DNA of 64,000 bases, taken from contig SCHM01000004.1 in NCBI GenBank assembly GCA_004123355.1, forward strand, positions 2,822,316 to 2,886,315, read 5' to 3'. Position numbers and translations under genes: made by a program. This stretch comes from Amphirosellinia nigrospora (lineage: Eukaryota; Ascomycota; Sordariomycetes; Xylariales; Xylariaceae). Positions 1 to 64,000 of this stretch are shown here, one piece after another (the stretch's first letter is position 1; each line of letters opens with the position of its first letter). The notes beneath the pieces were generated by a model, which was not told the origin of the DNA, did no database searches, and worked only from the letters and a program-made list of their open reading frames with translations.

Positions 1-1622
1 AACATCGCCGACCCACCAACACAGCTTTGTAACTGGTCTATTCATCTCGCACCTTTAGATTCCGATTTGTCTGCTGCGTTACTTGATGCATCGCCTCAAC
101 GTCCCGAAGTGCCTGCAGCACAGCCCCCTGCCCCTTCTTTTGTGGAAACACTACGTCAATCGATAGTTTGTAATAGTTTTACAAACACTCTCACGGACAC
201 TTTGCCAATTGCACAAGACCATATTGTTTGCGCGATAGAAAAGGATCCGAATGCCCTAGAAGTCGATGCATGGAAACTCGCAATCATGGCAACAAATTAT
301 GAGCTTATTTTCCAGATGTATAAGGAGATGAACGATGAAGTGCCAGAGGGGTTGAGCGAGATCTACCCTTTCCATTTGGCGGCGGCATTCCTGGACGGCG
401 GCGACGCCTGTTGTCAGGTATTCGAGACATTAGTTTATTGCTTGGGAACAGCTTACCCGTTTTATCAGCACATTGACAACCACCGCCACACAATACTTGA
501 TGCTCTCATTGTATCTATCCTTCGATCTCATACAGTCGTCAGTCCCGCCTCTGTTAGCTCTGACTTTCGCTCCCCGAACCGATTCCCTGGAGAAGAGACA
601 GATATCTGTGGTCGATGGACCACGGACACGCCTGAAGTTCGTGAATTATTCAAGCACGGGGCGTATAGGATCCCATCCGCCTGGAAACACCCCTTCTGTC
701 ATACAGCCGTACAAGCCGTCTGCCATTGCATCACTGGCATATATGCATCTGCATCTGCCCCGAACATCAACAGAATGAGCGGTTTATTTACCCGCCGTTG
801 TACAGAATGCGGTCTAGAGTTGAAGCTCGCGCCATTGCATACCCTCGTCGTAACTACATTTTACCTCGCGAGGTCAGATAGACCAGGGGAAACTTTGTTT
901 GGCGCGATAGCTGTGTTAGTATGCCTTCTCAGCTTAGGTGCCGACGCTTCGCTTAAGGCCAACATTTCCGCCGAGAAAATACTTGAGCATTCTGATGCGG
1001 GGGAATGTTCTCATTCCTATTTATCGCCACTCGAACTCATGCAAAAGGTGCCGCAAGATATCATTGATGGCTGGGGTGAAGACTGTCAAGTTGGTTGGCA
1101 CTGTATCTCTCAGATTCTATATAAAGCCGAAGAGGGTAGAAGATCAAAACTCGAGTCCACATCCATACAAGCAAGCAAACACTTAGGCAAAAACAAGTGG
1201 CTCATTCAAAGGGATGGACGGCGAAAATCATCCACCGTGGATGAATCTCACATGTTATGACGCAGACATCGGTTTGCTCTGGGCCACAATCCAAACTGAG
1301 TTTCTTACGTACCGAAGGATAGAAGAAGGGATCCCTGGGTGTCGGAAAACTTCTCCATAAGGGCACTCAAAGACTGGCTGTCAGGAGATTCGCCAGTTTT
1401 CCAAACACCCTTGGTGACAGAAGGAATGATGCGGGAGCATTCAAGATGTGGATGGTTCAAGGGTAAAAGTACCATGAAATATATCCTCCTGCAAACGTGG
1501 TCTCTACAAGTTATTTCATGAATATGGATATCTATGATAGGGCTTCATATCTAGGTGAGACTGGTTGGAAAGATATGTGGGCAGAGGCCGAACCTTTGGA
1601 AGAAGAAGAAGATTGGACGTAA
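1..1622 (+). pseudogene. C-terminal part of a Clr5/ankyrin-associated fungal protein, frame-broken, 5' partial
   Basis: The frame is open from base 1 to 1260, so the N-terminus lies outside the window. The protein resembles the C-terminal half of large ascomycete Clr5-domain/ankyrin-associated proteins, from memory of that family: conserved-looking blocks are WKHPFCHTAVQAVCHCI near residue 220 and LFTRRCTECGLELKLAPLHTL near residue 265. No catalytic motif is visible. The same protein continues past the stop in other frames: CYDADIGLLWATIQTEFLTY at about 1250-1310, SENFSIRALKDWLSGDSP after 1340, and an acidic tail ending EEEEDWT at 1622. No GT-AG intron explains these shifts, so I read at least three frameshifts. 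The function of the family is unknown; a regulatory or recognition role is only a guess. The alternative is a working gene with sequencing indels. Confidence 0.55.
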
Positions 1623-2146
1623 AGCTCTCTTTATTCTATAGCTAGCGGTGTTGTAGGTTGATGGGATGATGTAGATAATGGATTCTCTTTCGAATGTGGT
1701 GAATGTTTATTCTTGAAACATCAGCTTTTCGAATACTGTCCCTGAAAACATTGCGCTTGGACTATGCAGTTAAGCCCCAATACGATAGAATATGAGGCTT
1801 CAATGTAAGTGCTTACATTTGCATTTTTGTTGTATGTCCTGAATCGTGTAACTGAGCCATATGTTGTGCTACTTCGTGATGGTGAAGCTATTATGGGGCT
1901 GAGACATTTCTGGATGAGGTACAACTTGAGTCATAATCGCGGAGCATAAGACATCCCGGGTCTCCTTGATTCCCTCCCATCCTAAACACCCAGAGAAACT
2001 TTTCCGCGATATGCTTTCTTGTTCTAGTGCCCTAAACCAAAATGGACAGGAGAGAGATCAACGTGTATTTACATACGACTAACCCTAGCTATTATATATA
2101 CTTCTTTCTAACCAAACACTTGCCGAACACATGATGCAAAAAGAAG
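1623..2146. other. Intergenic, AT-rich, nothing recognised
   Basis: This stretch lies between the 3' ends of two convergent genes. It contains only short chance reading frames. No repeat, RNA gene or motif was recognised. Confidence 0.5.
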
Positions 2147-4113
2147 CTATACCGGTCGCTCGCTAAGCAACACTAGGCGTAACCCCTTCAACGCACCCTC
2201 ATCACGCCACTTCGTCCAAAGATCAATGAAAGCCGCAATCCCACCACTCCAAGGTGACCGTCTCGCAGCCTTGATCAGCTCCTCCTGAGACTTTCCCTCG
2301 GCGGGATTTCCAGGGCCCATTTCAGCAGAGATATAGCTCGGTGTGCAGACGGAGAGGACAGCGAACCGCGCCGCGCCCTGCAAGATGCGCATGCTCCACT
2401 CTTGCTCCGCGTCGGCGTCTACCTCGACGACGACGCGGCGCTGCGTCTTGGATCCGTCCCCTACCGCCGCGTGCCCCGCCGCGATCATGTATGCGGATAT
2501 CCGCGCCAGGGTATCGAGCACGTAGCTGTGGCAGGGGTTGATGCAAGCCTGCGCGACGCCGAGCCAGAAGATATTCGGGAATCCGTTCGACGCGACGCCG
2601 TAGAGTGTCGCGATACCATCCGTCGCGAACTTCTCGGTTAGATCCCGCCCGTTGCGCCCGTAGACTTTAATTCCAGCCCGGATCGACGGGTCACCACCGT
2701 CGCTAGAGGGCGATGTGTACCCCGTGCTCAGGACGAGTATGTCGACGGGGTACTCGACGCCATTAGCCACGACGCCGTTGGCTGTCATGCTATCCAATCC
2801 CTTCCCGTCCGTGTCTACGAGGTGCACGTGCGGCTCGTTGAAGGTCTCCAGGTACATGTCGCTGAAGGTCGGCCGCTTGCACCACGCGGGGTACCACGGG
2901 GTCAGCTTCTCAGCCGTGGCGGGGTCTTTGACGACGTCTTTAACGCGCTGGCGCACGCGTGCGGCATTAGGTGCGTCCAGCGCGAGGAAGTTGCCGATCA
3001 CCTCGCCGGCCTTCTCGGGCGGGACTACAGCGAAATCGGGGTCGCCGGTTAGCGCGCGGTACGCGGGCTGGTGCGTCCACTCGTCGTCGACGACGTTGAA
3101 CTCGCCCTCGGGTAGACAGTGTGACATGCTCTGGGCGAAGTTACGGTTTCGGGCGTCGAACCAGCCCGGCCCACTGGCTATCGAGGTGGCCCACTCGTTC
3201 GGGTCCGTCGGCTTCTGCCCGCGCGTGAACACGGCGCTCGGCGTGCGCTGGAACACGTAGAGCTCCTTGGCGTACTTGGCCAGACATGGCACAGCCTGAA
3301 TAGCCGTCGCGCCCGTACCGATGATCCCGACTCGCTTTCCGGCGAGTTTAGATAGTTCCGGGAAGACTTCCTCGGACGAGCCACCGGTAATGTCGTAGTT
3401 CCACAGGGAGGTGTGAAACATCTCGCCCTTGAACCCCTCGACGCCGGCACCCCGAGCTTGGGTATTTGGGGTTTTGCTAGTAGACCAGCTGTCATGAAGA
3501 CGAACTCGGCGTTGGCGACGAGAGGAACCTGCTCTCGCCCCTTCGGGCCTTGGGAAGTCGTCATGTCGACCTTCCAGTTCCGGGCCTCATCGTTCCACGT
3601 GTACGAGTTTACTTGGGTCCGGAAGAGGATCTTGTCTTCTAATTGGTACTTCTTGACGACGTTTTGAAGATGGTGACGGATCTCGACACCAGAGGCATAT
3701 TTATGCGAAGGCATGAAACCAGTCTCTTCCAGTAGGGGCATGTAAATGTAGGCCTCAATATCGCAATGAAGGCCCGGATAGCGGTTCCAGTACCACGTGC
3801 CACCGACTCCGCCAGCCGTCTCGACGAGCCGGATTTGATCAGCAGTGAAGCCCTGCTGGATGAGTCGTACGGCAGCGACGATACCCCCAAGACCGGCGCC
3901 TGCGATCAAGAACTTGGGGCAGTCGCCCTGCTTGATGGGCGCCGGCTGCGCATCGAGAGCTGCGTGGTCGGCCCATACATCGTCGGCGAGGTGGCGTAGA
4001 CGGTCGTTGCTACTTTGCGACAACTGCTGAAACTGCGCGAGGCCTTCAGGCTTCACGCGCTTCTGGGCCTCTACGGCGTATTTTTGTTGTATCTGTGCGA
4101 ATTCGGCCGCCAT
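2147..4113 (-). CDS. FAD-dependent Baeyer-Villiger-type monooxygenase
   Basis: This is a flavoprotein monooxygenase expected to insert oxygen next to a ketone (ester or lactone formation) or to hydroxylate, using FAD and NADPH. Visible motifs, in order, are an N-terminal extension of about 60 residues, the FAD-binding GAGLGGIVAAVRL, then GGVGGTWYWNRYPGLHCD, then the BVMO fingerprint FKGEMFHTSLWNYD (F-x-G-x3-H-x3-W), then the second Rossmann motif GTGATAIQAVPCLA. The chosen start is the second in-frame Met (MAAEFAQIQQKYA) because the 13 preceding residues do not look conserved. Length is about 650 residues, usual for the 4-hydroxyacetophenone-monooxygenase-like group. The two halves lie in different frames, with one single-base shift just before the fingerprint near 3450. 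It is divergent from the cyclase gene, which suggests joint control. It is probably a tailoring enzyme of the adjoining PKS cluster; substrate unknown. Confidence 0.85.
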
Positions 4114-5273
4114 ATTGGGTAGAAGAAGCCAGTCCGGCGCTAAGCAGAGCAACTCGGAACTTAGAGACTTATATCATGGGAGGAGGCGCCCCTGGGTAAT
4201 ATATCTCCGAGAACGTGTACGAATACGCTTTAAATCCGTACTTCCAGACTCCATTGTGGGGTTAGCCCCTGGTAACTTGGCCGGTAAGGGACTGGTGAAG
4301 AGGGACCGAGTAAGACACAACGACGAGAGATTATTTATTCAGAGCAAATGTGGACGCCAAGACTAGTTGCCAAGTCTCGTTATGCCCTAGACAACGAACG
4401 TCGACCCATTGATAGGTAATTATCAGTCGTTCGGTGTCGATTTTGGCCTTGCATAAAGATAAACACTGCATCGGATGGACGTCAAGCGGCCTCCCGGATC
4501 GGACCACTACCCATTCCATTTCTTGCATAACTGGGATCTGCCCACGCCTCTGGAGCTAGCGGTCTGCAAAAGATTTGTATTTTCCGTTGGCAGCTCCGTA
4601 GGGCGAGAGGGGATGTTCAAGGGTCCCACATGGTTGCTTAACACCCCGCATATCGCACTAACGTACCCCTCGCAGAAATGCACAGCGTATGCCATATTTC
4701 GTAGATCACGATCGGAGAGATAGTTAGTGACACAGTTAGTCAGATTACTGTGTATTCAAGTACGTTAGAGTAGAGATGGCGCATTTGATTCATTGCCCAG
4801 AATGAGTTAACACGTCAGCAGCGGGGATTTCGACCAAGCGCTCAAGTACACGCCTTTGAGGATAGGTTCGGTTGGATGGTAAGCAAGGGACGAAAACTGC
4901 GCGGTTACCTGCCAAGCCTCGACGTTGGCTCTCGAGACTTGGCGATAGAAGGAACGATAAAAAGATGGTTGCTAGATTTCTAATGAATCCGCGTATACTA
5001 GCGTTGTACGGAGCAAGGCCACCCACCCGGCAAAGCTAAGCGAGGTAGTAGGCAGTCACACTACGTTCGACTTAGATGCGACGGATGGAGGCCCAGAGTG
5101 GTCGTAAAATGAGGGGAACACCCTAGATTCGGCAAGTGAATGACATATAGATCGTTTCGACTGTAGCGTGCGTCTTATATGAATAACTGGGTCGGGAATA
5201 AACGATAATATGCAGACGTCTCCTCCACATCTAACTTGTCGTATCACGGGAAAGGAAAAGGAAAAAGGAAAAG
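4114..5273. promoter_or_regulatory. Shared divergent promoter region of BVMO and cyclase genes
   Basis: This 1.16-kb region separates two head-to-head genes and has no convincing coding sequence. It contains a CGG-N4-CCG inverted triplet at 4487-4496, a spacing some Zn2Cys6 proteins can bind, though such a short motif can occur by chance. A purine-rich AAGGAAAAGG tract lies directly upstream of the cyclase ATG. Confidence 0.45.
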
Positions 5274-6586
5274 ATGGATTTCACAAAGATCCCGGATTTT
5301 GATAACCTTCCAGAGGTGAAAGACATGCCCCAAGGCTGTGCTTGGGGTATCTTCGACACCGAGAATGACAAGAAGGACCTCGTGGGCACTCTCAACTACC
5401 TGACCCAAGATGTCGTAAAGGGTGCGTGTGCCGAAGCCAGAGATGGTGTATCGGTATCTCTCAAGTGAGTCTCAGTAACTTGTATCCGTCTCCATAAAGC
5501 TGGCCACGGCCATTGACTAGCCTGTAATAGTTGGCCGCTGAATGCTATGGGTTTTCCTCTCCCGGGAGGATACATCCCACTCACAAACAGATGACGTTGA
5601 AGGAAGCAGGCTTATCTGACGGTGCTGGTTGGGACGACGAGATCCACTTCAACACACAGCTCAGCAGCCAATGGGACAGTCTGGTGCACTGGCATCATCA
5701 GCCTTCCGGCCTCGCTTATAATGGCATCAAGGTGACCAAGGAAGGACTCGCGGCCGCGAACACGGCGGAGAATGCAATGCCGACCCTCGACCATTGGCAC
5801 GCCGCGGGTGGGCTCGTCGTCCCGCGGTGTCTTGATCGATTTCAAGGAATGGGCAGAGAAGAAGGCGCGAGCAGAGGGCAAGACAGGTGATGATGCTATC
5901 GTTCATCCGCTCGATGGTCATCGTATCACGGTAGAGGAGATTGAGGCCGTTGCAAAAGATCAAGGCGTCGAGTTTCGACACGGCGACGTCCTCGTAGTTC
6001 GTACAGGGTTAACTGAGTATCTCCAGGCCCCGACGCCGGAGGTATTTGCAAAGTTGCAGAACCAAACGATCTCTGGAGGTGAGTTTGACCCAGTCCCTCA
6101 CTCAGTTTACCTCTAGAGTCGTCACGTCCGACGACCCAGAGTAGCCTCACAAGTCACCATTCGGCCAGAATCTAACAGTGGGCGCTTCAGTACACGGAAC
6201 GATGGAGTCGGTCAAATGGCTATGGAATAAGCGTTTCTCTGCCGTTGCAGGAGACGCATGGGCGTTCGAAGCACTGCCCCCCATCAAAGAAGACGGCACT
6301 GCGTCGACACATCTCGAACTAGGTACGTCGAGAGGAGCGCGGCTTGATCGAAGTCGGGGATAGATGACAGAAGAACCATATGGCTGACATGAGACTTACA
6401 CATATTTTAGTTCTTCATCCTTGGTTGCTCTCCATGTTCGGTATGTCGATCGGTGAACTGTGGGATCTTCGAGCCCTCTCGGCACACTGCAAGGCATCCG
6501 GACGGTACAGCTTCATGCTCACATCGGCGCCGCTGAACATCCCAGGCCTGGTGGGTTCGCCGCCCAATGCGTTGGCAGTCTTCTAG
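5274..6586 (+). CDS. Putative cyclase (PF04199, kynurenine-formamidase-like fold)
   Basis: The product matches fungal members of the cyclase family, metal-dependent hydrolase-like enzymes of about 320-340 residues. Recognisable blocks are MDFTKIPDFDNLPEVKDM at the start, DEIHFNTQLSSQWDSLVHW followed by HHQPSGLAYNG, a metal-site-like HWHAAGG, RGVLIDFKEWAEKK, then HGDVLVVRTGL and the C-terminal WLLSMFGMSIGELWDLRAL. Three GT-AG introns fit: about 5467-5529, 6079-6178 (joining ISG to VGASVHG) and 6323-6410 (joining LEL to VLHPWLL). Two extra one-base frame changes occur inside exon 2, near 5565 and near 5815 beside a CCC run. It is divergent from the BVMO gene. In polyketide or aromatic pathways such enzymes may cyclise, dehydrate or hydrolyse; the reaction here is unknown. 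Family call is firm, activity is not. Confidence 0.8.
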
Positions 6587-7164
6587 ATCATCTAGACTAG
6601 ATCAACCGGGGCGGGTCAAGATCTGAGAAAGGTGCAGACTGTGAATAGTGTAGAAACTACCTATTTAAAGTAATGAAACCAGAAGCAGGCATACTCAAAC
6701 CTAATCACTACTTGCTAGCGCCATGTGAGGACCCCAAGGCAAGGCGGTTTATATAAATACATTGGAACTGTAAAGTCTCAGGCCCGGCCGTGTAGTTACA
6801 ATAAACCTAAGCCTCAGAATGAAATACAATGCTTGCATGCGGTGCAATGTAGGCCAACACCCGTCGTGTCGCATATCATGTCACACACATCAATGATTGC
6901 ATAGCTACTTAGATAGGTGCTCGGGTAGGGTTGGGCCTACGGAGGTATCTCTCACGCTAGGCCAACTGCGGCCATGGTCTCCTTTCAGCTGAGAAATGGC
7001 TCAAAATGGTTGGCCGCCCCTCGCTCCCCTTCCCTTCGGTCGGCGGCCGGTTCTCCAGACTCCGTTCAGAATCGTCTGTCGGCGCGTCTCCCTGCCGCGG
7101 ACCACTTCCACCAATAGAGGAGCTATAGAAGTACTATTCATGTATCCTCGCGTGCGCTGACAAA
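6587..7164. promoter_or_regulatory. Intergenic region upstream of the Zn2Cys6 regulator
   Basis: There are about 580 bp between the cyclase stop and the regulator start, GC-rich near 7000-7100. It presumably holds the cyclase 3' end and the regulator promoter. No specific motif was recognised. Confidence 0.4.
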
Positions 7165-9960
7165 ATGGATCCCGCCTCGTTAGATCCCCGTCTGCGCGAG
7201 GCCGGCGAGGACTCTATCGTCGTCCACGATGCACACAACACCCACAACACCCACGAGCGACGAGACACTGCCACCACCGTCGCAGCCAGCGACGACCCTG
7301 ATGACCGTGATCATGACGACGACCATGACGACGAATATGACGAATATGATTCAGTCGAGAGCTCCCCCGTCAACATCAACGACAACACCAATACCAACAC
7401 CAACATCAACACCAGCAACCACAACTACAACGGCCACAGCAGCCATCGTCCACGACAGCAAACGTCTTCTCGCCGTCGCCAGCCACGCCCTCGGCCTCTA
7501 GCGCCATTCCCATCGCACCCGCACCGACCCTCACGCCCGCTGGTGACGGCACACCCACGACCCCAACGATCCGAAGCGTCCGCGTGCTTGTGAGGCCTGT
7601 CGCGGCCTGAAGGTCAAGTGTGAGCCCGACCCGCTCAATCCTGATGGCCCTTGCAAGCGATGTGCGAAGGCCGGACGGGGGTGTATCGTCACCCAACCTA
7701 CGAGGAAGAGACAGAAGAAGACGACAGTCGTGTTGCCGAGCTCGAGAAGAAGATCGATGCCTTGACGGCCAGTCTGCAGGCCACCCGGAGCTCCGGAGGC
7801 CAAGGTCCGCCACCACCACCGACCCCGACACCACCACCCCAACGCATCTCCGCCGCCGACCATGCAAACACCAAAATTGCGAGGGAATGGGGCCCACCCG
7901 TCTTCCCCCCTCTTGACGGCTTCAGACAGGACCAGACCGCCATGGCTGGACAGAAGCGGAAGTACGCCGAGTCCCGAACGGGAAAGACGACATGAGCGGA
8001 CGGCGTGTATCGAGTGCCACTCGCCAGCCGCCTCAGTTCCAGTGTCAGCCCCGCCAGACGTGGTCGATCGCGGCATCGTTACCGTCGATGAGGCCACCGT
8101 CCTCTTCCAGAGGTACACAGATCGCATGGCCCCCCATCTGCCCGCCGTCGTCTTCCCGCCCGGCACCACGCCCGATGAGATCCGGAAATCATTCCCTATC
8201 CTGTACCTCGCCATCCTGTCGGTGGCCTCTTCTGAGACCCCGAACCTGCAGCGCCAGTTGGTCAAGGAGCTGATGCAGATCTTTGCCGATAAGCTGATCA
8301 TCCAAGGCGACAAGAGCTTGGAGTTGGTGCAGTCCATGATCGTCAGTGTGGTCTGGTACTTTCCACCTGAGCATTTTGAACAGCTCAAGTTCTACCAGAT
8401 GATCCATCTAGCTGCCGTCATGGCCATCGATATTGGCCTGGGGAAGAGGAAGAATAGCCCCAAGTCTCGCCTGATTCCGTACACCTGGCGTGATCATCCC
8501 TTCCGGAAACAGCCACTGCCTGACCCGTCCACCATCGAATCACGTCGGACATGGCTCGCGGTCTATTTCCTGGCCTCGAATGTGGCCATGGCCTTGCATC
8601 GGCCAAACTTGGTGAGGTGGCAGTCCTTTATGACCGAGTGCATGGATATTCTCGAGTCTTCGCCCGAAGCCGCTTCCAGCGACCGATATCTCTGCCACCT
8701 AGTATGGACCCACCGTCTCGCCGAAGAAGTTGGCATCCAGTTCTCAATGGACGACCCTAGCGTTTTCATCAACGTAACGGATCAGAAAGTACAGTATGCA
8801 TTGAGAGGGTTTGAAAGAGACTTGGCTAAATACTGAAAATATACCGAAAGAGGACAAGCAACGTAAGTATACTCCCTCCTCCGTCGTGTTGTGAGTTACT
8901 GATCGGTATTAGCATCACTTCTCCTGAGTTTTAGTGTCCTGAATTTGTATATGCATGAGATTGCGCTGCAGACAAACGAGGATTATACTTCATCCAACAC
9001 AGAGGGACTACGTGATCCCATTCCGGGCCTAAGTGATAGCGTCACCGCCGCCCATATCGGCGCATTGTCTTCGTGCCTTACGGCCATAGATGGCATATTT
9101 GAGACGTTTTTGTCACTCGATGTCTTCACTATTCGCTGTTTGCCGATATTCAATTTTGTTCGGGTCGCCTACGCCGTGGTCGTTCTCATTAAGATATATT
9201 TCAGCGCGAGCTCGCCAATGCAGAGCTAGGCAAGGTGATCAATAAGGACAACATGAAGGTCGCGGAATACCTCGACAGACTGATCGCTAGATTCAGAGAG
9301 ACCACCGGACAAGATAATTCTCGCCCCGCGGGCAAGTTCCTTGTAGTTCTCATCATGGTGCGGGGCTGGTTCAATCAACAAGGCCAGACACAAGGCCGAT
9401 CGCAGGGTCCAAAAGTCGATCCCGACTTGAAACCGGCAGAGACTCCTCAAACAACCCTGGTCGCCGCCCTTCAACGTCTACGGATTCCGGACCGCACGCC
9501 AACACAATTCACGATCAACAGCACCAATCTTATCAACCACCGCAGAATAGCAAACAGTCGGAATACACCCGGCACACCCCCCTTCAGCTACTATCCGAGA
9601 TCGCAACGGGGAACGGCCCACCCCAGAATCAGGGCACCGGACCACATTCCGTCCCTGGCCTGAACACATCCGGGCAAGGACATTCCCCATGGGGAACGGC
9701 CGGGGTGCATCTACCTTATATGTATGATCCGACTACGGGTATGCCCACATCCGCGCCGACATCTACGTCCGGTGGAATGACGGGGTTAGCGATGGGGGTC
9801 AGCCCCATCTCCCCTGGGCGGCAGGTCCGCTCGGAGATGATGTCAATTACCTGAGCATGGGCATGGGCGACGGCTTTGAACAGGCGATGGGACTCACACT
9901 GACAGGCTTTGGCGGCAATAGTCCCGGTGACAACGTCAGTTACGAGAACACCCTTCGATG
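7165..9960 (+). CDS. Zn2Cys6 transcription factor, probable cluster regulator
   Basis: This is a fungal binuclear zinc-cluster activator acting in the nucleus. The N-terminus is low-complexity, with acidic D/H/E runs then an Asn-Thr repeat (about 7374-7430). The zinc cluster lies at about 7580-7680: CEACRGLKVKC, ten residues, then CKRCAKAGRGC, which gives the full C-x2-C-x6-C-x10-C-x2-C-x6-C. A coiled linker follows (RVAELEKKIDALTASLQ). A middle homology region runs from about 8060 to 9420 and includes FPILYLAILSVASSETPNLQ and KVAEYLDRLIARFRETTG with RPAGKFLVVLIMVRGWF, reminiscent of the Leu3/War1/PrtT group. The C-terminus ends GDNVSYENTLR. A probable intron lies at about 8863-8912. The coding sequence changes frame at several other points, at least three before the middle region, plus an in-frame TGA at 8834. 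Its place inside the cluster suggests it controls it; targets are inferred, not shown. Confidence 0.8.
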
Positions 9961-11066
9961 ATGGGAGATCCTAACCTCTTGGCGTCATGGATAACTTCCC
10001 TCCCAATGGAGGAATAACTTTTATTCGTAGACCCCTTGAATTTTGACCTAAATTGCAATGGGACGATGGAAAATGTACATAAGTCTTGTCTTGCCTTTCT
10101 CGGTTTGAAAAAAGGGGTAAAATGTCCAAGAGAAATACTGTTTAAGCCCAGCTGGCTACCTGGTTGTATTATTTGCTTTATTACATCTTCTACATTCTCT
10201 GGCTGTACACTATTACCTCTGAATTAGGCTTAGCGGGTGTTTAGGCCGGGTTGTCGGTTATGGTATGGTTATACGGGTAGGGGTATATGGTCGTGTCTCA
10301 CTAATATAGAATATGTTGTGTAGATAGGCGTGAGCCGGGTACAAAAACATGGAATAGTTTATATGTCTGCTTCGCTCCGCCCTTAATATTGCGTGATTCG
10401 TTAGGTTCTGACTTTGCTGAATTGTGTTGTGAACTAAATGCGTTGTTGGCCGAGGTAGCTGAGCAAGTTGGTATGGGGGTGAAGGAGTATAGGCTAAGTG
10501 GGCGTCTCGTACGGTTTGATATACAAGATTAAGGTTAAGGTTTTAGTTCTGTCTAGTTTGAAGGTTGTTTGTAAGTAAACGTCTATTGCTACGCCAGAAT
10601 TGGCTTGTATTTTATAAAACCAGAATAAAGTAAATAAATGACAGCTGTCATTAGTATCAGAAGAACCCCGCGAAGTGAGGCGTGACGACATAACAGAAAC
10701 AAATGGTTAAACTCAGGTTCCAGCTTCTCCTCCATCTATCCAAGGCGTATTCTCCCGACCATTCAAGTAATAGTCATAAGAAATTCCCTCGCTGCACACC
10801 CTCTATCGACCATAACCATCCAAATCACCGAGTTGTTCTATATCGTTCTAGGCTCTCAAGGTGGAACTCATATTGAATCTGATGCCCATAGCTTCTCAGC
10901 AGGCGAATCCACAGTCCATATCACGGTTTCCATCGTCATAACCACCAGTGCTGCACCCCCGAGAGGTGGAGAACTGATAGCCTGCGTAGGCGAATTGGAC
11001 CGGATCGTCGTCCACGGCACCGGCGTTGATGACGACAACGTATGGCAAGGCGCTGGTCACAACACC
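9961..11066. other. Intergenic, no gene recognised
   Basis: This contains the 3' flank of the regulator and AT-rich sequence. Small open frames, such as the one at 10833-11219, run into the adjacent LTR and are not supported as genes. Confidence 0.5.
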
Positions 11067-11445
11067 TGTCACACAGATCCTGGTCAGTGCGCAATACAGT
11101 GCCACACAGGGTCTTATACGGAGCTCGCGAGATATTACCTTACGAGGCTGAGGCAGTTGTGCGAGGTTGAGTCAGTCGCACGAGGTTATCGTGAGTCTCA
11201 GAAGCAGATACCGAGCTGAACTCGAACACCGAGACACTCGCCTCACCGGCTACACAGGTCTCTAGATCTCTGTCCCGTAAGGGACTACGACTATAGGAAA
11301 GAAGGAAAATTCTGAGCATAAAAGGGCAGGTATCCTCCCTTTGACATAATAAGGAACTTAGATCTGTATAGCTCCTTCGGCATCATAGTTGCTTATTACT
11401 CAATTTGAACCTTATTCTAAGCTCTCTATCTGAGCTCTTGTGACA
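11067..11445 (+). mobile_element. Solo LTR of an LTR retrotransposon, copy A (fossil)
   Basis: This is a 379-bp segment starting TGTCAC and ending GTGACA. It aligns over its whole length with the reverse complement of 29234-29589. No element interior (gag or pol) adjoins it, and I find no matching target duplication. It is a degenerate, probably old solo LTR; the superfamily cannot be told from an LTR alone. Confidence 0.75.
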
Positions 11446-11733
11446 CTGTCGCCTATTTCCTTATTTCGGGTTAGCTAGAATGACCATTCGCACTTCTAGT
11501 GTTTCTAGTGTGAACTTACTAATACTGCACAAGAATAGAATATTTCTTAATTAAATGGTAAACCAGATTCTAGTAACATATAGTTGTGTCTGTAGGTCCA
11601 TGCATGGTATATACTATCCCCGAGGTTATTCCGTCGCGTTCCGTGACACGGAGTCTCGGAGGTCGAGGGTTACACTCGGACACCCCTAACTAGACCACGA
11701 GAGCTAGGATACACAGATATTTGTGAAATAGAC

Positions 11734-14700
11734 TCACTGGTTTTCTGCATCTATTTTAAGATCACTCCTTTCGACTACAAGTTTGCCAATTGCAGCGATA
11801 GTCATCCCGCCCATGATCTCGAAGACAGCGACCTCCGCCCTGAAATGGATGCCCACCCAGTTTCGTAGCTCAACGGCCATCAGGGAGTCGACTCCGCAGT
11901 CGGCAAGGCGTTTATGGGCGTCGATTTCCTCAGGCGAGATCGCCAAGGCCCTCGCAAGCTTGGTCGCTAGAGCCATGACCACGACTTCGACTTGCTCTTT
12001 AAGCCCGGGGGCTTGCCTAAACAACACGCCTACGTCAACTGTAACATCGGCTCCGTTACTTTGTTGTGGCGCTCCGTCAAGACGAGAAAAGCCGATGAAC
12101 AACGGCCGGCGCGCCAGGGGCGTCACGGGCTGACCTCGGGCAATTAAGTCTCTCGGTGTCACCACGCCTATCAACAGTTGGCTTTTTTCGGCTGCCAGTA
12201 CAGGTAATGCGGGGTCGCAATAAATATTGAGCAATGACATTAGTTCCTCTTTCTCGATGTGTCCCATGTCTGCGGTGTTCTTCCTGTGGCGCTCGTAGTC
12301 CTCGTTCTCTGCAATGATGCCAATGGTGCGCATCCAGCCGACGTCGAGGGAAACGGCTTTTTCACCTCGGTGACTCCGGTAACGGGCAAGGGAATCCTAA
12401 GATATAAACATGAATTAGACTCCACCCTTAAATGTATAAGACTTTGCTAACGCGGCCGAAGATAGGCATAAAAACTTCCGAGCAAGTTGTACTATCGGCA
12501 TTGTAACAGACGAATTAATATCGCAATACTAACCTGGAACGCGCATCCCGCGGCGTAATTTGACTGTCCTGGGCTTCCATATATGCCTGCTAGGGAGGAT
12601 AAGAGCACAAAGAAATCCATGGATTTCGGCAGCAGGTTATGGAGGTTCCATGATGTGCGCATCTTGGAGCTCACAGTGAGATTCCATTGCGCGAATGTCA
12701 TATTACTGAACACGGCATCCTATTACAATCAAAATAACATTAGAGCAACTTTCGAGGGGATATAAGATACTCAAATCCAGATACACGTACCTGGAGCACC
12801 ATTGCTGCGTTTATACACCCTCGGATGGGCGGCATCCGCTGACTGCACTCTCCAAGAACACGCTTCAACGCGTCTGCGTTAGCTACGTCACAAGCTGGCG
12901 TTTCGATATGAACGCCGAGCTCGATGAGCTCGGAGGTGACTTTAGATGCTTCAGCGGACCCCAAGCCTCCGGAACGCGAGGGCACAATGAGATACCGAGC
13001 CCCTTTGCTGGCTAGCCACCTGAGGATCTCGCGGCCGATACCTCCTAAACCGCCAGCAACGAGATATGATGCATTCGGGTCACACATCCAGTCACGACGG
13101 TCTAAAACTCGCTTCTACGCAATTTGGTCAGCAAGATCAGCGATGGTTCTTTTTAAAATCAGCGGTGTTTACGTACCGGAACCATTTCTGCATCATTAGC
13201 TTCGAGAACGATGCGTCCCGTGTTCTTCCCACTCTGCATAAAACGAAACGCTTGTTCGACTTCCGACAGCGGATACATATGCAGCGGTTCCGGATGACGA
13301 AGCAGCCCACGAGCTACCAAGTCCATCAATCCACGCAGAAGTTCAGAAGCCAGATCTGGATCAGCCAATCCTAAGTGATGTAAGTCCACAGCGATGAAGC
13401 TGATGTTGCGCGCAAAGTTGGACATGGGTAGGGAAGAATTGCCCACGATGTCTGCTTTACCGAGTTCGATGAAGCGGCCGAAAGGGGCGACACACTCCCA
13501 GGAGGCACGAAGCCCGCCACCGGAGAGGGAGTTAAGCACCACGTCGACCCCACGTCCACCCGTAGCACGCATCACGCCCTTGGCAAATGTCGTGTTGCGG
13601 CTGTAGAAAATATGGTCAGCCGGAATGCCAAATTGATCAATTAGCAGTTGCTTTTTTGTGTCGAGTCCAACTGTTGCAAAGATCTCAGCCCCGACCATCT
13701 TGGCGACCCAGATGGCCATTTGCCCCGTGCTTCCCGAGGCCGCGTGAATTAGGATGCTTTCGCCCCGCTGTAGCCGGGCGACTTTGATTAGCGAGTGGTA
13801 TGCCGTGATGCCGGGACTGACCACCGACGCGGCAGCCGCGAACGATAGCGAATCGGGGATCCGGATGACCCCTTGTGTGTCCGCCCGCGGGTAGGTACGC
13901 ATGCAACCTGCGCCAGTCATTACAACCGCGGTCTCCGCACCGGAGACCCTGGACCTCGGGTCCGGTGCGGACGACTACTCCCGCACAGTCGTATCCAAAT
14001 GACTGTCCCTCGAGCCGACCAAGCGCTACAAAGATGTCTCGGAAGCTGAGACCCACGCTTTGGCTTCAATCTCAACCTCGTTGGCTTGCAATTGACTCCG
14101 GGTAATTCGTCCTCGATGAACTCCAAACTGTCGAGCATGCCGCGGTTTTGAATCGCAAGTTTCACTGGAGGCCCAGACTTCCAGGGCTTGACCTGGATCT
14201 GAGGAGACACTAGAGCTTGGACCTGATTGTTAAGTGTTGACTCCTCGTAGATACGACCAGTTTGGAGGATGTGATTGTGGACAATGTACTCGTCATCTGG
14301 CGACACGAGATCGGACTTGAATGCTACTTTGAAGACATCCGCTATATGAATAGCGCAGTTTCTCATGTCCGAGTGGCCTGTCTCGAGAAACAGTGTCACG
14401 ATACGCCGATCGAGTGCCTCTGACCGCATGGCTCTCAGAAACCCGACCGAGAGATGATGCTGAGCGTACTGCGCATCGTCGCACCCCTGGACATCAGGTA
14501 GGGCGGTGACCCAGAGTAAGTTCTTCACCTTGTCCATCATATCTTTCAGGGTCTCGAACGTGTCCTCCGAAAGCGACGAGAAGAAAGGGTGATCCATTTC
14601 CAGCAAGACAATCATGACATCTTGGGCGCTGATCTCAGTGTTCTTGATGTCCCAAAGAGAGAGCACCTTCATTTTCCGAACCTTCAGTGATTTTAATTCC

Positions 14701-17700
14701 TGCTGAGAAAGAACCTCACCTAGGGAAACCTGCCGTTCATGTTGACTGTCCAGAACCAAAAACAGTGTTGCCTCTCGCGGTATATCCTGCAAGTCTAGCA
14801 GCGGCTTTGGCTCAACGGCTTTAGAGAACACAATGCCGGAGAGGTGAGCTCGGTCATCTTCGTAGTCCCTGAAGATCATATCATTTCCCGAGAAACCTGT
14901 TTGCTTCAGTACCTGATCCCATTTTTCTGCCGTGATCGTAGGCCCATTCGACCGCCAGCTCTCAACACTCAACCACCACCTCAAACACACCAAACCCGAG
15001 ATTCGCCGCTATCGAATAAGGAGCAAGAACTTCGAGAAAGACAAGATATCCACCAGGTTTGATGGCCTTGCGCAGATTGCTCAGAGTCACCTCCAAGTCT
15101 CTCGTAGCATGGATGACGCTTCCTGCTAAGATGATATCATAGGCCCCTCCTCGAGTCCTTCAGTCAGAGGGTCTTTCTCAATATTGAAAGTTTTAAACTG
15201 CATCCTCTCCTGAAAGGCGCCACCGAGTTTATCCCGGACAGCCTCGGAAAACCCAGCTGATATATCAGTGTAAATGTATTCGGCAAAGGCATCACCGCCA
15301 CGACACCTTTCCAGCTCTTGAAGTGCCGAGAGTATGCACCGTGTGAATCCACCCGTTCCGCCACCGACTTCGAGAATACGCATCAGGGGATTTTCATGGG
15401 TGGCAAGCTCGAGGAATTTTCTCAATCGGGAGTCGCAAAGGCGATCAAAAATGTCACTGTAAAACTCCTCGGCTAACCCGGAAGTGATGAGCAACTCGAG
15501 GGGATCGGCTTGGCCGCGGATAATAGACAAGATGTTCGCGCTAAGCACCTCATATAATTTCCACTTTGGTTTCTCTTCGCTTAGTCGCGCAAGCACCGCT
15601 TCGATCGGAGGTCCATCAGCAGGAAAATGAGCCGACGGGCGCTCCGCCACGTGCCTTTGCATCCACTCAATCAACTTCGAAATATACTCGGGCGCTTCTG
15701 AGAGATCGGCAGCGGTTAAGTCATTGAGAGTCCTTCTCACGACGACATCCATCGCATCTTCAAGTCTCGGGTAGAATGAGCTCATCCCCGTGTCGTCGTC
15801 CGGAATTGAATTCGCATTGCATATCTGGCAGAGCTGTTGCGCACTCAACAAGCTCAGCTGAGGCTTCCAGTCAATGCCGTAGAGGAGTTTGAGTTTTGTT
15901 GCGCCCCCTGAGTCGACACGTGCAACCGACCTCATAACCACGTTGCCTATTTCACATAATGGTTTCATGGTGGCCTCGTCGAGAAGACAGGTAGTAGCGT
16001 GTAGCCCACTGCTATCAAGAAGTCTCTCCGCAGATGTTCTTATCTTTACGGCTGTCGAGTCTGCCCAATTTGTGGCCGAGATCCACATGTCGTGTATCTC
16101 ATATGGCACCAACGTGACGCCCGCGTCTTTCATCATGCTGGGTCCATCCACCATCGATAGGTGAATAGCCGCGTCTAAAACTGCTGGGTGGACGAAGCAG
16201 CCTTGGATCCTATTACAGTCGAGTGGCACCCGAGCAATTGATGTTCCGGCGCCATTGTGTCGGATCTCATCTAGTAACTGAAACGTCTTTCCGAACGTGA
16301 TGCCTGTCTCTCTCACCCTTTTATAGAGTTTGGTATGGCTTATTGGCGTCACGCAGTCATCGCGTGACTCACAATATCGCTGTACAATTCTCTCATCGTG
16401 TATGCGCTTTTCCGTTCCCTCGTCGACCTGTGTCCGTCCCTCTTCGTATTGGATTTGGACTGTTGCTTGGAAACACATATTCCATCGGTCATTGCTGTAA
16501 GCGAAAATGCTGATCCGCGACCACGTCGACTCTTTCTCGTATGATTTCCGCAGAGGCCGCATGTGCAAGACCGTCTCCGTCGTTGATCCTTCAGAAATGC
16601 TGATGGCGCTGATGAACTCGGCATCCTTGATGCAGAACCCAGCAACGGGGCAATCCGCCAGCGCCATCTGCGCCACGGCCTCGATGGTCATTACGAGCAT
16701 TGCTGTCCCCGGTAGCAGAATCACGTTGTTGATGAGGTGGTCCTTGAGCCAAGGGTTGTCTCCGTGTTCCAGAAGTTCCTCCATCGCGGCTCGAGAGGAT
16801 TCCAGTCGTGCGCTCGTACTCCTAATACCGCGTTTTTACCACCTTGTCTCAATCGATAATCACGGCTGAGACGAGACTCGAACCAGTACTTCCTGGAGTT
16901 GTCAAACGGGTATTGTGGACAGTCAACAAGGAAGGGCATGGGCTGTCCACTTGTTGAAATTAACTGGTTGCTGGCGCTAACAGATACTTTGTAGCCGCGA
17001 CAGAACAGATGCCCGACGAGCTCTAGAATAGTCCGTGTGGCAGACTCATTCCTGTGAAGAGCGTATGCGTAACTCACTTCACCCGGCCGGCTAAGTTTCA
17101 GAGTGTCTCTTATCGGACGGCGGAGGGCACAATGAGGTCCAATTTCGACAATGTCAGTGATAGTTTCCTCATCAACAATGCTTACTCCAGACCCCGTCTC
17201 AATCATGGCACACATAGCATCCGTAAACCTTACAGGCGAGACGAGATTATCAGCCCAATATTGCGCGGTTGACAGCGCTTCCGGGGAGATCGAGCGGCCG
17301 GTAACTGAAGATATCATGCTGACTGAATTGACAAGGTCCGTCGAGTCTAGCGTACCCAAAAGATCAATGTATTCTGATGCCAGAGTCGACATGATAGGTG
17401 AGTGATATGCAACACCAGTTCTGATCTTCTGCGCAACTATACCAGTTTCTTCAAGATGCTTCTGAAATGCGTCTATGGCCTTCTCATCTCCAGAGACCGT
17501 GCAATTTTGAGGACCGTTCACACATGCGATGTGGAGCGCCTTCTTGGCACCGTATATGCGATTCTGTAGCATCTCTTCAATCTGAGACTCTGGCAGATTT
17601 ACAGCTATCATGGCACCAGGACACGACGCATTCGTTACTAGCCTAGCAGCACCTTGTCCTCGATAGTACGCTACTTTCAGGGCAGACTCTTCGGTCAAGG

Positions 17701-20199
17701 CCCCTATCGTATACCTAAAACGACGTAAGCGAGCCGTACAGTCTAACCCCTGACGAGTACTTACGCAGCGGCGATCTCGCCGGAGGAATGTCCAACGACT
17801 GCAGACGGGCTGATCCCAAAGGATCTCAAGAGCCGTACCAATGCTATCTGAATGGCAGTGCATAAGGGCTGACTATAATCGGGTTGATTAATCTTGTCTT
17901 CATCCGATAGTGCGTCTGGGCATGTTAGTTGGGTAGTAGTCACATCTTGCCGTACCACTTACCTAGGATAGACCAAGTACACCCCAGATCTTCGAAAACT
18001 TTGCCTGCATCAAGCAATGCCGTCTGAAATTCGGGGTATTCAAGGAGCTCCAGGCCCATCTTTGCATACTGTGCACCTTGGCCCGTGAAAACAAACGCCA
18101 GTCCCTTCTTGATCGATGCTCTGACCAGCTTCTTAGTTGGAAATATCTCCGTATCGCTGACTTGGTGGGTGGGATCAATCACTGAGGATGCCCGCCACGA
18201 CATTTCGCTCCTCCGGGTCGCTAGAGTGTAAGCTAGTCGGTCGAGGTTGGTCTGGGACCCTAATATCCTTGACATATAATAAGTGCCGTATTCTTTGATC
18301 ATGCGCCTTAGGGCGTTCTCATCCGAAGCGCTCCAAATCAGCAAACGCGGCTTGTTTTGCGCGTTGTGAGAGTCACCGTTGACACACCCATGCACCTTCA
18401 CTGGTAGATGCGTGCCGTTGATGATCCCATTCCACCGTTTACTTTTTGGCGGATCTTGCTCTCTAGTTGGTTGTCAAGACCCAGAGCTACGCTATTATGG
18501 TTACCCGTAAGCCCTTGACTCTTAAGATAGTTCGAAGCATCGTCCAGTATCAGGTGAGAATTTGTCCCTCCGAAGCCGAAAGAATTAACCGATGCTCGAC
18601 GAAGCCCTTCTGTAGGCCAAGTGACGGGCTCTGTAGGGACCTTTGCTCCCGGCGTTAGCGAGGTGATCTTCTTATGAGAAGACACGCTTGAAGCTTACCT
18701 CGGTGTTATAAAACTCGGTGTCAATGGCAGGATTAATCTTCTCGAAGAGCGCATTAGGCGGGATGACACCCTTTTCTAAAGCCATTATGGTCTTCACGAC
18801 TCCGGCCAACCCGCTTGTTCCTTCCAAATGGCCAATATTTGATTTTATCGATCCCCTTGGAGAGTTATAAGTTATTCATGTGAACCGCGCGTCGTCACTT
18901 TATAGCGACTTACACGTATAATGGTTGTGATTTAGACCTCGATGTTCGGAACACGCGTCCTATCGCCTTCATTTCAATCGGATCACCAACAGGGGTTCCG
19001 GTGCCTGTCACAATTCCACAATGCGGTTAATATGCCAAGCATCAAGCTTGCGGGTTGGGTTGGAAGTCAGACTCACCATGAGCCTCCACATACCGAGTAA
19101 GGGAGTAATCCAGCCCGGCTTTCCTATAAACCTGACGAATCATCGATTCCTGAGAATCGGAGCTTGGCTGCGTAAGACCCGGTGTGCGGCCATCTTGATT
19201 TGTGGTACTGGCCCTGATAACGGCACGTATCATATCCCGTCGTGGAGGGCCTTGGGGATCGCCTTGATCACTAATGCTACGATTCCCTCGCCCCTAGCGT
19301 AACCGTTTGCTCGGTGGTCGAAGCTATGGCAAACGCTATCTTCTGATAAGAAGCCCATATTTCCCAGCAGCACAGAACTTTCCGGACCAAGCATGAGATT
19401 GGACCCAAAGACCAGAGCCTACTTCTAGTTAAATCAGTGTTGAAGCAACGAAGGACAGGCTACTCACTGTTGTTGCGTATCCGTTGTGTATGTATTGACA
19501 AGCTAGATCGATTGCCACCATGCTACTAGAGCACGCGGTATCTACGAGAAGGCTTGGACCGCGCAGATTGAAGAACCAGCTCACTTTATTGGCGAGCATG
19601 GCCGGTGCTGTCCCCGTAGCAGCCATTCGCGGAGCTTGGTCGATATCTTTCGAGAGAAAGCGAGCATAATCATCCGTGCTCATGGCTGCTAGGACAGCCG
19701 TATCCGAGCCACTTAGAGTGTCGAGGGAGAGGCCCGCTACACGCAGTTACGGTTAGTGTTGATACACCCACTCGCAAGGACCGACATCAGACGCCGAAAG
19801 AACTCATACCATTTTCGAAGGCGTGATAAACCGTCTCCAAGGCTAATCTCTGCGCCGGGTCCATGGAAGAAGCCTCCTTGGCAGTGATGGAAAAGAATGG
19901 TGCGTCAAACGCTACTAGGTCCTGCTCGATGAAATGACCGCCGCGGGCGTAGACCTATCGTTCGTGTCAGCTTGATTCCACAGGGCGGATAATCTCTGAA
20001 AAGCTGAGAGCGAAATATACAGTGTTTGTGCGGTCTTTTCCTCCGTCGGCGAATGTGTCGATGTTGAGTCGATCGGCCGGCCACTCGGTCATGACGTTCC
20101 TCTTACGAGTGAGTAGGTCCAGAAGCTCTCATCGTCGACGGTGCCCTGTGGCAGCTTGAAGGCATAGCCGGTTACGGCAAGGGGTTCTTGATGTGCCAT
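11734..20199 (-). CDS. Highly reducing polyketide synthase, KS-AT-DH-cMT-ER-KR-ACP
   Basis: This is an iterative type I PKS making a reduced, possibly C-methylated polyketide. Domains in protein order: KS (about 18.8-20.2 kb) with active site VDTACSSS, second His in VEAHG joined over an intron to TGTPVGDP, and third His in [13 protein letters not shown] (about 16.9-18.35 kb) with [10 protein letters not shown] and [12 protein letters not shown] (about 15.9-16.8 kb) with WLKDHLINN and [11 protein letters not shown]; methyltransferase (about 14.9-15.6 kb) with [13 protein letters not shown] (about 13.16-14.1 kb) with [14 protein letters not shown] and [13 protein letters not shown] (about 12.5-13.1 kb) with [10 protein letters not shown] and SNYAAG; ACP (about 11.8-11.95 kb) with [13 protein letters not shown]. 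No thioesterase domain follows, so release must be in trans. The start [14 protein letters not shown] is the only one before the KS. Several short introns are evident. The frame also changes at perhaps half a dozen further places, so this copy is either interrupted or carries sequence errors. It is divergent from the P450 gene. Product unknown. Confidence 0.92.
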
Positions 20200-21446
20200 A
20201 GTTATGAAGGGAAGGACTACAATGATTAAGATATAACCAAAGCGAGGACTAAAGGTCACGATATCTGAAAGTACTCAACAAGCAATTTATTTCTCATGTA
20301 AAAATAAGCAGAATATAGATTATTTATATCGGAATTATGAAAGCAAGGCTATATTGGCTTTGTATATAAGTACTTAGATGCCAGGACTACGCGTTCTCAA
20401 GCAGCCCATCAAGTCGAGAGTAGGAGCTGTGTTCGGACTCCATCGTATCACGACGTTATATCCGTATATGCGTTATGTTCAGCGCGCGACGGCTGAGCGG
20501 AAGTTTCAGGTGTGAAGTCGGACTTTACGTTGATCCAATGTAGCACAAATCAATTAAAAGGGACATATGTCGGTATTTTGATCCAACGAATTACTATTAT
20601 GACAATTATGGCAGCCTTAGACTATGAACGCCTGCAGGACTTGTTTTGGAAGCAATCGAGTCCTAACAGTGAGACCTGTCAACCTTGTGCTGTAGGTACG
20701 TAGGCGGCCCGCTAAAATAAGGAAACCTGCATGCGCCCGCCCAACAGTTAGCGGAAAAGCGCTGATCCGCCAACTATTATTACTCATGCAAGGTACTTCG
20801 GTCGCTTGTAAATACGCCGTTCCGCTACAATATGCATTTAAAAACGTCCCAAGCAGTCCAGGCTACAGCGAAGATTACAGTTATATGAGCGATGTCACGT
20901 CGATAAATGCGAGTTGGCGACGAGGGGTTCCTACGAGGCCTTATCACTGCAGTCATGATTATAGCTACGGAGACGCTGACGTACGTCAACAGCTCCATTT
21001 TGATCATAACTTCAATGTCGTGAAATTATGAGGCGAGGTTGCAAACGTGTTATCAGCAGTTAAGTAGGATGTTGCTAGAATATGCGACTTCCTTGTCGGC
21101 GCTCCTTATTATTTAGCTGTGTTGAGATCGCGGGGTGCTTGGCAATGCCTGGTGACAGAGATGAGGGACGGTATTCTTATGAATAATTATTACCGTTTTT
21201 TAATTGACAGGTAGCGCGTACATACTTACTTACCCAACTTCGGCACAGCTCTATATAGACCATTAATAGCATAAATAACTATCCCTTGCCAGATTTTTAC
21301 AGTGTGTGTTAGGTCTGAATTCTCGTCATTCCCGGTGTGTTGCGACGCTTAGTGCCCCTCCTTCATCTCTCCCCCTTCTCTTACTTCTCAGATACCACTA
21401 TTGTGCTCCCGTTGACTTGATAACTCATTTATTTACCGAAGTGAGT
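20200..21446. promoter_or_regulatory. Shared divergent promoter region of PKS and P450 genes
   Basis: This is 1.25 kb of non-coding, AT-rich sequence between the PKS and P450 start codons. It contains one strong inverted repeat, listed separately, near its middle. It is the natural place for control by the cluster zinc-cluster regulator. Confidence 0.5.
20751..20770. promoter_or_regulatory. Candidate Zn2Cys6 operator, GCGGA-N10-TCCGC inverted repeat
   Basis: This is a perfect 5-bp inverted repeat, GCGGA and TCCGC, around a 10-bp spacer that itself contains the palindrome AGCGCT. It can be read as CGG-N12-CCG, the layout expected for a dimeric zinc-cluster protein. It lies 552 bp from the PKS start and 677 bp from the P450 start. 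Binding is inferred from form and location only, and I did not find the same site in the other two divergent promoters. Confidence 0.4.
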
Positions 21447-23179
21447 ATGGCGCTACTCGGTCTTCTTACTTCGTATCTCGCCTCCGCGGCCGCTGTCTAT
21501 GTAGTATGTATTATTCTACATCCCATGCTGACGCTTTCAGCTGACCGGTCGCAGTGTCTTGTTCTGGGCTATCGCATCTTATTGCATCCGCTACGAAACT
21601 ACCCCGGGCCGCTGACTGCGAAACTGTCGGGCGCATATGGTGGGTTCCTCGCTCTGAGACGTCGTCTTCACCTAGAGACGTACAAGAACCATTTGAAGTA
21701 TGGTATGTAGATATCAACGAGTGCCTAAATTGCTCTCGATTAACGGTATCAGGGTCTGTGGTCAGACTGGCCCCGACCGATTGGTCTTCAATACCGTCGG
21801 GGCTTTGCGAGGTAGGCATTGGATCACTTCGACGAAACCGAGCATATTGACATAGGCTTATTGTGAGAGCCTTAGACATTTATCAAAATGAGGCAATCGC
21901 AAAGTCTTATCTCTATTCTGCGGCGCAGCCCGATCAAAGTAATATCTTCACGACGACCAACAAGAGCGAACATCGCCCCAAGAGGAGACTTATCAGCCAG
22001 CTTCTCTCGGATCAATCGATGAGGGAATTCGAGCCAATCATGGTTGGTCGAATTGATGTTTTTGAAGCAACTCCTCGGGTCCGACGCCAAGCCCGTGAAC
22101 ATGACACCCAATTGTCGCCATCTCGGCCTCGAGATCGCAGGTCTCCTCGGCTTCGGGTACGATCTCAAACTTCAAACCGACGAGGCTCATAGGTATCTGA
22201 CCCAAGCCATCACCTTCGGAAACTACCGCGTCAATGCTTGTCTGCAGTACGCGCCGTTCGCGCGAATTAAACCCGGCATCATCCTAGGTCTTTTCCCCAA
22301 TAGTCTACGCACCAAACTCTTCGCCACAATCTCAAAAATGATCACGTCTCGACTCGCGGAGCCGGTTGATGCGAGGCACGATCTGCTTTCCGTCTTCCAC
22401 TCTGCTTCGGATATGAACGTTCAAAACCTGCAACAGGGGCAGCTCTGGACGGAGGCCGTGTTCTTTTTCGCCGCAGGTTTGTCTTCCCAATGCGATGCCC
22501 AACACAGTATCTGATTATCCTATACAGGTGGTGAGACGACCGCATCCGCCCTTGCAGCAACATTCTTCTACCTGTCACAACACCAGGAATGCTACCAGAA
22601 ACTTGCTGCAGAGATTCGATCTACTTTTAACTCGGCCGCCGAGATCCGTGGCGGCAGCCGTCTATCGGGTTGTAGATATCTCCGTGCGTGCATCGACGAG
22701 TCTCTCCGAATATCACCTCCAGTACCCTCTACCCTATGGCGTGAGGCAGTGTCCGGCGGGCAAGGCGAGCCGTTGATCATAGATGGTCATGTCATACCTC
22801 CCAAGACACAGGTCGGCGTGAATATATACAGTCTACATCACAACGAAAAATACTTCCCTGACCCGTTCAAATTCCTGCCAGAGCGATGGCTAGACGGCAA
22901 GGAGACAAGACTTGCGACTTATGAGGCATTGGCGCCGTTCTCGCTCGGGTCCCGGGATGCGCGGGGAAGGCCATGGCTTATCTTGAGACGAGTCTCGTCC
23001 TTGCTAAGACGCTGTGGTATTTCGATTTCGAGGCAGCAATGGATGCGAAGGCCAACGAGAAGGTGTCAGGCTTGGCATATGCGCCGGGAGAGTTTCCGAT
23101 ATATGACCTCTTTGCCGCGAATCATGACGGCCCAAGACTCGTCTTTCGGGCACGAGATAGCTATTTTAAGGAGCTTTGA
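21447..23179 (+). CDS. Cytochrome P450 monooxygenase
   Basis: This is a microsomal-type P450, expected to hydroxylate or oxidise the polyketide using an NADPH-P450 reductase. The N-terminal anchor is MALLGLLTSYLASAAAVYVV, followed by the proline-rich hinge LRNYPGPLTAKLSG. The I-helix AAG/GETTASALAATFFYL is split by a GT-AG intron at 22477-22527. The ExxR motif is CIDESLRISPP and the PERF-like motif is FLPERWL near 22880. The haem region starts APFSLGSR near 22940; the cysteine (CAGKAMAYLET) is in the next frame, so there is a frame change right at the haem loop. Another frame change lies near 21775 beside CCCC. Other likely introns are about 21711-21756 and 21809-21863. Length is about 500 residues, usual. 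It is divergent from the PKS, which supports a tailoring role. Confidence 0.85.
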
Positions 23180-23478
23180 GCAGCAGATATACTTTTAATA
23201 ACACGCATGCATAGGTCGTATCCGATAATTCAGAGATTCTTAGCCTAACGTCGGTGACTTAACCTATAATTGCAACCCCAATCAAACACCCGGATCACCC
23301 AACCTTGTTATTGAATCCATGTTTATATAATGACAAGAAGGACCTGTTTTAGCTACTAAGTACAGAACGCCGACATGATGTTCCCAAATGCTCTGTGACC
23401 GACGAACTTCCCGTTTTGCTTTTCGCCAAGCTATAAAGTCTCAGTTGGTGAGTAACTACTTTTGGCCTACGAACAAAT

Positions 23479-24878
23479 CTAACTCCGCTGTAGGGACGAA
23501 GGTGCGACCCACGGGTGCTGTCGAAGGTAGTTTGCATCATTATCCTCCAAGTCATAACCCTCGGTGGTCGTGAAGTCTGTCGTGCGCACAATGCTACCGT
23601 GCGGCATGAAATTCTTAGGTTCGACACCGACACGCCGAGCAACATGATCAAGACTTCCTTCCTTAATCTGCTCATACTCCTTTAGTTGAAGCGGGTTTTC
23701 TGAATTCGACTGGCTCGTCCCGCTACTGCTAGACGTCCGTATGGTCGACTTAATCGTGGTATAGAGCTTGCGTATTGAGGTGCACGTCTTGGGCACCGAA
23801 GGCACGCAGGCAACGATAAAGAGGAGCGTCAACTCGGCAAAGCCAGCCAGGATCACTGTTCCCACCTGGTAGGTTGCGTCCTTGGTGTACAGGTAACCAA
23901 CGCTGGTAGAGATGCGGATCGCTGCGACAGCGACGTTGCTAGTTGAAATGTGTTAGGCTCACCGAGTCCGCATCGCGAAAGTAGACAATGGGGATTATAT
24001 GCATACGTACAGGAGTGCAACAGCAAAGATAAACGAGATGCCAATCTTCTTCGACGTCGACATATGAAGCTTCCAGATGACCATTTGTGGTAGTACGAGG
24101 ATGGTCAAATCAGCCACCAGATTGATGCTCGCGACTGCCGTGATGAGTGCTTGTTGGCTGATACAGTGACCGCCGGGATCAACGGATCCCAGATCTTCGC
24201 GCGTGGAATGCATGACAAGTTCTCGGCGAAAATGATGGCGACGTAGAACGTGATGACCACCACCAGCAGTATGTGACTAGTCCAGAAGAAGGCGTTCCGA
24301 GTGCCCTTTGGTACGAATATTTGAATCCAATCCAGAATGATCGCCGCTCGAATACACAATAGCGACGGGCCTGCGAAGTTCGAGCCAAGATAGATAAGCT
24401 ATTACTCACGGTCAACTACTATTACTTGTGCCAAAATGAATTCTTCGAGGACATACGTATTCGAATTCAGAGACTGTCTTGAGTTGGATATCCCATTGAT
24501 GAACGAATAACCCAGTCAGGTCGAGCAGGCGGTAGACGGCCCAGTCATAGCCAACGTAGAGCCCCTAGATTTATAGAACTTTAGTATGCCAACGAGGTCA
24601 AGGGGTGCTCGGGATATACGCACAAATGCTGAAACGATAAGAAAATCTTCGATGGAAACTTTCTTGACGCAAAATATCCGGGCATAAGCTCGTGTAAAAA
24701 GGAAGATAGTCGATACAATTAGACCGACGGTGACAGTGGTGAAGCACAGCGTATTTCTATTGGGTGGATTGTCGAAATTGGACACAATTCCGGGCGGAGG
24801 TGGGAGAGCAGGCCCATTTAGAAGAGCTTGTTGCTGCTCTGGCGCCAACGATTGAAATAATTCGGCCAAATCTGACAT
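23479..24878 (-). CDS. Rhodopsin-family seven-helix membrane protein (PTH11/SAT-like)
   Basis: This is an integral membrane protein of the fungal rhodopsin-domain family, often called PTH11- or SAT-like and usually of unknown ligand. The start MSDLAELFQSLAPEQQ is followed by hydrophobic helices: TVTVGLIVSTIFLFTRAYA, WAVYRLLDLTGLFV, ILLVVVITFYVAIIFAE, ITAVASINLVADLTILVLPQ, GISFIFAVALL and a last helix in VILAGFAELTLLFIVACVP. A soluble tail of about 90 residues, rich in Ser and Lys, ends near 23479. At least three short introns fit. One extra frame change lies near 24186 at a CCC run, between WDPLI and PGGHCIS. It sits between the P450 and FSH genes but has no clear metabolic role, so cluster membership is uncertain. 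Confidence 0.75.
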
Positions 24879-26479
24879 TGTCCTCCTATAACGATGGACG
24901 GCGATTTTGGAAGAATTCGGGCTGAGGGGGTATCAAGTGTTACGGTTTGATTAGTTCGAAGCAGTTGGAGGGTTCGACAAAAATTCTATTCAGTCATCAT
25001 CTAACCGCTAATGCCGCTCTATAGCCCGGACGAATTGAAGGCGAAGAGAGATTAAATTCATGACACGAATGCGCCTCCTAGTTGCATGATTGTTGGTACT
25101 TACAGCATATGTACCTATTTAATAATGGAGTATCTTTTTTCAGCGGGTGCTTACCATGCAGGTCTCTATAGGCCTACGATTACATTAACTTAGGTCCATC
25201 CTTCATTAGTTGCTTATTATAAGGCTCTCGGTGAATTTACATGCCAACTCGGAATTGTTGGTCACGGCGAAGGAGATTGGCCAACACCATACAACATTTG
25301 GTATAATTCTGTCCCGAAAGGGTAGGTGGGGGTTTGTGAGACTGGCCCCCGTCCCTATGGGCCTGTCCAATCAAGAGGCCTAATTGGTCTGTTCTTCATG
25401 TTTGTTGGTTTGAGGCTGCAACAAAAGTCCTCCCGGGAGTCACGGGATGATTGGCGAAACGGATGATTTGAAAATAAGGCCTCGGGACTCGGAGGCGGCA
25501 CAGCCATAGCCGTCGTGAGACGCGCGGTACTCCTCTTGGTCCTTTTACGATTAGGCAAGGGGTCCTACTGATTCGGGTAGCACAATGCACTTTATATTTA
25601 CGTGGCAGCTAACAAGAAGTTCTAATATGTCGTAAGCGTAAGCGTAATTAGCCGGGCTAATGAAGTAATCGTGCATTAATAAAGATTCTCGTTCGGTTCT
25701 TTGTTATGCTGCGCCCTCTTGTAAGGGCTGAAGGCTCTGGGTAGTGCAGCTTGCTACGATAAGTTTGTTGACCAGCCCGATATGGAATCGAAGATGATTA
25801 TACGGACTTTCGAACTGTCATATCCCATATTGTCGTTAGATGTCCTAAAAATGAAGAAAAGGTCATCGGCTCTTAGTGTTGATTTGGCCCAGGGGAATGG
25901 GATGCGTGGGATTGGAGGTAATCTAAAAATTACTCATTTGCCACAGGTTTCAGTCATGTAGATATTTGGGGAATCCGTTGATCGAATAGAACGCAATATG
26001 TTAAATAAAAAAGAGATAGAAACTCAGAAATGTCGATAGAGTAAAGAAATTTGGTGTTTTTACATCACCGTACCCTTGTCAATTACCCCTTATTTTCTTG
26101 ACCTAATTTACCCCTTTACACATACACCCACACTACTTCCGTGCTCACCTCTTCTCGTACATCCTATATCCATAATGCAAACAGTTTCTAGCAAAAAAAA
26201 AAAAAAATGAACCTTCAAACCTCAGTTATAAAACACTTACGTATCCCTACGATCCTATATAAGTGAATCCAGGTTAGATGACCATCTGGCCCCAAATGCA
26301 ACGGTAAACTTGCAAGTGAACGAAATTGACGTAACCCAGAACGTATCTGAAAAGTATGAAAGTGAATATTTCAAAGACATAAGATGTTTATCTATCGTAA
26401 TGGCGTACCTCTCATTCCGGCGTCGCCTCGAGTTATGTCATTCTAGCGATTTATTATGTAACCCATATAACTGGCATGC
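24879..26479. other. Long intergenic region with poly(A) tract
   Basis: This is 1.6 kb without a supported gene, between a divergent start and the end of the FSH hydrolase gene. It has a 14-A run near 26193-26206 followed by ATG. No flanking duplication or retroposon body was seen. Confidence 0.45.
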
Positions 26480-27242
26480 TTATGAACATCTAGCTCTTTC
26501 TATAGTCCGCTCAATTATGCGAACGGCCTTATCTAATCCCTCTTCATCACAAGTCCCAGGGATGTTATGGTTGGCGTGATGTACAAACTCCTCACGAACT
26601 GTTGGGTCACACAATTTGGAGAGCTTCTCGCCCATGTCGGGATGCTGCTCGTCACTATCCGACCAAATATGTGCCGTGGGAACCTTAATCATGACCCCAT
26701 CTACCTCTGGCTCCAGTACTCTATCAGTCCCACGTTGCATGAAGAGGTCAACATCGTAAGGAGTGGCCGCCGAGAAAAAAATCCCACACTTGAAGTTGCC
26801 GGCACCATGCTGGCCGTCGTATAAGAGCAAAGAGGCCGCGATTAACCCACCCTCCGAGAAGCCTATGACGCCGTCAAAGGGACCGTATGCTTTGATAGCA
26901 CGTAGGATCTGAGGCAGGAGTGCTCTTCGTTGCTCTATATCAGGCCCTAAGAAGCGAAATGCCCCACTGCTTGACGCTTAATGCCATGCTTATCAGTTCA
27001 AAATACTCGAACACCGATACATGATGACGTACAATGGAGACCGAGAGGTTCGTCCGAGACGGAGCCGGTTGCAAAGACGTAGGTGTGTCCATCCCCGATT
27101 GTGTGCCGGATTCTCGCGGTTTGTTTCTCAAAAAGCTATTACCGATATATGTCAATAGACGCGCACTAGGTTTTTCCAGCTCACGGAGATCATTGCTTAC
27201 AGCACCATTCGATCCTCTTCCGTGGAAGCAGATGAAGCGCAT
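26480..27242 (-). CDS. FSH-family serine hydrolase (LovG-like)
   Basis: This is an alpha/beta hydrolase of the FSH family (PF03959), the family of LovG, which releases polyketides from HR-PKS carriers. It opens MRFICFHGRGSNGAVS, with the oxyanion-strand motif FHGRGSN, then the exon SVSDEPLGLH. After an intron comes FLGPDIEQRRALLPQIL, then the nucleophile elbow GFSEGGLIAASLLLY. The acid is in HIWSDSDEQHP and the catalytic His in HHANHNIPG. The protein ends RARCS. The size, about 220-230 residues, fits. It is divergent from the TesB gene across 593 bp. The PKS has no TE, so a release role is a reasonable inference, not shown. Confidence 0.8.
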
Positions 27243-27835
27243 AATGTCAGGCTTCCCTTTGTGAACTCCGAGCCCTCTACTATAGGTATTGCGATTGCAG
27301 AAAATTAACCCGAAATATGCCTAGAATTTTATTTGAAATACGTCAAAGCTTAGTTTGGAAGTAAAGAAAGGCGAGTTAATTCGTATAACTAGGTGGAAGT
27401 ACCTACCTATGTAGTTTATACAAGTAATCATGTACTATATGGTGCTCAGCTCCCTGCAAATCAGCGTGTGCAGGCGCAGGCCGCATCTGCTGTGGGGCTA
27501 GGTCATTTGGGCATGCGAGGTACTAACAGCCCTATCAAAATCAGGGCGATGCACAGTCCATGCAAGGTCCTACCGAGAGATGTAACTGGGTACCAAATTC
27601 ATATAAGGCGCCCGCTGCCTAAATAGGCACTTATGTAGTATTCTTCCTCCATTATTCCTTTCTCCAACTGCGCCACCAAAGCTAACCAACACGTTGTATT
27701 ATTTCTCAATACGTGTTTCTCAATTGCGATATTTGAATAGAGTCAATCGGGTCTGTTTAAGCCCTTTTGTTATATCCTCACGCCGACGTCCATTTTGTCG
27801 CCGGGCAACATTTGCTGTTACAAATTAAGCCCTTC
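27243..27835. promoter_or_regulatory. Shared divergent promoter region of FSH hydrolase and TesB genes
   Basis: This is 593 bp between two head-to-head starts, the third such arrangement in the cluster. It has a short CT-rich stretch (CTTCCTCC) upstream of the TesB start and no clear zinc-cluster site. Confidence 0.4.
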
Positions 27836-29015
27836 ATGATGGCTCAAAAGGCACCTGTCGAGTCACTTCTTGCAGTGATCCCTGCGCCAGAAACTGGCTC
27901 TGATACTTATGTAAATGTCAAGTATGTTCAGCACGTGGGGATTTAGGCTGCTCTGTTGTCTCTGACACGCTTAATTCTTCGAGCAGGCCTCTACCATCCC
28001 AAAAGGGTGTTCCATTCGCTTTTGGAGGAAGTATCAGTAGGCAGTCCTAAGTTCTTATTGCAATTGTTTACGGAGGCATCAATGGGATATAGAAGACGCC
28101 TTACCTTGGCTCTGAGACATTATCAAATTCAACCGAAGCTAAATCAATGTTGTTGTAGTGGGACAGTCTGCCGTGGCCGCCGCCGCAACCGTGCCAGACG
28201 CATTTCAGATCTACTCTATGCAATCAGCTTTTCTACGCGCTGTTAACGGCAAGGAGAAAGTCTACTATCATGTCGAGCGTACATCAAGCGGCAGCACATT
28301 TTGCGCTCGTACGGTGCGTGTGACCCAAGGGAATAGCGATACGTGTTATACTTCGACGGTGTGCTTCCAGCGGAACGATAAAGTAATCGGCAAAAACGTT
28401 CTCGACTACCACGTTCCAATGCCTCAGTGCGATGGTATCCGGCCAGATGGGATATCGGAGGAAAAGCTACAGCAGGTTATAGATGCTAATATAGCACGCT
28501 CCGTACCCCTCATACACATCAGTGCCAAAGAAGAGCCGTTTCAGTGGCGGCCGTTCGATAGCCCACAAGGGGTTGATCCGACTGAGTTCTGGGAACGTAG
28601 CTTCGTGCGCTCGCCGGCATTTTCATCTAAGAGCCCACATCTACATCAATCAGCACTGGCTTGGTTGTCTGACACATACACGCTAGGAGCAGCGTTGAAT
28701 GCCAATCTCGAAAAGGTAGGGAAACAGCTGCGCAACGTCACAAGTAAGTAATTCTGAGTTTCTATCTTGATATTGCCTCCAGAAATTGCAGGGGGTTAAT
28801 CATTCAGCAGTGGGCGCAACTCTGACCAACAACGTCTCATTTCATGAGCCGATGGCGAAAGTCGACGAGTGGATGCTGGGCGAGCGTGTGACAACATGGG
28901 GCGCCAATGAGAGGGCAGTTTCACTCAACGGTTCTGGGACATTAAGAGCGGGCGTCTGATCTTTTCAGGAACACAGGAGATTGTGGTTCGTTTACGGGAT
29001 GGTAGTAAGCTCTAA
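27836..29015 (+). CDS. TesB-type acyl-CoA thioesterase II (double hotdog)
   Basis: This hydrolyses acyl-CoA or acyl-carrier thioesters and is often peroxisomal or cytosolic. It starts MMAQKAPVESLLAVIP. Short exons follow (PLPSQKGVPFAFGGSIS), then GQSAVAAAATVPDAFQIYSM, YYHVERTSSGSTFCARTVRV, a long spacer, HLHQSALAWLSDTYTLGAAL and, after an intron near 28745-28810, ATLTNNVSFHEPMAKVDEWM. The C-terminus RFWDIKSGRLIFSGTQE ending GSKL is in a different frame from the preceding GANERAVSLNGS, a one-base shift near 28930. The C-terminal SKL resembles a type 1 peroxisomal targeting signal, common in this family. Its place beside the FSH hydrolase gene suggests release, editing or side-chain supply for the polyketide. 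Confidence 0.8.
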
Positions 29016-29233
29016 AGACAAATCATCTGTGCCTACTTAAAAAATAAATGCAATGGGTGCTGCTTAGAAATAATGACTTGCTCTAGCCACTGTGACTTTC
29101 CTACATACCTACCCTTGGGCACATATATCTGCTTTTCGCCTCGAACAATTCCAGGCCCATATCCATAAATTATTAAAAGTTAGAATATTATTAAGATAGT
29201 TTGATAGTACTCAAGTTCGAACAAGATCCGTGC
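29016..29233. other. Short intergenic stretch before the solo LTR
   Basis: This is the AT-rich 3' flank of the TesB gene. The last five bases, CGTGC at 29229-29233, are one copy of the LTR target duplication. Confidence 0.6.
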
Positions 29234-29589
29234 TGTCACAAGGGCTCTGATTGAGGGCTTGGAATAGGTTCAATTTGAGTAATAAACGACTATGGTGCCA
29301 AAGGGGCCATATAGATCTAATTCCTTCCTCCGTTGAGGGGAGGACTCGCCGCCTTTTATGCTCAGAATTCCCCTTCCTTTCCTTTCCTTTCCTTCTTCAC
29401 GGGACCGAAAGGTAAGACTTCTGTAGCCGGTGAGGCGAGTGTTTCGGGTTCGAGTTCAGCTCGGTATCTGCTTCTGAGACTCACGATAACTTCGTACGAC
29501 TGCCTCAGCCTCGTAGGGTAGTATTTCGCGAGCTCCGTATGTGACCCTGTGTGGCACTGTATTGCGCACTGGCCAGGGTCCGTGTGACA
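29234..29589 (-). mobile_element. Solo LTR, copy B, with 5-bp target duplication (fossil)
   Basis: This 356-bp element has terminal TGTCAC/GTGACA and is related along its length to copy A in opposite orientation. It is flanked by a perfect 5-bp duplication CGTGC (29229-29233 and 29590-29594), as left by LTR-element integration followed by LTR-LTR recombination. A short CCTTT microsatellite lies inside (about 29373-29393). There is no interior sequence and the superfamily is not determinable. The intact duplication suggests it is younger than copy A. Confidence 0.85.
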
Positions 29590-29594
29590 CGTGC

Positions 29595-30450
29595 TCATTT
29601 TAGGGACCCAGGCTGCAACAGGCCGACCTCCGCCTTTCAAGCTGCGATTACGAGAAAGCCTCGCAGGTGAGACTAGAACTACTCATGACTAAAGAATTAT
29701 GTCCATGATTGTCTAATGGAACCGAGTAAGTAAAAGGTAACTCGGAGAATTACACAAAATAAGCAAATAAACGTAGACAAGAACACACCCCTCCAACTAA
29801 TGATATATTTTCCAACACATCCAGAGCCGCGAAGATGGTATCAGGCGCCCTAAGAACCCCAGTAAACTAGCTTATGGAAACTAGTAGACTAGAAATCTTT
29901 CAAGAATATGCCCTTGTATATTCTAAAGACCGGCGAATCGCCTAAACCGAATGTATAATCAAGTTGCTAAGACTTCCATAACTCCAACTTGCCGTCGCGT
30001 TAATCTCTGGATAAGAGTAAATTTAGTCCACTCGGCGGATGTCGTCGAACAATGCTGATAACCCAAAACAACTTCTCGAAGTCATATTAATGTATGAAGT
30101 CCTTCGCTGCGCGTAATAAGTTTACATATTGTTCTATATGGAATAGTAGAAGCATTAACGTTCTTTCATGGTTATAACGAACCAACGAAGTGGGGTTGTA
30201 AAGAAAACCACCCATGTCTAGTACTCATGAGCACTGACCACCTCGCAATGCCAAGAAGTAAAATTGAATCGATGTTGCCGAACGACAACAGATATGGCAT
30301 TAAGGGACAACACAATGCAGTAGATGACTCACAAGGTCTTCAAAATTGAATCAAGTCAAACTTCCGTCGGGCGATACTTACTCCGAATCGTTGGTGCTAA
30401 TCAGGTGACTTGAAGCTGAAGCCTAGTTTAAACCTGTAGAGTAGACCGCG
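29595..30450. other. Intergenic, nothing recognised
   Basis: About 0.86 kb of AT-rich sequence between the solo LTR and the zinc-finger gene. No supported coding sequence. Confidence 0.5.
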
Positions 30451-31513
30451 ATGCCAGTGGAATCCCTCGAGTCGGAGGTACAGGATGGCCAACCAGCACA
30501 ACCTGGCCTTGGCACTTTGCTCTCGGAGTTGAGCTTGGAACCACCCAAGAACAGGTTTCTTCCATTACGATTCAAGCCGCTCAAAGTTCGCCCAAGACCT
30601 CGCCTTCTCCACAACCTACCCGGGCCGAACCCAAAAAGCCGGGTACCTCGGATAACGGCGAGGGAAACCACAGATGCGAAGAATGCCAAGAATCCTTCAA
30701 CGACGTTGAAGAGTTTAACCACCACAGGAGGTATCACGGTAAATCACCATACGAGTGCCCATATCCAGCGTGTGCTGGGCAATTCATCGCTAGACCGGAT
30801 CTCGATCGGCACATTGGCGACAGACACCTGAACCCGAAGTTGTTCTATTGCCGAGAGTCTGATGACTGTGCATGGGTCAAGGCAGGGGAACCATTTGATA
30901 GGAAAGATGATCTGAAGAGCCACCTGATAGAAAAACACGGCTATAGCGAAGATGCGGCGACGAGATCGATACCTGAGATACCTCCTGACTCTCCCACCAT
31001 CCTCGAATTACCGCCAACGCGTATGTCCATTTTCCTTTCTCAACGTATAATGCATGTCTTGACAGATGAGCATTCTTCGCTTTACAATGCCCATTCCAAA
31101 AACGTGATGTACGTCTAATGTGGGATGGATTATAGTCACCAGAGAAGATGAGGCGCACTATGCCGAAATGATTGATGAAATTCTTTCCACTGCCAATCTC
31201 GAAATTGTCAGCAGGAAAATGGTTCGAGTGAGCCTTGAGGCTAAATTGGGCGAGGATCTGACCGAGATAAAGGTACGACTTTCCACATCTCAACCTCCTC
31301 ATATGGTGTCTACGTGCTCAGATTACGAAAACGCGCAACCTTATTCTCAAAATGCTATGGAGATTTTATTTGCACCAGACTTTAGCGTGATATATGGTTT
31401 ATTGCTAATTCTCGGCTGTTTTGCAGGACTTCATCAGCGCTCTTACTATACAGCGCTTCGATCGCCTCAGGACTATGCCGGCTTCATCAGTCGTTAAGCC
31501 ACCAGACATCTAA
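30451..31513 (+). CDS. C2H2 zinc-finger protein with C-terminal DEK_C domain
   Basis: This is a probable nuclear DNA-binding protein. Three C2H2-like fingers lie at about 30670-30945: CEECQESFNDVEEFNHHRRYH, then CPYPACAGQFIARPDLDRHIGDRH, then a finger beginning CRESDDCAWV and ending DLKSHLIEKH. After introns (about 31022-31064 and another ending near 31135) comes a DEK_C-like domain: YAEMIDEILSTANLEIVSRK, then VRVSLEAKLGEDLTEIK, then, across an intron, DFISALTIQRFDRL. The end is VKPPDI at 31513. The N-terminal 35 residues from 30451 are in another frame than the Ser/Pro-rich linker SSPKTSPSPQPTRAEPKK, so either a frameshift lies near 30550 or the true start differs. DEK_C domains bind DNA or mediate multimerisation; the role here is unknown. 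Confidence 0.7.
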
Positions 31514-32709
31514 ACGCGGTGCTACAACCGAAATAAGCACCCCAAGGCGACCAGGACTTGCAATTATAAGTGTTATAGAAAGTGATAGTGATATCAAGGT
31601 GACAGTGGACATAGATCGCAAATGCCCGCTTGTTAAGGCATGAGGGCTCTTTTGCCATATCAAATGTATTTGTTAATAATTTGTCCATGATGTATAAACT
31701 GCTTAATCCAAATATCTATCTATATTTGGCATATTAAACAAGGATCTTTGAAAAACAAGAACTTAAATTGGCCTATTCTCACCGTAAGCCTCTCACGCAG
31801 TATGAAATTCATTTATCATCAATTGTTATTTGGCGAGGACCTTAAGTATATGACCATATGCAATCTATAAAACAAGACATCATTCATTGCATTTCGGTGT
31901 ATTGAACACAGGATCAGATAGAACATCAGTTTAGGTCTAACCTTACTCAAAGCTCTTAGATATATTATTATACGTTATAAAGGTCCCCACGGGTGATTAA
32001 CAAACACTTGTGCTTATGTGAGTTGAACTAAGTTAAGATTAAAGCAGGCAAGATGATGTTGGCATATACTTTAATCCACACTGTGATCATAAAATTGAAG
32101 TATGTTCTAACGAAACATGCCCGTGACATTTCATTTCTGTCATACACTTCCGCCCCCTTATTCATCCCCACACATTGTCAAACATGCCTGCAGACCAAGG
32201 GGGTACAATAATCCTCATCGTCCTCATCTTCATCCCTCGCTCCATATTGTACATGTACATAGATAGATTAACAGCAACATCGAGAAGCCCTATCAGCAGG
32301 ACAAAAATTCGCGAAATCCTAGTTCTAGCCGCTCCCATGCGGTGCTTCCGTCATGTAGATATCAAGCCATTTCCCTTGGTAGACATTCTGGCCGGCCATT
32401 TTGTCTCAGAACCACATAGACTCCAAGTCGAACGAATTCATTACCAGACTCTGGTACGATTTTAGGATCATCTTCAACGCCTTCTCTCTTGAATCGGTAA
32501 GCGTTTGGCGACCTCCTCTCTTCGCCGTCTTCAACTTATAACGCCAGTGAAACTAGTAAAGCGATGCGAAAAGCCCAATGGATTAGAGGGGTGGTGAAAC
32601 AGGCATAGAGAAAGTGCTCGACTGGGGTAATAGGTCGGACTTGATGAGGTAATTTGCATATCGTAACACTTGCAACCCGATTCACATACAATTCTGGGTT
32701 AAGGGTCTT
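31514..32709. other. Intergenic, AT-rich, no supported gene
   Basis: About 1.2 kb between convergent genes. A 94-codon frame at 32184 opens with a hydrophobic stretch but resembles no family I know and has no supporting context, so it is not called. Confidence 0.45.
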
Positions 32710-33548
32710 TCAATCCATGTAGAAATCACCTTTCAGGATACGCTCTTGCATATGGTCAGGCTTGGGGCGCTCGGGCTGTCTGGGCTTCATGACCTCGGGC
32801 TGTCGAGGTGGCGCAGGCATATCGGAGACGGACTTGGCACGGTCATGATGAGAGGTAGTCCGAGGAGGTGAGCTGGGAGCGGCGGACACAGAACCAAAGG
32901 TAGGGCGCTGGCCAGTCACGCTGCTTTCGGCACGGTATCTAAGCTGCTCAGTCCAATTGTAACCGTTGTCTGAGCGAGCGGCATGCATGTCAGAAGGTGT
33001 TCTTGCGGATGGTGCGTTGCTTGCCTGAGAGGTGCTCATCCTCCTCGCAGTAGCAGCGGAGAGGGACGAAGCACCGAATACTGGTTGACGGGGGGCTTGC
33101 AGCAGAGGGACGTCTTGCATGTTGGGTGGGCCTACCGGAACCTGGGCTTGTCTGGCCAGCTCGCATATTGAGCATGGCCTGGGCGCCGAAGCTAGTACGG
33201 CGGGCAAAGGGCGAGGTCGAGGGCAGCTTGGCAGAGTCGTCGTCCTCAATGGCATTCTCATCAATTGAGTCGGAATTATTAGTGGAGATGCTACCGCGCC
33301 GGAGGCCGAAGGGTGCATTGGCCGAGTTCGGCGAGGTACCAGACAGACCTAACGTAGTTACCGAGAGTCGCCGACGTTGGTCTCGTGCAGCAGCTGCCGA
33401 CACGGACTCGCGACCGGCACCGTTTCCGTTGCCATTTGCAGCTGCCGAAACCGAGTTGCTACGGTGGAATAGGTTGGAGAAAGCAGCCGAGGTGACCGAG
33501 CCACGACGGTCGTTGGGCTGTCCCGTGCCAGAGTTATCGTTTGACATG
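32710..33548 (-). CDS. Conserved serine-rich ascomycete protein of unknown function
   Basis: This looks like a widely conserved, low-complexity fungal protein. Start MSNDNSGTGQPNDRRGSVTS; an FxNLFHRS-type motif (FSNLFHRSNS); repeated RRxS motifs (DQRRRLSVTT, LRRGSIST, FARRTSFGAQ) that look like basophilic kinase sites; a C-terminal WTEQLRYRAESSV, then SVSDMPAPP, and the terminal ERILKGDFYMD. Length is about 280 residues. The two halves are in different frames that meet at a C6 run near 33088, which points to an indel there rather than gene decay. I recognise the protein as conserved from memory but know no function. No membrane segments or catalytic residues. Confidence 0.6.
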
Positions 33549-36500
33549 GTGGTGAGGGGAGAGATACTGGATTTCGGAGAGTGGCACGATTTGTTGAAGC
33601 TCGATGACGAGTTCAAGAGTCACTGTTAGAGGACTTCAAAATGGCGCGATCGAGAGGCAGCAAGGCCACAGTTTGTTGGTGGTGATGATGGTGGTTGTAA
33701 CTGATAGATGGGGTTGTTGGTTGGAACGACAGTTGCGGTGGTACAACGAGCACGCGACACCTTTGTGGAAATTGATGAAAGAAGACCAAGAGGTAGGGGC
33801 ACAGATTTATGTGTAAAGTACTCGTACTTGGACAGACCGGTGTATCAGGGTGGTCGACTCGGTGAAACAAGCAATCGGAAGAGATGGCCCTTTGTATGGT
33901 GGGATGGGACGACGTATCGTACGAACTCCCAAGTAACCGTGTGACGTGTGACGCGTGGCAAACTGCGATGCAACGCTTCTCTCGTCCGGTTGAGTATTCC
34001 GTCGTCACAGCGCGGTTGAAGTCGGTCGCAATCAGGTCCAACGCGCAGGAGAGAGTGAAGAATACAGGGCAGGGAGTGCGTCGCTGACTCGAATAGATTG
34101 CAGAGGTGCAGGAGCGAAGCGTGGTGTTGAACACTAAATCCTAAATCGGCCGCCGGCTACTGTAGAATGGACGGGGACAGTGTGGAATGCTGATGGACGA
34201 CCAGGGGTTGGCTCGGGCGGATTGTGGATTGCGGATTGGGTTGGAGAGAGAGCGGGGTAAAAAGTCACTAATGTGGAGGCACTAGAGTTAGTCCGTCTGA
34301 ATGGTCTGAATGGTCTGGGTCTTGGGTCTTATGTCTTGGGTCTTGTGTCTTGGGTTTTGGGTTGTCTTCCGCCAGCAGTCTGGCCGACAAAGCAATTGGG
34401 GAGTATTGGATGTCGGTGGTCAAATAATAAGCTTCTTTAGCTTGACCTAGCCGTAGCTCTAGCTCCAGTTCTTTGCTTTAGCTCTGAACTGTATCTACAG
34501 CAGAAGCATGGGTATAGATAAGAAGAAGAGGGTACGTTAAGAATCTGAGCGTATCTGGGCGTACACACGTAGGTAAGGAGTGAACAAAATACCTGTTGAA
34601 GGATTGGCTGTGTTTGGTAGGTTAGTTAGAATAGAAGAGGGTTGCTGGCGTGGTGTTGAAAACAATTCGTAAAGTAGGGAGTGGTAATATTTATCATCAG
34701 GAACGGAAAAGGCAACCTTTGAGTAAGGGCACAACGATGATAACGAGCAGTGCTTCCAGACATGATATAGTCGTTCGATCAATCAATCACTCATCCCATG
34801 CCTGCGCAGTTGCCTGCCTGCCTGCCCACAAACATACACGTGCAAGTATAGATACATCCTACAGGCGGAGGATTACACGCAGTAGAAGTAATTGAGGGGT
34901 AGTAGTACCTCGGCCCCAGCTCCAACCAACGAGCGGGCTGCCATCATCTCTGGTCTTAGGATGGTGCAGGGTAAAATAGAGAAGGTACGTCAGTCACTAA
35001 GGCAGGGTCTGTGGGGCGCGCCGATGGGCAACCCCGTACCGCCTGCCGGACCTGTCACACTGCAGTAGAAGCTCACTTAGAAACCACCGTTAGAGGGCCT
35101 GTACAGGGGGTGCCTCGACTAATGCCCACTAATGCCCGGGGAAAGCACGTTCTCTTCACTAAATCGGTATAGACCGGCCCACCATCCCAGAATCCATCGA
35201 CGTCACAGCCGTCCAGGCCCTTCATAGATTTGCGGGGTAATCTAGGGTTGATCCCTTCCTATTCCCTCGACATCTGATTGCGATACTACCGTGGCTACTC
35301 CGATTCATTCGTCACTATCCTTTTCTCGATCCTAGACCGCTGATATCGCGAGAACCTTCCTAGCAATAACAACATTATTCCTCTTTCTATATCCCCAAAA
35401 TACCCACCTGGTCTGCAACTTATAGACCTATACTCGTTCGCAGCATGCACTAAACAACACCCGTGGCAACAACGCAGTGAGCCCCTGTATTCGATCATCA
35501 TGTAACCCTCATCTCAGTGTTAGATGGCGAACTGCAACCTTCCCTCTCGCGAAGAATAGTCTCCACTCCTCGATCATCGCAAGCCCATTTATCGTCGTCT
35601 GATAAATCAATACCTTATGCAACGAACACACAAACTGCAATCCGCTTACTGATACTGACACGATGGCCTCATCTCCGTCCCACTCAGGTCTTACCCAGTC
35701 TAGCGTCTCACTCGCAGGTCGAGGAGTCCGACACGCAGTAGTCTCTTCTGTCCACGAATGGCTGTTTCAATCGTGTCTATGGCTTATACGCTTTTCACTC
35801 CCTATGGTCATGATCTACATGCACAACGATGATTGCCAAGTCCTCTCGACCCCTCCTCATTGGCCAAGGCCCAACGTCGATCAAAGATGGATAGGAGCAG
35901 CAAGGGTTAGCATGTGTCCCAAGTTCCAAACCATCCATCGTGTCCAACTACCCCAATCTTAGGACTCCACACAGCAGAACACAGAGTTCGCATGGCTTTG
36001 ACAGAACTCCACGCCGGCGCCATGTTCACATCTATGTACCCAGTTATAAGCACAGTCAATCCTCCCCCGCCCGACTGTGATGATTGGCCCGGTCGTCTCA
36101 AGTTTGCTCGGTTGGCAGTTCGAGTAAGACCACTTGGGACCATTGGTGAATTTCCCCATACCCACACCACCATCAACATGTGACTGCCATCTGTCTTCGC
36201 TCCTCCGTATGACCCAGATTCTTATACCCCTTTCTCACACAATCCCATCAACCTTTCGCATTTACCGCATATTTAGTAACGTTATTACAAATGCTATGCA
36301 AGACATTTTCTCCAATTGCTGTATAACTCTGAGCAGAACGGTTTGTTCCCGCATATGTCAATTTCTTCATTCTTGATCGTCAAGTGAATGACTCATTCCA
36401 CGGACCAACCGGCAATTTCCCAGCAGCCCTTGCGTTCTGCAATGTCAATCTATAATACAATTCGCCAATAGCCCCGGGCAGAATCAGACGGCGGTGTACT

Positions 36501-37022
36501 GTTCTCTATCACATGTATACAACACCAAAGTCAACCCCACCCCTGACGCCGGTAGAATAAAAGGGATCCTACGGACATTTCTAGCGGGCTAGTTGTCGGC
36601 TACACAGTGTATTCATTCTTGCCGACGACGCCAACAGCTTCTTATCTGTGTTGTCGTTTCCATTGTGAACATAGATTACTACACTAAGACAAAAGGAGAC
36701 CAGATTGATCATGATCTCTCTTCCAATACAAAGGAAAGTATCACCAGCCAAGACATAAATAGAAAGTGCTAGCGTGGCTGCTCAAAGAGAAGATGTACTT
36801 CATTCAACAAGCATGCTAGCCTCTATTACCCTTAGACTTCTCAAGACTATCCCGTCAGCCATTTATAGCTTCATCATTACTGGCTCCTGGGGGCTTATCC
36901 TTCCTGCCCTCTAGCATCAATATTGGGCTCTCAAAGGCCACCTTGGGCGTATTGCTATCACTATAAGGGTAGATTCTATAGCTAATGCTCGGCTACTTGA
37001 ATATGTCTTTATACCTCCGTTT
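33549..37022. other. Long gene-free region
   Basis: This 3.5 kb holds the upstream region of the serine-rich gene and the downstream flank of the hydrolase gene. Many short frames overlap on both strands (for example 35500-36400) but show no domain-like sequence. CA- and TC-rich tracts suggest a long 5' leader or promoter. One short tandem-repeat patch is listed separately. Confidence 0.4.
34295..34364 (+). repeat. Imperfect short tandem repeats (GTCTGAATG and GTCTTGGGT units)
   Basis: GTCTGAATG units are followed by several GTCTTGGGT-like units. The patch is about 70 bp, in the putative promoter or leader of the serine-rich gene. Confidence 0.6.
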
Positions 37023-38331
37023 CTATATTAGCTTCCAAAATCTTTCTAAGGATTCGGCAACCGTTGTACTTGAATTTATAGCTATTTCGTGACCGCCCTC
37101 GAGGGTGACAATTTCAACTCCATCGCAGCCGAGGACAGCGTACGCGTCCTCCATGATTTCATTCGCAATCACCAAGCCATCATCCTTGCCTAGTACGATG
37201 AGAATCTTGCCCCCTTCCAACCCGAGTACGGCCTCTGCATCGCTAGCGTGGCTCCTCGTTCTGGGTCGCCGAGCTTTAAGGATTCTTGATAGCACATCCC
37301 AGTGTCCTTGCGGGGCATAGATAGGCGCATTACGGATGGTGCTCAGAAACGCGTGCAAGAAGCCCTGGTGATGGTCGACCTGCCACGCCACCACCTCGGC
37401 CACCGTCACATGCGGCCGGATCTTCGACACGGCCGCACCGTCGAATTCGACCCCGCCATTAACGTCGCCGTCCCTGTCAACCGGCTGACGCGTGACCTTC
37501 CTGGAAGGACGGATCCGCCGTCCTACGAGAATCTTGACCAGGAATTCGGGCAAGATGTTAGAGCTATAGTACAACCAGCTTCGCCAGCCTATGTGATGAC
37601 GTCGAATCAACCCGCCCGGGGCGACTAGGCTTAGCGATTTTACGTGATGCGGGAAATATCGTGTGAACATGACTCCCAGCGCACCGCCTAGGGAGTAGCC
37701 CACAAGATGGAAACCAGGCTTCTCCATCCACGATGTCGTAGATGAGGCGAGAACTAGCAATATTTGCGTTGTGTAGAGCCGTTCGTCGTATGTCGCGTCA
37801 TGAGGGGCGTCAGAGTAGCCCGACCGAAGAGGTCTACGCCCTATTAGCGCTGCATATGTTTCGTCTCCTTTTTCACCTATCTACCCCCAGGTGGTGAACT
37901 ATGGGCCAGTGTGGTTTTATTTTACGGAAGTAGCTCGATAACGTACCGAACATCATCACCCTGTACCCTCTCCTCACCACCTCGTGGCCCAGATCACCTA
38001 GCGCCACGACTGGGGTGCTGATGCCGGGGAGAAAAAGAACGCGCTCGCTGTCCTCCGGACCCCATTCGTAGACACGGATGGAGCCGTACGGTGTTTCGAC
38101 ATCTCGGCCGCCGGGCAGAGCGTCCGGGGGGTACGGAAGTTCGTTGATCTCTTCCTTTGAGAGAGTGGGAATTATTGTTTTTCTTGGAGATGGCTCGTAT
38201 ACTGCTTTCCTATTACCTACCAGAGGTCTAGTTAAGCTCCTCACAATGCATGCTGCCGCAATTAATATCAATGCCGAGGTTATGGTGGGTTGTCTGGCTT
38301 TGATACCGAGACTGGAAGTGACATAACTCAT
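37023..38331 (-). CDS. Membrane-anchored alpha/beta hydrolase
   Basis: The start is MSYVTSSLGIKARQPT, with one N-terminal hydrophobic helix (SALILIAAACIVRSL). Then come the strand and oxyanion region VLFLPGISTPVVALGDLGHE, an intron of about 110 bp, DLFGR and GYSDAPHDATYDERLYTTQ, the nucleophile elbow GYSLGGALGVM, an acid-strand candidate LGKDDGLV and the catalytic-His segment LEGGHEIAINSS. It ends ESLERFWKLI. About 400 residues. A one-base frame change lies near 37815 at a GGG run between DLFGR and YSDAP. The substrate is unknown; esterase or lipase are both possible. Confidence 0.8.
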
Positions 38332-39469
38332 GATTTAGCGGATGGGGTGACTTTTGAGATAATGGAGGTCTTTAAAAGCTTAATATGAAATATTTTGGAT
38401 TTTTTCCCCTTCTTTTCGCCGTATAGTTCTTGTTGCACCTTGATACCAGCTTCGTTGCTCAATTGAGGCCGTTGCCGAGAAATGGCGCGCCCAGTTGTAG
38501 ATTAGCTCTGCCGGTGGGGATGGGAAGCCGATCCGGGATTTGTTGATGACTAAGCGTTCGAGCCTTGAGGAGCTGGATGCAATGAACAAGTCAATACTGA
38601 TCATACATGATATAGACCATCTCTTAGGATTATTCTATATTAGTGTTTATAACTGCCTACTATCTGCAACGGATTGTAGAGAGAAAAAAGGCAGGTTAAT
38701 AGGTCTTGTTTATCAGTACAAGTAGTTTTAAATTAATAAGTAGATAACTAAAGTTGAGCTTTTCAAATTTTGAAATCGTTCTAATGCACCAATTTTAACA
38801 TTCAATGCGGTTATTTCAATCAATTACAGGCTCTATTTCTTGTTCCCTTATGGGTTCGCCATGCCTCATCTCCACACATCGCGCCAGCCTATACCAACCA
38901 TTTCACTACATTTATGCTAAAATAACTGACCATGCCACTGTAAGTCTGTCGACTACAGACCAAATAGGCGAAGAAAAGTACACGAGTAGAGTGAGTACTC
39001 AAGTACAACTGCTTCATACCTACTTATAAAGCTGGCAGCATTACATAGGTCAATACATGTAGTTGGGAAAGGAACCCATGAACTAAATTGACATCGCAGA
39101 TTTATTAGAGCCACAGAGCCGCACAGAGTCACAGACAGAATATATTATCTGGACATAGTCAAGTTATGTCTACGATGGTGGTTTTAGAGACCTTCGCCCA
39201 ACAATAAGTCTACCTCATATAGCGCAAGGACCCCAGCACCGTGGCACCTGGTGCCACAATTATCAGGATGGACAATTGCCCGGGCAAGCATGTCTTTCTA
39301 ATACCACTTGCCCTACTATAATTAGGTATATAAATATATATTCACCGGACACATGGCACTGAGACTTTGTGTATAATATAACAGTATATTTAGTACTAGA
39401 CCTGGAGCTTACATCAATATACTGAGCTACGGATTCGTACTAGGTAGGAACAGAACCGCAGGCATAACA
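38332..39469. other. AT-rich intergenic region with a short perfect palindrome
   Basis: No supported coding sequence. It contains a 17-bp palindrome at 39241-39257, and the left target duplication of the 39.5-kb element starts just beyond this stretch. Confidence 0.5.
39241..39257. repeat. 17-bp perfect inverted repeat
   Basis: GTGGCACC-T-GGTGCCAC is a perfect 8-bp inverted repeat around one base, in AT-rich sequence. It could be a protein site or a remnant of a small element. No function is assigned. Confidence 0.6.
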
Positions 39470-39474
39470 CTACC

Positions 39475-39616
39475 TGTCACGAACCTCGCAAGGGGGTAGG
39501 GTGTAAACATCTGTTGTTGCACAGAGGACCAGTGAAGTCATCTCCATGGGCTCTGTGTGACTACCTGACTATATAGAGAGAGTCTCTTTGTGGGCTCAGA
39601 TCCCTGTTTCGTGGCA
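39475..39616 (+). mobile_element. Short 142-bp LTR-like element with 5-bp target duplication (fossil)
   Basis: It begins TGTCACGAA and ends TTCGTGGCA, nearly perfect 9-bp terminal inverted repeats with TG/CA ends. It is flanked by identical CTACC (39470-39474 and 39617-39621). This fits a very short solo LTR, such as from a TRIM-like element; a small DNA-transposon derivative is the alternative. No interior genes. It differs from the 11/29/52-kb family. Confidence 0.65.
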
Positions 39617-39884
39617 CTACCTAACACTACCTAGCTACCTATTCTCATAATATACTGATATACCGTAGAGATCGTGACTCGCTATAGTATGGAATATTCT
39701 CCAGCTGCCATTGATGCTTAAGCATAATGATCCTGGGTTGGTTTTAAATTCTGAGCTTGCCACAAATGGCTACACCAGTTACCTACCTAGTGTATACTAC
39801 TTTAATACACTGCCAGATATTACCTTGCCGCCGAAAAAAAAACCGAAAAAATTATAACAGACAGGCAGGGTCGTGGTGGTTACA

Positions 39885-40831
39885 ATGCTGCTCCGACCTA
39901 ATGCAGCCGCTCCATCAAGGCTTCTGGTGTCCAGAAGATTATTCAAGGTTCCGTACTCACAGAGCAAACCAATGACGTTCGATGGCGAGGAAGAGCTGAA
40001 TTGCTAGGGACAAAAACTTCAGGGCGTATCTAAAGCTGAGAGGGATGATCTCGAAGGACAAAATGGAGAGAGGAGGCGATGCACTTGTTGAAAGGTCCTG
40101 ATGTTAAAGTATTGGCCTAGAAGGTGATGCCCTTTCTGACCGACCAAAACCGAGAATTGGAGAGAAAGGGACGTGCCCTCGCAGACAAAGTTCAACGTTA
40201 TCATGCCTGGGGGAAACAAGTTGTCATAGCCAAGTCATGGATTCTTCATCTTGAAAAGTACAAGCGCCAAATGGCTGTGATGCGAATCATATTCTTAGAC
40301 TTCCGGATCGTGGAGGACCTAGCACTTATTATGAGTCGCACGGAGCCCAAGAAAAATAAGAAGAAGAAGCCGGGGGCTTTCATGGCAGACTATTTGCATG
40401 GAATGGTTGCGTACCGCTAGGCGTGAAATGAATGCCATCAATTCATTTCAGGACGTGGAAAAGATGTTGGAATAGCGGAAGCTACTTCCCCAAATTATAG
40501 ATGATATTCGACGAGTGGAGGCCGAATACGACGACGGCTTCTGGGTGGTAATGTGGCGAGGGGAAAAGCGAGCGAAAAGGGGTTACTGGCGGTATATCCC
40601 AGCTCTGCCTTACGGCCAGTGGAGACGAACATTCTGCCGGCCAACGTCCTCAATATGCGGCTCGTCTTGAGAAAAGCGCTCAACAACGGACCCAAGGTCG
40701 AGTGTTTTGTGCGAGACAGGCTCCTGAAGGCCCAACCAAAATTCGACCTTACCGTTCTTAGAGCCGGAGCTCGACTGAGACGCGAGGTAAATCATGCCAT
40801 CCCTCCTTTCCCAGCCTTTCTTCGTCGCTAA
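39885..40831 (+). pseudogene. Broken gene for a possible mitochondrial, charged helical protein
   Basis: The first frame starts MLLRPNAAAPSRLLVSRRLF, an Arg-rich, acid-free amphipathic start typical of a mitochondrial presequence, and stops after about 40 codons. Highly charged helical segments follow in other frames: LTDQNRELERKGRALADKVQ, MSRTEPKKNKKKKPG, then AEYDDGFWVVMWRGEKRAKR, ending VNHAIPPFPAFLRR near 40831. At least three frame changes or stops separate these, and no introns were seen that explain them. I do not recognise the family. It may be a real gene damaged by mutation or sequencing indels, or a chance alignment of frames. Confidence 0.35.
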
Positions 40832-41694
40832 GGAGTTGGCCTGGAAGAAGACCGAACGCTCCCCAGATTCTATTCTTGGATTCTCATGTCTATCGATGCA
40901 GCACATAGAGATTCGATAGCATGCTCTCCTTCGCATCTAGAGATGTTGTCTTGATACCCTCTTGTCCTCTTGCCGGGCTTTGTATTATAGACCTGTATCT
41001 CTAAAGGCTGACGTCAAACTCTATATCATCCCTACTACATAAAGTCTAATGTCACTTCACATTGATTTATAGCAGAACGATGTCGCTGCGACGTAGAATG
41101 GTCTAATAAACTAGAGTCTTTAGCTGGTTGAACGAAGACTAAGATCAAGACTAAGATCAAACGAAGCACATGTGTACATTTATGTACGTATCTGAATACA
41201 CTAACAGCTGTTTATACGCTATGGTTTAAGCTAAGCTGAGCAGGGGTGGGCCAAAGCCGATAAGATGAAACCCTATGAGAATCATTGAGAGTATCAGCCT
41301 GGATGAAAAGAGATTGCTAGATCACATAAGACGAGACCTAATACGAGACTTGTTTGAATTAGTAGTTCGAATGAGGACATGCACTAGATAAGACCAGGCA
41401 AGTAAACCGATTAGATCTAAACCGATTAGATCAAAATCAATAAGCAAAATAAAACAGCTTAAAATATATACTACTCTGTAGTGCCCCAATCGAAACTAAA
41501 GTGCTCAAAACTCGGCTCGAATACTATATTTAAGTACCAAGCTAGATACCGATTGTCGATCGAAGTATCAAAACCAATCTCCGAACGTTAGGAAGTATAT
41601 TAATCATCATAATATTAAAACACTGCAATAGGAAAGTAAGCACAAACTAACAAAATCATTATCACAATCACCCTTCTCGTCACCTTCCCGATCC
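40832..41694. other. Intergenic, AT-rich, nothing recognised
   Basis: About 0.86 kb without a supported gene. Short ACTAAGATCAA- and CCGATTAGATC-type duplications occur near 41140-41440. Confidence 0.45.
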
Positions 41695-42681
41695 TTACAT
41701 CCTGCCTCTATCGTGTCGACCGTCTCGCCATCCCTCTCTCATCAAGTTCCCAAAGCTTCCCATCATTCTTATGCCCTCTTCCTCTTCCCGTCCCCCGCTT
41801 CCGACCCCGTGTCCGTAGTTGTCTTTGGCTTGGTTTTGAGATCCTTTGCGCCGCGCCGCGGGTCGCTCTTGGTTTGAGAATGGGGGGAGTCTCAGTCGTA
41901 CTTGCATTAGTTGGTGCACTGGCAAGGGTGGGGATAGTGGTAGATTTGGTTGTGGCAGATCGTTTGGATATGGGAGGACTCGTTCGACAAGGCGGGTCCT
42001 GTTGAGGGGTGTGCTGTGACGAGGATGATGATGATGATGATGATGATGGGGATAAAACATCAGTTGGTCCTTGTATACCCCTTCATCGGCATTGGCGTCT
42101 TCGCCCGAGAGCGACGGAGGGTGAGTATCGCGTTGTGTCCACATATCTTCCACTTCCTCATCATATGTGTTGCGCTGTGTCTTCCACATATCCTCCTCTT
42201 CATCATAATATGTGTTGCGCAGCATCATGTTCCTGTCATGCTCATCCCATTGATCATCCTGTTCTCTCATGTTATCCTCAGGGCGCGGCTCGACCTGTTC
42301 GAGCATTAAATGGTCATCTTCACAACGATCAACGCGCTTTATTTCTCTCAATGTCTTCCGACGTCCATCTTTTGTATAATATCTCTCTTTGATCCAATCC
42401 ACGGGTTGAAGATCCCATAGACCTCTCCATATCCGCGGCTCCGGTTTGTAGTAGGTATCTATAGCGTGTTGTCTCATCACCTCTGCACTTCGGGCTTCAA
42501 CTTCGGCTATTGCGGAGGGCGAGTACCCAGATTCAGATGAAGCTGAAGATTCAGTAGCTGGAGGAGATGGGAGCTCGGCGGGGTCTCGTGGTCTCCTCTC
42601 ACGACGATGTAGGGCATTACTACCAATAGCAGGAGCAGCAGTCCCGGTAGCAGGAATGCTGGGCGAACCCGAATTCGCCAT
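41695..42681 (-). CDS. Hypothetical hydrophilic protein with a histidine run
   Basis: This is one uninterrupted 328-residue frame starting MANSGSPSIPATGTAAPA. It is hydrophilic and probably disordered, with an acidic middle in which NTYYDEEEDMWKTQR and NTYDEEVEDMWTQR form an imperfect internal duplication. The duplication is followed by an eight-residue His run from a GAT/ATC microsatellite at about 42023-42048, then a Pro-rich region and an Arg/Glu/Gly-rich tail. The segment IWRGLWDLQPVDWIKERYYT near residue 100 looks the most folded. No signal peptide or membrane segment, and no known family. It is among the few long frames here without a break. The coding call rests on length, start context and absence of stops. 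Confidence 0.55.
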   Translation of the reverse strand: MANSGSPSIPATGTAAPAIGSNALHRRERRPRDPAELPSPPATESSASSESGYSPSAIAEVEARSAEVMRQHAIDTYYKPEPRIWRGLWDLQPVDWIKERYYTKDGRRKTLREIKRVDRCEDDHLMLEQVEPRPEDNMREQDDQWDEHDRNMMLRNTYYDEEEDMWKTQRNTYDEEVEDMWTQRDTHPPSLSGEDANADEGVYKDQLMFYPHHHHHHHHPRHSTPLNRTRLVERVLPYPNDLPQPNLPLSPPLPVHQLMQVRLRLPPFSNQERPAARRKGSQNQAKDNYGHGVGSGGREEEEGIRMMGSFGNLMREGWRDGRHDRGRM

Positions 42682-43936
42682 TATTAGTTGTAGTGTGCGC
42701 GTGTGTATTTGTGATGTATTGTAGTAACAAAATGTGTCTTGTTGGGTATTAGTAGTTGATGATAGCAGAGTTTGGTGGTTGTGACTTGGAATGGAATGAG
42801 TGAGGGTTGTGTTGAGAGGAGAACCGCCCTTAAAGTGATCCCTGGGACTAAGGACTTGGCTGGAATTGTGGATCTCGGTTGTGCGTACCGTCTTGGCAGG
42901 CCCACACTAAGCAAAGCTCGGGACGCTTCTACCCCTTCCATTGGATGACCTTCGGCTTCGTCGCTTAAAGGTGGAGCAGCGGGGCAGCTTACATAACTAG
43001 ATAATGCAAGATATACCAATAAAACTATTGTCCAAGCAGAATCTTTTTCGTTCAGCCTTTTATTAGGATGTCTTATATTTCTAAGTCACCGGGACAAGAC
43101 AAAGCACTAGTCAAAGCTGACCCTCGGGCAGCCCGGGCCGAAGTGTTGGTGTGAATGCCTCGAGTCAAAAGGTCGCCATCTGATCGTAGCTGCCCGATGC
43201 TGTAGATACCAGATTCTATTAAATGGTCGGTAATGAAGTCGGATGAAGTCTAGATCCCTTGAAAGCATAGGTCGTAGTCCCAGTAGCAAATGACGAACAA
43301 TTTTCTCCTTGAGGAGACACAAAAGTCGAGTAGTCTAGATAGGCAATCAATGGCTAATTCACACTATTCAGTCTGTCTCACAATGTGATACCTTAGGAGG
43401 GGGGTTACGTCAACACCCTAAGTTTTTCTAACGTGTAAGACGTATCGGGCAGATAATTATACTGCAATAATATGGCTCTTTTCGAATGACTAGATTTACT
43501 ACTTAAAGCCGCTTACAATTGACACGTCTCACGGGTTAGAGTCTCTCTATTTATTTGAGTGGAATAGTTGCTGTAAAAGGAAGAGCTACTTTGGCTCCCA
43601 GAATTTGACTCGTATACTTGCTGCGAGTATTCCTCTAACCTAACACAGCAGGGTCCGTATGGCCGCTCTTTCAGCCCATGGTCACACTGCATTCTTTTTT
43701 AATTTTTAATTTTTTATTAGATTTGCTGTGTTGTGCCTGGGTATGAGTCAAGGGAGAGACACACTTGATTATTTCTTCTATTTACTTGAGTAAACCCATC
43801 GTCTCTCTTGTCTCTCTTGTCTCTCGGGTTCCCTTCTTTTTCCTACACAAGATCATTGCTGCCGAACATACTATTATTACTTGGTATTCGTATTCAACTC
43901 AGATACTTAGCACTGGTATACTAACCATGTATAGAA
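42682..43936. other. Intergenic divergent region
   Basis: About 1.25 kb between the divergent histidine-run protein and kinase genes, with a T-rich tract at 43694-43724 and repeated GTCTCTCTT units near 43800-43825. No gene recognised. Confidence 0.45.
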
Positions 43937-46311
43937 ATGCATCCTTCAATGCAGCCTCGCCAGCGAGAAGAAATGGCCGATCCCGGTCCCGATCACGATC
44001 ATATCCCAGATAGCGGTAGTCCGACTAATCCACACAGTCGTGATCGATACGCTGATTATGTCAACAATGCTAACTTCTCTTTGTCTACGCCAACGAACAT
44101 GAACAAAGTGGCAGACTCAAAATTCACGACACAGTTAGACGACGACAATGCATCCCCGCCACTATGGTCGTCATTTCGATTCCTGACTCTGACACCCGAA
44201 AATAAAGTAGCCCAAGACATGGTCGCTGAGTCTGTATCTATTCTCACAGCTGATCCTGACACTTATGAACATCATCGCCAGTTCCTTGAGACTGTTCAGG
44301 TTCAGGCTGGCAGCGACACAGATGACAATGATAACAGCGATGAAGGTGATGGTGAACAACAGGATGCCAATACTCAAGCATCAACAACCTTAGAAACTAG
44401 CACAATAAAAAGCCACCGTTTCCTCCTCTCCCTCTCACAGACGCCTCCGGCCCAAACAAAAGCTGGGCCATCGGGCCAGGCTCACAGTCGAAATTCTCCC
44501 CAATCAAGGCATCGACATCCTTCTCCTCCCCCCTAAACCTACTTCCGTATCTACCCTCAAATCCCAATCTAAACCCCTACCACTCCCCCAGTTATCGCGC
44601 TTATCTGGATCAACCGAATGTCTGGCGCATTCATGCTGAAGGCAGTCGGTGATAGGTGTGTGGTGGAATACGTGAGCGGCGCCGGAGCGGATGGAAGCAT
44701 AGTTTTGGAATGCGGTCAGCAGACAGTGCTTTGGATGAGGAGTAATGTATTAAAATTTGGGAAAGGGGATGAAAGATCAGAGTGGGCTGTTGATGTTTGT
44801 ATTGGAAAGAGAGAAAAGGATGAATTCTTTGAGAAGAGAGATGTATTCCTGTCGACGAAACCTTTGCCAACCTCACTCGACCCCTTCCCCTACGGCTCCC
44901 ACACACGATGTCACGACATTATCAAACATACTGGCATCCTCGACACGGGGCTTCGGCTGGGTGTTTCCGGGGGTACACGCTACAACCGGAGAGCCTGTTG
45001 CTGTGAAGATTATGCAGATTGTGCGCAAGGATGACATAAAATCTGTCATGGATGAAATCCGAATCGCCGAACTATTAACTGGGAGGGGAAGCCATGCTGA
45101 GGAAGGGGGTGAGAAGTATGGGAATAAGAGGCGTCATGGAGGCAGGGCTGGCAATAGGGGCGAGATGTACAAGAGTGGGCATGAGTATATTGTCCCGTTT
45201 CTTCAAGTGGTAACACGGGGATTGCCCGCCCGTTTCAGTCACGTGGAGCAGCATGATCAGTCTCACTGCGTCATGCCGCTTGCGCGTTGCAATTTCCAAC
45301 ATTTTTTTTGGCATCCTGCGATCCCTCCATACCTTCATCACCTTTTCTTCACTAAAAAGGAAAGTAGTGCGAGGAGACAAGAAGGAGAAAGAGAAGGAGA
45401 GGAGGAAGAGTGGGGGAATATGTACGACTGAGATTGTTTAGGGATGTGCTGAAAGGTCTGGCGCATATACATGCCCACGGTGTCATGCATCGCGATATCA
45501 GCCCGAAGAATTTGTTGGTCTTTTCACATCATGATTCTTCTTCATCCCCACCCTCGTTTTCGTCCTCTACTCGTCCACCCCTTGACCCAAATACCGGTGT
45601 GCAAGAAGAAGAAGAGGAAGTGGATGAGTTCCCCTACATTGCCCGTATCGCAGATTTTGGAAAATCCCTGCAGGCTTCGCATTCAACCTACACCCGCATC
45701 GGCCCATGTCTATCGTCGCGCCGGAGTGTGGCTCTCTTATTCTCCCACTTCTTCGTCTCACGAAAAGGGGAGGGGAAGGGGAATGAAAAAGGATACACTG
45801 ATAAGATTGATATGTGGAGTTTGGGGTATACGCATTTGTGGCTTTTGTGTGTTTGGCTATCACAGCGTTCAGCGTTCAGAACCCCCAGATTTTTGCCGGC
45901 TCGAATAAGACAGATGAGAAGAGAAACAACCAACTCCTAGCCTAATCAAAGATTTGGTTAACGGGAGATTCATTGGTAGCGAAGAAGGGCATTATTTGAA
46001 GGGATTATTGGAGTGGGATCCGGAAAGAAGATTAAGTGCGAAGAGCGCGTTGGAATGTAAGGTTTGGAGAGCTTTAGGGTAGTACAGTTGGGGATCGGAG
46101 AGTTCGTACTAGGCATGGGGATGATGGAGAAGAACAGAATGACACTGATGCTAGCGCACACAAAGAAAAGGAAACAGCGGGAGGTGTGGGTACACATGTT
46201 GGTTATTTGCATACAGCACCAAGGACTGGTGTCGGCGCTGGTTATGAGGATGCTGACGACATTGAACTACAAGACACGGCATCTCCCGCTAGCTTTCTGT
46301 CGACACAGTGA
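43937..46311 (+). CDS. Protein kinase-like gene, frame-interrupted
   Basis: The C-terminal half is a Ser/Thr-type kinase domain. Motifs, in order: glycine-loop-like RGFGWVFPGVHATTG, VAVKIM (VAIK lysine) near 45000, EIRIAELL (helix C), HAHGVMHRDISPKNLLVF (catalytic loop with HRD and N) near 45475-45520, ADFGKSL (DFG) near 45650, IVAPECGS (APE) near 45710 in a shifted frame, DKIDMWSLGY near 45800-45835, and WDPERRLSAKSAL near 46015-46045. The N-terminal region from MHPSMQPRQREEMADP is low-complexity and acidic. A Gly/Glu-rich tail ends SFLSTQ at 46311. The catalytic residues seen suggest an active family, but the domain crosses several frames, so at least four indels or unrecognised introns are implied. 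Substrate and subfamily unknown. Confidence 0.65.
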
Positions 46312-46621
46312 TGAGCCAGCTAGATATCACGCCTGAGGTATAATAAAAGATGAATGAACGATAAATTAAATAGTTCATCGTTGAATGCCACCTAAAAATA
46401 TGGTACTGCTTCCCTACGAGGTGACTTCTGACAGCAGCGCGGGATATTACGGGCGAGCAGAGATTGCGCTTTTCTTCGAATACTTGAAGCGTTTGATACC
46501 ATGTGTTTTTATTACCTATCTGAATAGAGAGGGTTTGCTAAACTGCATCTAAAGATCAGACTAGCCATTTGTTATCCGTCGTCGTCGGCCCTGCATCGCC
46601 TGGATAGTGTTTGAGCGTGCG

Positions 46622-47958
46622 TTAGGCCGTAATCTCCGTCGTGTCATTGGAATCAAGCCACTTGGCGAACCTTTCGTTGAACCGATCACCAGAAGCGTTA
46701 AATTCGTTGAGGAATGCGTCAACCTCATCCATCTCTGCATCCGTTAACTCAACTTCGTAGATGTTCTCCTTAATGCGATCCAGGCTACCGGCGCCAGGGA
46801 TGGGAATGATCTTAGGCATGCCGGGGCGCTTAGAGAGTGCGACCAACCAGTTGATAGAAAACCTGCCCGATAGCGCGTGTTAGCTATCATTGCGAAAATT
46901 GGGAGTTTTGTGGGAATAATCAAAGTGCGAAAGATTGTTTTATACGTACTGGGCAGGAGTGCATCCTTCCTGGCTGCCCACTCTTTGACCTTCTCTACAA
47001 GTTTGAGATTCGCGTCGAAGTTCTCTCCTTGGAAGCGCGGTAGACTTCTGAACAATTCATAGATGTCTTCCGGTTTCTTGGCCTTGCCAGTCAGGAATCC
47101 TCTCTATGACAGTTTGTTAACAGAGCTGGTTAAGAAAGGCGTTTTCTTAGACTCAATAAGAGTTGATTCACTTACACCAAGTGGCGAGTATGCGAAGATA
47201 GGGATATTAAGCTCCGCACAAGCCTCACAGATACCATTGTGAAGGGGGTCGGTATGGAAAAGTGAGAGTTCAATCTCCACGCCGACAACTTTGACTACTT
47301 TAGCAGCCTGGCGTATACTCTTCGCATTCACCTCGCTTAGAGTCACGCCACCGATCTTCCCTTGTTTCACGTACTCGTCAATGACGCGAAGAGACTTGAT
47401 GTAATTTTCTTGGGAGTCCCGCCTCGCCATCTCCCACATATCGATCTTGCCCTTGTCTCCAATGAGCTTCAGGCAGTTCTCGATGGACTCGCGCGTGTAT
47501 TCGGGACTATTGTCAACTGATAGGGGCATTCGCATACCACCCTTGATGCCGATAACGACCCTATGGCGAATCAATATTACTATGTCTGATTGAGATATCC
47601 ATTACGCTAGGATCATGTGAAGATTGAGGGCGGCAATGATATGATGTACTCACTTATCGGCGTCGTCGGGATATTTTTCGAAATACTTCTTTAGAACGCT
47701 TAGAGAGTTCTCCTGTAGCGTTGGACCGTAGAATTCACTGCCGTTCAAGAAGTTGGCGCCGGCGTCGATAGCCGCCTTGATCATTGTGATCCTGTCATCG
47801 TCTGATAACGGTTTCTCTCGAGGGAGATGCAAGCCTGGGGATTGTTAGTGTCTTTGTTTTTTTTTCCTATTAAAGAACTCTAGATAGTTGGAAGATGACG
47901 TACTCATCAGCCCGTAGCCGATGTCTTTGACGTTCTTTTCAACGATTTGGTAAGGCAT
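46622..47958 (-). CDS. Aldo/keto reductase, pyridoxal-reductase-like
   Basis: This is an NADPH-dependent oxidoreductase of the aldo/keto reductase superfamily, most like the pyridoxal reductase/YakC group. Start MPYQIVEKNVKDIGYGLM. Four introns fit well: GLM to LHLPREK, DADK to VVIGIKGGM, SPLG to RGFLTGK, and a last one before FSINWLVAL. Motifs are GANFLNGSEFYGP (Asp/Tyr region), VVIGIKGGM (Lys) and IDMWEMARRD, with E in place of the usual catalytic His as in this subgroup. The cofactor region is KIIPIPGAGSLDRIKEN. About 330 residues, ending TTEITA. One single-base frame change lies near 46965 in AARK-GCTPAQ. It may be housekeeping vitamin B6 metabolism or general carbonyl reduction. Confidence 0.85.
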
Positions 47959-49628
47959 GTTGGGAAAGGAATTGAAGGTTTGAAGAAATTGATCTAGTTA
48001 TTCAAGATTGAGACACTATGTGGTGTGATTGTGTGTAATGGTGATTGGAGATGAGGTAGACAAGGACAACTTTCAAGAGCTGGAAATCTTCACCTTTATA
48101 TGCCCTCGTGCGAACAAGCAGCGTCGGAAGTTAACGGATATAGGGACGTAGAAGTCCCGAGGGCTAGTATTGTAGAACCGTGACGTCTGCTTCAAAGGGC
48201 CGTGTTTTGAATTGGCCTACGGTTGAGTATTTCTCACGGCCCATCATCTATGACCTAAGGGTGGGGTATGTACTTGTTACAATAATGCGGGCAAGATGAT
48301 AGGCATGTGTTCGCATTGTTGCGATAGATATAGAACGCGTGTGGAATATGAATATTAAAATACCAACCTATTTTATAAGTATACTCTACCTACATTACAG
48401 TGTAGGCTGCGAGGAGGGAGAGGAGATGGCGAGATGTAAGTGCGGTTTAGAACCAAGGCCCAGCACCTTGAACTAGACCTAAAACAGTTTCTGCTCTCGT
48501 ACTGGTCAGGTTGAGTTGAGCTATACCCAAAGTAGTTTCTGCTCTCTTATTGGCCATGAACTTCGCGCCGAACGTAGCGGGGATAGTGGACTTAACCTTT
48601 GATACGAACGACTTGATAAAACTACTTCCTTAGAGGTAAGTATCTTTAAAGCGGCATTTATGACTAAGCCCCCGAGGAACGTTGCTCATGCCCGAATCAT
48701 TCGCATATTGACGGAAGATTTAAACCAAATGCTAGTATACATTGATTACCATTTGTACTAGAACCGTCGTTATTTACTTTGCGGAGAAGTTCATACTGTA
48801 GGTGAACTATACTGACAAAGCGCTCATGCCTTGGAAAATGAGCATTACTCGTGCCATTTAGTTGCCGGCGTCCTGCATTGCCCCCTACTTCAACAAATCA
48901 GGATTAGACAAATGCTTAATCACAAGTTTCCATTTAAATTCTCAGCTCTAGAAACTAGCTAGGCAATGATTCCCCAAGTTTCGCTGGCACAAGTTATTCC
49001 CTGAATTGAGGTGTCGTCTTTGCTCTGGTAGTTTCTGGTAGCGAAGCATAGTCTCATCCAACGGAGTTGCGAATCATCACTCTTAGGGCCGATCAATCCC
49101 CTCAAACGCCTCTCATCACAACAAATCGACTGCCAAGAATCGCCATGATGCTCTTCAAACCCGCTCTAGGATAGGCGCTTGAACTACCTGCCTAGCTCTC
49201 TCGGAGCCTGAGCATAGCTCACAATGCCCTCAACGCAATGTGTAGATTAGCGAAGGCCCGAATCGGCTTCACTAGATCAAAGCAGCGGGCGCATATCAGA
49301 CCATGTTACAACTAGGCCGGGTCCAAACAGCAGTCGGTTGGTGAACTGCGGGAGGCTCTTCTAACACACTTATTCGAGTGTCAAATTTATGAAAGCTGGG
49401 CTTCCCACGCATTTTAGGTTGGCCGTAAAAAAGAGGAAGTGGGGTAGGTAATTTACCCGCACGCGTTGAGCATAGACCACATTAACTAGGGGCATAATCT
49501 CGTTGGATAGGCAACCGCTATTATAAGATACAAAAAGAGACTTATGTATCTTTGATGCTCTCTCCTTGCATGCCATTTGGCTACTACCAATCCTCAGATC
49601 TTCGCAACGACTAGACCATTGACCTAGA
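47959..49628. other. Intergenic divergent region with small duplication
   Basis: There are 1.67 kb between divergent genes. No supported coding sequence. A 36-bp imperfect direct duplication is listed separately. Confidence 0.45.
48473..48556 (+). repeat. 36-bp imperfect direct repeat, two copies
   Basis: Copies at 48473-48508 and 48521-48556 share the core AGTTTCTGCTCTC and differ at about seven places, mostly transitions. This is consistent with an old local duplication. Confidence 0.5.
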
Positions 49629-50594
49629 ATGGACGATCATAGGAGCAAACGGCAGCGTACGGATACGAACGAAGACCCTGACCCGCATCCTGTTGAGGTA
49701 GACGCCTACGATTCTGATGATTCTGTCGACTTCGACGAGTATAGCGAGGACTTACCTCCCGAATTCCTGGGCGAACGGCGCTACGACCGTAATGCGGCTG
49801 TAACTGAGGTTAGCTCACATGCGTCTTATTAACAGGACGTGTAGCCCTTGGACATATATATCTGTATTAATGCAACATATATAGGTTGAACGGTACGACC
49901 TTTTGAACAAATCACCGCCAAGTCGTTGCCGATGCAGCGCTCAGTCAAAAAGCTGTCGCAATTGCGTTTGCAGCAGGGCAGGAATCGGCTGCAACGAGTC
50001 TTGCGGATGCCACAACGCCTGCGGGAATCGTATTACCGGTGCCAAAATGGATGATTTTTTCGGCACAAATGCCGAAGGAAAACCCACAAACTCCAGCCAT
50101 GCTTTGTCACGGCGTTGCAAGGGATGTCGGATGCGACGTTTGAGTTGCTCACGCGCGACAATCTATTTTGCCATCTGAAAAACGCGTTACGTAAAGGGAT
50201 GGGGGAGTATAGCGAAGAAATAAGGATTTGGCAAGCCGAGTGGGACGAGCTCGAGACGATGCCATTGGACACCGCAGCCACCGAGAGGGTTGAGTTACAG
50301 CGCATGCTTCTGCGTATAGGACTCATTCGGGATTTCCAGTGCTACTACTTCTCTTTCTGTAGGGGAGGAATGCGCTGGGGTGACGAAGACATCACGGACT
50401 TAGAGCAACTTGACCTCCGCGGTTCTTGGGTAGACTGTGAATGTACGTGGCACTGCCCGATGTGTCGCGAGTGCAATGACTGGCGTGATTGGCACTGCGG
50501 AACCTGCAATAAGTGTACGTATGGTGTGAGCCTCCCGTGTAGTGGCTGCGGCGGGGTATCGGGCTCCTATCACGGACTCTCGGCCTGTTCATAA
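49629..50594 (+). CDS. Tesmin/TSO1-like CXC-domain protein
   Basis: This small protein has an acidic N-terminus ([18 protein letters not shown]). After an intron of about 75 bp (49811-49884) a cysteine-rich CXC-type domain follows: [19 protein letters not shown], then [14 protein letters not shown] helical middle is [18 protein letters not shown]-like, ending in a second Cys/Trp-rich block ([19 protein letters not shown], then [20 protein letters not shown]). CXC domains in tesmin/LIN54 proteins bind DNA; the C-terminal cysteine block suggests further zinc binding. A one-base frame change near 50095 separates the two Cys-rich regions. A nuclear role is inferred. Confidence 0.7.
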
Positions 50595-51529
50595 CGGCAG
50601 CTCTTCTCGATTTGGGTGTGAAGAGATATGGGATGGAGAAAGGTGGTTTCGCATTCGCTCCCTCGATATCAGATCCAATAGAATCCCAGGACACCTGTCA
50701 TAAACCTAATGCCCTGCGATAGGCAACAAACACACCTCTTCGTTTACGTCTATGTGCCTACGCCTTGTGACAACCCCCGCCCAGCATCGTAGTCATCCCA
50801 TTACCCCTCCACGAGCTCCAAGAGTATATTACTTGCGGTAAAACTGAATGCTTCGGCAATTTGCTTTTGACTAATATGTCTATAAAATGGGCAAGGTCAT
50901 TGTAGAGAAGCTAAGTCTTACGGCCGATTAAATGTAACGACTATTCAAGACTGCCCTTATGAATTCTTTGAATTGCCAAGGATCTTTTCTATTGGAGGGA
51001 AGATCGTGTAAAGACTTTCAAATAGGGAATCAAGAAATATGTCGAATCAGTGTTAAGCGCAATATCCCGACGAGCTCAGAAAAGATCTACATATTATATA
51101 TAGCTTAACTTTTGTTCCCTGACTTGGGAGTCAACTTGTTATATGATTCTGTAGTTGAGGCTCGTTCTATCTAAAAAGTCGGACTCGATAAAGTCCTATA
51201 ATTTGACGTAACCCCGAACAGCGACGAACCAAAGGAAAAGTTGTGAAAATGAACAGCGTCGTGAATTCCAGAAAGACTAGTAAATGTAATGGAATCTTCC
51301 TCTTACAGAGTACCCTCAACCCGATGGGTCATTAGAACTGGCTGTTGAGACCCTCCCAAATGTGTAAATTTCGATCTTTCTCTAAGACAAGTGCCGATTT
51401 CACTATCCGAAATCCGCCGGGATATCGACTCTTCCTGCCTTTCTGCAAATCTCTAGAGAGCCGTACCTCTTCTCTTAATCATCGGATTATGCGTTACTGT
51501 CTCTAACGGGCCCGCTGTAGAAATTGGTC
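50595..51529. other. Intergenic, nothing recognised
   Basis: About 0.93 kb between convergent genes. No supported coding sequence or repeat. Confidence 0.5.
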
Positions 51530-52235
51530 TAGTCATCTCGGCTCGCGGCCCGCTTCTTCTCGTCCTCCTGCTTAATGCTCTTCAAGCACGAATGAAATTT
51601 CTCACTCATTTCGAGGACTCTTTCGAAGTGAGACTGCTCTACCACGATCGCGGTCTATTCAGGGTCAAAGTCAGGCTCTTCGTACTCGGCTTCAGCTAGG
51701 GTTATTGCCGTTTGAAGAGCGTTGCGAATATCGCTTCCGTTGAGCTGTGCCCCTCCGGATTCCGCTTTTTCTAGTACCCAGTTCTTCGCGCCTCGCGCGA
51801 TTTGAATCTTACCAGGTCGTTCTTTGTCAAGTTTGTGAAAAAGTCCTTGCCAGATCTTTACCCTATTTGCCGATGTGAATGGTCTATATCCTATAGCGGC
51901 GTGGACGCGGGAGATGAAAGCATCATCGATTTGACCAACTCGGTTGGTCGTCAGAATGAGAAGCCCTTTGAAATACTCCATTTGATGGACAAAAGCTTGG
52001 TATCCATTTCAGTGACGACAACTCTCCTCGTTTGTTACTAGTTAGTCTGTGTGTACGCAAACCACATACCTGAAACAAGTCCATTCTTAGCAGGATCACG
52101 ATTTTGCCTCCGTTCGACGAAAATATCGGCCTCGTCAACTAAAAGCATGGCATTCCACGGATCATGCATGTGATTACATACTCGTAGCATATTAAGGTTC
52201 CTTTACCAGACATACGAAACTTCGTTAGCGTAGTC
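51530..52235 (-). pseudogene. 3' fragment of an AAA+ ATPase gene
   Basis: This holds only the second half of an AAA+ module and its C-terminus. Walker B is in WNAMLLVDEADIFVERR near 52115-52165. Sensor-1 is in GLLILTTNRVGQIDDAF and the arginine-finger region in ISRVHAAIGYRPFT, followed by the helical lid (GGAQLNGSDIRNALQTAITLAEAE). An in-frame TAG at 51655 precedes a matching C-terminal stretch (VVEQSHFERVLEMSEKFHS, then EDEKKRAASRDD) ending at 51530. An intron of about 50 bp lies near 52020-52070, with a frame inconsistency after it. Walker A and everything upstream are missing, and the break coincides with the left side of an LTR-like segment. It resembles fungal BCS1/ClpX-like AAA proteins often annotated as uncharacterised ATPases. 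Non-functional as it stands. Confidence 0.7.
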
Positions 52236-52541
52236 TGTAAGGTATTATATTATGTATATATAGGCTAGTCAGGTCCAAGTCCTCCGAAGGAAAACCTATA
52301 GGGTAAGAGCTCCTTTGACGTCACAACTAATTATTGGAATCAATTAGAACTGCTGAAGTAATACTAGGTCAAGGAGTTACCACAGGTACTATATAAGGGC
52401 ACAAGGCATCCATCGTGTATATAAACAGGTCATCCTACTTACTCCATTATATAGTTAAGTAGCTAAATAGTACGCTCGTATACCTTCCATTTTAGCAAGA
52501 ACGAAGCTATTCCCAAGCCTTTCTACTGAGCCCTTGTGACA
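52236..52541 (+). mobile_element. Solo LTR-like segment, copy C (fossil)
   Basis: The right end, GAGCCCTTGTGACA, matches the end of copies A and B, and about 40 bp upstream of it is also related. A TGT-starting left end near 52236, next to GTAG, echoes GTAG after the right end, but the duplication is imperfect, so the left boundary is uncertain. It is more diverged than copies A and B. Confidence 0.5.
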
Positions 52542-52601
52542 GTAGAGGTTTAGATTCTTCATATTTTCTTAAGAACGTGACTAAAATGTGCCTAAAATGG
52601 T

Positions 52602-55600
52602 CTATCTATCTATTCCATGTCTTGGAGAAGCTGGAAAACCTCGGGTCTGGATTGCCCTTCGCACGATCCAGTACTGAGACTCTTTCACCCATGTCGCTTT
52701 TCTATCAACTTGACGGTGTGTTAAGAGAAGTTGTATAACACTTGCGCTGCAAACTCCAGCCGCCCGTAAAAGTGGCGTGAAACCCAGCATGTCTCGACGA
52801 TTAACCTCAATCTTAGGGTGAAATAACAGTAATTTTGTAATCTCTAGGTTGTTCGTGGAAGCGGCTTCCCAAAGTAAGGGATCACCAATTGAATCTTGAA
52901 GCTGGACATCGATTGAAGGATGAGATAGTAGTAGTTCTATAATTTCGAAGTTCCGTGTCGATATAGCGAGGTGGAGTATAGACTCTGTAAAGGGCCGCTT
53001 CTTATTCAAATGAGTCGAATTATAAGATAATAATATCTTGATAATTGTTAAGTTTTCTTTTAGAACGGCTTCAGAAAGTGGATAGTTGCCAAGCCTATCT
53101 TGAAGATTCACATCGATCGAAGGATTGCCTAACAGTAACTCAATAATCTCCGTGTCAAGCTGTAAGGAAACAGCTAGCAACAGTGGATAGTTGCCAAAGA
53201 TATCTTGAAGATTCACATCAATCGAAGGATGGCTTAACAGCAATTCAATAATCTCCGTGTCAAGCTGTAAGGAAATAGCTACCAACAGTGGAGACTTTCC
53301 ATCTCCGCGTTGAAGGTTGACATCAATAGAAGGATGAGCTAATAGCAGTTTGGAAACTTTAAAGTTCCGGGTACTGATAGCCTCGCAAAGCGGAACAACG
53401 CCGTTATCGCAGAAATTGAAATCGATAGTCGAGTGCCGAAGTAGAGCCTCCAGCACCTCCATTTGACAGGCGCTGGATTTCCGAACGCACTCGATAACTA
53501 AACCTTTATAATTTGTGTGATCGCAAGCGCCGACGAGGTGTGGCCTTGCCCCAGTGCCAAGAAACGTTGAGCCGTGGTATAATCACCTCTTGAGAAAGCA
53601 ATGCATAGAGCCGTGCACCCATTTGTTTGCGGGCGTTGATGTTAGCTGGATCAGCCTCTAATAACACCATTAGGGTTTGAGAGTTTTCTGCAGAGAACGC
53701 GACCTTGATGAGGGTTTTAACCGAGTCATCTGTCAACTCTAAGGCTTTACGGAGTAATGGTAGGGCTGTAGAGCCTCCATACTCAACTATATAGTGCAAA
53801 AATCTAAACCCACTGTATGTAGGTTTGAAGAAACTTCTTAATTCGTTTTTTCGTAGGCCCATCAGGCCGGGCAGGAACCACTCAACGGACACAAAAACTG
53901 CCGGGGTGGTGACTTAGTCAAGCGCCCGCCATGGTGAATTAATAGTTCCACCATTGATGGCGATTTGCGAAGTCTAGGCTTCTTGAGCCGCTCTCAGGTC
54001 CATCAGATGGCGCGATGTTCGGGTCCGCACCCTTCCCGAGAATAAATTCGGCTGCTGACAAGCTATTGGCTGCTACTGCCCTTGTAAGAGCTGTATCTTT
54101 CGAATATTCGTCTATCCCATTTACCAGAGCGCCTCTTTGGATCATATAACTCGCCATATCAACACTCATGCTACGTGGGAAACTTGCTAACATATTTCCT
54201 GGTTTCATGGTGGTCGAGAGTTGGAGGTGATCCCATAAAGCATCGCACAAAATGATACAGTTCAGAATACTGAAAAGCATACATGTGTCGATTCGTTCCC
54301 AACGAGTGTTTCTGAGATCAGGTTCGAACTGAGGCATGCTGCGTAATTCAGTCTCGATCTGACCAAGCTGGCCTGGACCCAATGACTGTTTAGCGCATTC
54401 GAGCACGAGAGCTGAAATGGCCTCATTATTGCCGAAGGCCATTGCTGCGACCAACGGGTTTGGAAACCTCTCTTTTTTTTCAAATAGTGTAAATGAGTCA
54501 TGTGGCCCTGGGTGTATGTGAATGAGACTTGCTAAGTTTTTCTCTGCCAAAATATACAGGAGATTCACTCTGACGGTGTGACGTCGACTCCTGTATCGTT
54601 GCAGCTCATTGTCCAGGTTGACCCATTTCTCCAACGGAAATGTCGACAAAAATTCGGACTGGTCTGAACTCCAATTTTGCGCTGAATTGGCATGATTAAG
54701 TATATATTCAACGGCGTACCTAAGAAATGGCTTCTTGTTTCGACTATTTTTATTTTTTGGCTTGCTGCGTCGATTGTGCAACTTCTAACTGCGCGAGGCA
54801 GATATCTCTCAGCCTGTTCTGGCTGGCCCCTTCACTCAAACTTCTCGGTGGTGTTAAACGAAGCAACAATTTTTCGAGTCCATGTTCCCTTATCAGATAG
54901 TCTCTTACTGATTCATGTATGAATTGAATAACGTCATCTTTCTTAGTAACCTCTGCAAGTCCCTTAGAAGCATTGAGGTTGAAGCGGCTGATATGCTCTA
55001 TGGATACGACCGTTTCATCCCAATCCAAAGATGCGTCAGCGTCGCTTCCACATTGGATGCCGAAGTAGAGCTCCTCAGGCCGAAGTGGTCGTTTCGCGAA
55101 GAGAATCCATTGAATACAGAGTACCATCTCCTCTATATTCTCGTTGTCGCGAGTTAGAATGTCTTGAAAAAGGTCGTGTAAGCCTCGGGTATTTGCCGCA
55201 ATCTCTTCTGCACACTGATATTCCCCCCTTTATCGTTCTCCTTGTTGAGGATATCAACAACAAGGACCGCCCAGAGGAAAATCTTCGATGATCTCTCGAA
55301 GATCTCGTCCTCGATCTTCTGTCGTAGTTGATTGTGGTTGATCCTAAGTTGAGAGTGAATATAGCATCTAATATCATTCGAGTGGGCATCTTCGTCCTCA
55401 AGTACAAGTTGCAAACCATGTCGAATCGTGATGTGGGGGTAATGGCGGCTAGAAAAACAGACTCTGACATTTGAGGAAGATGAAATGGATTCTTCTCCAA
55501 GCTCCTCAAAAAGTATATCATGTCGCGAATCTCATCTTCTGGGCACTCATCTAACGCGTCGATAAAGCAGTACAATTCTCGATCGTTTAACTGCCATAAA

Positions 55601-57447
55601 ACCGAACGAAAACAATCCTTTAGCGCCTCAATCGGCCACGAGCATGCATCTTCAGAGTTAGGAATTGGAATAAAATGATCTGAGGCGACGCCGGTGTCAC
55701 GTAGAACTACTATTAATTGCCATAGTAGGGATCTATACATCCCTTCTGTTGAATGTTCGTGCGGAGTGCCCCGAGCGTTGAAGAAGAACTTAAGCACGAT
55801 GCGACCATTCTTATTCCGCGCCGCGTTTTGATAGAGATATTTCATCGAGATGGACTTGCCGGTTCCTGGCTTGCCCTTCATCCAGAGGATCCCATGGTGT
55901 GTATCCATTTGTAGCGGGTCATGCCATGACTCCCAGGAATGGTGCTTGAGCAGCCATTGGCATGTCTTGCGCTGTGCGCTTTTCAGGGTCATGTATCGTG
56001 CGTCAATGCCCTCAAAACTTAACTGTTCTAAAATTTCATCGATTTGCTCAGCCGATAACTTTGTGCAAGAGTCTGGTGGCTCGTGTTCTGGCAATTGACT
56101 AGCCATGGGATGCGGTGGAAGAGGAGGTTCCGACAAGTTCTCTTGCGCTTTGAGGATTAAGTCAGCACCTTGCGAAATTCTGGGTCCTCAGCACTAGTAA
56201 ATCTACACATATCAACGTGGTCAGCCCGGATGTGAACTCTGATCTCATGATATGGATCATGAATTGAAGACGAGTAGTCCTCTACGATCTGATGGTATAA
56301 AATGTCAGCTTGTACATGCGTGTCTTAGCGGTTATTCTTTGCATATAAGGCTTAATCTGACCTTGGCCTTGAGAACATTGTGCTTGAACTCTTCCTGGAA
56401 TGTATAGATGGACCAATTACGCTCATTTGTCCACTTGAAAAACTCATCCGCCAACAATTGTGATATATCAGCTCCAGGCATCAGCGCATGAGCAATTTTC
56501 TGGTTAACCTTAAATCCGGCTGCTTCGGCTATCGGCTGAATAACTCGACGCAGGGTATCACAAGGGTCAGCCCCTGCGTGTGGTGTGCCGAAGAAGAATA
56601 AACTTTTTGTGGCCTCATACACAGCATAGCGAGCAGACTGACTCTGCTCATAATACTTTGACATTCTCAACATCTCTTTGACAAGTATACCTCCCAAGCT
56701 GTGAGCAATGAACATGAGAGGCCGGCGAGGGTCTAGCCTGCGGCGACCCTCTAAGTCCGAAAGGAAACTTCTTGCATGATCACACAGTCCGTTCTGACTT
56801 GGCTGTCGAATCCAAGTATTCCGAATGTTGGTATCGTAACCAAAGGTGAAGACACGTGCATTAGGAACAAGATCGGGGAGAAGATCTACAACATAAAAGT
56901 TAACTTGAGATCTCATCATCTAGTTGAGTTTAGGTCGCCCAAAGCACTACGAAAACAACTTGATGCCCTGTGCTATGTCCAAATATTGTATAATCCCGAT
57001 TGGTGGCTATCGTTGTATTGTTGACATAGTCATGAATTTCATTATACACGTAAGGAGAGAGGGCAGATAGTAGAGCTATTCGTAGGCGATGACAGACCTC
57101 TGGGCCAGTATACAAACTCGGGCTTCGTAGATGCATTGTTGGAAGCCTCGGGGTCATTACTCCTTTGGGGACCAAACGGTAACCGTTTCCTTTTCGTCCA
57201 CTTTTCCGTTGACAAGTCAGTATGAATGGCGCGTTTCTTAGACCGCCATGTTCGCTCAGGGTGTCCGGTAAAGCCATGAACAAAGCATATGCTACACCAT
57301 AAAGTTAGATATACATGCGCAGCTAGATCGTGTTGTAAATACTCACTCAACAACCGGGGAGTTAGGAGTATATAACTCCGTAATCCCGGTTGCATGGATG
57401 TTGCCCACATATCTTGTACCTAGCTGCGGAACAGGTGTTTCTGTCAT
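52602..57447 (-). CDS. NLR-like protein: esterase (SesB-like)-NACHT-ankyrin
   Basis: This is a large multidomain protein of the fungal NOD-like-receptor type, involved in some species in non-self recognition and programmed cell death. It starts MTETPVPQLGTRYVGNIHAT. The N-terminal alpha/beta-hydrolase effector has ICFVHGFTGHPERTW, the nucleophile elbow FIAHSLGGILVKEML and FFFGTPHAGADP. The NACHT domain has Walker A MKGKPGTGKSI near 55860 and Walker B LYCFIDALDEC near 55560. Then come winged-helix/linker regions (VIQFIHESVRDYLI) and ankyrin repeats: degenerate ones around 53.5-54.8 kb and at least six regular ones in 52.6-53.46 kb. The gene spans at least seven frame segments. Some joins are introns, but several (for example between HKL-stop at 53506 and the downstream ANK frame) are one-base changes. 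About 1500 residues if whole; present functionality doubtful. Confidence 0.8.
53092..53295 (-). repeat. Two near-identical 102-bp ankyrin-coding tandem units
   Basis: Two adjacent units with a 102-bp period (34 codons) each encode NPSIDVNLQD or HPSIDVNLQD, then GNYPL, then AVSLQLDTEIIELLL-type sequence. They differ at only a few bases, whereas flanking repeats are more diverged. This indicates recent duplication or conversion within the array. Confidence 0.75.
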
Positions 57448-58701
57448 TGTGGAATGACGTAAATCGGGCTAGATCGGTAAAAACTAACTGGAGCTATCGT
57501 AAAACCTAAAGCGCATGAGGCCTAAAATTATGCCATGCGGGAATACTGGTTGAACCGTCAGGAAGTTGAAGTATAGTTGGTGCAACAAGATATCACAGAA
57601 GAAAATTGTTTCTCAATCAGCACAATTCAAGTTGAATGAGAAGCATGTGATGATGGTTATCAATGAGGCTTTAATACTTAGTAACTCTCCTGTGCTTGAT
57701 GAAGGAGTGAAGAAAAACCAGTCGCAGGAGGGAATCGGGGTACTAAAGATGAGGGGAAGAATGAGGCTATGTATGCAATGTTACCTAAGCGGTGGCTGGG
57801 TAGGTACTTTTGCATCTATTCGTTCGGAGAATCAATAAACGCGGGGCGTCAATGAGGCGCAGCGGGACATGATATGGTGATGTATAGAAAGCCTGCAGAA
57901 CGTAGCGAATTAGGGTCCGGCAAGGTAATAGGCGAGGCGTAGCCGCCTGAATAAGTACCCATCCCAAGCATCTACACGAATTCTCAGTCATGTAATTCTT
58001 TTCAGGCGCCATCCCGCACCAATGACAGTCAGATAGATTCCATTTAATAATCGAACTTCCTAAGATTAGGAACATTAGTGGTTGTCACTAGAACTACCAA
58101 GTAAGGACGCCATGACTATAAATCTCGAGACAATTTTTACTTTGGTCAGGGGCTCAAGAAAAAAGGGTGGTATGCCGATTCTAGTTTGAGGACAAGCTGA
58201 ACCCGGGACGGTGGCATTAACTTCGCTACCTAGAGGGGGGTATATCTTTTAGGGTAGAAATCGTTGCGTCCCTGAAGTACCGGGGGCAAACTTTAGGTTA
58301 TATAAATCCTCTAATGGACCCCGTAGTGCCTCCGGATACGTGACCTGGTCCTTGCTAAAGACGACGACGGGTCTGCGCCAACAGTAGAACGAGTGGCAAA
58401 GCCACCGAAGGCCGCACGTAGCAATGTTTGGTTCGTCATTTCATCTTGGGATGGTGGATGAGAAAACACAATTGCTAAGGGATAAGAGAAGGGCTAATCA
58501 CTTTGCAAAAACGGAGAGAATAACAGAGGGTGAGGATTCAAACTGGGCATAAGTCAAGTATTATGATTTCAAGTTATTATTAGCCGCAGAATAAAGGACT
58601 ATGTAGAATACGAGCCTATTGCTCGAGGTTCGGATTATGCAATTTGTTACTTTTATGATCATCAGTCTCTAAATTTATTCCAGCTGCCTCATTATACCTC
58701 A
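57448..58701. other. Intergenic, nothing recognised
   Basis: About 1.25 kb between the NLR start and the regulator stop. A 91-codon frame at 57566 has no family likeness or context and is not called. Confidence 0.5.
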
Positions 58702-61067
58702 TCAAAAAGTTACGTTCGGGTCAAACTCCATATCCATCAGCATCCAGCTTCCATCGTCCCACATATTCTCCAGCGCCCATCCAAACGGTGTCTCTATGCT
58801 TGGGGATTGTAATGTGGCACCTTGGGTTGCTGATCGGTCATGTAGTGTGGTTCCGTCACTGGGCGCTTGGGGGATCTGTGCTTGCAAATCATCCCCTGGT
58901 AAAAGCTTTAGAGGTTTGTCTGCAGATTTTTCATTGCCCGTCATATCTTGGTCGTTCTTATACGTCTGGGCGGCTCGTGTTGTTGGCATATGACTGCCGA
59001 TAGCGCTAGTAGATAGGTGCTCGGTATTCAAACAGCCTACTCTTAAATGACCTCCCTGGCCTTGTAAGTCTGGCTGCGGATTTATCTCTCCTCGTTGTCT
59101 CGCCTGCTGTGAGGTATCTGTTACGTCGTTTCCGTTGTTCAATAACTGGGCTACTATTGACGCGCATCGTCCGGCGATTGGGGTACTGCTCGCCCCATGG
59201 CGTAGAATTTCTAAGCCAAAGTCAAGGCGAGAACTAGCTGCCCGTGCTAGATCCGCATGAACTACTTTGTCACCCTGTGCCCGGTTCTCCTTGAGGTCCT
59301 TGACATTGACAGTGCACGCGACAAACATGGTATAGGTCTGCAACCACGTCACGCACCGAAAACCGAATCGTCGGACGTGGAGCATAAATAAAGTATCCGT
59401 CATCTCCGCAGCGCGCGTGCATCGAGTCCTCGCCGTTTCGGAGCTGGCTCGATAGGGCCGGCAAAGTAATATCACAACTGTCTGATATATCAGGTTTAAC
59501 AGCAAAACGTGCAATGGCGGACATTGCGTAGCCCGAGAATCATCGCGCACGAACAGGTCGTCCGGTAATCTCGAAGACCATTCGTCTAGTCTCTCAGCGT
59601 TTGATTCAAGTAATGTGCTAACCGATGGCCTTTCTCGCAGCGGTGAGCACGGATGTAGAGCTTGTCAGAATATCATGAGCAATGGTGCAAAGCTCGCAAT
59701 AGGCGGCGAATCTTGTGCTGCTCAAGGCTCGATGCTGTAGAAGACCTTCGAGTAGGGAGCCCTTAGTCGCAGTGGGCTCCCAAATCTCCTCGTCTGCATC
59801 TTTACCGTCCAAAAGCGTGTCGGCTTTTGGCAATTCAATAACATTGGTAATTGCAGGGGTTCGTCCCAAACATAAGCTTATCGTTTTGTCCCAGGTGTAA
59901 CAGCTCCAGAATATTTGGTTTCGTATTGCAAGATCCTCATCCGAGAACTGTGGGAATAGAGGGCTGAGTTTTTTGGGGCCAGGTGAAGTCCCAGGTCTCT
60001 TGCCATACGAAATGCCATGCCACTATACAGCCAGCCCTGAGATGTTCTTCCGCACGCACATTCCCTTGCAGAAAAGATGAGCAAGCCCTGAATCGTGGCA
60101 ATCGAGCTTCCACGGTCGATGTCATGGTCCAATAGCTTCCGCGCGCGCTTGGCGAAGTGGCGTCCAACCTCTGCAGCATCTGGTCTCTCAGAGTATCGAG
60201 CTGCCTGAGCTAGCACAGAACTCAAAAGAAATGGCGTGACATACGGGCCTAGAGTATCCAGATCGCCTAGGAGATATCGTCAGCTAATGTTGTATCGAGG
60301 TGCATATCCTCCCCTGGAGCTGCAGGCTTACGTATGAATATCTTCTTCACTAGCACACAATGCAGATGGTGGGGCCAACACCAATATGTTTTCAATAAAT
60401 CGTCTAACAGTGAGGGGGGGTCTCGTTTAGAAACGCAGTCATTGCATCTCGCTGTTCGAGCCTGGCATCGGTCACCTCGACTGTCGGTCGTTTCTGTGTG
60501 GTATTTTACCCTGGCGTCCATCTGACGGGGCAATATGATACAGGCTGGTAGACCCATAGAAGCATACTTGGCCGTCGGTCCCAATAGTCGTTTCCTCCTG
60601 AAGGCTTGCCGGTTCTTCATCGCTCCATGGGGCAGTTGAGTCGCTGACATGGGGCGGGCTAGGGCCGCTCACACTCGACCCATGAGAGTGGTCACTGGTA
60701 ATTGGTTTGGCTAAAAGAGCATCTCTTTCGGTATCCTTAACCGCTCGTAGCTGCTCGAAACGGTCCTGATAAGCCTTTAGTTGATGTTGCAAGGTAACAG
60801 CGTATGCTAGCGAGGGACGCCTATTCGACCGATAAGCTTCGATATACGTGAACGTCGGACTAAGGCTAATGCTGACTTGTTGTACGTGCACTGCTCACCT
60901 GTGAGGACGCATTTCCCACACGCCGGCAAGGCGCCGTCGCACTTTACTTTTCGATGTCGGCAATTGCAACACGCGAAGCCGTATCTTCTACTTTGCCCTC
61001 GTGGAGGACGGGTGGCTCCTGAAAGCGTCGATTGTTCGGCCGGCGACATGCCGTGCGACCCGGTCAT
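58702..61067 (-). CDS. Zn2Cys6 transcription factor with fungal middle homology region
   Basis: This is a nuclear zinc-cluster regulator. The N-terminal zinc cluster lies at about 60880-60985: CCNCRHRKVKC, then DGALPACGKCVLTGEQC, with regular C-x2-C-x6-C-x6-C-x2-C-x6-C spacing. A coiled linker follows (LQHQLKAYQDRFEQLRAVKD). The middle homology region includes GWLYSGMAFRMARDLGLHLA near 59995 and LLNLIYQTVVILLCRPYRAS near 59500. It ends DMEFDPNVTF. The MARDLGLHL block is typical of fungal_trans, and the architecture recalls nit-4/NirA-type regulators. Possible introns occur near 60280-60330 and elsewhere; several frame segments are not all explained by introns. It lies 30 kb from the PKS cluster and beside a Dabb gene. 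Targets unknown. Confidence 0.8.
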
Positions 61068-61437
61068 TATGTCGAAATGGCCGGAGATGGCTATACAATC
61101 GGTAACTTAGAGGAAGCAAGAGGATTGTATACCCAGCTGGTGACTTGCCGTGTGGGGCCGCATGTATCCGATTCAATCTAGTCATGACGCTTATTTGTCA
61201 GCCGGGGAGATGCCGTAGATGACCTTCGCGCTTATGTACCCCATACTGAGGGGCGCAAGGGTTTAGCTATCTCCGTGGCCGTCCCAAGCCCGCTGGCGAA
61301 ATTCATCAGGATAAAGCCAATGTTCAAATGAGGGCATATTAACTTTCCTACATGCACGATTGTCCGACTAATGAGTTCAGCTTTCCCCTATTCTTTCGCT
61401 AAGTGCAAGAAACCCTAGTTAGCGATTTATTACGAAA
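61068..61437. other. Divergent promoter between Zn2Cys6 regulator and Dabb gene
   Basis: This 370-bp region separates two divergent start sites. No specific site recognised. Confidence 0.4.
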
Positions 61438-61919
61438 ATGGCTGTTATCATATCGGTTAGTGAATATTTATGCATTCTTTAATTGGAAAATCAACGTTGT
61501 GGTCTCTCTCTAACTATCTTCTTAGTCCTTTTCAAACTTAAGCCAGCCGCCTCTCCAGTGAAAGTGGAGGAGTGGTTGGCTCTTGGCGCCGCTATGGTGG
61601 GAAAGATTCCAGGTGAGGAATTTGACTCGGACATCTCGGACATAAGACCAACGACGCTAACTCGTGCCGTAGGATTACTCAAATGGGACGCCAATCGTGC
61701 TCTAAGCAACCGCACATCGGGCGCAAGGGTTTGACATGGGCCTTGTGGCGATTTTGGAGAAGCGGAGGATGTTCTAACATACGCAACACCCTGCGCATCT
61801 CGAGTAAGTCCTCAGCTCGCAACAATATCTGCCTTGTTGTACTATATGACCGAGGGTTCACGCGTTGCGCGAAGAATTATGCTACGAGACTGGCATATGA
61901 TTTTGAATTCGAGACATAG
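61438..61919 (+). CDS. Stress-responsive A/B-barrel (Dabb, PF07876) protein, frame-interrupted
   Basis: This is a small protein of about 110 residues. A first exon MAVIIS is followed by an intron starting at 61456 and ending near 61529. Then LFKLKPAASPVKVEEWLALG, RTSGAQ/GFDMGLVAILEK, AEDVLTYATH and, after a likely intron, LREELCYET/LAYDFEFET. These match the order of Dabb domains (beta-strand LFKLKP; FDMGL; EDVxxYAxHPAHL; LAYDxEF). Frame changes occur near 61731, about 61790 and about 61885. Dabb proteins are dimeric barrels; some act as polyketide cyclases, as in olivetolic acid cyclase, others have unknown roles. It is divergent from a Zn2Cys6 regulator. Confidence 0.65.
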
Positions 61920-62564
61920 CTGGCACAGAGGTGCATGGTCATCTTCTGGTTGTATTGTAGCCAAATACCGTGTAGCATTCCAGTATAGGAAAGATTTCGA
62001 ATATGCTATCCCATGGCTTGTGTCTTAATGGATGTAATTTAGTGAATGACATCATAGGCGATTTTGTAATGAAACATTAAAGCTCATCTTCAATGCTCCC
62101 CGCCTACAATATAGTGAGATTTTCCTGCCTGTATTGGAATTTGTTTTTATCGACTATTCTTTTCGAATGCATTTTAAGATAAACAAGATATATCGCCTTA
62201 GCAGAATTATATATTTTTCAACATGTCTATCTTGGCTTTCCCCTTTTAGGCCAATTCATAGGCAACGTACCGCTCGAATTAATAATCTAAATCGAGGCTC
62301 TTAATAATAAGTTTCGTGACGGGGGGCTTGGCTGCCTTTGAAGGGAAATTGCCAAGCTGCTAATTGTAACCTCCGCTACGCGGACGGTCGTCCGAGGTAA
62401 GCATCGGAGTTACGAGACCCTACGGCATGTTGCCGCTGGCGATACCCGAGCACTTCAGACCTGTTGGTAAAGAAGTGCATTAAGGGATATCCCCTGCCCG
62501 ATACTTTAAAGCTCATATTGCTTCAACGAAGCAAATTGCGCTACCTCTTCGACGCACCATCAAC
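61920..62564. other. Intergenic, nothing recognised
   Basis: There are 645 bp, AT-rich at first and more GC-rich near 62330-62480, forming the upstream region of the two-exon gene. No supported RNA gene. Confidence 0.45.
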
Positions 62565-63303
62565 ATGTCATCAGCACAGGAACTAGATGTACTCCTACGT
62601 TCTTACGCACAACAAAGCGAAGGAAGTACATTAAATATCGGGAGGCGTAAGGCCCTGCATCAATATGCGGCTGTTAATGGGTTGAAATTCGAGGTGAGAC
62701 TTAAACTCGATCACACAGTCTGGCCTAGTCACTGACCTAAAATAGCAAGATTGTGTGGGTAACGTCTATCTAACGCGGGCTACGGGAGATCACACTCTCG
62801 CAAATATCGCCATTGCCTTCGCTCTAGATGCACAAGACTCATCACAATCGTTCTCAGATGCTTTTTTAACTTATGATCGATTAAGCCAAGAAGACCTTCC
62901 CTGCGGTGTTACCCTCATGGGTTTCACTACTTCGCATCAGGAGGATATTGGACTTCAAGCCTGGGAGAACGCGATCACAATTCTTGGGCGGCCAGCACCA
63001 CTCCCCGCAACACGCCTTTTCGACCAATTCTCCAAACTCCCTAGCCCAACAACTTTCGCATTCTCCGCAGTCTTCCAAGTTGCAGAGTCGCCTTACACGG
63101 CCTTATCGTTATTTGGTAGTTCAATCCTGACGGGGAAAGCTCAAAAGTTCCTTGAAGATAAAAAAGGCGCCAGAGTTAGCACCCAAGAGTTTCGTAGAGC
63201 TCCTCGTCTCAAAATAGAAGGATTAGGTGCGAAAGAGGTGGCACGAAAGGTCGTTTGCGCGTATAGCGAGTATGTGGTAGCACTGTTCGAGAACTTTGAG
63301 TAG
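62565..63303 (+). CDS. Hypothetical protein, intact two-exon gene
   Basis: Exon 1 (62565-62693) encodes MSSAQELDVLLRSYAQQSEG through GLKFE. A 52-bp GT-AG intron (62694-62745) leads to exon 2, QDCVGNVYLTRATGDHTLAN and on to ALFENFE with TAG at 63303. The total is about 228 residues. There is no signal peptide or membrane helix. The protein is mainly helical, with LQAWENAITILGRPAPLPAT in the middle. I do not recognise the family. Reading is uninterrupted, unlike most neighbours, so this gene is a useful control for the frameshift question. Function unknown. Confidence 0.7.
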
Positions 63304-63896
63304 CTAGCGAAAACGCAATTTGAAATGCGTGCTGGCATAAACTAAATTTGCTAACCAGAGAAACGAAGCGGCAGCAAAGTGTAAACACTATAGCACAAGT
63401 TGCAATGTCAAGACGCTACAAGGACTTCACGTACGGCTTCTTGGACTCAAATATTTTATCATTCAAAGATCAATGCCTTAAGTTATCTCATCGCCTGGGG
63501 AGTTCCTCGGGAACAGGCAATAGACATACACAATGCAGCCTAAATAAACAATTTCGTATTATATTAACATGTGTCACTTAATTCAATCCAAAGTGCCTGT
63601 TAAGTCTCAATAGGAGAACCAACCAATTCATAATTTAAGAAGCCCTATTTTGTAGTATTTTGGAGTCGGGAAATATCCAGTGCTTCAATTCTGGTCGGGA
63701 AGTAGGTCACCCGAGTTTGTGCGGACCCCTCCCGTTTCTCCATGTACATTTGCGGTATCTTGCCGAATCTAACATAGCTCGCACTCCCTAGTTCGGAGAA
63801 AACACCACTCCTACTAGTTTATAAGCTTCGACACCACTATTGCAATCATGCAACCTCAACCAACCCTACAACAGCGAGACAAGCGCAAAATACAAG
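63304..63896. other. Intergenic, upstream of the last gene
   Basis: About 590 bp. An upstream 19-codon reading frame (MQPQPTLQQRDKRKIQDGF) at 63849-63908 overlaps the chosen start and may act as an uORF in the leader. Confidence 0.4.
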
Positions 63897-64000
63897 ATGG
63901 CTTCTAAACTGAGCTTTGCTGGAGAGATTGAAGGTCAAAATAGACGATTATATGTTGAAAGAGAAGGAAACCCCCATGGTCCATCCATCCTATTTGTTCA
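63897..64000 (+). CDS. Start of an alpha/beta hydrolase gene, 3' partial
   Basis: ATG at 63897 opens MASKLSFAGEIEGQNRRLYV, then EREGNPHGPSILFV, running off the window. The pattern matches the first two strands of alpha/beta hydrolases just before an HG oxyanion motif. It is out of frame with a short upstream ORF. Only 34 residues are seen, so the family call is tentative. Confidence 0.55.
   Translation, partial: MASKLSFAGEIEGQNRRLYVEREGNPHGPSILFV

Follow-up and report, generated by a model that had tools for sequence, protein, structure and literature searches.

The question raised by this locus is which of its genes belong to a single polyketide pathway. An ITS sequence of the genome would fit the Xylariales. 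An earlier note on the window (the whole stretch of 64,000 nucleotides from Amphirosellinia nigrospora that was analysed) had described a cluster of seven genes around a highly reducing polyketide synthase (HR-PKS), forming one pathway under shared divergent promoters. The reading preferred here, to which a probability of about 0.7 is given, is that the block from 11.7 to 29.0 kb is a reduced-polyketide cluster with release by an FSH hydrolase, and that the genes to its left are neighbours.

Gene content and reading frames

The genes were placed by open reading frame pieces and by profile or structure matches (Pfam on the gene pieces and the left-hand genes, NCBIfam), with gene ends predicted from the sequence. 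All seven proposed genes were recovered at the expected places and strands, including the regulator between the first two gene pairs, which has a Fungal_trans match. The list had missed a PF20684 gene between the P450 and FSH genes, so that the set comprises eight genes and not seven. The features are:

2147-4113, minus strand: BVMO, type I, with extended N-terminus, PockeMO/PtlE-like (PDB matches)
5274-6586, plus strand: PF04199 cyclase gene (PF04199, E 2.2e-6)
7165-9961, plus strand: regulator gene with Fungal_trans domain (PF04082, E 1e-6, in one of three pieces)
11067-11445, plus strand: LTR-like dispersed repeat, left copy, between regulator and PKS
11734-20199, minus strand: HR-PKS gene (Pfam on 10 open pieces)
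21447-23179, plus strand: cytochrome P450 gene (PF00067, E 7e-35, C-terminal piece)
23479-24878, minus strand: gene for a PF20684 (Fung_rhodopsin) integral membrane protein (E 1.6e-7, in one of three pieces)
26480-27242, minus strand: FSH1-family serine hydrolase gene (PF03959, E 4.6e-14, C-terminal piece)
27836-29015, plus strand: TesB-like double hot-dog acyl-CoA thioesterase gene (PF13622, E 3.9e-11)
29234-29589, minus strand: second copy of the same repeat, solo-LTR-like, just past TesB

The head-to-head gaps measure about 1.16 kb (BVMO/cyclase), 1.25 kb (PKS/P450) and 0.59 kb (FSH/TesB), and a repeat-bearing gap of 1.8 kb (9.96-11.73 kb) lies between the regulator and the PKS. Leftward of the BVMO, Pfam identified a caspase-domain protein and a kinase, ankyrin and HET-like pieces were seen by eye, and no biosynthetic gene was recognised across 20 kb.

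The ten open PKS pieces, taken as one gene from their order, strand and spacing, are collinear in Pfam and read KS-AT-DH-MT-(sdrA-type NAD-binding)-ER-KR-ACP. KS, AT, DH, ER, KR and ACP are thus present in the canonical order of a highly reducing type I PKS, and a PDB search linked the DH-MT piece to LovB (7cpx). The ACP was the last domain detected, and no release domain was found by Pfam in the 10 pieces. The P450, encoded head to head with the PKS, has matches to P450s in the PDB; two further pieces gave no Pfam match. Its frame breaks near the heme-binding region, leaving the Cys ligand unreadable in the present assembly.

Frame breaks seen by eye also affect the PKS (nine, about 1.2 per kb), the BVMO and the cyclase (one each), the regulator (several), the PF20684 gene and the TesB gene, and probably the FSH gene too. 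Breaks in most genes of the cluster, with nine in the PKS, are what a decaying pseudogene cluster would display. However, the HSP70 and TCP1 genes of the same assembly carry breaks of the same kind, with 18 abutting frame changes that leave no room for an intron over 25.9 kb of matched sequence (about 0.7 per kb); the rate in the PKS is of the same order though somewhat higher. Because these chaperone genes break too, assembly error is likelier than decay. Judged by eye, the breaks in the cluster resemble changes of length and not substitutions to stop codons, and the splice sites and catalytic motifs have been retained. Decay is considered very improbable, and since the frames are broken, intactness of the cluster is unreadable from this assembly. 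Frame errors of this type in the assembly would lead automatic gene calling astray and make working genes look like pseudogenes.

The paralogous cluster and the border of the core

Counterparts of the PKS, P450, PF20684 and FSH genes are found in a paralogous cluster elsewhere in the genome (C6, 5.479-5.503 Mb). In the 43 kb read on C6, at E ≤ 0.01, matches were obtained for nine of nine PKS query pieces (35-63% identity), all three pieces of the P450 (32-55%), all three of the PF20684 gene (36-49%) and one of the two FSH pieces (41-47%). None of the six query pieces from the BVMO (two), cyclase (one), regulator (one) and TesB (two) was matched there, and gene order and strand differ from those in the window. 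This recurrence, with the tie of FSH genes to PKS loci described below, upholds the claim of an HR-PKS cluster, whereas the proposal of one pathway of all seven genes under shared promoters gains no support, counterparts of the BVMO, cyclase and regulator being missing there. Absence from the sibling cluster alone excludes no gene, because TesB is also unmatched there. A second relative of the PKS (C7, about 0.205 Mb) had no partner gene in its flanks (195.0-204.4 and 207.0-216.9 kb).

The description of three head-to-head pairs is correct as to strands and coordinates. At least three head-to-head neighbours arise in 37 of the 256 strand orders of eight random-strand genes (14.5%, P 0.14), and the arrangement is not unusual by chance. 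A regulatory motif common to the divergent promoters was not seen: across 30 comparisons among the four promoter stretches, shared 8-12-mers were in no excess over first-order shuffles, the lowest P being 0.06. For degenerate motifs, coverage consisted of a simple count of CGG-CCG dyads, which came to 2, 3, 0 and 2 for these promoters and to 2-9 for six control stretches. With this P value and no shared promoter words, the three pairs carry little weight.

The repeat has LTR-like ends (TGTCAC...GTGACA), which coincide to within a few bases across 16 retrieved copies. It occurs at no fewer than 41 places in the genome, the query place included, among the matches listed (40 of 235 candidates scored). 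The window's own copy at 29 kb is not among the listed places. A mobile unit bracketed by two inverted repeats around PKS-TesB was considered and rejected, the repeat being a dispersed family. Because a 5-bp direct duplication (CGTGC) goes with the right copy, the two copies look like separate LTR insertions; no target-site duplication was seen in the flanks of the left copy.

The two BVMO pieces had their best PDB match in 5mq6 (427 and 239 bits). In Pfam, the N-terminal piece matched NAD_binding_8 only and the C-terminal piece nothing, so that the gene is named from its PDB matches. Two dinucleotide-binding motifs, the fingerprint FxGxxxHxxxW and the active-site motif GGxWxxxxYP, compared with the motifs quoted in PMC6315744, were found by eye and with the PDB match, as in a type I BVMO; the fingerprint and the active-site motif each depart by one residue, and Ala is the last residue of the second dinucleotide motif. 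Its next relative in the genome is 28% identical. The PF04199 family has four matches in the genome; apart from the cyclase gene described here, all lie at least 0.75 Mb from any KS. The cyclase piece gave nothing meaningful in the PDB search and no NCBIfam match. In the regulator, a Zn2Cys6 finger was recognised by eye only, and this gene is without a close paralogue in the genome (next best match 26 bits).

On trimmed pieces, GC3 was 0.74 for the BVMO, 0.72 (0.71-0.72) for the regulator and 0.62 for the cyclase, against 0.64 (PF20684), 0.60 (P450), 0.52 (FSH) and 0.53 (TesB); the PKS gave 0.57. Twelve other nearby coding pieces gave 0.40-0.63 and five KS pieces 0.50-0.65. No other GC3 measured is as high as those of the BVMO and the regulator; the cyclase is unremarkable. 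Composition, being measured on pieces, speaks only weakly to membership.

Alternatively, a single compound could be the product of all eight genes: the BVMO would convert a ketone of the polyketide to an ester or lactone, the cyclase would form the ring or open it, and the regulator would activate the set. The genes do fall within a span of 27 kb, the enzyme to which the BVMO comes nearest (5mq6) is known for large ketones, and no biosynthetic gene was recognised in the 20 kb further left. On the other side stand the absences from the sibling cluster, the high GC3 of the BVMO and regulator and the repeat-bearing gap before the PKS, because of which the core is drawn at 11.7-29.0 kb, as well as the promoters without common words and the remoteness of the other three cyclases from any KS. 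The full eight-gene pathway is therefore judged unlikely, and the BVMO, cyclase and regulator are regarded as doubtful cluster members. The BVMO and cyclase may be a ketone-oxidising pair and the regulator a general one, more probably neighbours than pathway genes. The value of the paralogous cluster is that it marks the border between a conserved four-gene core (PKS, P450, PF20684, FSH) and neighbours that would mislead product prediction.

Proposed chain release and route

In the FSH protein, the nucleophile motif GFSEGG is readable, with downstream Asp and His motifs seen by eye; the N-terminal piece had no Pfam match, and FSH searches gave nothing meaningful in the PDB and no match in NCBIfam. 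Of the genome's 12 FSH1 genes, eight have a KS place no more than 10 kb away. About 2.2% of the genome is that near to one, which gives a binomial P of 2.6e-11, and of 7.9e-10 when the window's own gene is left out. LovG is a member of the FSH1 family. This adjacency of FSH and PKS genes genome-wide supports a LovG-like release, and here an FSH1-family hydrolase with Ser-Asp-His residues is encoded near a PKS on which no release domain was found. It is most likely a candidate LovG-type chain-release enzyme for the neighbouring PKS.

In the route proposed for the preferred core, the HR-PKS would assemble a C-methylated chain, using ketoreduction, dehydration and enoyl reduction. The FSH1 hydrolase, acting in trans, most likely releases this chain in acid form, the part that LovG plays with LovB, and the P450 would oxidise the freed chain. 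The conserved set also includes the PF20684 membrane protein, for which a role as sensor, scaffold or efflux protein is a guess. The TesB-like protein may have joined later and may edit or reshape the thioester.

TesB acyl-CoA thioesterase II uses Asp, Thr/Ser and Gln as catalytic residues. Across an intron, the Asp position appears by eye to be Thr in the cluster gene and Asp in the other of the two family matches in the genome; Gln is retained, past a frame break. The protein matches 1c8u in the PDB, and its second piece gave nothing meaningful there. Recruitment as a non-hydrolytic double hot-dog enzyme that has lost the thioesterase Asp, leaving release to FSH alone, is an improbable though conceivable reading; a cyclase or dehydratase acting on a polyketide thioester would be examples. 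If true, it would together with the PockeMO-like BVMO point to a new oxidised or rearranged scaffold.

Comparison with known systems

Among the matches listed in literature searches, no cluster was recognised as this gene set; the earlier note had suggested that the product may be new. The survey in PMC8403587 covers 13 Hypoxylaceae as well as Xylaria hypoxylon and counts 375 gene-cluster families, of which 277 are singletons and ten have characterised pathways; with so many singletons in that survey, a new product would be ordinary. The locus is real, but of a common kind, one more HR-PKS locus among many.

The BVMO resembles PockeMO (5mq6) in its extended N-terminus, as described for that enzyme in PMC6315744; its C-terminal piece matches the NCBIfam PtlE model at 298 bits, far below the cut-off of 1100. 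The TesB-like protein is akin to acyl-CoA thioesterase II in its 4HBT_3 and TIGR00189 matches, but the latter (E 3.4e-22, first exon only) reaches 79 bits against a cut-off of 293, and the Asp is apparently replaced. Unlike the lovastatin LovB/LovG system, in which LovG is described as a product-releasing thioesterase (PMC7870829), the PKS here has its own ER pieces, and the remaining gene set differs; what the two share is a hydrolase acting in trans next to an HR-PKS in which no release domain is recognised.

Gene content and reading frames

The HR-PKS cluster is real and its product unassigned; compared with the earlier note, its left part is smaller and its middle gains one gene. The window belongs to an assembly of 48.1 Mb in 11 contigs, judged fungal by the introns in its genes and by its rDNA. 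Genes were called from open reading-frame pieces and their profile or structure matches, and gene ends were placed by reading the sequence. The seven-gene list proposed before held seven of the eight genes of the set, the PF20684 gene having been overlooked.

Features of the HR-PKS locus (window positions, strand, feature, basis or place)
2147-4113, minus, BVMO; open pieces and PDB matches
5274-6586, plus, cyclase, PF04199; open pieces and Pfam match
7165-9961, plus, regulator with Fungal_trans domain; open pieces and Pfam match
11067-11445, LTR-like repeat copy; in the 1.8-kb gap from regulator to PKS
11734-20199, minus, HR-PKS; open pieces and Pfam matches
21447-23179, plus, P450; open pieces and Pfam match
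23479-24878, minus, PF20684 membrane protein; open pieces and Pfam match
26480-27242, minus, FSH1 hydrolase; open pieces and Pfam match
27836-29015, plus, TesB-like protein; open pieces and matches
29234-29589, LTR-like repeat copy; beyond TesB

Most cluster genes lack a continuous frame. By eye, nine breaks were counted in the PKS (about 1.2 per kb) and further ones in the BVMO, cyclase, regulator, P450, PF20684 and TesB genes, one of those in the P450 lying close to the heme-binding region. The HSP70 and TCP1 matches of the same genome served as a control for decay, a junction being scored where adjoining collinear pieces changed frame with fewer than 35 bases between them. This gave 18 junctions (8 over 11.7 kb, 10 over 14.2 kb), a few of them open to doubt because of large overlaps (two) or a 29-base gap (one); some chaperone genes showed no break at all. 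Because joint decay of all chaperones is not expected, length errors on the order of one per kb are very probably present in the assembly. Given this control, decay of the cluster genes is unlikely, their breaks requiring no cause beyond such errors. All frames are described as assembled. Automatic gene prediction on this assembly is expected to be poor, since even the chaperone genes contain frame-shifting length errors at a rate of about 0.7 per kb.

Elsewhere in the window, pieces at 52605-56187 have Pfam matches to NPHP3_N/NACHT and ankyrin, and 53077-53292 holds a tandem repeat with a 105-bp unit that matches at about 90%; this is possibly a fungal NLR-like gene. Contig C10 begins near rDNA, as three 5.8S rRNA matches lie within its first 59 kb (C10:104-58492).

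Relatives in the genome and extent of the cluster

Outside the window, the best matches of the AT piece of the PKS were on contigs C7 at about 0.205 Mb (48%) and C6 at about 5.484 Mb (45-54%). Upon comparison of 23 window pieces with 43 kb of C6 (C6:5471000-5514000; tblastn, E ≤ 0.01; a stray 27-residue PKS match, E 0.005, left out), all nine PKS pieces matched (35-63% identity), as did one of two FSH pieces (41-47%) and three of three each for the PF20684 protein (36-49%) and the P450 (32-55%). These genes form a second, paralogous cluster (the sibling cluster), ordered PKS(-), FSH(+), PF20684(+), P450(+). The six pieces from BVMO (two), cyclase (one), regulator (one) and TesB (two) all remained without a match in the same 43 kb at this threshold. 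An unrelated Zn2Cys6-type gene was seen by eye to the left of the sibling cluster (within C6:5471000-5505000). The flanks of the C7 PKS (195.0-204.4 and 207.0-216.9 kb) yielded matches to PKS alone and no partner genes.

The BVMO and the regulator have no close relative in the genome, the next matches being at 28% identity and 26 bits, respectively. Of four PF04199 matches, the three other than the cyclase lie at least 0.75 Mb from any ketosynthase (KS) match. In GC3, the BVMO (0.74) and the regulator (0.71-0.72) exceeded the other genes of the set (PF20684 0.64, cyclase 0.62, P450 0.60, PKS 0.57, TesB 0.53, FSH 0.52) and all controls (12 neighbourhood coding pieces, 0.40-0.63; five KS pieces, 0.50-0.65). 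The 20 kb left of the BVMO contain a caspase-domain gene and a kinase (Pfam), with HET-like and ankyrin pieces seen by eye; the one HET-like piece scanned had no Pfam match. The BVMO pair may belong to the pathway, yet nothing in these data ties it in.

Three head-to-head pairs sharing divergent promoters had been proposed. The pairs are present, but chance alone gives at least three head-to-head neighbours in 14.5% of random eight-gene strand orders. Shared promoters found no support: gaps of 1.16, 1.25 and 0.59 kb are no proof, and 30 comparisons revealed no excess of shared words (lowest P 0.06).

On either side of the PKS-TesB block lies one copy of a dispersed LTR-like repeat of about 360-380 bp (TGTCAC...GTGACA), the two copies being inverted relative to each other. 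The repeat occupies at least 41 places genome-wide, with ends agreeing within a few bases in 16 copies compared. A 5-bp target duplication was found at the right copy and none at the left.

In a literature search of titles and abstract openings, with most subscription journals outside its scope, no paper was recognised that deals with this combination of genes. The frequency of such clusters may be gauged from excerpts of a survey covering 13 Hypoxylaceae plus Xylaria hypoxylon, in which 69% of the PKS clusters had HR-PKS and singletons made up 277 of 375 cluster families (PMC8403587). The ITS of the present genome has a Xylariales-like look.

Enzymes and chain release

The genome has two PF13622 matches, the TesB-like protein and a paralogue at about 9.42 Mb on contig C4, where the nearest KS match is 2.2 Mb away. 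By eye, the TesB-like protein has Thr (28810-28956) where the paralogue has Asp, which we take to be catalytic, in an S-L-D stretch that precedes the second hot-dog domain. This apparent change is a lead only, since the comparison spans an intron and a PDB search gave no alignment of the stretch to a solved TesB.

The BVMO appears to be a genuine type I enzyme: two motifs, as quoted in an excerpt of PMC6315744, are each present with one residue changed. Both its pieces matched PockeMO (5mq6) best in the PDB, and the NCBIfam model for PtlE matched far below cut-off.

Ten open pieces of the PKS gave, in order, ketoacyl-synt, KAsynt_C_assoc, Acyl_transf_1, dehydratase, methyltransferase (weak, E 8e-4), an sdrA-type NAD-binding domain, ADH_N and ADH_zinc (ER), KR and ACP (Pfam). 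No domain was found beyond the ACP, so release is expected from outside the PKS. The FSH1 hydrolase is the natural candidate: eight of the genome's 12 FSH1 genes have a KS match within 10 kb, although such zones make up only about 2.2% of the sequence (binomial P 2.6e-11, or 7.9e-10 when the FSH1 gene of the window is left out), and for the other four the distance is about 0.4 Mb or more. LovG is, we assume, also an FSH1-family protein. The DH-MT piece of the window PKS matched LovB in the PDB search, for which LovG is the releasing enzyme according to an excerpt of PMC7870829.
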